NCBI GenBank assembly: GCA_963556145.1
Contig: OY744468.1
Span: forward strand, 6,200,001-6,264,000
DNA: 64,000 nt
Direction: 5' to 3'
Source: Hygrocybe punicea
Lineage: Eukaryota; Basidiomycota; Agaricomycetes; Agaricales; Hygrophoraceae
Positions 1 to 64,000 of this stretch are shown piece by piece; the first letter of the stretch is position 1; each line of letters opens with the position of its first letter. Made by a program: the position numbers and the translations under genes. Below the pieces are notes generated by a model. That model searched no databases. It saw only the letters and a program-made list of their open reading frames with translations, and was not told where the DNA came from.

Positions 1-710
1 AAAGGATGGAGGTGATATTTTTAGTAGAGACATTGGGAATTTCATGGGAGATGTATGCTTCTTGGGTAATATACTGTGTAGTGTTGCCGTAGTTCGGTTC
101 CGAACCTAGCTGAACCCGGTTCAAACCCCGAACCGAACCCGGGGTTCAGTCTAAGTTCAGCCGAATGCTGAACCAGACCACAGGTTCAGTTCCGGGTTTC
201 GAGGCCTGCTGGATTTCCTGATCGGCTCCAAACTGCGTCCAAACCGCGAACGCGGATATTTTCAAGGTATTTATTTCATTTGTTTTTCGTATTTCTTTAC
301 TTACTATTTTGTGTTAAATGGTATCATGTGACCATTGTAGCTTTTACGCAACATGGTCGCGGCAACATCAACACAGGTTGAACACAACATTGCCAACATT
401 GTGTTGTGTTCACCAAGGTAAGTTTCGATATTTTCTTTAACTTTACTAATATTATCTGTTACAGGAAACTTGACCGCGACCACATCGCGAGCACACCACC
501 CGGCACAACATGGATCCCAACGCCAACAACAACGATGGCAACGGCAACATCAACAACAACGATGGCAACAGCAATGGCAACAACGATGATGGCAACGGCC
601 ATCAGCAGCGCCGGCAGGAGCAGAAGCGCCTGCAACAGCAGCAGCAACGCCGGCAGCAGCAGCCGTTGCAGCAACACCACCGCGACCATACCACCACCCA
701 AAGAGAAGTG

Positions 711-714
<4 letters not shown>

Positions 715-742
<28 letters not shown>
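715..742 (+). repeat. (CAG)n microsatellite
   Basis: About nine uninterrupted CAG units inside the outer hAT-like element. It lies in a wider stretch (510-800) of CAA/CAG/CAC triplets, which explains the overlapping poly-Q, poly-A and poly-L reading frames here. Confidence 0.9.
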
Positions 743-813
743 CATGGCAGCAACACCACCACAACCATACCACCACCCCGACGAGGACAACGGTTGACAG
801 CAGCAGCTCCGGC

Positions 814-2362
814 TAGTGTTTTAAAGTCCAGTCCATAGGACCGGAAAAAAACTGGAACTGGACCGGACCCAACTGCAAAAAAACCGGACCACCGGTTGCG
901 GTTGGGCCACTTTTGGGAGGTTGCCGGTTGCGGTTTCCCGATGTGGACGAAGCTTACGCAACTGAGTTGTAACCGGTTGTAACCGGTTACAACTGGATTT
1001 TTTCAACACCACTACAAGGTCGACCGACGGTGGCAAATGACGATGATGGCAGCAAAACGGCGGTGTCACGAGGGAACGCAAAATGAGAAAAGGCAGCGGG
1101 GGTTGGCGCGCCCATTCCGCTGCAGAAGGTAAGTGGTTTCAATCGTGGTTTATTGTCTATTCTACACTAACGCGACAACAACAACGACGGAGAACGGCAA
1201 CAATGACAACGGACAACGATGGGACGTGGGGAGAAGGGCAGCGGGGGGCTGGTGCACCCAACCCCCATTGTAGTACGTAAGTTTTTTTTTTTTTTTTTTT
1301 TTTTTCTCAGCTACTAATTACACAAACAACGACAACAGCAGTACCAACACAAACAACACAAGCACCTGACGAGGACGACAGGCGGTGAGGACGAGGATGA
1401 CAACGACGGCCACCACCACCACCCCAACAACAACAACAACACCCACGACCCTCCAAATGGGACGACGACAATAACAACATCAACCATGAACATCACCACC
1501 ACCATCACCATCACCACCACCATCACCACCACCACCACCATCACCACCACCACCACCATCACCACCACAATGCAGACAATGACCGTCACAACCACGACCA
1601 CAACGACCACAACGACAACGACAACCACGACCACGACCATGATGACGGCCACAGCCATCCCACCACCAACCCCCAACATACCTCGCGGATGCGCACTGCC
1701 ACATCAATCAACGTCGGCGCTGCAACCGCAAGGTAACCGGGACTCGGAGGATGGCCATGTTGGGCACCCACCACAACACCAGCAACAGGGCCGCCAACGC
1801 GCCAACACGTCAACAACCACCCACGCACCCAACAGAGCGGCCAACGCGTCTGCGCCTACCCGTGCGCCCAATGCGATCACCGATGTGCTCACAATCGTGG
1901 CCGCCAACTACCAACTTGAACATGCTGGGGCCACCAATGCCCCATTTTATTTATTAAAATTTAATATATTAGTTGTTATTTATTGTATTTACTTCGGTTC
2001 TGACCGGTTTCAACTGGTTTAGCAACTGGTTAAAGGAAGGACCAGTTAAAGCTGGTTAGAAGACAGCAACTGAACTGCAAGAGACCGGTGGAGTAGTGGG
2101 ACCTGCCAGTCACGTGACCAGGTTCCCACGGTTGACCTAGTTAGTAGCCTTCCCGATGTAGTAGTCCACGATCCTTCCTATCCAGTCGACCTTTCCCTCG
2201 AGTCCTGCGTGAGCCCCCGGAGTGGTACCTCGGTACCACTCCACCGGTTCTGAGCGGTTGAGTCTAGGTTGTGCCATCTTGTGGTGTTATGGCAACCAGT
2301 TCCGGTTGCGGTCTTTTGAAAATTTGTCAAAAAACCGGACCGGACCGGACTTTCAAACCCTA
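814..2362. mobile_element. Second hAT-like element nested in the first
   Basis: The left end TAGTGTTTTAAAGTCC and the reverse complement of the right end TAGGGTTTGAAAGTCC agree at 18 of the first 21 positions. The flanks are GCTCCGGC (806-813) and GCGCCGGC (2363-2370), an 8-bp duplication with one difference. The interior contains ACCGG-rich subterminal motifs, a poly-T run near 1281-1305 and long CAC/CAT/CAA triplet tracts, with no transposase. GTAAGT-like donors occur near 1128 and 1274, and the latter is followed by a T-rich stretch ending CTCAG, so transcribed and spliced sequence may have been captured. The element must be younger than its hAT host. Confidence 0.75.
1489..1645 (+). repeat. 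(CAC/CAT/CGAC)n triplet repeat tract
   Basis: Imperfect CAC and CAT triplets run from 1489 to about 1570, then ACCACGAC/ACAACGAC units to about 1645, inside the inner hAT-like element. Translations give only His, Thr or Val runs. Confidence 0.9.
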
Positions 2363-2710
2363 GCGCCGGCAATGCCAGGCAGGGACCACGGGACAAGACC
2401 CCCCATTTCTCCACATCCCTCGGGGACACAGGAGGGCTCCCCAGCACCCATCTACCTCGCGAAGTGCAGCGCCGTATCTATTGATACGTGCCTGCCATTT
2501 GCGAGGAGAATGGACAGGGTGAGCCCACCTCGGTCTGGGTTTCAGACCGTGTCTGAACCCAGACCGAACGCAGAGAGATGGTTCGATGCCGTCTGGGTCA
2601 GTGGGTCTGGGTTTGGCCATGCACCAAACCGGACCCGAAGTTCAGTTCGCGGTTCCACCAAAAAGGGTCGGAACCGGACCGAACTGAACTTCGGCAACAC
2701 TAATACTGTG

Positions 2711-4168
2711 GTGATGGTGTAGATTCAGACTGGAGAATCTTGAAAGACAAAAATGCACGAATGGATAAATATTGACTGGGTAGGCTGCATTTCAGAATTT
2801 CGAGAGGAATGTTGAGGTCAAGCATGGTTCCTGGTAGATTTGAGTGGCAGCGGTCAAATTTCACGCATGTCACGCATCACTGCCATTTTCAGTCAATCCA
2901 AAAATTGACCGGAGGTATCACACGTCACACCTACCAGTCAATTGATTAAAATGGTACAGTATATTGTTAAGGTGGAAGTCAGAAGTATCAATGGCAGAAG
3001 GGTGTTGATGCCACAGATAGATCATAACAAGGTAGAAACCAATAAGGAAAGTGATGCTGATGCTGCCAATAATGATTACAGTGATTAGCTGTGTTGGAGT
3101 ACAACCATTGTGTATCAGTTTGTCATTTGTTGTGGGATGAAGTAAACAATATGTCAAGGTGAGGGAAAGGACAATGGCAATGATGTCCATCAGCAAGGAG
3201 ACTATTTGGGTACAGCAAGGTCACATGGGGATGTGTCCATGGTCAGTCTGGATTGTTCTAGAAGAAAGGATAAAAAGAAAACAAGAACAAGAATAAACAA
3301 TGGTGTTCAAAAGAAGACAAATGACAAAAGGAAATGACAAAGGAAGGTGTAGTAGTGCTGAATTGTCATGGCAGGCATCAGAGTTGGAAGTGGAGTTGAA
3401 AAATGTGACAGGCAGAGCAGAGAGTCCTGACAGCACAGCTTCTTAACACTGTCCCCTCTGGGTTGCTGATGCCAGCTCCTTGTTACTTTCCATATTATCC
3501 ATACTCACAGTACTCTCAAGAATATCATCTGGCTTAGAAAATGTTGTTCTATTTTGTACACAACATTCAATACCTTCAGTACACAGTCCAATCCTCTTCA
3601 GTTGATCATTCTGTTACTCAGTTTGAACTCCAGTTGTTGATTACTTTGCAAAGTCTTGTTGCGATAGAACCCCATCCTTCTATGTCCAAGAACTTCTCTT
3701 TTTCATCAAGCTTTCATCCGGATTTGTAGATGTGCATGTCAGAGGCATTGTAGGATTCTTGTAAGCACTGTGTATCTTGTTCCTTGTCCGGTGATTAATG
3801 TGATTTACCACAATGGAAGTCATTAATTTCATCCTTGATGTGATCTTTGACTTTGCATTGAAGCTGAGATTTTGCTGATCATGACTTAGCATACTGTACC
3901 AATTCATTCAATTCGCTGGCATGTGATTGTGTGAAAACTCCCAATAAGTCTGAAAAATCAAGAAAAGATTAAATCTGGTGTCAAAAAAATCTGTGTGATG
4001 CATGACCAGTGAATTGAACAAATTGGTACAGTAGTTTATAATTTACTAATCTACACCCGCTGTGACATACTACACCAGACATTCTAAGTTGCAACACATC
4101 AAAATATTTGGCACTCTGATTGGTTACTTCCATGCTTAGAAATGAATGTCTGGGTACGAGACTAGCAA
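2711..4168. other. Stretch without an assignable gene; hydrophobic minus-strand ORFs
   Basis: No recognised gene. On the minus strand 2918-3196 (92 codons) and 3221-3436 (71 codons) are hydrophobic and could each form one to three membrane segments. They lie close together in different frames, which would fit a decayed membrane-protein gene. No family is recognised, and AT-rich DNA can give such ORFs by chance. 3437-4168 shows nothing identifiable. Confidence 0.3.
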
Positions 4169-4176
4169 ATTCCCTG

Positions 4177-4496
4177 TAGGGAAATGCAGGGGTAATCCCA
4201 GGATACATTTGTCTGTATCCGTACTTGTACTCCCCACAGATACGGATGCAATATCCACGGATTTTACCCACGGATTCGCGATCAAAATGAGCCGGAGATC
4301 ACCTGAAACGGTCAAGAATTGACTGAGATAGAGTCCAATCAATGTTTAGTCTCTATCTCAGTCAATTCTTGACCATTTTGGATGATCTCCGGCTCATTTT
4401 GAAGCCCACGGATACGAGAATCTGTATCCGTACTCGTACTCTTAAGAGTACGGATACCTGTGGAAAAGGATTTACCCTTATCCCTGCATTTCCCTA
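4177..4496. mobile_element. Palindromic hAT-type MITE (fold-back)
   Basis: The termini are a perfect 15-bp inverted repeat TAGGGAAATGCAGGG / CCCTGCATTTCCCTA, flanked by an exact 8-bp duplication ATTCCCTG (4169-4176 and 4497-4504). Almost the whole 320-bp element is an imperfect palindrome. The inner arms around GAGCCGGAGATCA and its complement meet at a short loop near 4331-4347. It has no coding capacity. The TSD length and TAG end indicate mobilisation by a hAT transposase. Confidence 0.88.
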
Positions 4497-4504
4497 ATTC
4501 CCTG

Positions 4505-4969
4505 CATAAGTGCCACAACTCACCGAAAACATGAAGGATCATTGATCATCATTGGAGTAGCACCAGAATGCTTGTAAGAATTAGTACTATGGATATATAA
4601 TGGACTGAGGCCCCAAAAATGTGATATAAGGTCTCAACATTGCATATTATTGTATTTGAATGTTTTTTATAGTTATATATTCACTAGTGCTGAGAATTTG
4701 AGAACCTGACTTTCTAGGTTTCGGTTAGAAACAAGCAAACACTGTCACATCTCAGATTTGTGAAAATGTCATGAGTTCTTCCTTTGTCATTGAGTACTTG
4801 GAGATGGAGCAATTTTATATTGCATTACTTACTAGAGGAAGTGCCAACTTAGTTGGCAAAAACCTTGCTTAATGTGGCTAGACAATGTGTACATATATAC
4901 AAAATTTGACACCCACTGAGAGCAACACCTGGGCCATTCCTAGATAGTCTGGCATAACCTAATGACACA
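4505..4969. other. Intergenic AT-rich spacer
   Basis: Nothing recognisable between the MITE and the left end of the CACTA element: no ORF of note and no repeat structure. Confidence 0.6.
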
Positions 4970-4973
4970 CCTA

Positions 4974-4985
4974 CACTGAGGGAAG
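4974..4985 (+). repeat. Left terminal inverted repeat of the CACTA element
   Basis: Twelve bases identical to the reverse complement of 37802-37813, starting with CACTG, preceded by the putative CCTA target duplication. Confidence 0.7.
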
Positions 4986-5262
4986 AAGATTCGCTGAAAA
5001 TCAGCAACGAAAATCACTATTCTTCAATAGGCTGACCCACTAAAAAACAGTTGGTCACTCACTGCCAAAATCAGTGATTCAGATCACTGAAATACCAGTT
5101 TTTCCCACTCATCTTTAGTGTCTTTATCAATGATTTGTAACTGATTTCTGACTGATTTTAAGTGATTTTTGCACTGACATGAAGGGTCAAATTAATGATT
5201 TCTAACCATATCTTGCTTAATAGCACTAATAACAATATGATTTCCAAGTCAACTTGAAGATA

Positions 5263-5568
5263 TCACATGGTGGTAGAAAGGGCCACAAGTAAGAAAGAGT
5301 CATACAGCAAAGGGGATGCAACAAAAATTCTGATGAGGACTCTGGGAGGTAACTTGAAGGTGCAAGTGTTGAGCCAGTGCAATGATATGGCCACAAACAA
5401 GAGCATGGGGATGATGTATTGGGACCAAACCTGAGGTCTCAGTGCTTGAGTGCTGAGATGGTGAATCACAGAAGATATTGAGTAGTTTGAGTCAGTCATT
5501 TTGTGGTATGATTGTGCTTGCTGAACCTCACTGGCACAGTGGGGCTTGACTGCTGCAATATAGCACAT
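5263..5568 (-). CDS. Short hydrophobic ORF in the CACTA left arm, unknown
   Basis: A 101-codon ORF whose C-terminal half has two hydrophobic stretches separated by a basic turn, possibly a two-pass membrane segment. No family is recognised. It lies between the CACTA left end and the accessory gene on the same strand, so it could be a decayed downstream exon or fortuitous. Function unknown. Confidence 0.2.
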   Translation of the reverse strand: MCYIAAVKPHCASEVQQAQSYHKMTDSNYSISSVIHHLSTQALRPQVWSQYIIPMLLFVAISLHWLNTCTFKLPPRVLIRIFVASPLLYDSFLLVALSTTM

Positions 5569-6100
5569 TAGTTGTAGGCAAGGCCAGTTAGCTACTCACT
5601 TTATAGTTTTTATCTGACACAGTGGGTGCTGCGATCTTTGAGGTGTTGTTCTGTTTTTGGAGTGTGTGCATAAAAAGACATTATAGTCGGCAATTGCACA
5701 CCTTGATTACCAACATTTCTTCCTGAGTCATCAAACCTTCCCTTGCCTGTTGTTCTCTTCAAAGTCTTGCCTTGCAGTTATTGGCTTGCATGAGTTCATC
5801 AATTTCTTGGTCATCATCCTCTGCAGGTTGCAAATTTACTTCAGTGTCACCGCTGTTGACCATCTCTTGATAGGTGGCAACACTCCCACAGTTGAGGTCA
5901 CCTGCGATAAGATGGTGCCTGATATAGGGGACCAGTATGTATGAGGTGAATTTGGAAAGGCTGAGAGGTGTGAAGGCATCACAGGGGGTGCTGGATGGGT
6001 TTAACATGCAAAGAAGTGTGTTGTATATGATGATGGTGCCCTTTGAGCCATAGCTGAGGTGTCCAAGCAGATGATGATGATAAGATAAAAAAGATGCCTA

Positions 6101-7326
6101 CTATCCTGGTTGAGCATTGTTGATAATAATTTTTGGTATGATAGTCGGGTGAAGGGTTGCGAACTTCTTGAAGTTGCTGCCAAGACCTTTGCATGCAAGG
6201 CTGTCATGCAAACCTTGTTGGACTGGGCCATCTCCTAAAGCACCCTGGATCATAATCAGTGTCTCCAACTCATCTGTCATTGCCACAATGCCATCTGGCA
6301 AGCACTTGAAATCAAGAAGAATTGGCCAACCATTCATTCGTGATAGATTGAGGTAGGTGTTCTTCTTGCATTCAGCTTCCAGTTCAATATGAATCATCAT
6401 TGTTGATCATAAGACTGTGGCGGTGTCAGGTCCTTGCTGGTCAATCAGAGTCCTATGGTATTTGAACATCTTAAGCAGTGTGGGCTTCATGTGATGAGGA
6501 ATTGGGTCATCGCAGTCTTCATATGGGCAAATAGTCAAAGGAGGTGTTGGTTTCATTGAGACCTGTAATCAAAGTATGTCAGAAAATTTTTTATATGTAA
6601 CTTTACTCACTATATTGTCTTCCTCCTCTTCATCACCATGACATAAATCCCTCAAGTGCAGGACACATTTCTTCTTTGGCTGATCAACCATGTCCTCGTT
6701 CTCGTTGGTTGTGGCCTGTGAATCAACGTGAACAATAGCTTGAGACATATTCTCAGAAGTGAAATAACTTACTACTCGTTTACATTTCTGAGTGACAAAA
6801 TTGGTCTTCTTCTTCATTGGAGGTGGAGCCTTCAAAACGACGGTCTTTTTCTTGGGTGATTCAACATTATTATTTTATTTCCTTGGTCCCTGATGCTGAT
6901 GTGTTAGTTTAGTAAAAATAGACGAGTTCACTCACTTTTTGTTTCTGGTTCTGATTTCAGCCCCTCTCTATAGGTTGATTGGTCATATCTTGATCAGAGT
7001 TGTTCACGTCTTCATTGATTGTGTCATTGTCGTTGTTTTCAGAAGACATGTCATTATCATCTTCATTGCGAAGACTTGGATTCGGATCGGTGGCATCATC
7101 TTCATCAGAATTCTTCTATTTTAGACAGCATTACTGTGCTAGAGCTCAATGAAGATGTTAAATAATAACGTACATTTCTGGAATTATTCTTCTTCTCACT
7201 GGCTACAATGTTCCGAAGGTACATGCTGATCATGTCACAGATGGGCCATCCATCAATAAATCTTTGGAAGTTAGTATGATAGATATCAAGGCATATATGC
7301 ATTGAAATGATATGGAAATTGTACAT
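6101..7326 (-). CDS. CACTA accessory gene (acidic, intron-split, unknown function)
   Basis: Read on the minus strand, coding blocks are separated by good GT...AG introns. An upstream block with DGWPICDMISMYLRN precedes an intron near 7140-7175. Then come an Asp/Asn/Glu-rich linker, a Lys-rich block with repeated KKK, an acidic block with DEEEED, and a C-terminal block with CPYEDCDDPIP and NGWPILLDF. The CPYEDC and GWP blocks recur in hypothetical agaricomycete proteins that I associate with transposon-rich regions. The true start lies upstream of 7326 and was not resolved, and exon limits are approximate. Position inside the CACTA element and opposite orientation to tnp2 suggest a second transposon gene. 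Several frame breaks make it uncertain whether it is intact. Confidence 0.45.
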
Positions 7327-7683
7327 ACAATTGTGATAACCTTGTAAATCTCCAATTTTTTCTAATCCTTCATAGTCTTGTTAGTATTGAGATATTCATT
7401 GGCTAATTTTTGAACAGCTTTCTGCACAAGTGTCCATCAGCATATGTGGTAGAGGAAAGTCTTGTGTACCTGGTAGTTGTTATATTTTTGCTTGTTATCA
7501 CCCAATCCCATCTCAGTTTGGTTGTACCCTTTTGGTGGGTTTCTTCCTGCAGAGCCCTTTGGTTTTGGAATCTGGATCATGTCACGTGGTGTGTGCTTGA
7601 AAATTTTCTTGTGTGCCTTGTCTTTGCCTACAGCTACAATTGGCCATATCTGATGATGTCAAACATACATATGTTGTAGTTCC

Positions 7684-7857
7684 TGTTGGAGTAGTAGTGA
7701 GGGCAGGATCATGTGACTTAGTTCTCATGGTTGGTGTTGTTTGTCAGTTCCCAGAGTAGTCAGAGACCAACAAATCCACGACATTCTGGACTCTAGTCTC
7801 AGTTTCTTGTTAGACGCCTGACAGTCCCAACCACTGACAGTCCCGACCACTCCAACA
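7684..7857 (+). repeat. 5' LTR of the gypsy element
   Basis: Begins TGTTGGAGT and ends ACTCCAACA, a 9-bp perfect terminal inverted repeat with TG...CA ends. It aligns with 34053-34208 with about a dozen substitutions, mostly transitions, plus a 16-bp tandem duplication (around 7819-7850) missing from the other copy. Only 174 bp long, which is short for a gypsy LTR. Confidence 0.85.
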
Positions 7858-7873
7858 TGGTGATGAGAGCAGC
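7858..7873 (+). promoter_or_regulatory. Primer-binding site of the gypsy element
   Basis: TGGTGATGAGAGCAGC directly abuts the CA end of the 5' LTR, as a minus-strand primer-binding site should. The tRNA was not identified. The same TGGTGATGAGAG follows the first LTR of the small LTR element at 41326. Confidence 0.65.
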
Positions 7874-8070
7874 ATTCACTAGCAAACACCCACCTCCAAG
7901 CACCTGCAGGCCCACGCCACCTACACAATACCCCCAAACCCTACCAAAACCATTCGATGCGAGACACCACCCACGACCATTTTAGTGGAAATACGGGCAA
8001 CCGCAGAAACTTATTCGCAAGCCGAGGGTCCATACGACCACCTTGAGGTGCAGGCCCAGGTGCATTAGGC

Positions 8071-8719
8071 ATGGGCAGAGAACAAATGGCCCCATTGATC
8101 ATCCCCATCGCCAGAAACAGACCTATCACTGTCCAAAACAATGACCTACAAAATTTTGCCATACAACAACACCCCGACACTGAAGTGGGACACACAGCAT
8201 ACAAGGCCCAGGTCAATGCATGGCATTGTGCCAATCCCGAGGGCCAACCAGATGAACTATGCCCATTCCCGTTGATGCTGGGAACCTCCCTGCTTGGTTC
8301 TCATGAATGCTGGGAATGCAAATATGCTGGTCACAGAGCCAGAGTGCCCGCTTGCTCAGGGAACACCCTTCCAGAACTGGAATGCACCTGGCACCAGGTG
8401 TTACATTACCCATGAAGCATTGAAGGAACATCAAGGAACCAGTGTCAATTATGTTAACTACAGACATCAGGGATATGGAGGTTATAATGACTACAACCAG
8501 CGTTACAGAGGACACAACTACATGGATGAAGTAGATGACATCCAGGGAAATGGAGGAGGGCCGTGTAGATGCAGGTCGGACAGCCTGGGAAAATCAAAGG
8601 ATGGTGAACACATCAGTCCCCAACCAGCATACAGGATGGGTTGGGACATGCACTTAGACCCTCTCAACATTGATTCATGTATGGACATAAAGTGTTTAGT
8701 CAGTAAAGATCTACTCTAA
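8071..8719 (+). pseudogene. gypsy gag remnant with zinc knuckle
   Basis: Frame 8071-8415 ends in a C-x2-C-x4-H signature (CWECKYAGH). The fourth Cys of a C-x2-C-x4-H-x4-C knuckle and the following Tyr/Asn-rich tail are in the overlapping frame starting 8294, so a frameshift near 8335 splits the gag. The upstream motif with QVNAWHCANPEGQP fits the C-terminal gag region of fungal gypsy elements. 7874-8070 is leader and N-terminal gag in poor condition. Confidence 0.6.
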
Positions 8720-8839
8720 ACACAAAATGTTTGACATGTACGTGATGAGAGAGGACCTACCAGCACCATGAAAAAACCAAGCAAGACTGTTCATACCCAC
8801 CGTAGGGCTCCACAGCCACATTGGCCCTTGCCAATACTT

Positions 8840-9622
8840 AAAAGGACTGTTTGACAATGGATCTATGGTAAACTCCATCTGTGCATCGATGTACTGGAAA
8901 CACCAACAACAACTGGGCAACCTTTCCCCATCACAAACAACCTTATGCATGGCAAATGGAGCAGGCATACCCTCGCAGGGCCATTGGGTATGCAACATCG
9001 AGCTTGGCAGCCTATGCAAAAATGCCATGTTTGAAGTATTCCCAAGTGGAGGTAACTGGTCACTCCTATTTGGAAAACCGTTGCTACGACAATACAGAGC
9101 TGTTCACGACTACAGTGACGACACACTACACATACCCTATGACAACAGGTGGCAAACCCTGCTGAACAAAAGCTGGGAACTGATGCCAGACCACCCCACG
9201 ATACCAAGTCACATCCTGCGCAACACTATCAAAACACCAAAACCCATTGCCGCCAGTGTTGGACTGTCATGGCGACATGAGTGTAAATCCCCAAGGGAGC
9301 TGTGGGACATAGTAAATATTGACACCATGCCCCCACTCAGAAAAGGGAACACCTACAACTCATTCGCTGCACTTGCCAGCCTCAAAGATACCATACGAGC
9401 ACGCTTGACAGCATCAACAACAGAGAGATCCACCTTGAACCACCCCCCCAAGGATACCAGGTCCCGAGACACCCAGCCAGCAATCCCAGCGGGAATCAAC
9501 TCAACATCGACAGTGAAGAACCTCACCCAATCAGCACGGGCAAGCACAGGGGCCGACGGCACAGGGAGCGATGGAAAAGCAAAGGAACACCAAACACAAC
9601 CCCAAGCCCACAGTACAACTCG
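8840..9622 (+). pseudogene. gypsy aspartic protease and linker
   Basis: The frame enters with LFDNGSMV, where the catalytic loop reads D-N-G-S rather than the usual D-T/S-G. It continues through a MANG motif and LLFGKPLL with HDYSDDTL, the flap and second half of a retropepsin as seen in fungal gypsy polyproteins. A long Thr/Ser/Gln-rich linker follows. The open frame 8865-9890 runs into the RT region in the wrong phase, so a frameshift lies near 9620-9890. Confidence 0.6.
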
Positions 9623-9625
9623 CAA

Positions 9626-10963
9626 TTGCAGGACTCATGTCACACGGCACCAGTTTCAATGGTTCAGGACGACACACCAGGCGACAACAATGACATTGGT
9701 GATGCCCAACCAGAAATCGAGCTCAATACTGACCACTCAATTTTCACAAGGAAAACAGAACCTTTCAAACCACAACGAGTCAATGCCATCCTTGACAAAG
9801 TCACCATGGGACCTGATCTCACCACGGAACAACGGGAACAAGTACAGGATCTACTGCATGAGTATGCAGACTGCTTCACATTGTCAGTAAGCAAGGTAAA
9901 CACCATACCAGGGGCTGAACACCGCATACACATACCACCAGACACAATGTTTCCCAAATGCTTACCCTTACAATGGCAGTTCACAGTAGCGCAATGCGAA
10001 TTTTTGAGCAAAACCATCGACAAACTACTGGCAGCCAACATAATAGAACTCATCTGGCTGGAAGACATCAAATGTGCCTCACCAATCGACCTCAGCCAAA
10101 AAACACATGACAACCCTGGCCTTCTGATAGACAAGCTCCGTCATCACAACAACAATGAATGTATAGCCCACAAATTCCCACCAGCCCACAACATGGAACC
10201 ATGCCCAACACCAGCCAGCCCTGACAAGGAAGAATAGCACCTGGTGAAATGGTGGTTCTGCTAAAACTACAAGATGCTCAACAGGGTCACCCAGGTTTTC
10301 CCAATGCCCCAGGGCAACATACAGATGAAGCAGAGACGCTTAAGTGGCCACAGGTGGGTCCATGGATTCGATTTCACCTCGGGCTTCTACGCTGTCATGA
10401 TACCACAAGAAAGCCGGCCATACCTCGCATTCTACATTGAGGGCAGAGGATTTTTCACACAGAAGCGAATGCCTTTCGGCCTCACCGGTGCCCCCTCCAA
10501 ATTTGCACACATCGCCATGCAAGCCCTTGGCAACATACTCGCCGCTCTGCAACTCAAGCTATTTGTGGATGATGGAGGCATGGTGGGGGACGAGTTCAAA
10601 GACATGCTCAATTGTACGAGGCACTGATTCCAGAGGGTCCAGGAAGCTGGCCTGTCCATCTCAGCAAAGAAATCAAAGTTTTTCATGTCAGAAATGATAT
10701 TTGCAGGTTCCAAGGTTGGGCCGGATGGCATTCAAGTAGATGAAGCCAAGCTAACCGCAGTTGTCGACTGGCAAAGACCCCCCAACCTCTTAGGCCTATC
10801 CGGCTTTCTGGGGTTAATGGGCTACTTTAGGGATCTAATCCACAGATATGCAAAGCTAGCCCAGCCCCTGTCCGACCTCCTACGATCCATCGACATACCC
10901 AAGCACACCGGGAAGGCAGCATACCGGGCAGCATTGCAGAAGGTCAAATTGGCCAATAAGTAG
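9626..10963 (+). pseudogene. gypsy reverse transcriptase
   Basis: Frame 9626-10237 carries the N-terminal RT fingers: TRKTEPFKPQRV, a LTTEQREQV stretch, HRIHIPP, and an AANIIELI-type segment before SPIDL. After an in-frame stop and shift, 10274-10627 carries FTSGFYAV, MPFGLTGAPSKF and the active-site-like FVDD (normally YxDD). 10685-10963 carries the thumb/connection with DWQRPP and LSGFLGLMGYFRDLI. At least three breaks separate these, so no functional RT can be made from this copy. Confidence 0.8.
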
Positions 10964-11668
10964 ACTGAAAAACACCCAAAATGTTTCCTTGACCTGAAAA
11001 CCGCTCTGATGACCAACCCCATTCTGGTAGCTCCCCAATTCAATGGCACCCCATTCATCATAACTACTGACAGCTGTAAGGAAGGCTTCAACAGTGTTCT
11101 ATCCCAGCGCATCACGGTAGCATGACCCGGCGGCAAAGTGGTTAGCAAGTTGCACCCCATAGCATACACCTTGAAGCACACCTCCACAGCAGAGGAATGC
11201 TACAAACCTTTCCTCCTAGAATTTGCAGCCCTCAAGTTCGCATTGGACAAATTCGACAACATCATGTGGGGTTTCCCGGTTGAGCTGGAAACAGACTGTC
11301 AAGCCCTCCATGACATATCACTCAGCCCAGATCTCAACACAATGCACGCCCACTGGCAGGATGGGGTTTTGGCCCACCAGATCATTGACGTCCACCACAT
11401 ACCAGGGAAAACAAACCTGGTCGGAGACACCTTGAGTCAAGAAGATGAGGAACTTCCCTGCATCTCAAACGATGGTAGCGATTGGTCAGTTTCCCCAGAC
11501 TGGGAGACTGCACATGGCCTGGAATACGACATGTTCGTGGTGGGTGAATCTACACCTGAAGAATTACACAGATCACTATGGGATCACTTCCAGCACGAAC
11601 ATGTCTTCATAGAAGTCGTCAACACCCTGATAGGCATGCCGGACGATGCCCCAGAATGCGATCAATGA
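10964..11668 (+). pseudogene. gypsy RNase H
   Basis: After a stop at 10961-10963, TTDSCKEG (the DxS catalytic block) is read near 11066, followed after another stop by frame 11138-11668 with ELETDCQAL and HHIPGKTNLVGDTLSQ, standard gypsy RNase H landmarks. An Asp/Glu-rich spacer leads towards integrase. Confidence 0.72.
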
Positions 11669-11759
11669 CGTGCAGCCCATCATGCAAAAGATTTCTTCAT
11701 TGATGATGGACGTTTGGGGAACTTTGAGGCATCACACCAGCATGGGCAGCATCACGCAG

Positions 11760-12707
11760 GGAGTGTATAACCAAAGCAGAAGCCATCACACTTGCTAGAG
11801 TTGAGCACAAAAAAACTCACATGGGCCGCGACACCATCAAGATGCAACTATTGGAGGATATGCAGCCCCTTTTTAGACACATCAATCATGAAAGCAATCC
11901 GCGAGTGCAGCCACTGCAAAAATTTTGGCAACACACACCTACCTGCACTGCTCCAACCCATAGTCCAACACCGGCCGTTTGAGCTCCTGGTAGGGATTAC
12001 ACTTCCATGCCAATAGGAAAAGGGGGTTTCACAAAAATCGGATTGTATGCTGACATTTTCTCTAGGAAACTGTTTGCGTTCAAAGTGAAGTCCACTATGG
12101 GGAAAACAACCGTCAACCACCTTGAGCACATCAGAAACACATTCGTAATGCTGGAGGTATTCATGTCCGATGGCAGCTCCCACTTCGATTGTGAACTGGT
12201 GTGTAATTACTGTGACAGCATTGGCACTAAACACCACGTTGTAGCCACCTACTCACCCTGGATAAATGGCCTGATTGAAGGCTCAAACAAAATATTACTG
12301 AATACACTCAAACAGTTGTGTGCACCCAGTCTTGGTGAAGATGAATATGATGCGATGGCAATGAAAGACATCCCCAAGAACTGGCCCCAACACCTGAACA
12401 CCACCATGAAAAACCTCTCCAACCGCATTCTACCGAGTCTCAAAATTTCCCCAAACGAATTACTGCTGGGTCTCACCGCAAACCCACAAGGCACTGGCGA
12501 ACCAGAAACAATACCCATTCCCTCTGATGCCGACATAGCAATCCACCTAGCATACACTGACCAAACACAACTCAATGGCCTAGCCTGCACTGTGGACCAC
12601 ACAGCAAACCGCAAGGCTGATGCAAAGGTCCTTAGGAGAGCATCCAGAGAAGTTATATTTAAAACTGAACAACTCATACAAGTCTATTACGAGTCCCTAT
12701 AAGGGAA
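11760..12707 (+). pseudogene. gypsy integrase, truncated at the Helitron insertion
   Basis: 11792-12016 carries a H2C2 zinc-finger remnant (CSHCKNF). Frame 12007-12702 has the catalytic core with ADIFSRKLFAF, MSDGSSHFD and YSPWINGLIEGSNK, giving the D and E landmarks, then the C-terminal linker up to FKTEQLIQVYYESL. A TAA stop at 12700-12702 is part of general decay. Gypsy sequence stops at A12707, and the next integrase residues are found in phase from T33701. Confidence 0.78.
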
Positions 12708-13173
12708 TCGTTCTATACGGTGGATTTTTCAACTCAGGGTCAGACTCTAATTTGCCAAGCCGTGGGAACAATTGTTGCAAACTGTGGGAACAATTTTGAA
12801 GCCCTGTGAATAAATTTGAAACTGTGTGACTGCTGACTTTGTAACTGTGAGAATTTGTTGTCTCAAATGAGCAAGAACAATAAGGTCACCAGATCAAAGG
12901 TGCCAAGTTGGGAAAGTGTAGTCCACTGCTAAGTCGACTTCATGACAATAATCGTATTCTTTGTTGGTGTAATGTGCATTATGACATATGGATGAGTTGA
13001 AAACCTGTCTGAACAGTACTGAGAGTTCTGTATTGTCCAACTAGTATCCCTGCTGTATTCTGAGGAATTGCCAGTGCAATATAGACTGAATGAACCAGAT
13101 ATGATATCTTTGTTTACAGATACATATAACAGCTATGTACATTGGAATCACAAGGAACAGGTTTAACACTGGT

Positions 13174-13611
13174 TTAACCGGCGGGTTCATCATTTTTCGG
13201 CACAAAGTGTTTTGCAGATGTCCCTACCTGAATCCGGGGCATTGCAATTGCACAAATAATAGCAGAAATAAAAGTCTGGACAGTTGTTGGATGTGCATTA
13301 TGTGCCATATTTGACATCCCATATTGAAGCAGGGAAAGTGCAAGCAGAGCTATCAACATTGAGAAACTATGGAGTTCACACATTGGTACCCCAGATGCTG
13401 TTTCAATGTATTCATTGAATGGGCTCATAAGGGTGAGGTGTATAATTTGTTGATGTTTCATCAAAGGACACGAAAATAGTACAATAAATGCAGTCAACTG
13501 CATAATGATTCGAGATCCAGACACAAGGACAAGGAACATAATTAGTTCAAGAGAAGCTCCAATCATGCCAGAACAAAATAATATGATTGGAAAGCAATTA
13601 TTAAATAGCAA
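13174..13611 (-). CDS. Hypothetical multi-pass membrane protein in Helitron cargo
   Basis: A 145-codon ORF with about four hydrophobic segments (starting FPIILFCSGMIG, LIMFLVLV, MLIALLALSLL and FISAIICAIAM). No family is recognised. It may be one exon of a longer gene: 12720-13170 and 13612-14090 show no clear partner exon. It lies within the Helitron 5' cargo. Confidence 0.35.
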   Translation of the reverse strand: MLFNNCFPIILFCSGMIGASLELIMFLVLVSGSRIIMQLTAFIVLFSCPLMKHQQIIHLTLMSPFNEYIETASGVPMCELHSFSMLIALLALSLLQYGMSNMAHNAHPTTVQTFISAIICAIAMPRIQVGTSAKHFVPKNDEPAG

Positions 13612-13879
13612 AGCATCATATTTATGGCAGGATGGGAAGAAGTGAAGGTTGGGCCAAGATACAATCCAATGGTATCAATGCAGGAACATAGCAACATAGG
13701 CTTCTCAGTACAGCAGTGAATTTCGTCATCAATTTAGATATAAAGGAGTAAATATGCTTGTTGTACCTGCAGATTTCGTCCAGTTAATATGACACGTCTT
13801 TGAACAAAAGGTTATGCATCACATATGCGAAGTAAAGGTAGTTTGATTGAATTTGTACAATGAATTGTAATTCAGTTTC

Positions 13880-13945
13880 ATGGACCACAAACCGAACATA
13901 TTGGACATGTTCGGTGTGTTCGGTCAATGTGTTCGGTCAATATGT
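13880..13945. repeat. GTTCGGT repeat cluster (short)
   Basis: Contains CCGAACATATTGGACATGTTC and then several TGTTCGGT units in about 65 bp. It is the same motif family as the larger array at 20797-21060, also inside the Helitron. Confidence 0.6.
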
Positions 13946-14101
13946 TCAGGTTACTATTGTCATATGTGATCAGTACACATTGAACATTGGATATAGTTAG
14001 CTATCCAGTGGTGATACAAAGAGAATATGCAAACATTAAATCTGGATTATAGGTAGATAATGGATTTTCAATAGCTCATTCTCATCTTTTCAGCAAAAAG
14101 G

Positions 14102-14582
14102 CACATTGAGAAATTTGGACTTGGTAGAATTTTGGGTGCTGTGTTTTGTATCTCATGAAATACTGCTTGGATCAAGATGGTTATACAGTTTATGATTCTG
14201 GTTGTATTTCGAGCCTAGTGACAGACAAACATAGTACAGATGCAATGACGGCTCAAAGGACAAAAATAGAGAAGAATATGGTATATGTACTTCTAGGCCT
14301 TGAAAAGATGAACAACCTTCTCCCTCCAGTCTTCTTCATATGAGCTCTTTCGATGTCATAATTTGACAGTATCATTTTGGGCGTCAAAAAGTACTGGTCT
14401 ACCTTTTATTTCATCAACAACTCACTATATCCTAAATATTGTTCAAATGTAATTACAGGCGTAGATAGTCCTCAAGACATAGTACAACTTTCCCTGTATA
14501 ACCATCTTAATCCAAATAGTATTTCATGAGATACAAAACACAGCACCCAAAATTCTACCAAGTCCAAATTTCTCAATTGATT
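14102..14582. mobile_element. hAT-type MITE with about 90-bp inverted repeats
   Basis: The left arm 14105-14193 and the inverted right arm 14488-14578 are nearly identical (a few substitutions), beginning ATTGAGAAATTTGGACTTGG. They are flanked by an exact 8-bp duplication CAAAAAGG (14094-14101 and 14583-14590). The central 290 bp has no convincing gene; the ORF at 14146-14343 is a by-product. It is inserted in the Helitron cargo region. Confidence 0.82.
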
Positions 14583-14663
14583 CAAAAAGGTGCAGTTGCT
14601 GCCATCAGATAGCAAAACAGCTGTAACATATCAACGGGTTGAGTACACATACAATATTATACA

Positions 14664-16139
14664 TTAGCATCGGTCTATATTCATATTATAGAAGCGTCGC
14701 CTTGTTTCCACAACACCCTCTGCATCATTACCCTCTTCCACATACCCAACATGCCGTTTGATGGCTATTCTGGGCTGTGTAGTTGGTGTAGGCAAAGCTG
14801 TCTTGTTGCGAATCATAGTTGCTTCCTGAGAATATACATCAGTATTCGTTTAATTCTTGATGTATTAAAGTGTTACCTCTGTGAAGTCACTGTCTACCAG
14901 TGCCAATGACCGTAGATTCAGAATCATCTTGAATTTATCCTTCTTTACCGGAACTGCCGATATTGTAAACTGAACCTCCACTATATCACCGATTCTAAAG
15001 CAAGTTGGGTTTGTTGGAATGAAGCTAATAAATATTTCCATCAGTAGGGATGTGATCCCAATTCATCGTCACTCACCAATGTCGATTTCTATCAGACTTC
15101 AACTTGTAATAAAGTACACAATTGTCCTGGCCATGAAAGTAGCGGGAATTCGCAAGTGAGGTTAATATGCCTTTTGGATCGATGACATACTCGAATGGAA
15201 TGTGAGAGGAAGTGTTGTCATGTCGGCGATCAGTGAAATATCGGGTTCCTATTGCAAGTGCCATGTAATCCATGTATGTAGAAGGCGTAAAAGCTTGCAT
15301 TGCTTTGTCAGGAAATTGACGAGCCAGTTTCTGGTGCAGAATCCGAAGGTTATCGATATAGGATTGAAAGCCCGTTGTATCAAGGCCAGTTACGACTATG
15401 CTTTGACGTATGAAGGGCGTTCGGCGTTCTGGTTGACTATTGCAGTGATTCATCAGAATGGTATTCAAGGAATTGATACGAATTTAGCACATACCTGGTT
15501 GTTATGGGTGGAAGATCTTTCGCCACCAAAATCGCTTGCAAACTTAATACCAATTCTTGATGTTCGGATTCATCATTGGTTGGAAGTGTAAACTTCCAGC
15601 AATTTGGAGAGTCAACATGCACAATATTGACATTTGCAATCTGGCAATGCGGTCAATATGATATACCTTTTCAAATCCAATGACTTACGTTTGTGGCCTT
15701 CGCAAGCTGACTTTCATCATCGTCTAAGCGTGCAGATATGATTTCCTGCAGATGTTCAGCTGTCAATTTGGTGTCAAATACTAGCCAGTATATATATGGT
15801 GGATATTGCTAACATGCACCCTTGAAGTTGTAATAGTTGTCCATCACGTACAAAGCAGTGGTGAGATGTATATTGCGTGGTACAATTTCGTCCACTTCAT
15901 GGATTATATCTTCCGCCATCACCGATCATATCCATATTGGCTTTTGATGTCCATGTGATGATAGCTTTCAGGATCCGTTTTGCTTTTGTTTTTGTATTGC
16001 ATTCTTCAATATTGAAGTTTGCGTCATTTTGCATAATACGGATCCTTTCCATGTCTTTCAAATGCACCACATAATGTTGGTTGTCAGCTGTCTGGTTTGG
16101 ATATGGTATAGTCAAGCATGTACTCCAGCTTTTCCGCAT
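14664..16139 (-). CDS. Helitron cargo gene A: intron-rich, unknown function
   Basis: On the minus strand, six exons join cleanly from ATG at 15919 to TAA at 14664-14666, giving about 330 residues. Introns have GT...AG ends and CTGAT-like branch points; one example is 15440-15495. Motifs: HLTTALYVMDNYYNF, RTPFIRQSIVVTGLDTTGF, NSRYFHGQDNCVLYYKLKSD, and a C-terminal GDIVEVQFTISAVP / FKMILNLRSLALVD block that looks like an OB/beta-barrel-type segment (inference). An upstream frame, 15897-16139, encodes HLKDMERIRIMQND and probably belongs to the same gene, with a small indel near 15900-15915 breaking the join. It resembles repeated hypothetical families of agaricomycetes; function unknown. Confidence 0.6.
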
Positions 16140-16581
16140 TAATTCTGCATCACAGTATATGTGTGCACAGCATTAAAATTAGCCCCTATCCATTATGCAT
16201 CAATATCTGTTAGTATACCCCATGTTTCTTAATTTGGCATTATGCATTTTTGTTTTATGAATACCCCTTTTTGTTTAGTCTCCATTCCTAACTTTAATTG
16301 AATTTGTCAACAATTCATGAAATCTACCAGTATAAACTTGTGGCAAATATCATGTGGACAGTCATCCATTTTTCATGCATACCTTTGCGCTTTGCATGGA
16401 GTACATGGCCCAAGAAGCCTCGTTTGGTATATGAGCATGTGCCAATGGTGGATCCTCTGATGTTATTGTTGAAGTTTTGGATTCACCGATTCATCTTAAA
16501 TTCATAGCTTATTGTTTTTGAGTGATTTAAAGCGTGAGTGGAGATGATATCCACTATTCCATCAACTTTTACCGCTCTCCA

Positions 16582-18629
16582 ATGCCTCCCAAGAAGTCCA
16601 CCGCCACGAAATCAAACTCGAAAGCAAAATCCAAGGCCACCATGTATGCATCCCTATTTTACTCGGTATAACTGAAGTTTCTATTGCATGCACTAAAGAC
16701 GGCCTTCTGCAACAATCGAGAAGTGGAAGAAGGTCATCAAGACTTGGGCTGATGATGATATGTATGTGTCATCATTTTAATCATTATCTATTTTTGACCA
16801 ATGGACAGTGTGGCTTTGTCCGATGCTAATGATGATGCCGTCAGTATTCAAAGCACTGGCAGTGTAATGGCACCATCAACGCTCACAAGGTATCTATAAT
16901 CACATATCATTGTTATCCAATATGAGTTAACAAATATCAATATCCTCCTAGGCATTCCGTCAAGTTTCGCAACGTTAAAGACGTGTTAGTGTTTCAATAT
17001 CAAATATATCCACCATGATATCAATCTGTTACAGTGGAAAGAAACGTCAAATGTTATCTCCCAATGTCACTGACAATGACGACAATGTGTAAATATTTTT
17101 CATAGGTATTGTCTCATCATTGACAGGTTATCTATAGTAAAATGCCTTCCCCCGCCAAGAAATTGAAAGCTGCATCTAATCAATCATGAGATGGTGAGGA
17201 AGAGGAGGAAGAGGAAGAGGAAGAGGATTACAGTTCTAAGTGAGTTGTTCGGTTATCATAGACATATCCATTTGTTCAAACAAATCGTTTGACTGTTTAG
17301 GCATCGTCGCAAAGTAGCCTTGATGAAGAACCCCGATAAGCCAATTTCGTGTGTATTTTACGTGCCGATATGAATATTCTCATTCATTAATTGTAACAGC
17401 GTTTCTAATACTCCATCCAAGAAGTCGAAGTCCACGAAGGCCATCATGCTCGATGATACCGACGATGATAAAGGCTCCAGTGGCGATGAAGGAGATCTGA
17501 CCTATGCACTGACGCAGATCACCAGGTGTGTTGGATCTTATTACACCGTGGTGTTTGATGTAGATGTCGTGAATCTAGCTTACCATCTCCAAACGTTGAT
17601 GAGTCCGATATTGGCACGAGGGATCCTCAACTTGTTGACACCTACCAAGACTGTGTCAATATCAAGTATGCAATTGCATTTATACCCTTGTCATTTACTC
17701 ATAACCATTCAGGGCAGCAGCAATGGTATCCTGGTCCAGTGCAATTGGGAATGGCAACCCACAGTTCAGTGATATCATCACTGACATCTACAAGATCAAC
17801 AGAAAGTACGTTATTTGAACAGCAATTTGAGGTCAATTTGGTCGATTCATTGGATATAATATAGGTTATTGGTTTCTGCCATTACATTTGATAGATCTGG
17901 GAGGTACTCTAATCTCTCTCGTGATAACCCTGCCCATATCTTCACTGGTGCATTTGGTCGCAACTTCTTTCATGCAGTCGGAGGTGGAATGCCGACGATC
18001 TTTACATCGGTCATCATAGTGGAGTCCTGCTTTCTCGATGAGCCCAAGATTGGTGGCAATACAAAGCCGGTCAAGGTTATACAGGGTGCACTACTTCAAG
18101 GGGAATGGGAGCGATATGTCGGTGCTATTGGAATGGTGATTCGCGAGTCCGAATTTCAGGCCCAACTGTATAAGGACTATGTGTCCTTCTCAACGACCAC
18201 AGCAAGTGGAATGGATACATCTCCCAGTTTGTGCATTAATCATTTTTAGTTGTAATTCCTAATCGATTTTCATAGAGGCATCGACATCCAAAAATGTACA
18301 ACTTAGTCCATTCACTCGTCGACCCACTCCATCTTATCATAAGGCCGCTCTATCATTTTACGATATTGGTAAGCATCCGGTCGTCTAATATAAATTGATA
18401 TCTTAAGTATGTGTTGTCAGTGCCCATCTATGATGCACGCAAAGTCAAAGCGGACTTCACGTCCACTCTCATATCGCTCCAGCAACTACCCATCTTCCCG
18501 CACAATATCCCTGCAGGATCCTGTGTCGTTGTTGGACACACCATCAATACATTCAAGCGTGTAGATGACATGATGAAGAGTATTTCACTCAATGTGCAAT
18601 GGGTCATGGTCTTGGGAGTGCCGAAATGA
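16582..18629 (+). CDS. Helitron cargo gene B: many small exons, unknown function
   Basis: Starts MPPKKSTATKSNSK, a Lys/Ser-rich nuclear-type N terminus, then many short exons with good introns: KWKKVIKTWADDD, a run of Glu at about 17195-17230, and DDTDDDKGSSGDEGD. The C-terminal globular part has SAITFDRSGRYSNLSRDNP (17878 on), EWERYVGAIGMVI, DYVSFST, VPIYDARKV and a final NVQWVMVLGVPK before the stop at 18629. The YDARKV ... VVGHT ... NVQW block recurs in a large, uncharacterised agaricomycete family, from memory. One in-frame TGA at about 17188 lies before the poly-Glu run and would truncate the product unless it is in an intron. Cargo of the Helitron, divergently oriented to gene A. Confidence 0.6.
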
Positions 18630-18716
18630 TTGCTCCACTTAGCATCATTTATATTTGTATCTTATGTCTGTTTTGTGAAATAAACGTGAACCGATCCATT
18701 GACTGTACAGATAATA

Positions 18717-20539
18717 TTACAAATATGAGTATGGACCTTTGATGTCAATCAACCATTTATAGAAAACCCCTGCAAAAGTGTCTGCTAATGAGCCAATGGG
18801 TGCTCGAACGGATTTCGGACCTGACTTCATGTTCGACCAGAGGCTGCATGTGTGATAACGTTCCACCTCGTTCACGAAATAGGACACAGTATCCGTTTTG
18901 GAATCCACAATGAGCGATATGTCCATACGGCAAAAAACACTCATCAATGGTTTTCCACCAACCATATTGGACTCTATCGCATAAAGCCCTTCGTAGGTCT
19001 TTTGGACAAAGTCGAAGAACTCGTTTCTGCCTTGCTCTCGAATAGAAATGGCGCCCCTGTCCGGATTGCACGCCACCGTCTTCAATAGAGTCCCCTGCGT
19101 TTGAAATATTCTGACAAAGTTAAGACAATCATGCATATGATATGACAAGTGAAAATGAAGGGCACTCACCTTAACTCATCCAAGGTATAGAAACTTGAGA
19201 CGATATCCCACTTCCAGGACTTGCTTTCCTTGTTGTACAGGGTGTGCACCGTATACACGACCTTTCCACCAACTAGAAACACATGCCATTCGCCCATCTT
19301 ACTCAGTGGTTCGATGTACGTTTGCCCAAACCAACGTGAACCTGGAACCTCACAGTTATTGCGCATGTATTCCCAATTTCGCTTGGCATCACCAGGTAAT
19401 AGGACGTGATGACCGGTGTCGCTGTGTGTCCGTTTCAAGACAATATTCGGTGGGAATTGGTCGCCATCGTTTAATAATTTTGCTTGAGGGCGTATTGTAT
19501 GCGTTACATTCAAAGCGACATGAAGCAAGTTTTGATTTTGTATCCATTTTGAATGGACCGTGTTTATCTGCTTCGGAGGCGGCCAGATGTGTGCCGTTCG
19601 ACAGAGTTCGTCCATGCCAGTCATGAAAATCGACACATTTTCCAGTGTCAATCCGTATTGGTTACCGCTGTCAAGACATCAGTATAATGCAGCGAAAACG
19701 GAGCAGAATTAATTAAAGCGATGTCAATCTTACATGTATGACATTCCCATATCCACACCACCAAATACACAATCTGCCGATGCGAACTTTTGCCACGTAT
19801 CGCCTTTGTCTTGATGGCGAAGTATTGCATGAAGGAACTCGGGCCAAAATATGTATTTGACATTGAAGCGCCGGGCTCCATCCTCATGATGTAGTCGCAT
19901 TCCGATATAAACCTGTTTGTTGTGAAATACGTTTCAGTATCAACAATCCACAAATTAAACAATAGACATTACCCATTCTTGAATACATGCTGAATAGCGA
20001 CTCTTGTATGACTTGATGATATGGACGTAACCATCAAGATGGGCAATGGTATCGAGTTCGATGTCGGATATGGTCGTGGTGACGAATGCAAGATCGTTAA
20101 TGGCTGTGGCTTTGCTCGCGATACGAGTCGTTGGGTCAAGGATAAAAAGGATTTTGAAAACACGGCCGTCATTGTTGCTTAATGTGGTTATACGGCGTTC
20201 ATTGTTGCTTACGGTGGTTGGCGGTTCCGTTTCACAGTCAGATGATGTTTCCATCTCAGAGTCGGATGATAGCCTTTTGCGTGGAAGGAGATCGAGTTCC
20301 GCGGCCGTCGCATTGCGGACACCCTGCGAATTTTCACGTATGTTGCGACCAAGACATACCGACTGCGGACAAATTCCAGACGAAACGCATTTGGGATGTT
20401 GGTGTGCGGATCCGACATGTCTTTGGCAGGAGTTGCCTTCCTTCTTCCACAAAAGACATTTCGTTTTTGGAGAGTCGCATTTTCGACCAGGGCAGATGTG
20501 CATGCAAAGTTCATAACCAAGTTCCTTCTTATATGGCAT
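18717..20539 (-). CDS. Helitron cargo gene C: Cys-rich N terminus, ATP-grasp-like C-terminal half
   Basis: The minus-strand start MPYKKELGYELC at 20539 opens a Cys/His-rich region (CPGRKC, C-x6-C and HPKC motifs, possibly zinc-binding), then a linker with SSDSEMETSSDCETE. Later exons, with introns near 19080-19170, 19655-19730 and 19905-19975, encode NIVLKRTHSDTGHHV, SRWFGQTYIEPL, GEWHVFLVGGKVVYTVHT and FCRMDISLIVDS...YFVNEVER. The Lys/Arg pair, the GEW-V-GG strand and the R-x-D ... NEVE end resemble an ATP-grasp nucleotide-binding fold; this is inference from spacing, not a confirmed match. Convergent with gene B (under 100 bp between the stops). Function unknown. Confidence 0.55.
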
Positions 20540-20796
20540 GTTTGTGGACCTAGGCAGGATTTCGGATGGGTGGGATGAGGAACAGACACAGATATCATTA
20601 ATACATCAATACCTTAATGATTGATTACTTTCAGGGTGGTTGATAGCGGGTGGTGATGATTCCACAAACCTTCTAATTATAAGACGTCGGAATTATGTCA
20701 CCTGACAAGAGTGGCAATGATAAAACAACGAACACGTGCCAAACACGTTGATCAGCAATGGAATCATTTAAATGTCTTGAAAGAGCAATATCCACC

Positions 20797-21060
20797 GAAC
20801 AGATCGGACGTGTTTGGTGTGTTTGGTGGAGATGTTCGGTGGATGTCAACCAACCATTATGAGGAGATATACTACACCGAACACATCGAACATGTTCGGT
20901 GTGTTCGGTGGAGATGTTCGGTGGATGTCAACCAACGGTTGTGACCGGATATACCACACCGAACACATCGAACATGTTCGGTGTGTTCGGTGTAGTATAT
21001 CTAGTCGTACATTGACATCCACCAAACATGTCCGGTGACCGAACACACCAAACAACATGT
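20797..21060. repeat. Tandem palindromic GTTCGGTG array
   Basis: About three units of 80-85 bp, each built from a near-palindrome (ACACCGAACACATCGAACAT and its complement-like half) followed by GGATGTCAACCAAC. The array lies between convergent gene C and gene D, which read away from it, so it sits in a shared upstream region. Could fold into hairpins. The reading frames through it are not genes. Confidence 0.75.
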
Positions 21061-21463
21061 TTGTTGTAGTATATCTAGTCCTTCTACATCCATCCAACAA
21101 GTCAGACTTGTTGTGCTTTTCCGTCAACGGACCAGTCCGTGAATATTCATCGAACGAATTAACTCGATTTATTGCCTTACCTACTGGAAAATATTCCATA
21201 CGCTGCACATGTCGGTTTTCTGCGTGCAATTACTAGCTTTGGACAACTTCTAAGCTCGAGCCACATCAAAAACATAAATAAATAGATCTGTTGTTTATGC
21301 ATGCAAAGAAGCCGAACATGAGGTCGAACATGTGGCGATTGATCTGGTCACGTGGTCGTGACATCCGTATTCATAGTCTGGAGCGTTGAGTAATAAATCC
21401 GCCCTTTTCTTTTGCTCTCAAATCGCCTCACACGTCGACCAAAAAACTTTTATTTCATCTACC

Positions 21464-23273
21464 ATGTCCTTGCCAGTCGTCAAAACCTCGACTCCCGCTG
21501 TCAATCCCGCCGCCTTCAAGTACTGGCCTGATGCGCCGCCCAAAAAGCTGCAGGAGCTACATCGCATCTTCCAAATCCAGTACATGGTCCCGCCCAAGAT
21601 TCCGGCACCCAACAAGGAATCCGGCACCATTCCCGTATTTTCTCGTAATCTCTATGTACTGAAGACACACCCCCACGATGCCACCGCCCGAGGTGAGTTA
21701 TGGCGCGAAATCCCCGAACGATACGAGGAACCGCTCCGTCGCTTGATTTATCAAATGGATATGTACATCTACGCGACAGCAGCCATCGCATACAACAAGG
21801 CACCCAACTACTCACCGGACTACGTCAAAAATGATAAGGAAGGGACCGATTCACTTCGGGATTACCTCAAGTATACCGGCACCGTCATGGACGAAATTTG
21901 GGCAGAAGTCTTGGTGGCGAAACGGGCAAACGAGGTTACCCGTGACTGGCGAAGCAAGATCTTCGATGATTGGCTCCTGAAAGAATTTTATGTCGGGAAA
22001 CATTCTCCATCGGCTTTGATTCAACATGGCGCTGTGAACACCGAGATCAAGCCCGAGGATCTAGGTAAGTATATATGTATTTATGGCCAAATGAATTCTC
22101 ACGTCTGGCATCATAGATTGGGCAAAATACGACGAATCCGTGCCAGCATGGCACAGCGGAACCTTGGCAAATTGGTCATTCGGTGGGCTTCCGGACGCCA
22201 CAAAGCTCGAGATCATCGGTCATGTTATTGCTTGGTGTAAAGGACATAGTGTCCTCGTCGATTCTGATGTGGCGGATGATGATGAAGGTGTGATCTAGAA
22301 TTACATGTGTGATTGTGCTAATGATATAATACATTTGCAGAGGAGCCAGTTGCCCAGGGCAAGGGCAAGGGCAAAGCCAAGTCAAAATCGGTCAAAAAAC
22401 AGAAGGCATCTTCTGCTGGTTTGTACAAATTTTCAACCATAGTGGTGTATAGATCTATTGAATATTCAGGTGGCGCAGACAATTCGTCCGAGAAGGACAA
22501 AAAGAAGCCCAAGCCCAAGCCCAAGTCCAGTAAGTACTTTCATTGTCTGTGATTGTCATACATGCAAACCCTTCATCATGACAGAGCGCACAATCAAGTC
22601 CAAAGCCGAGGACGACGATGAGGGTGAGTTATTGAATTCCGAATATCAAAACGATGATCCAACACATTTATTCATGTATAGACGACATAAAGATGGAGGA
22701 GGACGTAGCCCCGGTAAAGAAGAAGCGGTCTAAGGCCCAAATGCGTACGTTGCTCACCTTGTTATGATTAATGCACTGACATCTCGCAGTCGCTGTTGAA
22801 ATTGGGTCGTCGCGCACAACCCGGCAATCGGCATCGGAGAAATTGACAATGGAGATTAAGCCACCCATCGCCCCCGAGCCGGATGTTGTGGCACCGGAAT
22901 CTGCGAAGTTGGACATTTTAGGACCAGATTGGGCGGGGTTGTTGGATGTTGATAATGATATAACCATGTACAACGATGACTGATCTCCCGAACCTGAAAA
23001 GATGTCTCCCAGCGATGGTCACGAGGATGGTGAGATGGCAAAGAGGAGGAAATTGGATGTTGCTTCGGAGCAAGCGGGCATTATCGTAGAGAAGCTCAAC
23101 CTGGTGAAGCCACCGAAGAAGTCTCCGACTCCGGGTATGTATTTCAACATTACATCATAGGCTGTATATATTCCAATTCTGATCTTCTCCATGTCCTAGG
23201 ATTCCGTCCCAATACGCGTGCATTGTCACACTGTTATGTGAATGTTTGTTTCACCAAGAATTACCGGAGTTGA
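21464..23273 (+). CDS. Helitron cargo gene D: unknown, with basic/acidic C-terminal tail
   Basis: ATG at 21464 (MSLPVVKTSTPAVNP). Exon 1 runs to about 22061 and encodes a compact domain with KYWPDAPPKKLQELHRIF, LWREIPERYEEPLRRLIYQMD and WAEVLVAKRANEVTRDWR. After an intron (22062 to about 22116) the frame continues DWAKYDESVPAWHSG and HVIAWCKGHSVLVDSD. Then four or five tiny exons give Lys-rich stretches (KGKGKAKSKS, KKKPKPKPKS, PVKKKRSKAQ) and an acidic tail. An in-frame TGA at 22981-22983 (DD*SPEPEK) splits the last part, or marks the end of the protein with the rest as relic. No family recognised; the tail looks nuclear. Cargo of the Helitron. Confidence 0.6.
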
Positions 23274-23289
23274 CTTTGTTCAGGTACCT

Positions 23290-25885
23290 TCTTGTTGTTC
23301 GTGGGTTTTTGATATCTAAATAACCTATCAGGAAGGGGTTTGTGGGTATATGTACTATATGAATCAATAGAATGTAATAGTGAGGTCTCTTCAATTAAGA
23401 ATTGAGACTTTGAGTAGGTATGAATAGCAATTGGGTGTGTGATGTACTGAAAATACTAATATTCACTACTGGAATATAAAAATATGAACTAATGAATACT
23501 GATAACAATATTCACCAGTTGAATATGGATGGTTTTGGCTACAGGGCCTATTCAATCAAGAGTATCTCTGGGTATTATAATATCTGACTTAAATCCGAAG
23601 CTTCAAACGCACATTGGCTACTAGTTCAGGGATATCTTTAATACCTTTTGAATACTCTGTTTTGTTTAGGATGAAACCTTAACCTTAGAAGTGTATCTAT
23701 TTAGGATGAAACCTTAACCCTAGAAATGTATCTAGCTGACTAATGCTGACTAATGAATTGATTGAACTGAGTGAACTGGGTGAATTCTCCTTGATGACAA
23801 GGGGAACTCAGAGAATGATAGAATAAGAGTGAACTAGACTGGATTGCAAGCACTAGCTACTACAATGAGTAACTACTAGTACTAAGAGAATGAGGGATCA
23901 CACTGTGTGAACCCAACTAAGAGTGACTACTGAGTGGTGAGGGGGGAAATCCTACTGACTACTGGTATTTGGGGGCCCTATTTATACTGTTGGAGAACAA
24001 TGGGGGACTGAGAACAATGGGAAAGTGAGAACAATAGGACTGAGTCATGAGAACAATGGATGGCATCAAAGAGGCTGTGAACAATGGGCTCTATCTCCAT
24101 TTGGACTGTTTAGAACAAAGGACTGCTCAGAACAATAGACCATTGTCTTTATGTAAGCAGAATATCACAATCACTCTCTGATGCATCCTATCTTATCATT
24201 ATCTTATCATCCTCTTGTTCACATCTTATCTAATCATTTCCCATCATCTAGCTAAGCCGCTTTTGATCAATACAAGTAAACAAGATTTGTAATCAATCCA
24301 TTACTGCTAATATAGGTAAGAATGCTAGTTGGGCTTGTCTCCTTGCACGTGCAATACAGAGAAATATATAATAAATACTAATGAGTGGGGGATGTGCCTC
24401 TGTGCACCATACATAAACAGCTAGGTCTGGGCATTGCTAGTGAAGCCATAATAAATGATATAAAAGTAAGCATAAATGCTAATTGTGTCTGTTCACTAGC
24501 ATGCGTAATGTGGAAAGGCATAGAATGGGTACTGATGAGTGTAGGTGTGCATCCATAGTGTTGCACTTAAATATCTAAGTCCGTGGTCCGATGGTAAACC
24601 CATGACATTACACCCAAAAACACTTGGGGTCATGACAACGCCACCAGTCATCGACCCCTGCAGAGCCCAGCGCTTCATCAATGGATGTGGATTGGAGCAA
24701 CATCGTTCCACCCGAAATCCTACTCTCCATTACTCCAAGCCAAACGAGGCCTTCATCTCCCAAGCCATCGACATCCAAACTTGATCCCAGGCCTTAATTT
24801 CGGAGGAGTAAGTCCTTCTTTTGTGGAGTATTCATTATATTTGACTAAAAAGACTGTATCCCAGTCGTTGATTTCTGGAAACTTGGTGACAATCTGTGCC
24901 CTCAAATGTCCTCCTCATACATCGCTACTATTAACATTTGTACAGTTTCTATATATGTATTTCTTTTTGCTCCGTTAAAAATGGTTTGTGTTACTGTCCT
25001 ATGACCATAAGAATTGAGCATGATAGTGAGCATAGATACAGCATAAGGCATCAATCTTGTTGACTGAAAATCTGTTTGTCTAAAATATATCCTGGTGAAT
25101 GCATTACTTTCAGTTCAGTTGTACAACCACCTACACACTCAACTTGAGAAGGACAACCTGAGATGACTCTCATTTGGGCTAATGAAAATTCAAATTGAAT
25201 ATATGTAAGAAACCAGAATCACGAACTTTATGGACCTATTAAATGAGGATACAATGATACAAGAGTAACAAAACCCCCTCTTGTAGTGGAAGATATAACT
25301 GTCACTCCAAGGGGAGCTATGACTCTTTGGTACCGGAATAATACAGTATACTTGTGTGGGAATGATACGTACAGCTCCATAAAAATGACAATGTATTTCT
25401 GACAAGGATGAAGAACAATGATAATTTCCATGAATTACCAAGCAATTGTCAAATATGCACAGTTGTCAAACAGCCTGGTTGTTCAACTTCAATACCTGTT
25501 TTGTCTGTTGAGCAAGCTAGAAATAAATATCACTGAGACTCTGAAGATTAAATCCACAAAATATCTTAAAAGGGGGTACCATTGTTCTTCTCAGTCGGTT
25601 TGATCAATGTCTTGTCAGCCAGACCCCTAATAAGATCGTAAGGCAGCTATTCATGATACAGATGCATTTTTGGCCTGTATCAAGGCATGTCACAGGAACA
25701 TAGAATGGAATAAAAAAAGTAAACACAGATTTCTAAAGATTCAGGCACGCCTTATGGTGTTTTGGGAAAAGCTTACAAATAATATAATGTCATATGATCA
25801 ATCCCATTGTGTTAATTGTTATTCATGATCCGAACCACTTGACTAGTTAAATGGGCGGTGTTTCCTCTTACTGTCACAAATCCTC
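23290..25885. other. Non-coding stretch between Helitron cargo and RepHel gene
   Basis: No gene is supported. 23672-23735 holds a tandem pair of units TTTAGGATGAAACCTTAACC plus about 10 bp. 23990-24140 has about seven spaced GAACAATGG/GAACAATAG motifs next to a CCTATTTATACTG TATA-like site (23979), the look of an LTR U3 region, but no matched second LTR or clean ends were found. 24545-24980 has two short plus-strand ORFs without a recognised family. 25190-25880 is AT-rich and likely includes the RepHel promoter. Confidence 0.5.
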
Positions 25886-27100
25886 ATGAATCCCCACAAC
25901 ATCATCCGTGTCTGCATTGCATGTTTGACTTATCTATATTTCCTTGCAAATGCAACATTATTTCCACAACTATGCCAAGACAAACTTATGTATATCTCTC
26001 CTGAACCAATTTCCTGTCCTGTGATATCGACCTTGACCCAAGAATTGGATGTTTTTCAAAGAAAACTCATAGAACATGAGTTGGCCCCAGATCAGGGCGA
26101 TGCAACAATATTGATGCAAATAAATGCAACACTATATGTAAAGATCATTGGAATAACAAAAGAAACAAAAGATAACTTGACAGTCGATCCATTATTCGTT
26201 TGGACTACATTTAAAAATAGCGCCTTCAAAATGCAAATACGTTCTATTCAATATGCCAGAACATATTTCTTACCTCCTAAATATCTCTTTGCTTTGTATT
26301 GTCTTCTCAAACCTATCACTGTCCAATGTCGTTGTAAAATGATCAAAGCATTGCTCATGCGATCGCTATTGAGACGACATGATTTCAAAGCATATTTATT
26401 TCATTGTATTACTAGTTCTCTATCACATGCAACGTTGCTGTGGACCACACTATGTTTCATAATACGGCATAGCCGTTCAAACATAATTGTGTTCAATTTG
26501 AATTTATTCGGACACTTGTTTAAATCTTTATATATAAATTTCGTTCATAGATATGACTACATTGGTGGTGGTAAACGAATACCAACATTCAAGTTTAGCT
26601 TTCTTCAATCTTTTATGCTACCGTCTAATAATATCAACCATGATTCTGACATATTATTCGAATATGTGGGGCATATTGATGAACAAACAGCCAACACTTT
26701 ATATGAAGATAGAAAAACATATGCATGTGTTAAAATGCCTTTACATGAACTTCTGCCAAATTTGACAGTGAAGGATATTGGTGAAATAACAACAATACAT
26801 GGTATATATTTGTCAAAGACATTACGAAGATTACATGGACAAGATCTATCTGTGGCATTAATGAGGCATAATTGTTCAGCTTGTGATACTCATGTTTCTA
26901 TTTTTCATGTGCATGATATTAAATCACATAAAGACCTGTGTAAACAGTGGTACAGAAGACAAAAAATGACAGAAACATATGAGTGCGGCAAAGAAGAAAC
27001 TCAGGCTCAAATGAAAGAAGAATTGGACAAGTCAGATGAGCAATTATTTCCTCCTCCTCCTCCATCTATTGAATTGAAGGAAACCATAATCAGCAACTAG
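25886..27100 (+). CDS. Helitron RepHel protein, N-terminal part (ends at an in-frame TAG)
   Basis: 404 codons. The C-terminal third has CSACDTHVSIFHVHD (a zinc-binding Cys/His cluster), an acidic-basic linker and PPPPPS. It stops at TAG 27098-27100. The next codons, in the same frame with no other stop, encode CRDTSPECFQESGCAVCGQL and run straight into the main RepHel ORF. This is therefore best read as the beginning of one Helitron protein of about 2,580 codons cut by a single nonsense codon. The N-terminal 250 residues show no recognised domain; the true start could be further upstream. Confidence 0.7.
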   Translation: MNPHNIIRVCIACLTYLYFLANATLFPQLCQDKLMYISPEPISCPVISTLTQELDVFQRKLIEHELAPDQGDATILMQINATLYVKIIGITKETKDNLTVDPLFVWTTFKNSAFKMQIRSIQYARTYFLPPKYLFALYCLLKPITVQCRCKMIKALLMRSLLRRHDFKAYLFHCITSSLSHATLLWTTLCFIIRHSRSNIIVFNLNLFGHLFKSLYINFVHRYDYIGGGKRIPTFKFSFLQSFMLPSNNINHDSDILFEYVGHIDEQTANTLYEDRKTYACVKMPLHELLPNLTVKDIGEITTIHGIYLSKTLRRLHGQDLSVALMRHNCSACDTHVSIFHVHDIKSHKDLCKQWYRRQKMTETYECGKEETQAQMKEELDKSDEQLFPPPPPSIELKETIISN

Positions 27101-30100
27101 TGCAGAGATACATCACCTGAATGTTTCCAAGAAAGTGGGTGTGCTGTATGTGGTCAATTGGTTGCATTGAAAAACATGTCTTTATTGTCAAAGATGAAGG
27201 TTAATCTGAAAATATTAACTAGAGACAATATGGGAATCACAAGATGTGAACGATATCATTGTTCTGATCCAATAGAGGATATCAAAGGTCCAGTGCTAGA
27301 TGACACATGTAAATGGATATGCAAACCATGTGTGCTCAGTCTGAATAAAGGCCAAACTCCCAAATATGCTTTGGCGAATGGACTTTGGATGGGAAGAATT
27401 CCTGCACAACTTCAAAATCTAACATTTGCTGAACAACTTTTGATTGCCCGTGTTCGTCACAACAAATGTATTGTTCGTGTCTCCTCTGGGATGCATAAAA
27501 TGAAAGCAAATGCCATCATGTTTCAAAACCCAACACCAAAGATATATCAACGGTTGCCTCCAACAATTAAAGAACTTGATGAAGTGCTAGCGTTTATTTT
27601 CACTGGTCCTGCCAGACCAACTCCAGAAGACATGGAGCGAACGCCTTTATTGGTTCGCCGAAGGCGAGTTTCTGCAGCTTTAGAATGGCTGAAATTGAAT
27701 CACATGGATTACTATGATTTAGATATCTCCTATGAAAATCTAGCACAATATCCAGATCATGGAATTCCTGTTGTGGTTGCATATCGACCAGCAGACACAA
27801 ATAAGGAACCAGAAGCCACTAGTGCATTTGACAATGAAGTGGAAGATGGTGTGGAAGATGGGCCTTGTCCCTGTGTTGTTAGTGGAGTAACTGGCGAAAA
27901 TCTAGATATTACAAGTCCAAAGGCATTAATAGCTAGAGCGACCAAGCACTTGATAGATGACCATGGTGGTGTTCTTGCCATAAGCCATGCTAGAAATCCA
28001 GAATCGTTCTTTAATAATCCTCAGTTATATCCTATGATGTTTCCCTGCCTATTTCCATATGGCTTGGGTGGTATTAGCAGCATAGACAATGATGTTTTAA
28101 GCATCAGTGATATGATGCACAAAAGACATCTCCTGATGTACCATGACAAAAGATTTCAAACCGATCCCTATTTTCCATTGATTGCATTCAATCAAGAACA
28201 AATCAAGGACAGTACAACCGGAGGATATTTGTTGACTAATAAACATAATTTCAACAATATTGCAGATCGCCTGATGAATATCAATACAGCTGTTTTGGAT
28301 GACCTCTCTAAGAGATTATCTACAGGTGATAGAGTCAAACCAGATACATCGGAAGAGAAAGCATGCTATAAACTCATTTCTGATCTGGATCACGCAGCTG
28401 GTCAGGTCAAAGGTTCAATTACTAACAAGAAATACGTGGGAAATGAGATTTGGTCTCTGATATCCTATATTGGTGCTCCGACTTGGTTTATCACTTTTGC
28501 ACCTGCAGACATCAATCACCCACTATGCTTATATTATGCTGACAACAAAGAAAAGTTTTATCCTAAACTACGTCTACCCCAGGATTGTTACAAACTAATT
28601 GCAAACAATCCAGTTGCTGGAGCCCGCTTTTTTCACTTTACTACTGAAATGTTCATCAAACATATATTAGGAATAAATGAATCTCATCCTGGCCTGTATG
28701 GAAACACATCAGGTTATTATGCAACGGTAGAGGAACAAGGACGTCTTACCTTGCATCTTCATATGCTGTTGTGGATAAAGGGATGCCTTACACCTCAGGA
28801 AATACGTGACAAAATTATGGGTGAAAATTCTGACTTTCAGAAAAGATTAGTGGAATATTTGGAAAGTTTGTGTGTAGGACAATTCATGACAGGTTCTAAA
28901 GATGAGGTATCACAGAAAATGGAACAGACAATGTCGAAACCTGAATATCAACCACCAACATGTGTCATGCCAGATCCACCATCATATAATTGTTCCATGA
29001 ATTGTCAATATCACAACAAAAGATCAACATGGTGGCAAAGGTTTCAAGATGTTGTAGATGATCTTTTATTGCGATTAAATGTACATAACAGGCATGATGG
29101 CAAAAAAAAGCCATACTGTCTTAATTCGAAAGGTGAATGTAAACGACGATTTCCCCGTGATATCTTTCAACAAACTTTTGTAGAACCTAACACTGGTGCT
29201 CTCAACCTCAAGCATGGTGAACCTTGGATGAACACGGTGACACCTGAAGTTACATATATGCTACGATGCAATTCTGATGTGACCAGCTTATTATCAGGTA
29301 CTGCTATAAAGGCCATAGTTGCATACATAACAGATTATATTACAAAATTCTCCTTGAAGACCTATAGCATTTTTGAAGTGATAAAAAGTATTTTTGATAA
29401 GAATTCCGAAATGATTGGTGGCGACCTGAAAAGAAAAGACAAAGTCAGAAAGCTGTTTACACAAATAGTCAATTCACTCACCTCCAAAATGGAAATTGGT
29501 GCTCCAATGGCTTCATTATATGTCCTTGGAAATCCTGATCACTACACCAGTCATAAATTCGTGCCATTCTTTTGGAGATCTTATGTTAAAGAGGTTATCA
29601 GTGCATGGTCTGATGAAGAAATTCCTAATATATGTGAAGACCAAAATAATGCACAAAAGGTTGTTATTGGTAAGAATAATGGCGCATACATTGGACTTTC
29701 CAAAGTAAATAATTATATGTTCAGACCCGCCTTGTATGATAATGTATCACTGTATGACTGGATACGTCTTGCCACTATGGAACCAAAGAAAAGACGCACC
29801 AAAACAAAGACCAAAAGGGCCAGAAAAGAACCAGTGCAAAACCAAATTTTTGACAATCTAGGCTGGGATGATTTGTCTGACTCTTGCACTGAACCTACTA
29901 ATGTTGACTATTCCAGTGATGACAACTTGTCTGATGTCGTTGATAATGATATACTCATGGAGATAGATGAAATTCCAAAACCTGATAGTTTGAATAGACA
30001 TGCAGGCACAGAAATAGCTGATAAAACAAATGAAGTTGATCTTAATAAATTGACAAAATTTGAAAATGATTATACTTTACATTCCAATCATCCACAATAT

Positions 30101-33100
30101 CTTACCCACCATGCCAAAATGAAAGGGAATGATCCTTTCATAGTTCCTAATTTTATTCCGAACACTTTGCCAAGGGCTGACCGTGGTGATCGAGAATATT
30201 ATTGTTGTACAATGTTAATGTTTTTCAAGCCATGGAGAAGTGGCAAAGAACTCAAAAGTAAATTACAAACATGGGATAATGCTTTTATAGACCACGAGTT
30301 TTCTAAAAAAGAACTAGAGATCATGAAATACTTTGGTCTGCGGTATGAATGTTTGGATGCAAGAGATGATTTCTCTGCTAAACGTCAGAAGAATAATACT
30401 GCAAATATAAGGTATTCATGGGCGACCTCAAACGGTCTTGATGAACTGGATGACATGCACAATGCTGAATTTGCATTTAATGGCGACGACTTCAACAACA
30501 ATATTGATGAAGACAATAATGACACGGAAATACTCCTGAAACTTGGTCAAAAAGGACAAAAAAGGAAAGATCAAATGCTGATAGCTGAAAGAACTTTGAA
30601 AAGGTCAGGGTGGCTCGATGATTGTATTGATGGTACCCCAGATATAGGACCGTTGATACCTATAGAACCACCTGTAGTACAATCAGCAAAATTGTGGAGA
30701 ACTGCAGTCCTTGCAAAGAAAAAGGAAATCATCGATGACAGAAATAAAAATTTACCAACAAACACAGCAACCATAAATAAATTGGGAAATTTTCAATATA
30801 ATGATGTCAAGATAGTGGATGCAGCATACATCAACCATATGTTTATTCCTGCAAACAGAGCTGATCGTCATCTTATTGATGTAACTATCAATGATTACAA
30901 GTTGAACACTGACCAAAAGAGAGCATTTCATATCATTGCGAATCACTCTACCTTGATTAACGGTTCTGATAAGCTACGCATGTATCTTGGTGGGATGGCA
31001 GGCACAGGGAAATCACAAGTCATCAAAGCATTGACTAGTTTTTTTGGTAAACACAACGAAAATCATCGATTTGTGGTTCTTGCACCAACCGGTGGTGCTG
31101 CTGCCCTTGTAAATGGATCCACATATCACTCCATTCTTGGAATTAATCAGGGAGGATCATCTTGTTCCCTTGCACAAGTATGTGCCAATCTTGATGGTGT
31201 GGATTACATTTTCATTGATGAGGTGTCAATGTTATCTTGCAGAGATATGTATAAAATCAGTGCTCAGTGTGCAAATGCACGTGGTGTTTATGATGAACCC
31301 TTTGGTGGCATTAATATGATATTTGCAGGAGATTTTGGCCAACTTCCACCAGCTATGAGTGGTGCTCCTTTATACTCTGGAACCGTTGGTGTCCAAATCA
31401 ATTCCAGTCAAACTATAGCAAATCAGGAAGCGGCTATAGGCAAAGCTCTTTGGCATCAAATAACAACAGTTGTTATATTACGTGAAAATATGAGACAAAC
31501 CAATCAGTCAGAAGAAGATGTCCAACTGAGGCTTGCTTTGGAAAACATGAGATACAAAGCATGTACTCCCAAAGATATTGCATTTCTTCGTACTCGTGTT
31601 GCAGGAAAAGGTCCAAATGATCCAAAATTAGCCCAAAAGAAATTCAGGAATGTGTCAGTTATAACTGCATTGAATGCACAAAAAGACAAAATCAATGAAC
31701 TTGGTATTCAATGTTTTGCTGCTGAAAATAGGAGACCATTAACATCATTCTATTCCATAGACAGATGGAATGATCCTACTAGTTCCAATAGCAAAAGAAA
31801 ATCTCATCACATGTCAACAATTTTGGATCCTATTCGACACACAAAGATATTGGAACCTTCACTCCAAAAGCTACTTTGGAGCCAACCACATGCATCATCC
31901 TCTGATCATATACCAGGAAGATTGGACTTATGTGTAGGCATGCCAGTGATGCTGAGGAACAATGATGCAACAGAGTGCTGCATTACCAAAGGAGCAGAGG
32001 GCATAGTTGTGGGTTGGCAGAGTGCAATAGGTCCTGAGCAACAAACTGTACTGGACACTTTATTTGTCAGATTATTGAATCCTCCAAAAAAAATTAACAT
32101 AGAAGGACTTCCTGAAAATGTTGTGCCGATTACAAAACATGTCACTTCCACCATGTGCTCATTACCCAATGATGATGTGATATCTTTGTCAAGAGAACAA
32201 GTGTTGGTACTACCTAATTTTGCAATGACTGATTATGCATGTCAAGGACGTACTCGTCCTAACAATGTAGTTGACCTCAGTAGTTGTAGAAACCACCAAT
32301 CCTATTATACTTGCTTATCAAGAAGTGCTTCTGCAGCAGGAACTATCATCATGCAAGGCTTTGATCCTAAAGTAATTACTGGGGGTGCTTCTGGATATCT
32401 CAGGCAGGAATTCAGAGAATTAGAACTGCTTGATGAGATTACCAAACTGAAATATCAAGGACTCTTACCAGACCATGTCAAGGGAGATCAGCGAAATTCT
32501 ATCATTGATCAATTTAGAAAATGGAAAGGAAAGTCATATATTCCAAAAAACATTCATCATGCTATCGCATGGAAAGCCACGGAGCAACTAAATCAATACA
32601 CAACACAGCCCTCTCCATGGCAATTAATTAAACATATGAACAAAAATCAAAAGGCAGATTTCAGAAACCTCAACTTTGTTCCTGCAAAAGGAACTGTTCC
32701 AATCACTGTCACTCATAAAAATTCGACGGCCAATGTATTGCAAAATAAAAAACGAAAATTACAACAAGTTGTAAGTTCATCTTCCATAGTGAAAAAAAGA
32801 CGAAAAACAAGTACTATTGAATTAAATGAACCAAAAGGGTTTATATGGCATGCGGAAGATTGGAGCTGTGCTTATGATTCACTCTTTACAATATTACTAG
32901 CAATATGGAATGAAGATCCATCAAGTTGGAAAAAAAGATTCAATAGCATCAATGAAATATTAAAGATTTTGAGCTTAGGATTCAAACGATCCAAGAATCA
33001 CACAACAGATTTAGAAACAGTTAGAAATACAATCAGACATTTATTGCATCAAGATAAACCCGAAATATTTCCTTATGGTCAAGTTGGCATTGCCATAAGT

Positions 33101-33631
33101 GATTTGGCCCATTATATAATGAAAGCAAATGAACCAATGACTTCAACTTGTCTTAAATGTATCAATTGTGAAAACATAACTATTCTGGAAAATGATAGAT
33201 GTGACGCCATCTTTCATTGTTCATATTCATTTTCTGGAACAATCTCAACATGTCTTGCTCAAATCATAGTTAATAGACAACGGCACAAATGTCAATTGTG
33301 TTGGGGAGAGATTACTAAATTTATTGCATTTAACAAAATTCCACCTCTAATCATGTTTACAGTTGACTCTATTGAGAATTTAATAATTAGTCAAGTTATA
33401 AACTTGTCAATTGATGACATATCCACTGCTTACACATTGAGAGGAATTGTGTACTTTGGTGATGCACATTTTACTGCCCGCATATTCATCAACAGTATGG
33501 TATGGTTTCATGATGGTATATCAACCAGATCAATTTGTATTAATGAAGGTGATATAGATGACTTTTCAAATATTAATTTATTGTCATGTAATGGTAATAA
33601 TGCTGTACTGTTTATATATGCTCAATCTTAA
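27101..33631 (+). CDS. Helitron replication initiator-helicase (RepHel) with C-terminal USP-like protease domain
   Basis: Numbered from Met at 27158 (2157 residues). Residues about 20-200 are DUF6570-like (LLIARVRHNKCIVRVSSGM, FTGPARPTPED). The Rep nuclease (Helitron_like_N) covers about 285-760: LFPYGLGG, the HUH motif LHLHM with His533 and His535, and the two-tyrosine motif Tyr723-x3-Tyr727 for strand nicking in rolling-circle transposition. A linker with basic and acidic runs (880-960) follows. A PIF1-type SF1B helicase covers about 1250-1750: GGMAGTGKS, FIDEVSML, FAGDFGQLPP, YTCLSRS. The C-terminal 280 residues look like a peptidase C19 (USP) fold: Cys1904 in DWSCAYDSL, CxxC pairs (CINC, CQLC), His2104 in GDAHFTARI and Asp2119 in WFHDG. 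The long open frame suggests recent activity. Acts on the Helitron ends in the nucleus. Confidence 0.92.
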   Translation, partial: CRDTSPECFQESGCAVCGQLVALKNMSLLSKMKVNLKILTRDNMGITRCERYHCSDPIEDIKGPVLDDTCKWICKPCVLSLNKGQTPKYALANGLWMGRIPAQLQNLTFAEQLLIARVRHNKCIVRVSSGMHKMKANAIMFQNPTPKIYQRLPPTIKELDEVLAFIFTGPARPTPEDMERTPLLVRRRRVSAALEWLKLNHMDYYDLDISYENLAQYPDHGIPVVVAYRPADTNKEPEATSAFDNEVEDGVEDGPCPCVVSGVTGENLDITSPKALIARATKHLIDDHGGVLAISHARNPESFFNNPQLYPMMFPCLFPYGLGGISSIDNDVLSISDMMHKRHLLMYHDKRFQTDPYFPLIAFNQEQIKDSTTGGYLLTNKHNFNNIADRLMNINTAVLDDLSKRLSTGDRVKPDTSEEKACYKLISDLDHAAGQVKGSITNKKYVGNEIWSLISYIGAPTWFITFAPADINHPLCLYYADNKEKFYPKLRLPQDCYKLIANNPVAGARFFHFTTEMFIKHILGINESHPGLYGNTSGYYATVEEQGRLTLHLHMLLWIKGCLTPQEIRDKIMGENSDFQKRLVEYLESLCVGQFMTGSKDEVSQKMEQTMSKPEYQPPTCVMPDPPSYNCSMNCQYHNKRSTWWQRFQDVVDDLLLRLNVHNRHDGKKKPYCLNSKGECKRRFPRDIFQQTFVEPNTGALNLKHGEPWMNTVTPEVTYMLRCNSDVTSLLSGTAIKAIVAYITDYITKFSLKTYSIFEVIKSIFDKNSEMIGGDLKRKDKVRKLFTQIVNSLTSKMEIGAPMASLYVLGNPDHYTSHKFVPFFWRSYVKEVISAWSDEEIPNICEDQNNAQKVVIGKNNGAYIGLSKVNNYMFRPALYDNVSLYDWIRLATMEPKKRRTKTKTKRARKEPVQNQIFDNLGWDDLSDSCTEPTNVDYSSDDNLSDVVDNDILMEIDEIPKPDSLNRHAGTEIADKTNEVDLNKLTKFENDYTLHSNHPQYLTHHAKMKGNDPFIVPNFIPNTLPRADRGDREYYCCTMLMFFKPWRSGKELKSKLQTWDNAFIDHEFSKKELEIMKYFGLRYECLDARDDFSAKRQKNNTANIRYSWATSNGLDELDDMHNAEFAFNGDDFNNNIDEDNNDTEILLKLGQKGQKRKDQMLIAERTLKRSGWLDDCIDGTPDIGPLIPIEPPVVQSAKLWRTAVLAKKKEIIDDRNKNLPTNTATINKLGNFQYNDVKIVDAAYINHMFIPANRADRHLIDVTINDYKLNTDQKRAFHIIANHSTLINGSDKLRMYLGGMAGTGKSQVIKALTSFFGKHNENHRFVVLAPTGGAAALVNGSTYHSILGINQGGSSCSLAQVCANLDGVDYIFIDEVSMLSCRDMYKISAQCANARGVYDEPFGGINMIFAGDFGQLPPAMSGAPLYSGTVGVQINSSQTIANQEAAIGKALWHQITTVVILRENMRQTNQSEEDVQLRLALENMRYKACTPKDIAFLRTRVAGKGPNDPKLAQKKFRNVSVITALNAQKDKINELGIQCFAAENRRPLTSFYSIDRWNDPTSSNSKRKSHHMSTILDPIRHTKILEPSLQKLLWSQPHASSSDHIPGRLDLCVGMPVMLRNNDATECCITKGAEGIVVGWQSAIGPEQQTVLDTLFVRLLNPPKKINIEGLPENVVPITKHVTSTMCSLPNDDVISLSREQVLVLPNFAMTDYACQGRTRPNNVVDLSSCRNHQSYYTCLSRSASAAGTIIMQGFDPKVITGGASGYLRQEFRELELLDEITKLKYQGLLPDHVKGDQRNSIIDQFRKWKGKSYIPKNIHHAIAWKATEQLNQYTTQPSPWQLIKHMNKNQKADFRNLNFVPAKGTVPITVTHKNSTANVLQNKKRKLQQVVSSSSIVKKRRKTSTIELNEPKGFIWHAEDWSCAYDSLFTILLAIWNEDPSSWKKRFNSINEILKILSLGFKRSKNHTTDLETVRNTIRHLLHQDKPEIFPYGQVGIAISDLAHYIMKANEPMTSTCLKCINCENITILENDRCDAIFHCSYSFSGTISTCLAQIIVNRQRHKCQLCWGEITKFIAFNKIPPLIMFTVDSIENLIISQVINLSIDDISTAYTLRGIVYFGDAHFTARIFINSMVWFHDGISTRSICINEGDIDDFSNINLLSCNGNNAVLFIYAQS

Positions 33632-33668
33632 TATGTGTTCTCTTGTTAAAAGAAGGGACGAGTAACAT

Positions 33669-33700
33669 GCCATGCAAAGCAATGGCCCACACCCCACTAG
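33669..33700 (+). terminator. Helitron 3' hairpin and CTAG terminus
   Basis: GCCATGC (33669-33675), loop AAA, and GCAATGGC (33679-33686, one bulged A) form a short stem. Ten bases follow, then CTAG (33697-33700), then host T. This is the rolling-circle transposition terminator arrangement of Helitrons. It lies 38 bp after the RepHel stop. Confidence 0.8.
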
Positions 33701-34051
33701 TCAAACTGATCTAATTAATGTCTTCTCCAGTGAACAGAAGCTGGTTCCCCTATGGTCCATACCCTGGTGTGTGGTGTCCCGCCTGCACAATTCATACATT
33801 TTGGAAGCACTCAATGGTGTACCGCTACCCGGCATTTTTAATGCATGCCGCCTCTGATCATTTGAGCCATGAGATGGAACGAGAATGGCCCAAACAGAGC
33901 ATGATCATTGGCTTGCTGATGACACCATGCCCACAAACAACCATGGCAAAGGAATAAAGGTTGTGGGCAACAAGGAAGAAGAGTCGACATCAGGAGATGG
34001 TGACAAGGCTGACAATGTAGCGACGAGGGTGTTGCTATGAATAAAGGGGGC
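33701..34051 (+). pseudogene. gypsy integrase C-terminal tail and polypurine tract (displaced 3' part)
   Basis: Read in the phase expected from 12707: QTDLINVFSSEQKLVPLWS, then VVSRLHNSYILEALNG, the usual C-terminal segment of fungal gypsy integrases, ending with FNACRL. Decayed sequence follows to AAAGGGGG at 34043-34050, a polypurine tract immediately before the 3' LTR. It belongs with 7684-12707. Confidence 0.8.
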
Positions 34052-34052
34052 A

Positions 34053-34208
34053 CTTGGAGTAGTAGCGAGGACAGGATCACGTGACTTAGTTCTCATAGTT
34101 GGAGTTGTTTGTCAGTTCCCAGAGTAGTCAGAAACCAACAAATCTATGACATTCTGGACTCTAGTCTCAGTTTCTTGTTAGATGCCCAACAGTCCCAACC
34201 ACTCCACC
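34053..34208 (+). repeat. 3' LTR of the gypsy element
   Basis: Aligned copy of 7684-7857: GGAGTAGTAG start, shared central part with CTCTAGTCTCAGTTTCTTG, and a CCACTCCA end. The first and last few bases differ from the 5' LTR, and it lacks a 16-bp duplication. Roughly 8 percent divergence by eye, mostly transitions, so the insertion is old. Confidence 0.8.
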
Positions 34209-34774
34209 GTAACTCCTGCTGGAGCTGACTTATCTTTGAGCTCACATAGTTGAGCTTGCTTAATGACTTGTTCTACTTGGGCATTGTGGATAAAGACGTC
34301 GAGATTTAATATTTAATTATTCATTAAGGCTCAAGTCATGTGACAATCAATGATCAGTCAACGCTAAGTCCATTGACCTCAATATCGATGGCAATGGCTA
34401 GCAAGAATAAACTCATAAACACAAATGCTGTCACTGCAACCCTAACTGTTACCATTTACAACTCATCAGAATCATTAGCAAAAAGCAGATCCCAGTATTA
34501 TGCTTGATTTGGACATGGGGAGTGATAGTGAGGATGAGGGTTCAGAGGTTTGTTGAAACACATCATATACAGCTTACTAAATCTCAAGTATACTCAGGAC
34601 AAGATCTTACCATTCAAACAATCAGATGACAAGATGGAAGTGGATGATGACCTGCCACAGTGCACCTCCTAAGATACCATTGAACAAGGAAAGGAGATAA
34701 ATTCTCCTTGAGTTCTTCAAGACTCATATGACACCGATTCTATTTTATCAAGCTTCAGATCACTATCAGATTTT

Positions 34775-37450
34775 GGTGATCTCGAATATGATGAGGATGA
34801 TTGGGGAAACCCTGATTCCCCTTCACTCGATGAAATGTGTGAGGAACTATGGGATATCCTAGGGCCAGAGAGAGAAAACGAACTATGGGAGCTTCATATG
34901 ATACTTTTCTATCAACTTCTCATTGTTACATCTCATGTCTTCATAGGAAATAACATTTTAACCAAGGAAGATCAAGATAACATATGTGCATTCCAGCTGA
35001 AAATCATGAGCAACATGAGCCACCAAACATTCAACCAGATGCGCCATACCTTCCAGAACAAACTTGAAATCTGATCTGAGTGGGTGATTCTCCAATGACT
35101 TGCAGTTCTCACAGATGTTGAGCCAGTATACTATGACTGTTGCATTAACTCCTGCATGGTGTACACTGGAAAATACAAACACCACGAAGCTTGCGAATAT
35201 TGTGGTGAAGTTCGCCATGGCAAAAAGAGAAAAAGTCATTGAGTTTTCATGTATCTCCCACTCATTCCCAGTCTACAAGCTCTGTTTCAAAGCAGGGAAA
35301 AGATCAATGTTCTCCCCTATCGTCATCAATATAAACATGAACTTGGTTGGATCCACAATGTTTTCGATGGTGGTCACTACCACTCCCTTTTGCACAGTAA
35401 TGTTATCATTGATGGTGTTGAGCAGCCATATCACTACTTCTCTGGCAAACACAATATCACACTTGCTCTCTCAGTTGATGGCTACCTCTTGTTTCAGCAA
35501 CAAAGACATGGACCCTCTGCAACTCCTATCCTTGCTCAAATATTTAATTTACCGCCTCAGATTTGTTACCACTTCCAAGAGCTGCTCAGCCTTGGAATAA
35601 TTCCTGGGCCACATCTCCTCAAAGATTATGCATCATTCATGGTCCCTGTCAACAATTACAGTGTCCAAACATTCAATGCTCTCAAAAATTCATTATTTCA
35701 TCTCCACACTTATTGTATCCAACAACATGGTGATATTGTTGCAATTGAGAAGTTGCTGGGACTCAAGGGACACAACAGCTTCTCTCCATGCTGATCATGT
35801 CAAATGACAGGTGTACATGACATAACTGGGGGTGGGAAGATCTACTACATACCACTGTGCACTCCAAAGGCAGCTCACCATCGCAAAAGACCATCCTTCA
35901 ACCCACATGCACTTCCATTCCACACAAAGCACCATTTTAATACCGAAATAGAGAAACAATGAGGCAATCGCGATAGCTACTGCTTGGGACAAAGCTGCAA
36001 AGCTGTGTGGTGTCAGTAGATGTCCAGCATTGCAATGGGTTGGTGCTTTCAATCCAGCAAAATCAAACCCCTGGGAGTGGATGCATATCTTCTCAGAAAA
36101 CACCACTCAGAACCTGGTGAAGCTTTGGATGGGAAAATTCAAGGGACTCGACAGTGGAACAGAGGAATATGAGATCCATCCCAAGATTTGGGAGGAAATT
36201 GGGCATGAAACAGCTGATGTGGTCAAGGACATACCTGCGTCTTTTGTACATGTACTTGGTAACATCATGGAGGACAGTTCCACATTCACAGCAGAGTCCT
36301 GGGGGTTTTGGTTTATGTATGTTGCACCAATTATCTTGTAAGGTCACTTCATCAAAGACAAGTACTATACACACATGTGTGCGCTTAGCAAGATCATGAA
36401 GACAACACTCAAGTTTGAGCTCACATCGGAGGAGATTGATGACCTTGAAGAAGCGATAATTGATTGGGTTGAAAGATATGAGAAGTAACTGTCACTACAT
36501 CACTACAAAAAGTTGGATACTGATCACTTCACAGGTACTATTACCAGTATTGCGAAGATCGACTCTCAACCTGTCTCCTCACAATCCATGATCTCCTGCA
36601 CCTGGCACAGGACATTCGTGTGTGTGGGCTAGCTGGACATTCTACATTGAACAATTCTGTGGAATCCTTAAAGCAAGCTTGCACTCTTGTGTTCAGCCAT
36701 GGAGCAACTTAAATAAACAGATCCTTCATATGGCCTACCTTCAAGTTCTTGCTGCTTGATATGACCTCAAATCAGAATTGTCAGTAGTGGGATTTCATGG
36801 CAATGATGGAGAGAGACAAAATGAAATGACATATGAGCAATGTATGTATCCATAATTGGTATCTTGCTCTTCTTTGCCAACGCACTCGCAACACACTTGA
36901 CCATGTCATGCGAGCCCCACATGTCAGAAACTACCGACCTGATCCTGAACTTCAAGTGAGGGTTTCCACATACCTCGCGATCCTTATAGGCCAGAAGTGA
37001 TCAGAAGTCACCAAGCATCTGCCATCGAAGATGTTGCTGTGGGGGAAAATGTGAATACGGCATGGGGGTGATGCATTCTGGAGTACCTTTGTCACTAAAT
37101 GAAGCCAGGGGAGCCAGCCTAGTCAGAACAGTTCCTCTTCTCAGGTAAGCCATGATTCCTATGACTGTGCAATTGCATTCACATACCTGAACAGTACAAA
37201 ATTGTGTATGAGGGATGACCATCAACTATGGTGCCATTGAGAAATTTCTGGTATGCTCTTTGGGTGCAGAGGGCCTTTGGGGCTAGCTTTGAAATTCAAC
37301 TCAGTTACTCGTCATCATCACACCATTCAAAATGGATGGCCAAGATGCATCTCTCAATCTCACTCATTACAAGAGTACAACTGCATCAATTGTCACTGAT
37401 ATCAGGAACATCAAGCGACTCATTGGTCATTGTTTCACATGAGGGAGGTG
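34775..37450 (+). pseudogene. CACTA transposase (Tnp2 family), degraded
   Basis: Fragments in changing frames follow the order of fungal Tnp2 transposases. YYDCCINSCMVYTG with a Cys pair (about 35128) comes first. Then PLIPSLQALFQSREK (about 35258), VFDGGHYHSLL, LALSVDGYLLFQQQRHG, IIPGPHLLKDYASFMVPV (35600s), and GLKGHNSFSPC. Next are NPWEWMHIFSENTTQNLVKLWMGKFKGLD (36070-36150), EIGHETADVVKDIPASFVH and AESWGFWFMYVAPIIL. Near 36630-36700 WTFYIEQFCGILKAS lies in another frame. Stops at 35072, 35792, 36339 and elsewhere make it non-functional. It would have bound the CACTG ends of the surrounding element. Confidence 0.75.
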
Positions 37451-37801
37451 GGGATTGATTGATTGAATGATAGACTCGGCTCAAGGCACCTTCGTGGCAA
37501 CTGATGGTCATGTTCTGTTGAGTGAATATGAGGGCTCAGATTCAGATTCAGATTCAGCTGAATGATTCGTAGGCATGCATATTTACAACACTAAATCCAG
37601 TTGCCAGTGGGGGGTGTGTAGAAATCAATTGTAGAAATCTGATCAATGTTTTTTTCACTACCCAGAATCAGTGACCAGTGAGATCTCTGCAAAAAATCAG
37701 TGATCAGTGATTTCACTGAAAAGAAATGATGCGGTGTTCAGTGATATTTTCACTTTATTTTACAATGTCAATGATACTCTCACTGAATATCATTGGTTTT
37801 A

Positions 37802-37813
37802 CTTCCCTCAGTG
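37802..37813 (-). repeat. Right terminal inverted repeat of the CACTA element
   Basis: Inverted copy of 4974-4985, followed by CCTA. The neighbouring 37650-37800 is rich in CAGTGA/TCACTG motifs, as is the left subterminal region. Confidence 0.7.
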
Positions 37814-38036
37814 CCTACAGGTATTAGTGTTTGAGAAGTCAGTGCAATACACAAAAAATAAATTCTGATTTGGTCATACAATTCTTGTGTTTGTTAGTTT
37901 GTCACCACAATCCCTGTGTATGTGTACAACAAGTAAAGCACCTGAGGTAAACGCCAAAAAGGGTTGGCCCATCGGGTGAGGATGGACAAATGGGTCAACC
38001 CGGGTTCACAAAATTCTGGCTTCACTCAACTCGGAT

Positions 38037-39390
38037 ATGTAACAATGCCTATACGGCACAAACAGTAACACATATTGTAATAAACACGGTAACGACTTCT
38101 GCGTGAAACCAGTAACAGTGGGCTGTTCGCCACCTCGTCACAAGGCTTCAGTTTGCATGGACCATTGACCCTCGTGAACACCTTTGGTCTCCGGACAGTC
38201 CACACAAACTGTAATCCTGGTAGGTACCTCAGGCTAGGAATCGCCCAGCGTTGATCATCGGTGAGATCTTTGTTCATCTTCACTGTAGCTTATTAAAGTG
38301 ACATCTCAGGTGTCCACACATGCACTCTCACTTCAGATATAGGCGCATCAGCGACATCGGAAGGCTTTCGTTGACCTACAGTTGACTCTGGTATGTGCAG
38401 ACCCTGCTGCAAAGTCGTGGTTTTGCTGAACTGTAGATGGCATGTAGGAGACAACTTTGGTCTCGCTGAACCATAGATGATCAATGGGATCTTCTGATGG
38501 TCTCGTAGAACCGTATTAGTAGCAGGAGGGTACGTGCAAACCCTGCTCAACATGTATGGTTTTGCTGAACCATAGAAGACAGATAGGACGTTCTCACGGT
38601 CTCCTGGTACCATGGCCAGTAACAGGGACAACTTTGGTCTTGCTGAACCATAGATGATCACTGGGATCTTCTGATTGTCTCATAGAACCGTCTTAGTAGC
38701 AGGAGGGTACGTGCAAACCTTGCTCAACAGGTATGGTTTTGCTGAACCATAGAAGACAGATAGGGACATTCTCGCGGTCTCCTGGCACCATGGCCAGTAA
38801 CAGGAGGATACATGCAAACCTTGTCTATGGCTTTGGTCTCGCTGAACCGCAGATGATATATAGGATCTTCTGATGGTCTTGTAGAACCATCCTAATAGCG
38901 GGAGGGTATGTGCAAACCCTGCTAGAAAGGTATGGTTTTACCAAACCGTAGAAGATATCTAGGATCCCTTGACAGATCCCCGGCACCTTACCCAGCAGCA
39001 GGTATGTATAACCCAATGTTACTTTCCTTGGTCTTACTGAACCTTAACGAACACTCTTCACTCTACGGTCTCTCAGGACTATCTCATAGGATCTTCTAAT
39101 GGTCTCATAGCACCGTCCTAGTAGTAGGAGGGTATGTGCAAACCCTGCTCAACAGGTATGGTCTTACTCAACTGTAGAAGACAGATAGGACATTCTCGTG
39201 GTCTCCTGGTACCATGGCCGGTAACAGGAACAACTTTGGTCTCGCTGAACCATAGATGGTAAATAGGAACTTCTGATGGTCTCATAGAACTGTCATAGTA
39301 GCAGGGTACGTGCACACCCTCTTGGCGGGTATGGTCTTGCTGAACTGTAGATCATATATAGGATCCTCTGGCAGTCCCCTCATACCACAC
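38037..39390 (-). repeat. Left terminal inverted repeat of the KDZ element (tandem about 173-bp units)
   Basis: Near the tip is a unique block of about 250 bp, then several degenerate units of about 170-180 bp. Each contains TATGGTTTTGCTGAACCATA, GGTCTCGTAGAACC, TTTGGTCTCGCTGAACC and CACGGTCTCCTGG type boxes. It is the reverse complement of 51125-52514. The recurring GGTCTCxx box followed by GAACC is a plausible transposase binding site. The reading frames in it are repeat by-products. Confidence 0.85.
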
Positions 39391-41158
39391 TCTCATTGCG
39401 ATATGACATGGCACTTCGTGCAAACCACACATAGTCTATATTTGATTTTGCTATTAACATCCTGCCTGAAAACCATTCTGTACCCTGCCATAAATGTCGT
39501 TATGAATGTGATGTTGTACCTACTGCCTTTAATCTAGAAGTGAGCCCTCTTCCTCATTAGCCAACCTGGCCAATTCTTGCAAGGTGTCAACCTTCGCCTG
39601 CAATTTGGCGATTTGTGTAAGTAGTCGGCCTTCCAGATGTATTTGGCCATTGATATCATTGTCCATAGAATAGAGGTCATTGATTGCTAAACCTGACATC
39701 TCATGGAAGAGACTAGTCATAAAGGCACGAGGACGAGGTTCCATCACCTCGGTTAGCCATCCTTCTACTCGGCCGCTGAACATGGACGTTATTTTCCCAG
39801 TCTTGTACCACCAGAAGTCAAGAAGTGCTTCATCCTCTGAGCACCTGCAGTGCAAAGCCTTAGCTGGCACAGTCAAAGGTGGTTGCCCTCAGTCAGTGAT
39901 CCTCCTCATAAAGGGTATTCCAGTAACCTGGAATTTCGCTTCATCGCTTTTGGGCAGCTCATCACATGTTCGTTGCGCCTTGTCAAGTTTATGGTGATAA
40001 AGACACATAACATTGCCTCGCATTGTTGTAAGGCAGTGGATAGCCAGTTCGCAACTAGTCGTTGCAGCCTGGGGACAAAATGAGGATAGAGAACGTATAC
40101 GTTTACGCAAGTCGCAAGGTATTGCAGCTCTCTTGTCACTGGGATGGGCGATAAATTTGAAGATGGCCCTTTTGGCTTTCACTGGGGTGACATGAATAAA
40201 AGAGTCAACCGGTAAGATACCATAACATACCTAACCCTTTGGTAGCATCAGTATCAACATTTTTCGGTTGCGTTCCAATGGTAGGTTCAGTTTCGATTGT
40301 GCTGACTGTAACCTTGCTAGCAGTATAGCTATTCGATCCACATTCACTACCCATACTTTCACCTCGCTTTCTTTTCTTGGCGAAGGCATCATCCAATAGT
40401 TCAGCACTGCCATCCCCAATGGCGGATGGGACAACATTTATGGTGTTGTCCTCCGGATCAGCCCATTCACCACGGTTGATGGGAGGTAAGGTTGCTTGCG
40501 AGGAGGTGGGAGAGTCCCATCCACGATCGATGTACATATTGGCATTATTTGAAGCAGCCCACATCTTGTCGGGGGCTAACGGAGTGATTGAGCCTAAGTC
40601 CCACCCACTGCCAGACACGGTTGGAATTGACATATCGAAGGGGGGGTCAGGAAAGGTCCATTGGTAGTCATTACCGGCCGTTCTCATTGCCGATGAATTT
40701 GGGATCCATTCACTATCATTTTTGGCTGGCATCAAGATCGCTGGATTTCCCATGGAGGTAAAAAGAAGGTTACTGGCCAAACTGCTGCCATCTTTGGCAA
40801 TTGAATTCAGATTTGGATTCGCGGCTGCAGCTATGGTGGTCACCAGACTCATGCTATTGTTAGCAGCAGGAGCCGGTTTCATTGTTGTCATAGTTGAAAT
40901 AGCTGGCATTGCCAAACTGGTGCTGTTGTTAGCAGCAGGAGTTGTGTTCACTGCTGCGGTAGTTGGAATATGTGTCATCACTGAACTCGTACCATCGTTA
41001 GCAGCAGGAGCCACTGCAGGAGTTGGAATAGGTGTCGCTGTCAAACTCGTACCGTCGTTAGCACCAAGAGTCACTGCGGTAGTTGGAATAGGTGTCATCA
41101 CCAAACTCGCTGCATTAGTGGCAGGAGCTGCTGCAGGAGTTGGAATAGGTGTCATCGT

Positions 41159-41325
41159 TGCAGCAGTAGCTGCTAGCCCCTAAGACCCTGGAGACCCTTA
41201 GCCAGTAGATTCCCTTTCCTGTAGTAGCTTAGTCATCCATCTTAGGGTTTTCCCCAGCTTCCCCCTCCCAGCCATGGCTCCCCCTGAGCCTTTCCCTCTG
41301 AGGTCCAGAGATGTGTTCTCCAATG
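41159..41325 (+). repeat. 5' LTR of the non-autonomous LTR element
   Basis: Direct copy of 43432-43594, including TAGCCAGTAGATTCCCTTTC. It has a 4-bp CATC duplication absent in the other copy, and is followed at once by the primer-binding-site-like TGGTGATGAGAG. Confidence 0.8.
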
Positions 41326-41632
41326 TGGTGATGAGAGAGATTCAAGCCACGCACCCGTAGGACCAGATCTCAAAAGATTTGAAACACACAAACTCAGACA
41401 TTGAAGCAAGTAACCAGGAAATCAACAGGATGTGCAAATGAAGCGCAAAACACAACCAACACAATGCCCTTTCCCCCTCGCCTCTTTTTTGTTTCTCTTT
41501 CCTTAGTTTCTCATCATTCCGTCTCATTTTCCTGCCTTTACAGTTTGGTCTCACTCCTCACCCTTTTTTTTTCATGCACCCGAATTACTATTTCCAACTG
41601 CATACAATCTGTTTTAACTATGCGACTATACC

Positions 41633-43374
41633 ATGGGACCCAAGACACAAAACCACAAGATCAGGCAGATGGAGAAGGAACTCCACGCGGAACGAGATGC
41701 ACGGATCCTCAAGCTGCAAAAACAGTTAGCAGCAGAACGCGAAGAGAAAGAGAAAAACGCAGAGGAAAAGATGAAGGAAAAGATGCGACAGAAAGAAAAG
41801 ACGGCACGACAAGTGCTCCGTCGAGCAGAAGAAGGTACACAGCTCAAAACGACGGCCCAGGACTCACCACAGGCAGAAAACGGACGGCCAACAATGAACG
41901 CGAAAACGTTCGCATCTCTCACCCTCGCAACCACACCCCAAGTCCCCACAGCATCAACGGCAACCCCGTATACCATCTCGCAGGCCCCAATGCCGTCTGC
42001 ACACATGCCCATCACGCCCAACACGACTGCCACATCACGGCTGCACCCAACACTGCCACCTTCGCCTCCAATACCCAGACCATGGCCCCAGCATCTAACC
42101 ACACTCACGTCGACCCAGGAATGGCCAACACGAGCACCCACATGCCCAAACAAACCCCAGTCCAGCCCAGCTGCTGCCACCACATCACTAACGAACGTGA
42201 AGCACCGTGAAGCACCACCAGCACCTCAGCCGCAATCCCAACGTATGGCCCCACCCCCATTGACCCAGAAACCACAGACGCCAACGCTGGCGTGCCCAGA
42301 CAAACCCCAGCCCACGTCAAATGCATCTGCCACGTCATCACCAAAAGCAACGCCCCCACCTTCATCTGCAGCAACAAAAATGCCCCCCACCCGTCGTCAC
42401 CAGCCCCCACGCGTTGAGAAATACCCCACATCCCAGCAGTGACCCCCAACACGTCGATAAGACCCACACCACGTCCCCAACGTCCAATGACACTGCAAAA
42501 TGCATCAACCACGCCCCAAAACACATCGATAAGGCCCCCAATGCGTCCCCAACACCCGGCCCCATCTCTGTTGACCCAGGAACAGCCGACGCAAGCGCCC
42601 ACATGCCCAAACGAACCCCAGCTGAGCCCAACCGTGACTGACACGTCGACCATGCCCCAGAACGCGCCGCGAATGGCCCCAGAGACACCCCAACCCCCCT
42701 ACACGCCCCAAAATGCGCCGCAAATGGCCCCACAGATGCCCCGTACCCGAACAGAGCCCCAGAACATGCACCCCAAAGAGCCACAGTGTGATATACCCCC
42801 CCCAGTACCGCCGTTAACCCCCGTTTTTGTCTCACAGCTCTGTAGTATATATAAACGCGATTTTTCTGACCTACATACAGGTGCTCGACCATGGAGCAGC
42901 ACACGCCGCTGCAACCGTCGCCTGTTACCCCAACACCATGCCCATCACCCGTTTCCCAACCCAGCCGTACAGCCTCCTCGCCAACCAGTTCCCACCAAAA
43001 TTATCCCACCAATCACACCACCCCCACGACTCATTGATGCAGGCACTCAGACTACGGAAGACAAACGGCTGACAATCTTCCCTGTATCGACATCATATGG
43101 TCCTGTCCAGTCATCGATAGCACTTGCCCTTGGTGTGGCCATCCCATTTGTGATTGATCGATCATGGGCTATAGCCGAGCTTGCATGGGGCCCAGGAATC
43201 GACTCACGGTATACCTTCTTAGAGCTTCTTCCCCCAGACATGAAGATTGTGCTACATGTTCTCATGGAGATGGTAGACCCTCTGTGTGGCAACCCCAACC
43301 CACTTTTAGGACCTCTCTTAGCACCAGTGATAGTGAGGATAGTAGATGATTGGGTGGAGTTTCATGGAGGATGA
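41633..43374 (+). CDS. Internal ORF of the non-autonomous LTR element (gag-like or captured, unknown)
   Basis: ATG at 41633 opens a charged coiled-coil (KELHAERDARILKLQKQLAAE), then a long Pro/Thr/Ala-rich region of repeats with THMPKQTP / CPNKPQ motifs. The frame shifts at about 42440 into 42439-43374. A likely small intron ends at 42880 (branch CTGAC, ACATACAG). The last 120 residues form a compact conserved-looking domain: RLIDAGTQTTEDK, SIALALGVAIPFVIDRSW, DMKIVLHVLMEM and IVDDWVEFHGG. No zinc knuckle or enzyme domain is present, and no family is recognised. It may be a structural Gag-like protein or a captured host domain. Confidence 0.45.
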
Positions 43375-43431
43375 GATTCTCAGAGGCAGGAGATGTGTGC
43401 GAGGGCGCACACCATTGTGGAGGGGGGTACC

Positions 43432-43594
43432 TGCAGCAGTAGCTGCTAGCCCCTAGGACCCTGGAGACCCTTAGCCAGTAGATTCCCTTTCCTGTAGTAG
43501 CTTAGTCATCTTAGGGTTTTCCCCAGCTTCCCCCTCCCAGCTGCAGCTCCCCCTGAGCCTTTCCCTCTGAGGTCCGGAGATCCATTCTCCATCA
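43432..43594 (+). repeat. 3' LTR of the non-autonomous LTR element
   Basis: Direct copy of 41159-41325, preceded by a G-rich polypurine tract, ending in the sequence CTCCATCA that overlaps the resumed host-gene repeat. Confidence 0.8.
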
Positions 43595-44392
43595 TCAAAA
43601 TTGTACCATTGTTAGCACCAAGAGTCACTGCAGTAGTTGGAATAGGTGTCATCACCAAACTTGTACTGTCATTAGCAGCAGGAGCCACTGCAGGAGTTGA
43701 AATAGGTGTCACCGCCAAACTCATATGGTCGTTAGCAGCTGGAGGAACTATTGTCATGGCATCAGGAATGGGAGTCTTTGCCAAGATGATACGTTGCAAG
43801 TTTTGAAGAAGTTGCTTGGCAGCTTGCAACTGCAGTTCCGCATCCTTCCTGCCCTTCGCCGCTAAATTGTATTCTTTCTTAGCGGTTTTCAACACAACTG
43901 GGTGTCATCAGTACACACATAAGTACTGCAATATATGAATGAAAATACCTGCTCCATTGCCTGTGGTTCTGGCCTTCTTTTTCTTTTGGATCTCAATGTA
44001 AACTTCTCTCGCTTCCTTGGACAATTGGCGCTGAGAGGTGACAAAGATCTTGAGGTTTTCTACGTGCTTCTGAGCAGAAATGATATCTGTATGCGGTCAG
44101 TCAAGTAAAGTGTATCATTGAAAATGCTAACCTTCAAGTTCCGATGGAGACATGACGGTGAAAGCGAAGTCACTGCATGACAGTTTCAACACACTGTCGC
44201 AGATTATCCGATCGGGCCTTGAAGCCTGGTAGGTCGCCACACCACAGTCCCAACATACCGTCACAGATTAACCGATCAGAAGAATGTTCTCATAACGATA
44301 TTTCAGGCGAGCACCTTCTATTATGTGTTAGTAATTAGCCGGGAGATAATGCATGATATATGTCATGCCCTAGTCATCTGATAGTTCGAGGC

Positions 44393-45184
44393 ATGAGTGT
44401 TGTTGCGGACTTGAACCCCAACACCAACAGTCGTGTACAAGGAATCTATCACTCAATGGTGAGTCTTTTTCTGCATTCATAATCTTTGACAACTTACACC
44501 ATTTATCTAGTTCGATTATAGGAGAAAGCTCAACTGCGACAACTGTAATATTTTTGTCGCCCGTCCGAAGATTTGCTCCCGGTGTAAATCCAAGATTTAC
44601 TGCATATGTTGCCATTCATATAGCTGTGCCTATCTTACCATAATTTATTTGTATAGGGCCACATATGCCAGAAAGAGGACTGGCCAGAGCATCATACCGT
44701 TTGTTGCATGAGCTGCGTGAGGGCTAGGGATTTCGCCACTTACTATTACAGCATGGTCATGAAGATTGCAACCATTGGGCTGGGTGTACAAGCTTTCCGA
44801 GCGATGGAGAACCCATCAGCAGTGTGGGAGGATCACATACAAGGGAAGGCACACCTATTTCATGTCCAAGTGGCCAGAGAGGATGCCAATTCTACGTACA
44901 AGGCCCTCGACTTTGTAAACTCGGAAACGGTTGAGCTGCAGTCTCTGGAAGAAATATGTTCTGGCCTGGTTGAAGACATGGCGTATAACATGCAGAACAA
45001 GTCGGGCAAAGGTTACACCATACCAGTTATTTTGCTCACTGCGGATGGTAACGGTACCCCGGTTGATCTTATGACGATCATATACTCGTTCAACATTAAT
45101 GCACCCACGACCTACGATCCCAACACTACCCTCCATGATGCAGAAGATGAGTTTCGCAACCTCATCAAAATGGTAGCTGTTTAA
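44393..45184 (+). CDS. KDZ-element gene 2: MYND-type zinc finger protein
   Basis: ATG at 44393 (MSVVADLNPNTNS); intron about 44459-44511. The next exon has CDNCNIFVARPKICSRCKSKIYC. After a second intron ending at 44657 comes HICQKEDWPEHHTVC. Together these give the C-x2-C / C-x2-C / YC / CQ-x2-DW-x3-H-x3-C ligands of a MYND finger, a protein-interaction zinc module. The splice between the two halves is not clean in phase, so one base may be lost. The C-terminal domain (44708-45184, ending at 45184) has MKIATIGLGVQAFRAM, SLEEICSGLVEDM and a FRNLIKMV end; not recognised. About 210 residues. Lies between KDZ gene 1 and the KDZ transposase. Confidence 0.55.
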
Positions 45185-46726
45185 CGTATAAAGCCGAGCA
45201 TAACTACGCTGTATTTATATCAAAAAACTGTTATTAGATCAATCGTACAAGTATTTATGGTGCACTTACATCGAGAGACCATGCAATGGTGACTGTCCTT
45301 GTTAAATTGATCATACTAGTAATAAAGGACTCAGGCTGTCATACAAGTACTTGTGTTGTACTTACATTTAGAGAGCTGGCCAAATGTTATCCACCCCGGG
45401 CCTCAGAACCAAGGGGAAATAGGATAAATACCTCATAGAAATTGGCTGAAGCTTGGTTTCTAGACTAGTATAATTTGAGGATTATTGGGGAAAGGATGGA
45501 TGATATCAAGAAGGATCAGTACTAGTATGAACGAAGGTCATGATCTACATTCTGGGCTACCGGCAATTACATCTGGCCATTCCTTCAGAAATGGTGTGGA
45601 TTTATTTTATGAAAAGCATTGGGAGCTTGCCAATGGATTTCAGATTTAGCCCCAAAAGCCATAGTAGCCATACATATATACACGACTGACTCAAACACCC
45701 CCGGTCGACAACTTGAGGCAAATGAGGTCTCAATGACATTAGATCAGATAGTTCCATTAAATGACACCATCAGGAAAATGCTGTATGGGTTAAATACGCA
45801 AATCAAGTTATATCAGCTACTACTGCAACTACGCTGTAGATGCGGGTTCTTGGTGGCTTCGGAACTATATAAAGAAATATATAAAGATCCTAACCTGTGG
45901 GTGTCAGCGTAGAAGTGACTGGATAAGTCAGTGTCGGGAATAGTAGTAAAAGAAAGGGATTGTTAGTAAAAGTAAAGCCGCCGCGTAAAACTGGACTAAT
46001 AACGAGGAATCCGGCGATGAACGGACAAATAATGAAGAACCCGACGATGCCGACGATGTCGGGTACGGCGGGTCGGGTCGGGTCGGGTCGGGTCGGGTCG
46101 GAAACAATGAACGAATATACGGGAACAACGATAAAAACGACGAAGTGGACTATAAAAAGCTAAGGGTCTACATGGACGAGCATTTGAAGGGATTAAAATG
46201 GTTCTGACTATGAGGGAAATGGGGACTAATGGTATCATTTTTTTGTACGGTCGTCGGGGACCGTTTTTATAGTACAGGAAACAGTAATCTACTTTCGGAC
46301 ATGTCTACTTTGGCCGATGGTAAGCTACAAAGAAAGGTTGGAATGGGGATGTGGAAAGGGGGGTTGCAAAGCAACGAAGACAGGAAATGGAGGGGAAAAC
46401 GAATATGCAAGGAAAAGATCTAGAAAGTCCTACATATCTCCAAAAGGACGAGGGGATGCATAAATAAAGTAAATCCGAAGTCGGGGATTGAGTCCGAAGA
46501 GATCCATCTCCTGGAATTGGAACTCCGAGGCGTTTGAGGCTGCCGGATTTAGCCCAAAAGCGGCCGTCACAAAGCGGCATGTGTCGGGTTACGTCGGTCA
46601 CGTCACGTCACGTCACGTCACGTCACGTCGGGTTACGTCGGGTTCGAATGCAAGTCGAATGGCGGCAACGGGTTGGTCCGGATTTGTGATATATCGATGA
46701 TACGGACTCAGAGGGATGTCGACCCT
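45185..46726. other. Non-coding region with pentamer microsatellites
   Basis: No gene is supported. (GGGTC)n of about seven units lies at 46068-46101 and (CGTCA)n of about six units at 46597-46629, in CpG-rich DNA (45950-46720) unlike the AT-rich surroundings. A motif TTTAGCCC(C)AAAAGC occurs at 45644 and 46546. This may be a separate small insertion inside the KDZ element, but its ends were not found. Confidence 0.5.
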
Positions 46727-47900
46727 CTACAACGCTTGTTGGGAGGAAGCTGCAATTAATGACCGAAGTTCTGCAATAAAGATGTCCTTGGTGGCTACAA
46801 CTGCCTGCTGATCTAACAGGGCTTGGTGTGATCTTTCAACATTTTCTTTCGCTTCCTTGAACTGTTCCTGAACCTTGGCCAAATCGAGTGCAAGATCCTT
46901 TGCCTCTTGGCGCTGAGAAGCCACAAGCACGACTGTTGTCCTGCTGAGCTGTTCATGAATGCTATTTAATTCATCCAATGCATCTCTCCGTAGTCTTGGA
47001 GATGCATAATGTGTGAATGGCATAGTCGCCATGACGTGTTGTGCCCTGAAGTACAACCAGCAACCAGTTTCAACAGATATTGCTTCGCACTAAGAACATC
47101 TTGAGCATACACGATCCTGCTTTTAAATCATGTAGATGATACTTACCCAACGTACAATGTCTGAGATAAGCCACGATAATTGTTTCGATGCCTTGGCAGC
47201 TTTGACAATGGCTGGCCTCAATGTGCGAGTACGAGGTAAAACTAATCGAGCACGGAATTCCAGTCATTTCCACTCATGTGAAACAGAAACTCACCAAAAG
47301 GCATATTGCCTCTCCTAGCTCCATCCACAAACCCAAATATGGCTGAATTAGGGTGAGGACAGACTGTTTTGTTGCTGTTGCTCGATGATGGGGTTTCTGC
47401 TGACATGCCAGACGCATTCTGTTCAAGTTGTATATCGTCAACTGAATCAGAGTCGGAATCTTCATCTGCGTCCAAGCTATTTGAGTTGGAAGCTTGACTA
47501 AGCAGAAGTAACTGGGGGTCAATATTGTTTGTCTGCATGTTCAAGCATTAGCATGAGTATGTGTAAATGAAGGGAATTTGTTCACTGGGGTGGGGGTTGG
47601 GGGAAGGCAAAAGATGTCGAAAGTACTATTTGTTATGTTAGCTCCAGCAGAAGCTGGTGGAATACGAATTGTAATTGGTGTATGTGTCAATGTTTCAGCG
47701 TTTTGGAGTGGTCCACATGGGTCAACTGCCACCGAAGGAAGCTTGGCAGCCAGCGGTACATCATTTGAGTCCAATTTCTGAAGCACTGATCTTGGTACAC
47801 ATTGCATACAGAAGGAAGCATTGCTTGACTTACTGAAGCAGAAAGTACTTTTCCACTGCGTGTATGCTGACATTCTGAGAGGAGTGGGTGGTTTGGGCAT
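46727..47900 (-). CDS. KDZ-element gene 3: Ser/acidic linker and coiled-coil protein, unknown
   Basis: Minus-strand exons in order: a Pro/Cys-containing exon near 47900-47560 with SVLQKLDSNDVPLAAKLPSV; exon 47544-47280 with LDADEDSDSDSVDD and SAIFGFVDGARRGNMPFG ending at a GTGAGT donor; a short exon with RTRTLRPAIVKAAKASKQLS; and a last exon 47056-46727 with MATMPFTHYASPRLRRDALDEL, a coiled coil and LRSLIAASSQQAL before the stop. The coiled coil near VVLVASQRQEAK is reminiscent of KDZ gene 1. Function unknown; start and exon edges approximate. Confidence 0.45.
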
Positions 47901-48088
47901 CTGCGACAGTGGCGGGGCTGATTTGCCTTTCTTTTGAGGGTTCGCAGCCGACCTGCTTTGGCCATTGCGAGGGGTGGACCACGATGGTGTTTGTGGTGGT
48001 CACAGTTTTTTCTCCTGGCTTGACGGTTCCACAGGACTGTGATGTATTACGACGAAGGAGTTGATCAGGCCACGTGTAATATTGGTTA

Positions 48089-51000
48089 ATGTATCATGCG
48101 CCATCTCCTGATATCTTAAAAATCCAACCTCTTGCTGAATCACCCACTGCAATGCAGTACACAGCTCCAACGGATGCAGGCAAACTGTCCAATAGCCCCA
48201 TCAAGGCATCAAAGACTGGCAGAAAACATCGAAGGGAGTGCATACCACCTGTGACCTCAACTCTGTCAAAGAAGATCGACGTGATTCATGAGTTGCCCCA
48301 TCACCAAGCCAGAGACCAAGTTGTCCCAGAGAATGCTATATCCTCACAGCCAGTCATTCATCACGCCAGACAATCTTCAGCTGATGACAACAGCCAGGGA
48401 TACGTGACTTACCTGGATTATGCACTTGTGGATTGCGCAGGCTTCTATCAAATATCAGATCGGATCTGTGTCGTGCAAGGGTGGGATGGCCAAAAGCATC
48501 ACGTAACGGTGATTGAACAGTTGCATCTGTACAACTTATAATGGCTGACAAGTACTACATAGAAGCATTGGTATCACCTGCATTTCATATGGATTGGGGA
48601 TGACATGATGATCGCATGCTCATGTCCAAATGAGGGTGTGACATGCATTCACGAGAAGTTCCTGCAGGAATTTCACAGTGAGCGGTTCCCTAGTGATGAC
48701 ATGTTCAGTTTTACCGGTGAGTAAAAAGGCAAGAACAGTGAAAAGTGCTGATCACATCGATAGATGAGACTGTAATCTTGTTCTCACGTGAAATGTGCGA
48801 AGGTGGTACATATTTGAATAGGTTTTCCGTGGCAAGTGAACAGCTGTGTGATTGTCTCTCATGAGGGAAGTGACCAGGGAGATGGGGAGTGGACTCGCAC
48901 AAAGGATGGAAGAGGGAGATGCCTACACATCAAGGTTGCACGTGATCACCTCCAGAAGCTGTTACAAAAGAATCCAGATGCAAGTGCAGAAACCTTGGAT
49001 GAAGTGTTAGGTTAGTTTGGGCTAGATCCATAGTTCAGCGCCACTGAAAGTAATATACATTAGACCCTGTGGTTTGTAGAGGCGCCCAAGGGAATGTATC
49101 AGTCTCATACCTCCCAATCCTTCCACCTCAGTGGGCAGTGTTGCCAACCGATGACCAAATTTATCCCCGTCCTGCTCTAGTTCGCACGACTCCACCATTA
49201 ATCTGTCTTGATGCATCCTCATCTTATCCATGTACTGTGGATCATCGAACAATGTATGACGCAACACTGGGCTTTGTAGAACGAGTGTACAGTCTATTCA
49301 TTAACAGAGCCATTCAAGACTCACGTCCAGTTGCAAAAATGCTCAACTTGCCCTCCCTCTCGTCACCACTTCATTGGTCCCGACTGCAGAAAACTTGGCA
49401 TTTTCAATTATAATAATTCAACAATGTTCACTCACGAGCTATTGGATGAGTATACATGCTCATTTACCACATCCGAAACCCCTTTTGTCACATGGGCATC
49501 TGTGGTATCACAATGCTACACTCTCAGCGGCCACGACTTCGTCAGCAACCCGATGCTCCGGTCAGTTTGGTTTTCATATGTCTGGATCCAGCACTTCGAC
49601 AACGACATGCATTGTGTTCAGTGCAGGCCAACTCCAGATAATGTGATATGGGACAGTGTTACACTTGCCTTTGGCCGAAAGCATGTGTTGGAATCATTGA
49701 AACCACCAACAACGACCGAAAACCACTCACCCATTCATGAAAATCGCAAATACATCAGTAATCAACAAATCTTGGCCAACCGGCAATTACAAGACGTGCT
49801 ACGGAAGGTTATTGCAATGCCAACACTACCCACCATCTTGAAAAGGAGTAACGACGACCTTGAGGATATTGGCAGCAGAAATAACACACTGAGGGGAGAG
49901 GATTGTGCAAAGGTAAAGAATGTAGAAGAGGAGGTGAGGGCAAAAGCAGCAGCGATGGTCCTGGACCACATTGGCAGGATCGAGTTGGTGGCTCAATCAT
50001 TGTCGGATTTGAACAAGGGATTGGGGACAATTTTCACAGCATGCTATGGGGTGGAAGCATATCAACATCAATGCCAACCACCAACCTGGTATCACCGGCT
50101 GTTTCAGCAGGTGCGTAGACTTATCCAGAACCACATCTCAGTGCTGATATCATGACATTAGTTATGTGCCCATGAATCCATTTTACAGCTTACCACACAT
50201 CCAGCATTAGATGACCTAAGCTTATTCAACCAGAATCCTACACAGCATAATGCTTCACAGCTTCTGAGCATTCCAGTAATATTTAACGTCCTAAAAGAAG
50301 AAGGCAGGCTGATGGTGCCATATCCTGACAAGTTGTTAGATTTCTGCCAGTGGATATGTAAACGTGGCAGATTCGTTTTGGACAAGTTGTTGGAACAGGG
50401 TGCACAGGGTGTGCAGTTAAACCAGGTGGAGACTACAGTGGAAAATGATTGGGAAGTTGTGAGTCCAGGGACCAAATAATTATTCGATATTGACTTACAT
50501 GTCGTAGTTGGGATGTTGCTATAGCATGCCAAAGGTCCGCCCACACCCTATCTACCCACGTCTCAAGTACGATCAGCAAAAGGAAAAAGAGCAACAACGT
50601 GGAGGGAAGTGCTCTAAATATTATTCACAATACAGTCAGCAGCGTCTCACAGGGGGGATAATGTGTGTCTGGTGCACTCACAGCGACTGTTACGGCTTCC
50701 ACTGCATCCCACGGAGTGAAGGCCAGGATGATGTCTTCTCAGCGATGGTGACTCATTGGCCAAAGGCACCAAAAAGAGTCATATATGACTTTGATTGTGC
50801 ACTAGGACCATATTGCTTGACTTTGGAACCAGCATTTTTTGCCGACACATTGTTTGTCGTTGACGCCTTCCATGCGAAAGGCCATACAAAATGTGCGCCT
50901 GCAGCATTCTTGACCACCTACTCCAGTGTGGATCCGCATCTATCACACATCAATTCAAGCACTGCAGAGTGTGGCAATGGTGGGCTCAGTCGGATCCGCA

Positions 51001-51104
51001 AGTCCATTAGCTATATGGGGCAACAGCATGCCATACTTTATACAGAAACATTTGTCTCTGTCTGGAATCGCTTGATTACTAGAAGGATGTTGGGGTCAGA
51101 ATAA
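48089..51104 (+). CDS. KDZ transposase with Cys-cluster domain (probably degenerate)
   Basis: The N-terminal exon (48089-48541) is Ser/Pro/Lys-rich, then YQISDRICVVQGWDGQ. Next, CSCPNEGVTCIHEKF (about 48627) is a SWIM-like C-x-C...C-x-H. The central Cys-cluster region (49331-50155) has KCSTCPPSRHHFIGPDCRKLG, HELLDEYTCSFTTSETPFV and CVQCRPTPDNVIWDSVTLAFGRKH, typical of KDZ-associated CxC domains. The C-terminal exon (50510-51104) is the KDZ catalytic core: GGIMCVWCTHSDCYGFH, Asp at 50787 (VIYDFDCALG), Asp at 50862 (VVDAFHAKGHTKC), Glu at 50967 (AECGNGGLSRIRKS). The catalytic D/D/E set is present, but frames shift near 49250-49330 and stops occur around 48540-49070, so this copy is probably inactive unless heavily spliced. 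It would act on the long repeat-built ends. Confidence 0.78.
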
Positions 51105-51124
51105 TAAGGTTCATACATACCATT

Positions 51125-52514
51125 GTGTTAATGAGATAGTCCTGAGAGACCGTAGAGTAAAGAGTGTGAGTTAAGGTTCGGTAAGACCAAGGAAAGCGTT
51201 GGGTTGTACATACCTTCCTGCCACTGGGTAAGGTGCCGGGGATCTGCCAAGGGATCCTCTACAGTTTGGTAAAACCATACCTTTCTAGCAGGGTTTGCAC
51301 GTACCCTCCCGCTATTAGGATGGTTCTACAAGACCATCAGAAGATCCTATATATCATCTGCGGTTCAGTGAGACCAAAGCCATAGACAAGGTTTGCATGT
51401 ACCCTCCTGTTACTGGCCATGGTGCCAGGAGACCACAAGAACGTCCCTATCTGTCTTCTATGGTTCAGCAAAACCATACCTGTTGAGCAATGTTTGCACA
51501 TACCCTCCTGCTACTAAGACAGTTCTACGAGACCATCAGAAGATCCCAGTGATCATCTATGGTTCAGCAAGACCAAAGTTGTCCCTGTTACCGGCCATGG
51601 TACCAGGAGACCGTGAGAATGTCCTATCTGTCTTCTATGGTTCAGCAAAACCATACATGTTGAGCAGGGTTTGCACGTACCCTCCTGCTACTAAGATGGT
51701 TCTACGAGACCATCAGAAGATCCCATTGATCATCTACAGTTCAGCGAGACCAAAGCCCTGTTACTGGCCATGGTACCAGGAGACCACGAGAACGTCCTAT
51801 CTGTCTTCTATGGTTCAGCAAAACCATACCGGTTGAGCAGGGTTTGCACGTACCCTCCTGCTACTAATACAGTTCTACGAGACCATCAGAAGATCCCATT
51901 GATCATCTACAGTTCAGCGAGACCAAAGCCCTGTTACTGGCCATGGTACCAGGAGACCACGAGAACGTCCTATCTGTCTTCTATGGTTCAGCAAAACCAT
52001 ACCGGTTGAGCAGGGTTTGCACGTACCCTCCTGCTACTAATACAGTTCTACGAGACCATCAGAAGATCCCATTGATCATCTATGGTTCAGCGAGACCAAA
52101 GTTGTCTCCTACATGCCATCTACAGTTCAGCAAAACCACGACTTTGCAGCAGGGTCTGCACATACCAGAGTCAACTGTAGGTCAACGAAAGCCTTCCGAT
52201 GTCGCTGATGCGCCTATATCTGAAGTGAGAGTGCATGTGTGGACACCTGAGATGTCACTTTAATAAGCTACAGTGAAGATGAACAAAGATCTCACCGATG
52301 ATCAACGCTGGGCGGTTCCTAGCCTGAGGTACCTACCAGGATTACAGTTTGTGTGGACTGTCCGGAGACCAAAGGTGTTCGCGAGGGTCAATGGTCCATG
52401 CAAACCGAAGCCTTGCGACGAGGTGGCGAACAGCCCGCTGTTACTGGTTTCACGCAGAAGTCGTTACCGTGTTTGTTACAATATGTGTTACTGTTTGTGC
52501 CGTATAGGCATTGT
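51125..52514 (+). repeat. Right terminal inverted repeat of the KDZ element (tandem about 173-bp units)
   Basis: Units beginning CCATGGTACCAGGAGACC recur at about 51418, 51595, 51768 and 51941. The spacing is 173 bp between the last three and slightly longer before. 173 is not a multiple of three, so the overlapping ORFs here are not genes. Inverted copy of 38042-39090. Copy number and some units differ between the two ends. Confidence 0.85.
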
Positions 52515-53142
52515 CACAGGAGACAGATGAGGTTTTTTTGCGATCAAATAATACACAGATATCCAGTCACATTTTGAAACTATTTGTGTTGTTATCTCAC
52601 TTGTGAAAATATTGCAGAAAATAATATTATCTAACAGTAGTATTTACACCAAAAATAGTCTATGCAGAAATTACAATTATTTAGGCTTTTATTGTGTTCA
52701 TTATTGTGAACATGTATTCAGAAAAGAGAAAATGATTCAAATATTGAGGATTTCTAGACCAATATCTATGGCTTTTATTGTGATGGCAGGATTTTACACT
52801 ATTTGGTCTCCAGATAATCAGGACCTGGCTTGTGCCTGAATTATCTTGAGACCAAATATCTTGAAGATCTGCCTGACAATAAGATCCACAGATATCTGGC
52901 CAGAAATCCTAAATATTTGGGCCATTTTCTTTTTTCTGAATACATGTACACAATAATGAAAACAATAAAGGCCTAAATAATTGTATTTTCTGTATGCACT
53001 ATTTCTGTATGAATACTGCATTTAGATAACATTATTTTCTACAATATTTTCACAAGCAAGATAACAATGTAAATAGTTTTAAAATTTGACTGGATATTTG
53101 TGTATTATTTTGATCACAAAAAATCCTTGTCTGTCTCCTGTG
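52515..53142. mobile_element. Fold-back MITE inserted in the KDZ right end
   Basis: Starts CACAGGAGAC and ends with its complement GTCTCCTGTG. The two halves are inverted copies over most of their roughly 310 bp (nearly 90 percent by eye), meeting near 52828. It is flanked by TGT on both sides (52512-52514 and 53143-53145), and excising it with one TGT restores the KDZ terminal sequence seen at 38037. The CACAG end and 3-bp duplication suggest a CACTA/CMC-type mobiliser. No real gene inside. Confidence 0.85.
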
Positions 53143-53318
53143 TGTTACATGCCCCAATCAACTCAATAACCTTGCAAGCAAGGTAATTTTGGATTTTTAG
53201 GCTCCAGTTTAGCTGAAAATAATGAATTCCTGTGGCGCCACAGGTAATTTCTGACGGCGTAATACTCAGGCTATGTATAGGCCTTATAGATAGGTGTGGA
53301 ATAGAATCAACCTCCCTC

Positions 53319-54587
53319 ATGAATTTCTTCAAATTCTTCTGCAGACGTGGACTGTCTCCAACCACCCTCCGGTCCTCTTATCGGGGCACACGTCACCTCT
53401 CGCTCGATATATCACCAACCCCCAATCCTTTGCCTGCTACTTTTTTCCGTGGTGGGACCTCGAAGGGCATCTTCATTAACCGTGCGCATCTCCCAGCCGA
53501 CCGTGCAGAATGGGCCCGAATCTTTCTCGGGATTATGGGCTCACCCGATGCGGAGCACCAAATGCAGCTCAACGGGATGGGAGGCGGCAGGTCCAGTCTA
53601 TCCAAAGTGTGCGTCGTGGGTGCGCCCTCCGACACGGACGGGGCGCAAGACGTTGACGTCGAGTACACTTTTGCGCAGGTGGGCATCGCAGACGGTACCG
53701 TTGATTACGCGGGCAACTGTGGCAACCTGACGAGCGTCGTGGGGGTATTCGCTCTTGACGAGCGACTTTGTAAACCCAAGACAGTAGGCGCGCGCGCAAC
53801 GGTGCGTGCCTTCAACACGAATACGGGAAAGATCATTGATACGACGTTCCCGGTCGCTTTTGTCCCAGGTGCTCATGCGGTGACTCCAGTGCTCGATCTT
53901 GCAGAGGTAAACATGGCAGGCGTTCCCGGAATGGCCTCTCAAATCATTTTGGACTTTATATCCCCCAGTGGAGCGCGCACTGGTAAACTTCTCCCATCGG
54001 GCAGTCCGATTGACATCATAAACGTCCTAGCTCACCAGCCCCACGGTACTCCCACGACCATACGCGCTTCCCTGATCGACGCGACCAACCCCACTGTCTT
54101 TATCACTTCTTCAGAACTGCGCACACTCCTCACCATTTCTCCTGACTCTCCCATCCCATTCTCTGACCAGCACGTTCTCGCTCTCCTCGAATCCATCCGA
54201 CAGCACGGCGCACGGTACATGGGCCTAGATCCCTCTATGCAGTCACAACCCAAAATAGCGGTTCTCAGTGCGCCATGTCGAGCAAAGGGTGCTCGTGAGG
54301 CAGACATATATGTGCATGCGCTGTCGATGGGCGTGCTTCATCGTGCCGTGCCAATGACGGTGGGTCTGTGTCTCGGCGTCGCGGCAGGAATAGAAGGAAC
54401 GCTCGTCTGGGAGATCGTCAAGCGTGCCAGGGCGGCCCAAGGCGGTTCGCCTGGTGGGCTAGTGCGGATTGCACACCCTAGCGGGATGGTGGATGTTGGC
54501 GCCGAGGTTGATCTTAATGGAGATGTTGTAAGTGCAAAAGTCGTGAGGACGGGACGGCGGCTGATGAAGGGCGTTGTCTGGTGGTGA
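53319..54587 (+). CDS. PrpF-family protein (aconitate/methylaconitate isomerase-like)
   Basis: An intronless 422-residue protein from Met at 53319. The frame is open further upstream, but this Met begins a presequence-like stretch (MNFFKFFCRRGLSPTTLRSS), Arg/Ser-rich without acids, suggesting mitochondrial import. PrpF signatures follow: FFRGGTSKGIFI near residues 44-55, GRSSLSKVCVV, and the catalytic loop AGNCGN with Cys134. A diaminopimelate-epimerase-like duplicated fold is implied by the HRAVPMTVGLCLG block (about 344-357) and GMVDVGAEVD near the end. Family members isomerise cis/trans-aconitate or 2-methylaconitate; the substrate here cannot be told. The start lies about 170 bp from the KDZ element end, so its promoter may include transposon DNA. 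Confidence 0.88.
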   Translation: MNFFKFFCRRGLSPTTLRSSYRGTRHLSLDISPTPNPLPATFFRGGTSKGIFINRAHLPADRAEWARIFLGIMGSPDAEHQMQLNGMGGGRSSLSKVCVVGAPSDTDGAQDVDVEYTFAQVGIADGTVDYAGNCGNLTSVVGVFALDERLCKPKTVGARATVRAFNTNTGKIIDTTFPVAFVPGAHAVTPVLDLAEVNMAGVPGMASQIILDFISPSGARTGKLLPSGSPIDIINVLAHQPHGTPTTIRASLIDATNPTVFITSSELRTLLTISPDSPIPFSDQHVLALLESIRQHGARYMGLDPSMQSQPKIAVLSAPCRAKGAREADIYVHALSMGVLHRAVPMTVGLCLGVAAGIEGTLVWEIVKRARAAQGGSPGGLVRIAHPSGMVDVGAEVDLNGDVVSAKVVRTGRRLMKGVVWW

Positions 54588-54877
54588 GAGAAACAAATGT
54601 AGGCGCCAGTGCCATAGCATTCTTGTATATTTTGTCTAATTGGATATCTTTGATGTTCTACAGGTCAGCTTGACGAGTTTTGGTTCCAGAATCGTCGGAT
54701 TATTCTCGTATACTAGCTGCCGGGGCCCTCAGGAGTAATGACTACATATCTACATCCATCGTATCCTCTTCAGTTCGTAACTCCCATCCAATTTCTTCGT
54801 TCAAGAAGGAGTAACCACAGTCGGAAATTAAAACTAGTTCGGTCTCATCAAGTTCCCTGCATAAAACGACGGGTCTC

Positions 54878-55268
54878 TCATTCCAAGTTCGATTTCTTGG
54901 GGATGAAACGGCCTAGATCCGTTGGCAAATTGGCGACGAGCTCGTATTCCAAATTCACATGATCGATCCACTGCCCACCGATCGCGAGGACATCACGCAC
55001 GAAGGCGGTCGCAGCGATTGGTGAACAAGTCTCAGCTCGTTGCACCCTTCGTCGTTATCAAATTTGGCACAGTCGGTCTTCAGGACACAGGGACAGTGCA
55101 GTGAACGTTCAGCGGCCTGTGGCTCCATAACCAGCATGTTGCAAAGTTAAGTGTAGAGAAGGCGAGTGTGATGTCGGGTTCCGTCAACCGCAGACGTTCG
55201 ACGAGGCGAGCGAGGCACTGGAGGATGAACTATCCGGTTTGAACAACCACCAGGCCTTTTCCGAGTCC
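54878..55268 (-). pseudogene. Fragments of a fungal membrane-protein gene
   Basis: The minus-strand block 55268-55080 reads GLVVVQTG, stop, FILQCLARLVERLRLTEPDI, then LAFSTLNFATCWLW and PLNVHCTVPV. This pattern matches a widespread uncharacterised agaricomycete transmembrane family in which a Trp occupies the position of the TAG (55230-55232). A second minus block, about 55040-54878, reads FVRDVLAIGGQWIDHVNLEYELV and ends at a stop. Both look like decayed exons. The TGG-to-TAG change is a G-to-A transition. 54588-54877 shows nothing. Confidence 0.45.
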
Positions 55269-56243
55269 TAAATTTATTTAGGAATAAATTCAATGTAGTG
55301 CATTCTTGAGTGCGGCAACTCAGTGATATTCGGATGCAGGGCTGAACGCGAACATCATGCAACGTCTGTCGCACCGATTGCAGGACGAGCGATGAGCGCA
55401 TCGATGAGCGCATCGATGAGCTTCAGCATGATTGTTTGTCCATGACAATCTCATGTCGTGGTTCTTTTATACTTGAGCAATTGCAAGCTCCCAGAACTAT
55501 TTATTGTGAAAGTTTCATTTACAACGTCGGGCATCACGGAGGCTCCACATAGATACAACGTCGACCATGGTAGCCTTTATAATAGAGATGGCACTGAAGT
55601 CCAATCGAGACGGAGCTGCTAAGAGACTGGATGTCGCATGTCGCCAGGAAGCCTAAGGCTATTCATGAGGTACTCTGACACGAACACGATGAGCGGTCCA
55701 TACAAGTAACAATTGTCTTACCAGAACCCTTTGGTTTGAGAGGGGCATGAGTTGATCCATGCATTCTGGTGAACAACAAAATTGGGTGGGAGTTTCGTTG
55801 GTTGGACAACCGAAATCTAGATCCGAGCGAATTATGAAGCTTATATGATGTCTGAGCGGTCGACTGGAATTCCAGCTGAAGAGCGGCCTCCAACAAGGGC
55901 CGCGAGAACAATCGAGCCAAGCAGCATGAGAGGTAATGTAGGAGGAACAGCTCTTGTGGTGCGAAGCATGCCAGTGGCGACTTATAGCCTGTGTTTGCTG
56001 ATATTCCTTTGCAGGATTGTTCGTGTGCTTGAGGGCCCTGGTCCGTATTTATACGATAGATCTGGGCTGAGACGGTTGTGGATCCTTCTTCGAGAAATCA
56101 GGAACAAACTTGAACATGCCGTAACTTAACCATGGCCAACTCGCAGGACCACGAATTCCTGAAACAGCGATGCTAACGTGTACTGCGGGCGCTTTCTGTG
56201 CTTGTCGTTCTCCACCGTTATCGAACACAGCAGGCGGGCGACC
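55269..56243. other. Intergenic and promoter region of the NLR-like gene
   Basis: No gene supported. A short tandem repeat GAGCGCATCGAT lies at 55395-55420. A TATA-like TATTTATA at 56046-56053 lies about 190 bp before the NLR start codon. The ORFs at 55663-55920 and 55845-56129 have no recognisable content. Confidence 0.45.
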
Positions 56244-59200
56244 ATGAGTGCCCGTTTTCAATTGAAAGGTACCCCGCGAATTATCCTCACCTCCAAGTTT
56301 GAAATTCATCGTACCTACGCTTGGTTTTCAGTAAAGGCTTTGAACCTCTCTAACTATCGACTCATTCACATTCCAAATTGCTATGCACGCATCACAATTG
56401 ACCAAGGCCACGTCGTTACTACCGAGGCAGTTCCTGGACATTGTCCGGAATGGAGCGAATGCTTCGACATGTGGATATAATTTCCCTTCGACGGCTCAGG
56501 ACGGTAATTGACTTGTCTCCTAGTCAACTGGAGGAGTCATCCGGAATCATGATTCAAATATTTCACGTCAAGTCCTCCTCTAAAGAAGCCCTGCTCGGTA
56601 CTGTGTCGGCCGCCGTCAACGATCTCCTGCCTCAGGATAACAAAGCGATCTGTGCGTTGTTACGCTGATATTTCTCGGGTTTAACTGAACATAACAATTT
56701 GTGCTGTCGCAGCTCGTGAATACAAGATCCAACATACTGGCGTGAAATTCCGCAAAGCTGGCTTGGTCGTGGTCTCTTTGTGTCGTATATCTGAAGATCA
56801 ACCATCTGTAATCGGAGAAAGCGCGATTCCATCAACGTCTTCCAACAGACCGGGGGATGAAATTTCGACAGAACTTGAGCGTGCAGAAGCAACCACTGCG
56901 CAGCTCAGGGGTTACCATGGAACAGCCGTGGACAACATCACAGCAGTAACGTCTTCGGATGTGTGCAGCACTGTTCTTGGGTATGTCGAGAAAGTGGTGC
57001 AATTTGGCGATGTTATTTCACAGGTAACTCCCTTCAATTCCATGCCTTACTCGTTCCTAACCATCACTTTGATCTCTAGGTCCACCCGTATGCCAAGCTC
57101 GCATGGCAGGTGTTGACGTTTGCTCATATGGCTCGTGTGGTCAGCTCTTCGTCGTCTGATCTGTACTGATGCACATGTTCCATCTTACAGGCTCTGGTAC
57201 GTCAACAAAACCGTGATGACAAGATCAGAACCCTTTTGTTGACCGTGCGGGACATGCTTGAATTTGTTGAAGACGTCGACGCCGTCTCCCAGATCTGCAA
57301 GCTGCAAAGCACAGTTTCATTGATGATGAAACAGATATACGAATGTGCGCTTTTTATCCAGAAGTACGGAGGAATTAGTCTAGGAAGTATGTTGCGCTGA
57401 ATTTTCTGTAGATTGGGCAGCTTTTCTCACATGTACTACTCTAGAGCGGGTCATACGAGACAATATTTCAGCCGCCACCGACTCCTCCATTGACCAATTC
57501 ATTTCAATATTCAACGACCTGAAATCGAAATTTGACCGGGGAATCGCCATCCAGACACTAAACACTGTCCGTCACTTTGGTCCCATTCTCGAAGATATAC
57601 ATGCTGCCGGTGAGTTTGGGTGAAGCAATGCTGTTTCGTTTTCCCGCAGTTCATATCCTTATGTGCCGTAGAATCTGAGAAGTTGTTGCAAAGCTTACCT
57701 GGATGGGATCTCGACGATGTTAAGTTCAACGAGTCGAAGACATGCCTTGACGGGACGAGGCAACGGTTCCTCGATGACATTCGCACATGGGTGCATGCTC
57801 CTGACGAAAATTGTATCCTCTGGATTTCTGGAGGAGCTGGCACAGGCAAGTCGAGCGTCGCCAATAGCATTGCAGTATTCTTCGACGGACTTGGGCGTCT
57901 CGGGGCGTGTTTTTGCTTCAATCGTGATATTGCAAGGCTCAATAGCCCTAAATATCTCTTCGGAAACTTGTGCTATCAGCTGGCTCATTTTGAATCAGAC
58001 GGACAGCTGAGACACAAGATTCTCTCCGTTATTAAGACGATGGGCCACATTGCTGGGTCGTCGTTGCGAACGCAAGCGAAGAAACTGATTGTGGAAACAA
58101 CCACTACAGCTGAACTGCTAGGACCAGTTGTAGTGGTTATCGATGCACTTGACGAGGCCGGGACATTGCAGACGCGGAAGCCACTTTTGGATGCAATTGT
58201 TATGGAGTTTCCGAACCTTCCGCACTCCGTCAAGGTTATTATTACTAGTCGGGACGAATCCGACATTCGCACTTCGCTGCAAAACTGTTCGAAGGAGATG
58301 TGCATCGAAGAAACTGAGAATACCGAGGAGGATATTGCGTCGTATATCGGGCTTCGTTTGGCGGCAATACAACAGCGCTCACATCTTCGTCAAGATTGGC
58401 CAGGTTCAAAGAAGGTGCAGACGCTTTATGACCGTGCTGGGGATCTTTTCATATGGGCGTCAGTTGCTTGCAATTTTGTTGAAGATGGGCGAGACTCTGC
58501 ACGACGGCTTACTGAGCTGTTGGACGCAACGAGTGGCAAGGAAGGAACGGCAGAGTCACTTTGGTCGAAGCTGGACACCTTGTATAACGGCATTCTAGAG
58601 AACGCGTTTCCTAGTCGCGACGGCCCTCCCACAGATTTCCATTATGTTGTCGGGTCCATCATAGCTCTTGAAGTGCCTTTGACACTGATCGAGTTGGACG
58701 GTCTGCTTGGCTTTGGGGACGAATTGGAAGAAGATTCTTTGGCCGTGCCGAATGGCCATGTCATTCACCTGTCATCGTCAGCTGTGATCGTCGACTCCCT
58801 GCGATCCATCCTGAGGGCAGTTTCTACAGGTCATGCAGGGAACGATGGTCCTCTGCGACTTCTACACCCATCGCTCTACGATTTCTTGACCAGCCGTGCA
58901 GGGACTGACTTCCGAATCAATGTCATGAAGCAGAACCTACTGCTAGCTATTCGTTGTCTAAATGTGATGAACAACCAGCTTAAATTCGACATTTGCAAAA
59001 TAGGTGATCCGTCTTTGCTAAATATAGAGATCGCGGGTCTCTCAGACAAGATCGGCCAGTATGTCTCAGGAGAACTGCGTTATTCCTGTTCTTCTTTCGT
59101 ATACCATGTTGCAAAGGTGTCAGATCTATGTGACATGCTCATGGAAGCTTTGGGGGAGTTTGTATGCAAGCATCTCTTACATTGGATCGAGACGATGAGT

Positions 59201-61662
59201 TTATTGGGGCAAATCAGCAAGGCCGAGGAGTGCTTGCATGATCTCGCTGGCTGGATGAAGGTCAGGTGATGAATTTGATGTTGTGTGAAATGGCTGAGAA
59301 TGCATTTCAGGAGCACCCAGATACTGGCGAAGGCACCCAGGCTCTTATTTATGATGCCATTGCGTTTCTCAGGAACTGTGGGCAGGGCGTACGATTATCC
59401 GCCCTACACACCTACCATTCCGCTCTCCCTTTAACACCCAAAACCCTCAACCTATTCAGCTACTATGCCCACAAGGTCCCAGGGATATCCAAAATCATAT
59501 CATCTGCTTCGACATGGCCAGGTCTGTCTGTTCGAGTCCTGGAGGGTCATAGCGACAGGGTCAACTGTGTCGTGTTTTCCCCAGATGGAAAGAAGCTCGC
59601 GTCAGCATCGTCTGACAACACACTGCGGCTTTGGGATATCGAGAGTGGCCAACCCATCGGAGAAGCGCTCAAAGGTCACACCTGGTCAGTCTACCACGTA
59701 GTGTTTTCCCCGGACGGAAAGAAGCTCGCGTCAGCATCGTATGACAAGACGTTGAGGCTTTGGGATGTCGAGAGTCGCCAACCCGTCGGAAAACCGCTCA
59801 AGGGTCACACCCAGTCAGTTTACTATGTCATGTTTTCCCCAGATGGAAAGAAGCTTGCGTCAGCATCGTACGACAACACATTAAGGCTTTGGGACGTCAA
59901 GAGTGGCCAACCCATCGGAGAAGCACTCAAGGGTCACACCAGGTCAGTCAACCATGTCGTGTTTTCCCCCGATGGAAAGAAGCTTGCGTCGGCGTCGTAT
60001 GACAAGACGTTGAGGCTTTGGGACGTCGAGAGTTGCCAACCCATCGGAGAAGGGCTCAAGGGTCACACCCAATGGGTCTACCATGTTGTGTTTTCACCTG
60101 ATGGAAAGAAGCTTGCGTCGGCATCATCTGACAATACGATGAGGCTTTGGGACGTTGAGAGTTGCCAGTCCATTGGAGAAGCGCTCCAGGGTCATACCTG
60201 GTGGGTCAACCATGTTGCATTTTCCCCTGATGGAAAAACGCTTGCGTCGGCATCAGCTGACAAGACGTTGAGACTTTGGGACGTCGAGAGTCGCCAACCC
60301 ATTGGAAAACCGCTCAAAGGTCACACCGGGTCAGTCTCCCATGTTGTTTTTTCCCCAGACGGAAGGAAGATTGCGTCGGGGTCATCTGACAACACATCGA
60401 GACTTTGGGACGTCGAGAGTGGCCAACCCATTGGAGAAGCGCTGAAGGGTCATACCGGGTGGGTCTACCGTGTTGTATTTTCCCCGGATGGAAAGAAGCT
60501 TGCGTCAGGGTCGTATGACAATACGTTGAGGCTTTGGGACATTGAGAGTGGCCAATCAATCGGAGAAGCGCCCAAAGGTCACACCGAGTCAGTCTATCAT
60601 GTTGTGTTTTCCCCAGACGGAAAGAAGCTTGCGTCGGCATCGCTCAACGCATTGTGGCTTTGGGACACCGAGAGTGGCCAACCCATCGGAGAAGCACTCA
60701 AGGGTCACACCGAATCAGTCTCTCATGTTGTGTTTTCCCCAGACGGAAGGAAGCTTGCATCGGCGTCGTATGACAACACAATGAGGCTTTGGGACATCGA
60801 AAATGGCCAACCCATCGGAAAAGTACTCATGGGTCACACAAGGCAAGTCAACCATGTCGTATTTTCTCCGGACGGAAAGAAGCTTGCGTCGGCTTCGTAT
60901 GACAACACCTTAAGGCTTTGGGACGTCGAAAGTGGTCAATCCATCGGACAGGCGCTCATGGGTCACACCGGGTCAGTCTCCCATGTTGTTTTTTCCCCAG
61001 ATGGAAAGAAGATCGCGTCGGGGTCATCTGACAACACATTGAGACTTTGGGACATTGAGATTGGCCAACCTATCGGAGAAGCTTCCACAGGTCACACCAA
61101 GTTAGTCAGTGTGGTGTTTTCCCCCGACGGAAGGAAGCTTGCATCAGTGTCCCGCGACAAGTTGTTGCTTTGGGACGTCAACGCCAGAAATGCACTCATG
61201 GTTCGGAACGATTGGTTCTACCATGTCGTGTTTTCCCCAGATGGAAGGAAGCTTGCGTCAGTGTTGTACGACAACACTTTGCGGCTTTGGAACGTCGAGA
61301 GTGGCCAACCGATCGGGAAGGCGCTCAAGGGTCACACCGATCGGGTCGAACATGTCTTGTTTTCCCCAGACGGAGGGAAGCTTGCGTCGGCGTCGTATGA
61401 CAGCACGTTAAGGCTTTGGGACATCGAGAGCGGCCAAGCCATTGAAGAAGCAGCACAGGTTCACCTCGACTGGGTCACATTGGCAGATAATACATCATCT
61501 CATTGGTCATTCAATCGACAAGGCTTCCTGCGATATAAGCAGAAGCGATTGCTATGGTTGCCTGTACCATTACGTGGTTTGATTGCTGTGAAGCCATTAG
61601 TTGTTGCTATTGGAAGTCGTTCTGGGGCTGTTACTTTTATACAATGGCCTGTTGCTTTGTAA
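56244..61662 (+). CDS. C2-NACHT-WD40 NLR-like receptor, eight exons, intact
   Basis: Exons 56244-56470, 56524-56651, 56713-57023, 57080-57139, 57191-57386, 57445-57609, 57672-59260 and 59311-61662 splice to 5028 nt in one frame, 1675 residues. Introns are 50-62 bp with good branch points (TACTGAT in intron 4). Residues 1 to about 120 are C2-like (CPEWSECFD then IMIQIFHVKS). Residues 120-390 are helical, ending in a coiled region (HPYAKLAWQVL, RQQNRDDKIRTLL). The NACHT NTPase has Walker A GGAGTGKS at 416-423 and Walker B VVVVIDALDEAG near 515-526. About 15 WD40 repeats of 43 residues cover 965-1615 (GHTxSVxHVVFSPDGKKLAS, TLRLWD), many almost identical. Such proteins sense non-self or mediate heterokaryon incompatibility in fungi. 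The apparent stop at 59270 is inside the 50-bp intron 59261-59310. Confidence 0.93.
59539..61480 (+). repeat. 129-bp tandem repeats encoding WD40 units
   Basis: About 15 units of 129 bp (43 codons). Units 1-13 differ at few positions, concentrated where the ligand-facing residues lie (after GHT, and around the SASYDN/SGSSDN positions). Unit 13 is one residue short and unit 14 has lost the GHT motif. High internal identity implies recent duplication or gene conversion. Confidence 0.9.
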
Positions 61663-63236
61663 ATTAAAATGCTTACTTGGTACTCAGTTACAAGTTCTAA
61701 ACGAGGAGAGCAGAGAGAGAAGTAGGCCGCCATGATCCCACAGAGGTGGTGGTCCATACATGGCCATTTCATCCGGACTCCGATACTCTACTAATTCTTT
61801 GTCTCGGTGTTACAACTCGCAACCAGCCCGTAGAAATATCATGATGCGGCTGATGTAGAATGCGGAACAGTATGGAAACCGGGACTGACCTGCTCAAAAA
61901 CCGTGACACAATGTGTGATAGCCGAAGGTGATAGTGTATGGACCCCGTGTACTTTTTCTTTATCAATGTACATAATGTCTATTACTACATTCACAAGTCT
62001 CTTTTTGTAGTTGCAAGGTCATGATTCTAATATACATGGTGAAATTCTCAAGAGCATTGTGAATAGTTTAACTGCATTGGCACATAAGTTTATGGATGTG
62101 CTACTTTTCAGTAATTGGGATATGATGAAAGAATGGGGAAAGGGCCAGAAGGCACAGGAATGGCTAAGAAAGGGTTGTAAGGGGCAGGAAAGGTTGTGGG
62201 AGGGTGTAAGAGGGAGTCAGGGAGGTTAAGAAGAACTTGGTTAGGGTGTGAAAGGTGCAGGAGAGTGTGAGAGGACTTGGGGAGGTTTAGAGGGCTCAGG
62301 GGAGGACAGGGAGGACCTGGAGGAGGCCAGAGTGTAGGGAAGAGCAGGAGGTGGGCTCAGGTGAGTTGGGATGGGTGACTGGAGTGGTGCAGGATGTTTG
62401 TCAGCAAATACTATTATGCACACATTACTCTATCCCTCCACTGTTTGCCTTACACATCCACATCACATGATGTGATGATCATGAGGAGAGTATTGTCAAG
62501 AGTGAGGAGAACCACTTGAAGAGGGCAACAAGTCACATCACAGTGTGTTCCACATTTGACAATTTGACAGTCTGGATTTCATTGTCCTATGCCACTTTCT
62601 CACCAATTTCAACCTCCACTACTTGTACATTATGCTTTCCAACACCTCCTGCACTTCTTCCCTGGAATGTATGCCTTGCTCATACACTTTACAGCTATAC
62701 TTTCCCCACCCCTCAAATCAGCTGTCGTTCACAATGGACCTGACCATTCATTATTCATGAGAAGTATTATGAAAGTGCAAGCTGCAAGTTTACCTTTCAC
62801 ACCTGTTTTTGCAGCCTCAGTAACTAATGAGCTCCCCACAGATTGTTTGCAACTCCACTACCCTACCCTGCCCTTCCCTTCTCTATGCCTTGTGTCCTCA
62901 CACACACCCTTCCCATGCACTCCCATACCCCTTGCACCCTCCCTCACAAGGACTATCATGGGTATGCTGACACCTGAATGACCTGCAGGTCAGTGAGGGG
63001 TTGGGTGCAATGGGTGTACCCTTGCATAGGTATGGGGTGGTGTGTGGGTCACCTGCAGGTTGCCAACACATTGGTGTCTCCCCACTCTTTCTAGCATTTA
63101 TCATGATGTAGAGGCTCTGGACTGTCTGGAATCATATCCTCTTCATGTCCCACATTGTTCCCATCCACTTCCACTCCAATATCATTGATTCCACTCCTTT
63201 CCACCGATTCCACTCTGGATTCCACCTCTGAAATTG
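61663..63236. other. Non-coding stretch downstream of the NLR-like gene
   Basis: 61663-62000 is likely 3' UTR and spacer. 62120-62400 is strongly purine-biased (GGAGGTxxAGAGG, GTGAGAGGA repeats). 62440-63230 is pyrimidine-biased with two CACCTGCAGGT-like palindromes (about 62982 and 63051). The short ORFs (62011-62229, 62516-62981) have no recognisable content. Confidence 0.5.
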
Positions 63237-63688
63237 TTCCTACCCATGATGTGATGTTCCTAATGACTTAGAATCAGTATATATATACTTGTACATCACA
63301 TATCTTCATTTCCCATCTCTCAGTACATAGGTCTCTTCTCCTATCTACCTCCTCACTTCACCGCTATCAGTTACTTCCTTTGCCTATAGTATACAGCACA
63401 AGATTCTCTCCAGTAGTATAGAAGTTGTGCTTTTACACTACAAAATATAGCTTATTACCACACTTCAGATCTACCATTTAGTACCCTCATTGTATCTCCC
63501 ATATTCCTCTTCATCTTCCCCCTACATTTCCCCTCTGTTCCAGAACCCCCAGATCTTGGTTGGATTAATTACGACAACCTATACAAGACCTAAGACTCCT
63601 CAGATCACTTTCTAGCTAGTCACCCTTACTGTAGATTCCTATCCAGGTCTACACTGACACTTGCCATCACAACGACTTGGTAATTACA
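63237..63688 (+). repeat. Probable 5' LTR of an LTR retrotransposon running off the window
   Basis: TGTTCCTACC at 63237 and ...GGTAATTACA at 63688 give TG...CA ends. A TATATATA box sits at 63281-63288, followed by a pyrimidine-rich leader, as in fungal LTRs. Downstream TAACGGGTTCC may be a primer-binding site. The second LTR is outside the window, so this rests on form alone. Confidence 0.4.
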
Positions 63689-64000
63689 TAACGGGTTCCA
63701 CAGGTGCAGGTCAGGGTCACCAACTGGCCACCCACTGCCACACCACACCCTTATGATGATGGTAACAGGTCACAACCACCAAGAAGAAAGCAGTGCAAAC
63801 CAAACCAAACAGGCATTGAGGGTGATGACTGCAACTGCCATGACCACAACCAAACCACAACCACAACCACAATGACTGCAATGGTGACCACACCAACAAC
63901 AGTTACAGTACAATGGCAAAAAGGGTTGGAGGTGTGGTGTGCCTGCACTCCAACCCAGGTACATTTTATTTTTCTTCAACATAGATCTCTCACCTCCCCC
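63689..64000 (+). mobile_element. Start of the interior of the putative LTR element
   Basis: Follows the putative LTR. 63710-63930 is rich in CCACAACC / CAACCACAA units, giving only low-complexity frames. No domain is visible before the window ends. Confidence 0.3.

Follow-up and report, generated by a model that had tools for sequence, protein, structure and literature searches.

The window analysed here, a 64,000-nt stretch of the Hygrocybe punicea contig OY744468.1, contains a gypsy-type retrotransposon whose reading frame is broken by a block of 21 kb, with gypsy LTR pieces on either side (7686–7835 and 34054–34203, 93% identical). A previous sequence-only reading had recognized this interruption, which the sequence and the empty gypsy sites described below confirm, as well as the return of the gypsy frame in phase at T33701, which also holds. 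Besides a Rep-helicase, the block carries at least three apparently spliced cargo genes, whose exon limits we placed by hand from splice signs (Table 1).

Table 1. Features of the Helitron copy in the window
Feature	Position	Strand	Evidence
Whole Helitron copy	12687–33700	+	9 empty gypsy sites, end families, 7 other copies
5′ arm, possible asymmetric terminal inverted repeat (TTACgagTCCC)	12687–12697	+	8/11 positions pair with 33655–33665; by eye, weak alone
5′ terminal hairpin	12689–12711	+	Fold −7.8 kcal/mol, z −3.84, 0/200 shuffles as good
Gene A, partial model, several exons, limits approximate	14650–16150	−	Open stretches with splice-like joints
Gene B, 13 exons, ~470 codons; one stop in window copy	16582–18629	+	Splice-sign model, copy comparison
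Gene C, 4 exons, 545 aa	18717–20539	−	Splice-sign model; ATP-grasp fold (RimK/LysX-like) predicted for homologue
82-bp tandem repeat, copy number differs among element copies	20793–20992		Copy comparison
Gene D, at least 8 exons; stop and 1.4-kb insertion in window copy	21464–23229	+	Splice-sign model, copy comparison
Later 1.4-kb insertion, in last modelled exon of gene D	23230–24637		Absent from 7/7 other copies
Rep-helicase frame, 2581 codons, stop at codon 405 here	25886–33631	+	Stop-free in 2/8 copies; motifs
DUF6570	27347–27745	+	Pfam E 2.6e-43
Helitron_like_N (Rep), HLH motif at 28754	28124–28771	+	Pfam E 2.9e-30; motif search
Motif YITDYITK, two tyrosines	29324–29347	+	Motif search
PIF1-type helicase domain	30899–31519	+	Pfam E 1.9e-20; PDB PIF1 matches
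C-terminal USP-type deubiquitinase fold (predicted) with Cys box, two CxxC, His box	32822–33628	+	Model, Foldseek and alignment
3′ arm, possible asymmetric inverted repeat (GGGAcgaGTAA)	33655–33665	+	Sequence
3′ subterminal hairpin, 10 nt before CTAG	33669–33686	+	7 pairs, one bulge
3′ terminus CTAG	33697–33700	+	T next in 20/20 distinct flanks

The Helitron copy comprises 21,014 nt placed between A12686 and T33701. Nine empty gypsy copies, all the relatives that were found, align without gaps across this joint, so the insertion shows no target duplication. The sequence-only reading had begun the element with TC after A12707; joined in this way, the host sequence carries 21 surplus nucleotides relative to each of the nine relatives. 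These 21 nucleotides (TTACGAGTCCCTATAAGGGAA, 12687–12707), including the in-frame TAA at 12700–12702, belong to the element, as they also precede TCGTTC in copies whose flanks are unrelated, and the 5′ end reads TTACGAGTCCC. The other copies, the empty sites and the flanks thus rule out the TC start at 12708 and move the 5′ end 21 nt upstream. Because this slip equals seven codons, the phase looks right with either end. The empty gypsy site that had been anticipated therefore exists, but at A12686|T33701 rather than at 12707|33701, and all nine relatives contain the joined sequence instead of naturally lacking it. The absence of a target duplication, also claimed from the window, is borne out by the empty gypsy sites and by a nested copy: no target base need be duplicated, and one T can be assigned to either element or host.

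A genome search for the terminal sequences, which the sequence-only reading had proposed, returned many matches: allowing at most two mismatches, the 5′ end matched 269 times and the 3′ end 324 times, whereas reversed control patterns matched nowhere, so the ends are not products of chance. The very high identity and large size of the copies could point to segmental duplication or repetition in the assembly instead of transposition, an origin that we consider extremely improbable, given clean empty sites and distinct flanks (25 at the 5′ end and 20 at the 3′ end) with purine-T targets. The base preceding the element is A in 14 and G in 11 of the distinct 5′ flanks; the A-T target expected for canonical Helitron1 accordingly gives way to purine-T. 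Two nested insertions add to this picture: copy c6c lies within the Rep-helicase of another copy and provides a second kind of empty site, and one copy sits directly behind the first 21 nt of another, with the element itself as target and both joints read exactly.

Does the whole block move as one? Seven other copies were read (six complete and one whose piece misses the first 87 nt), and all contain the full interior, with 96–99.6% identity over the main blocks. Further, pairing the listed ends gives 31 of 100 5′ ends a listed 3′ partner 18–24 kb away, against 0.55 expected. Alternatively, a small Helitron, reaching from about 24–25.8 kb to 33700 and built around the Rep-helicase, might have entered an older block, the 21 kb being a chance nest of insertions. 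Matches to 34-mers from the Rep-helicase (215) and the USP-type domain (229) do outnumber those from gene B (98) and gene C (126), and one real later insertion, at 23230–24637, is present. Yet the 5′ end, with its 269 matches, is no rarer than the Rep-helicase, the end spacing lies far above chance, the seven copies hold the interior in the same order between unrelated flanks, none of them begins near 24–25.8 kb, and for the window copy the empty sites refute such a nest; a small unit is ruled out by these full interiors and, as a general account, has very little probability left. The comparison supports a single transposing unit of about 19.6 kb to which the 1.4-kb insertion was added later, so the two earlier suggestions, that the 21 kb moved as one or grew by nesting, are each partly right. 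One divergent copy (C7:6049453–6068241) was read within 6057141–6062541, and its Rep-helicase identity therefore rests on two exact 34-mers.

Rep (HUH) and PIF1-type helicase domains in one protein (PF14214 and PF05970, with HLH and YITDYITK motifs, the latter of which we take to be the Y2 motif) place the element in the Helitron superfamily. The CTAG terminus agrees with the 3′ CTRR of Helitron1. The 5′ TC of that class is absent, with TTACGAG standing in its place at the 269 genome matches and at the empty sites. No AP-type endonuclease of the Helentron kind was matched by Pfam in a 2157-aa part of the Rep-helicase or in three relatives. The distinct flanks also lack the Helitron2 target, between TTTT and T or C as given in the available part of PMC5148889. 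The CTAG end and the hairpin 10 nt upstream, both proposed previously, are present, with the hairpin folding no better than shuffled sequence (46-nt piece, z −0.45, 52/200 shuffles as good; 31-nt piece, z −1.44, 20/200). Judged by its sequence, the element is a Helitron with mixed termini, combining a strong 5′ hairpin and a weak 3′ one with a purine-T target and CTAG. The Helitron itself is a known kind and the large cargo-carrying variant is new.

The Rep-helicase frame is interrupted by a stop in six of the eight copies read, two of which share an identical stop; the majority of the copies read are therefore non-autonomous. A separate 404-aa gene upstream of the Rep-helicase is ruled out, as the frame is continuous in other copies. 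The C-terminal domain is modelled as a USP-type fold (pLDDT 85.6) that Foldseek matches to USP46 (E 4.2e-12); across a 32-row alignment the Cys box and four zinc-type cysteines are invariant and the histidine is kept in at least 90% of rows. Among the 120 matches listed for the protein, the named relatives come from Piloderma croceum (65%) and Athelia sp. (50%), each over 49% of the query.

Pfam searches gave no match for one exon stretch of gene A and nothing above the cut-off for genes B, C and D, gene D having a weak YL1 match (E 0.02). Full-length gene C retrieved a single homologue, which as a query retrieved 20 more; neither of the two had a significant relative among PDB sequences. For this homologue, not for gene C itself, an ATP-grasp fold of RimK/LysX-like type is predicted. 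Stops and indels are absent from gene C in 15 of the 17 copies covered, and from gene D in only 9 of 18.

Gene D is under purifying selection: its non-CpG shared changes number 52 nonsynonymous and 58 synonymous, against a neutral nonsynonymous fraction of 0.73 (p 6.7e-9), and its CpG changes carry no such signal. Against the diverged copy L075, purifying selection acts on gene C as well as on gene D (omega 0.26 for gene D; dN 0.24 with saturated dS for gene C). Selection on gene C among close copies (p 0.002) was withdrawn, as it is not significant once CpG transitions are counted apart, and for gene B selection is likewise not significant in the close family. These last two results would suit passive cargo, that is, pieces of host genes captured once, merely copied and of no use to the element, and gene capture is a known habit of Helitrons in the available portions of PMC4289320 and PMC6431247. 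The selection on gene D, the long-term constraint on genes C and D, the open frame of gene C in most copies read and the existence of its homologues in other fungi all speak against passive cargo, which we think unlikely, though by a lesser degree than the alternatives above. A divergent block lies within the cargo region of three copies, and cargo thus seems to recombine between copies; a diverged subfamily retains genes C and D.

We therefore regard it as highly probable that the window copy belongs to a recently amplified large Helitron-type, presumably rolling-circle, transposon, with a unit of about 19.6 kb in which genes B, C and D are standing parts and in which at least gene D, and gene C in the long term, are kept by selection. 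The Rep-helicase would probably nick and unwind the element at its ends, a new copy would go in between a purine and T, and genes B, C and D would move along with the unit. Selection on gene D, and on gene C over longer time, would most likely reflect products that aid the element or the host, and the fused USP-type domain would probably strip ubiquitin from a transposition protein or a host factor.

Known Helitrons share parts of this design, as far as the available text of each source goes. HELPO1 and HELPO2 of Pleurotus ostreatus (PMC4289320; 37 validated elements in strain PC15, 1.5 to 13.7 kb) are likewise basidiomycete Helitrons with a Rep-helicase; autonomous HELPO1 copies bear one to four captured genes, and one HELPO1.2 copy holds a gypsy element. 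Their Rep-helicase has about 1400 aa, whereas the one described here runs to 2581 codons with a USP fold, in a unit of about 19.6 kb whose ends number in the hundreds. The non-canonical, Helitron2-like FoHeli1/2 of Fusarium oxysporum (PMC5148889) resemble the element in hairpins at both termini, of which the 3′ one is weak here, and in an inverted repeat some tens of bp before the 3′ end, here a possible one; Helitron insertions at or near the ends of other Helitrons are reported there. However, they measure about 5–6 kb, with a 12-bp inverted repeat and an ATTTT 3′ end, in contrast to the CTAG, imperfect 8/11 repeat and purine-T target found here. Animal Helitrons and Helentrons bearing VTD or OTU domains (PMC9741609) also join a deubiquitinase domain to their Helitron protein, as the predicted fold would here, but differ in its class and, for the VTD elements, in an AP endonuclease, for which we found no match. 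Fungal Helitrons carrying TET/JBP genes (PMC12730594) similarly bring an extra enzyme gene, proposed there to serve the transposon; theirs is a dioxygenase, whereas ours is ATP-grasp-like, by the homologue's predicted fold, and is accompanied by genes without a family match. In a review (PMC6431247), fungal Helitrons span 6–7 up to 14 kb and full-length gene capture by Helitrons is exceptionally rare; against that 14 kb, the unusual size and gene load remarked on earlier, for a Helitron from a fungus, are borne out.

The element thus unites a unit of about 19.6 kb, at least three apparently spliced genes, termini found hundreds of times across a single genome, young copies and exact empty sites. 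Starships are large cargo-mobilising fungal transposons. The present family might be a rolling-circle counterpart of such transposons, a modular giant Helitron lineage with a constant backbone (the ends and the Rep-helicase with its fused USP protease), selection acting on several complete accessory genes, and cargo alleles traded by recombination, an idea that we put forward tentatively and hold somewhat short of even odds. Many near-identical copies with several complete genes, some apparently under selection, make this a good case in which to ask whether cargo helps its element. Given the young copies, the exact empty sites and a subfamily that has diverged yet retains genes C and D, selection of cargo for the element, exchange of cargo and a possible benefit of the deubiquitinase become testable.

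The sequence-only reading had placed a Helitron with a TC start and a CTAG end at 12708–33700, inside a gypsy integrase, and had suggested looking for the empty gypsy site and for other copies sharing its ends and interior. The insertion and its 3′ end are borne out, but the 5′ end is displaced by 21 nt. When the first 243 nt of the proposed insertion were searched in the same genome (92.2 Mb, 42 contigs), a further 21 nt upstream of the proposed start, TTACGAGTCCCTATAAGGGAA, proved common to five of ten loci (those in that orientation, window included), with flanks diverging only beyond it. Nine gypsy relatives, found with the right flank and 82–85% identical, were then aligned to two joined 160-nt flanks. 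All nine cross A12686/T33701 without a gap at the joint, whereas the joint A12707/T33701 is ruled out, as it requires 21 extra nt in every relative. The element therefore spans 12687–33700, with one base ambiguous at the joint because the element begins with T and the host also resumes with T. As 21 nt make seven codons, the in-phase continuation of the gypsy frame holds with either 5′ end, and an in-frame TAA at 12700–12702 belongs to the element, not to gypsy. With this shift, the original observation is sound.

The family itself provides exact empty sites. One copy (c6c) sits reversed within the Rep-helicase of another, and at C3:7321135-7339206 one copy is inserted immediately behind nt 21 of another, a nearly tandem pair (L049, L050) with joints ...AAGGGAA/TTACGAG and CTAG/TCGTTC. 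Of 25 distinct 5′ flanks read, 14 end in A, 11 in G and none in a pyrimidine; all 20 distinct 3′ flanks read begin with T after CTAG. The element combines terminal features of different types. Its 5′ terminal hairpin is strong (z −3.84), and its 3′ hairpin, 10 nt upstream of CTAG, is no better than composition predicts (z −0.45); it ends in CTAG like Helitron1 and has a weak inverted repeat (8 of 11 positions) that resembles Helitron2. The family definitions follow PMC5148889.

Features of the element and its surroundings (window coordinates)
Feature	Position	Strand	Remarks
Gypsy LTR pieces	7686–7835 and 34054–34203		93% identical; bracket the interrupted gypsy
Helitron-type element	12687–33700		
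Gene A	14650–16150	−	partial model
Gene B	16582–18629	+	13 exons
Gene C	18717–20539	−	4 exons
82-bp repeat	20793–20992		CACCGAACA...; number of units and their orientation differ between element copies
Gene D	21464–23229	+	at least 8 exons
Segment of window copy	23230–24637		ends TGTTATG...ATGACA; may be a solo LTR
Rep-helicase frame	25886–33631	+	one protein, 2581 codons; stop at codon 405 in the window copy
USP-type fold (predicted)	32822–33628	+	C-terminal part of Rep-helicase
Repeated units	38455–39305		~172–220 nt, 77–87% alike
CxC4 cysteine cluster	49331–50155		associated with KDZ transposases
PrpF-family open frame	53232–54587		Pfam E 1.8e-79
NLR-like fungal gene	57620–61662		NPHP3_N/NACHT-type frame, then frame with 15 WD40 matches

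Terminal patterns (34 nt for the 5′ end, 46 nt for the 3′ end; up to two mismatches) match the genome 269 and 324 times, respectively; the same patterns reversed, as a control, match nowhere. In a spacing test drawing on 100 of the 269 5′ ends and 88 of 100 listed 3′ ends, 44 of the 100 5′ ends had a listed same-strand 3′ end at most 35 kb away, and 31 had a listed 3′ end at 18–24 kb, against a mean of 0.55 and a maximum of 5 in 500 random shifts. Seven other copies were compared. Six are complete, at 19,521–21,274 nt, and the piece covering the seventh lacks its first 87 nt; all share the whole interior in the same order, with 96–99.6% identity to the window copy over the main blocks and less in the tandem repeat. 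Of the alternatives raised earlier, a single 21-kb Helitron or growth by later nested insertions, both hold in part: these copies support one unit, and nested growth applies to 23230–24637, a later 1.4-kb insertion into the window copy that all seven lack. Minus this segment, the element measures about 19.6 kb. Other copies carry insertions of their own: c6c (L028) has at window position 16545 a ~384-bp segment whose ends are inverted (ACACAGGATGCATGG...CCATGCACCCTGTGT) and which probably represents a small inverted-repeat element, and c7a (L019) has ~1.67 kb at about 15463, in the gene A region.

The Rep-helicase contains DUF6570, Helitron_like_N and PIF1 domains and the motifs HLHMLLW, YITDYITK and GGMAGTGKS. 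It has 739 relatives at E ≤ 0.001; among the best 120 of these, the top-scoring are 59–63% identical across the whole query region. Across eight copies, the frame has no stop in two (one with a 6-nt deletion) and at least one stop in six, two of which share the same stop codon position. Its last 313 residues are predicted to form a USP-type deubiquitinase fold (pLDDT 85.6, leaving aside 43 disordered residues at its start), with 281 matches at E ≤ 0.001, the best in the PDB being USP46 (E 4.2e-12, TM about 0.58). In an alignment with 31 relatives, all 32 rows keep the Cys box residues and the four CxxC cysteines, and the His is conserved at ≥90%. Both boxes are present in six of the seven other copies; in the seventh (c6b) the searched frames showed neither, which a 2-nt deletion there may explain. 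Among the matches listed in open-licence literature searches on large or giant Helitrons, extra protease domains, accessory genes and deubiquitinase, no title or abstract start presented such an element.

Exon models of cargo genes B, C and D were set by hand. As a database query, a gene C homologue gave 21 matches including itself, among them Boletus and Pisolithus proteins. Its Pfam matches to ATP-grasp families are weak and below cut-off (RimK, E 0.018; R2K, E 0.14), and its predicted model (pLDDT 73.9) matches LysX/ArgX and RimK ligases (E 6e-5) at TM-scores near 0.4; no paper pairing a Helitron with ATP-grasp was found in the open-licence literature. Genes B and D have no Pfam match above cut-off. 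In the first eight copies, stops occur in gene B in two, in gene C in none and in gene D in two, with small deletions in gene D of two others. Widening the count by ten stretches leaves gene C without stops or indels in 15 of 17 copies (coverage ≥92%; the diverged copy L075 was left out as too divergent) and gene D in 9 of 18, including two with ~80% coverage.

In element copies, CpG transitions reach about 0.18–0.20 per site and other transitions about 0.01, a roughly twenty-fold excess that fits cytosine methylation, and they were kept apart in the selection counts for genes C and D. Outside CpG, the gene D changes shared between copies number 52 non-synonymous and 58 synonymous, where neutrality predicts 73% non-synonymous (p 6.7e-9); many of them fall in a divergent block of three copies (L070, L076 and L077). 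The gene D changes confined to one copy number 62 and 49 (p 5.8e-5), and those at CpG give no sign of selection. With CpG set apart, no change class reaches significance for gene C, and the test for gene B is not significant. The Rep-helicase has 126 non-synonymous and 98 synonymous changes, a ratio of 1.29 versus 2.6–2.8 expected. L075 (C7:6049453-6068241) has the same ends as the window copy; against it, gene D gives dN 0.096 and dS 0.369, and gene C dN 0.239 with dS saturated. From these comparisons, genes C and D have been retained over a long period, though not in every copy; gene D of L075 has a stop and indels.

The cargo is also mosaic. The three copies with the divergent block are about 98–99.5% identical to the window up to ~21.8 kb (tandem repeat aside), 85–94% between that point and about 25.0 kb, and 95–96% over the following 400 nt, which were read in two of them. 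The left breakpoint falls in gene D exon 1, between about 21.74 and 21.83 kb, and inside the block L076 is 98–99% identical to L077 and L070. On the simplest reading, one recombinant cargo allele apparently then spread to at least three places. In L075, the cargo is 67–93% identical to the window, yet the ends and the RepHel and USP 34-mers are exact. Genome-wide, 34-mers from RepHel (215 matches) and USP (229) outnumber those from genes B (98) and C (126) about twofold. Such an excess would be expected of one backbone carrying different cargo, though truncated copies or unequal 34-mer conservation could also produce it. The transposon belongs to an established kind, in a form unusual for its size, its gene cargo and its abundance.
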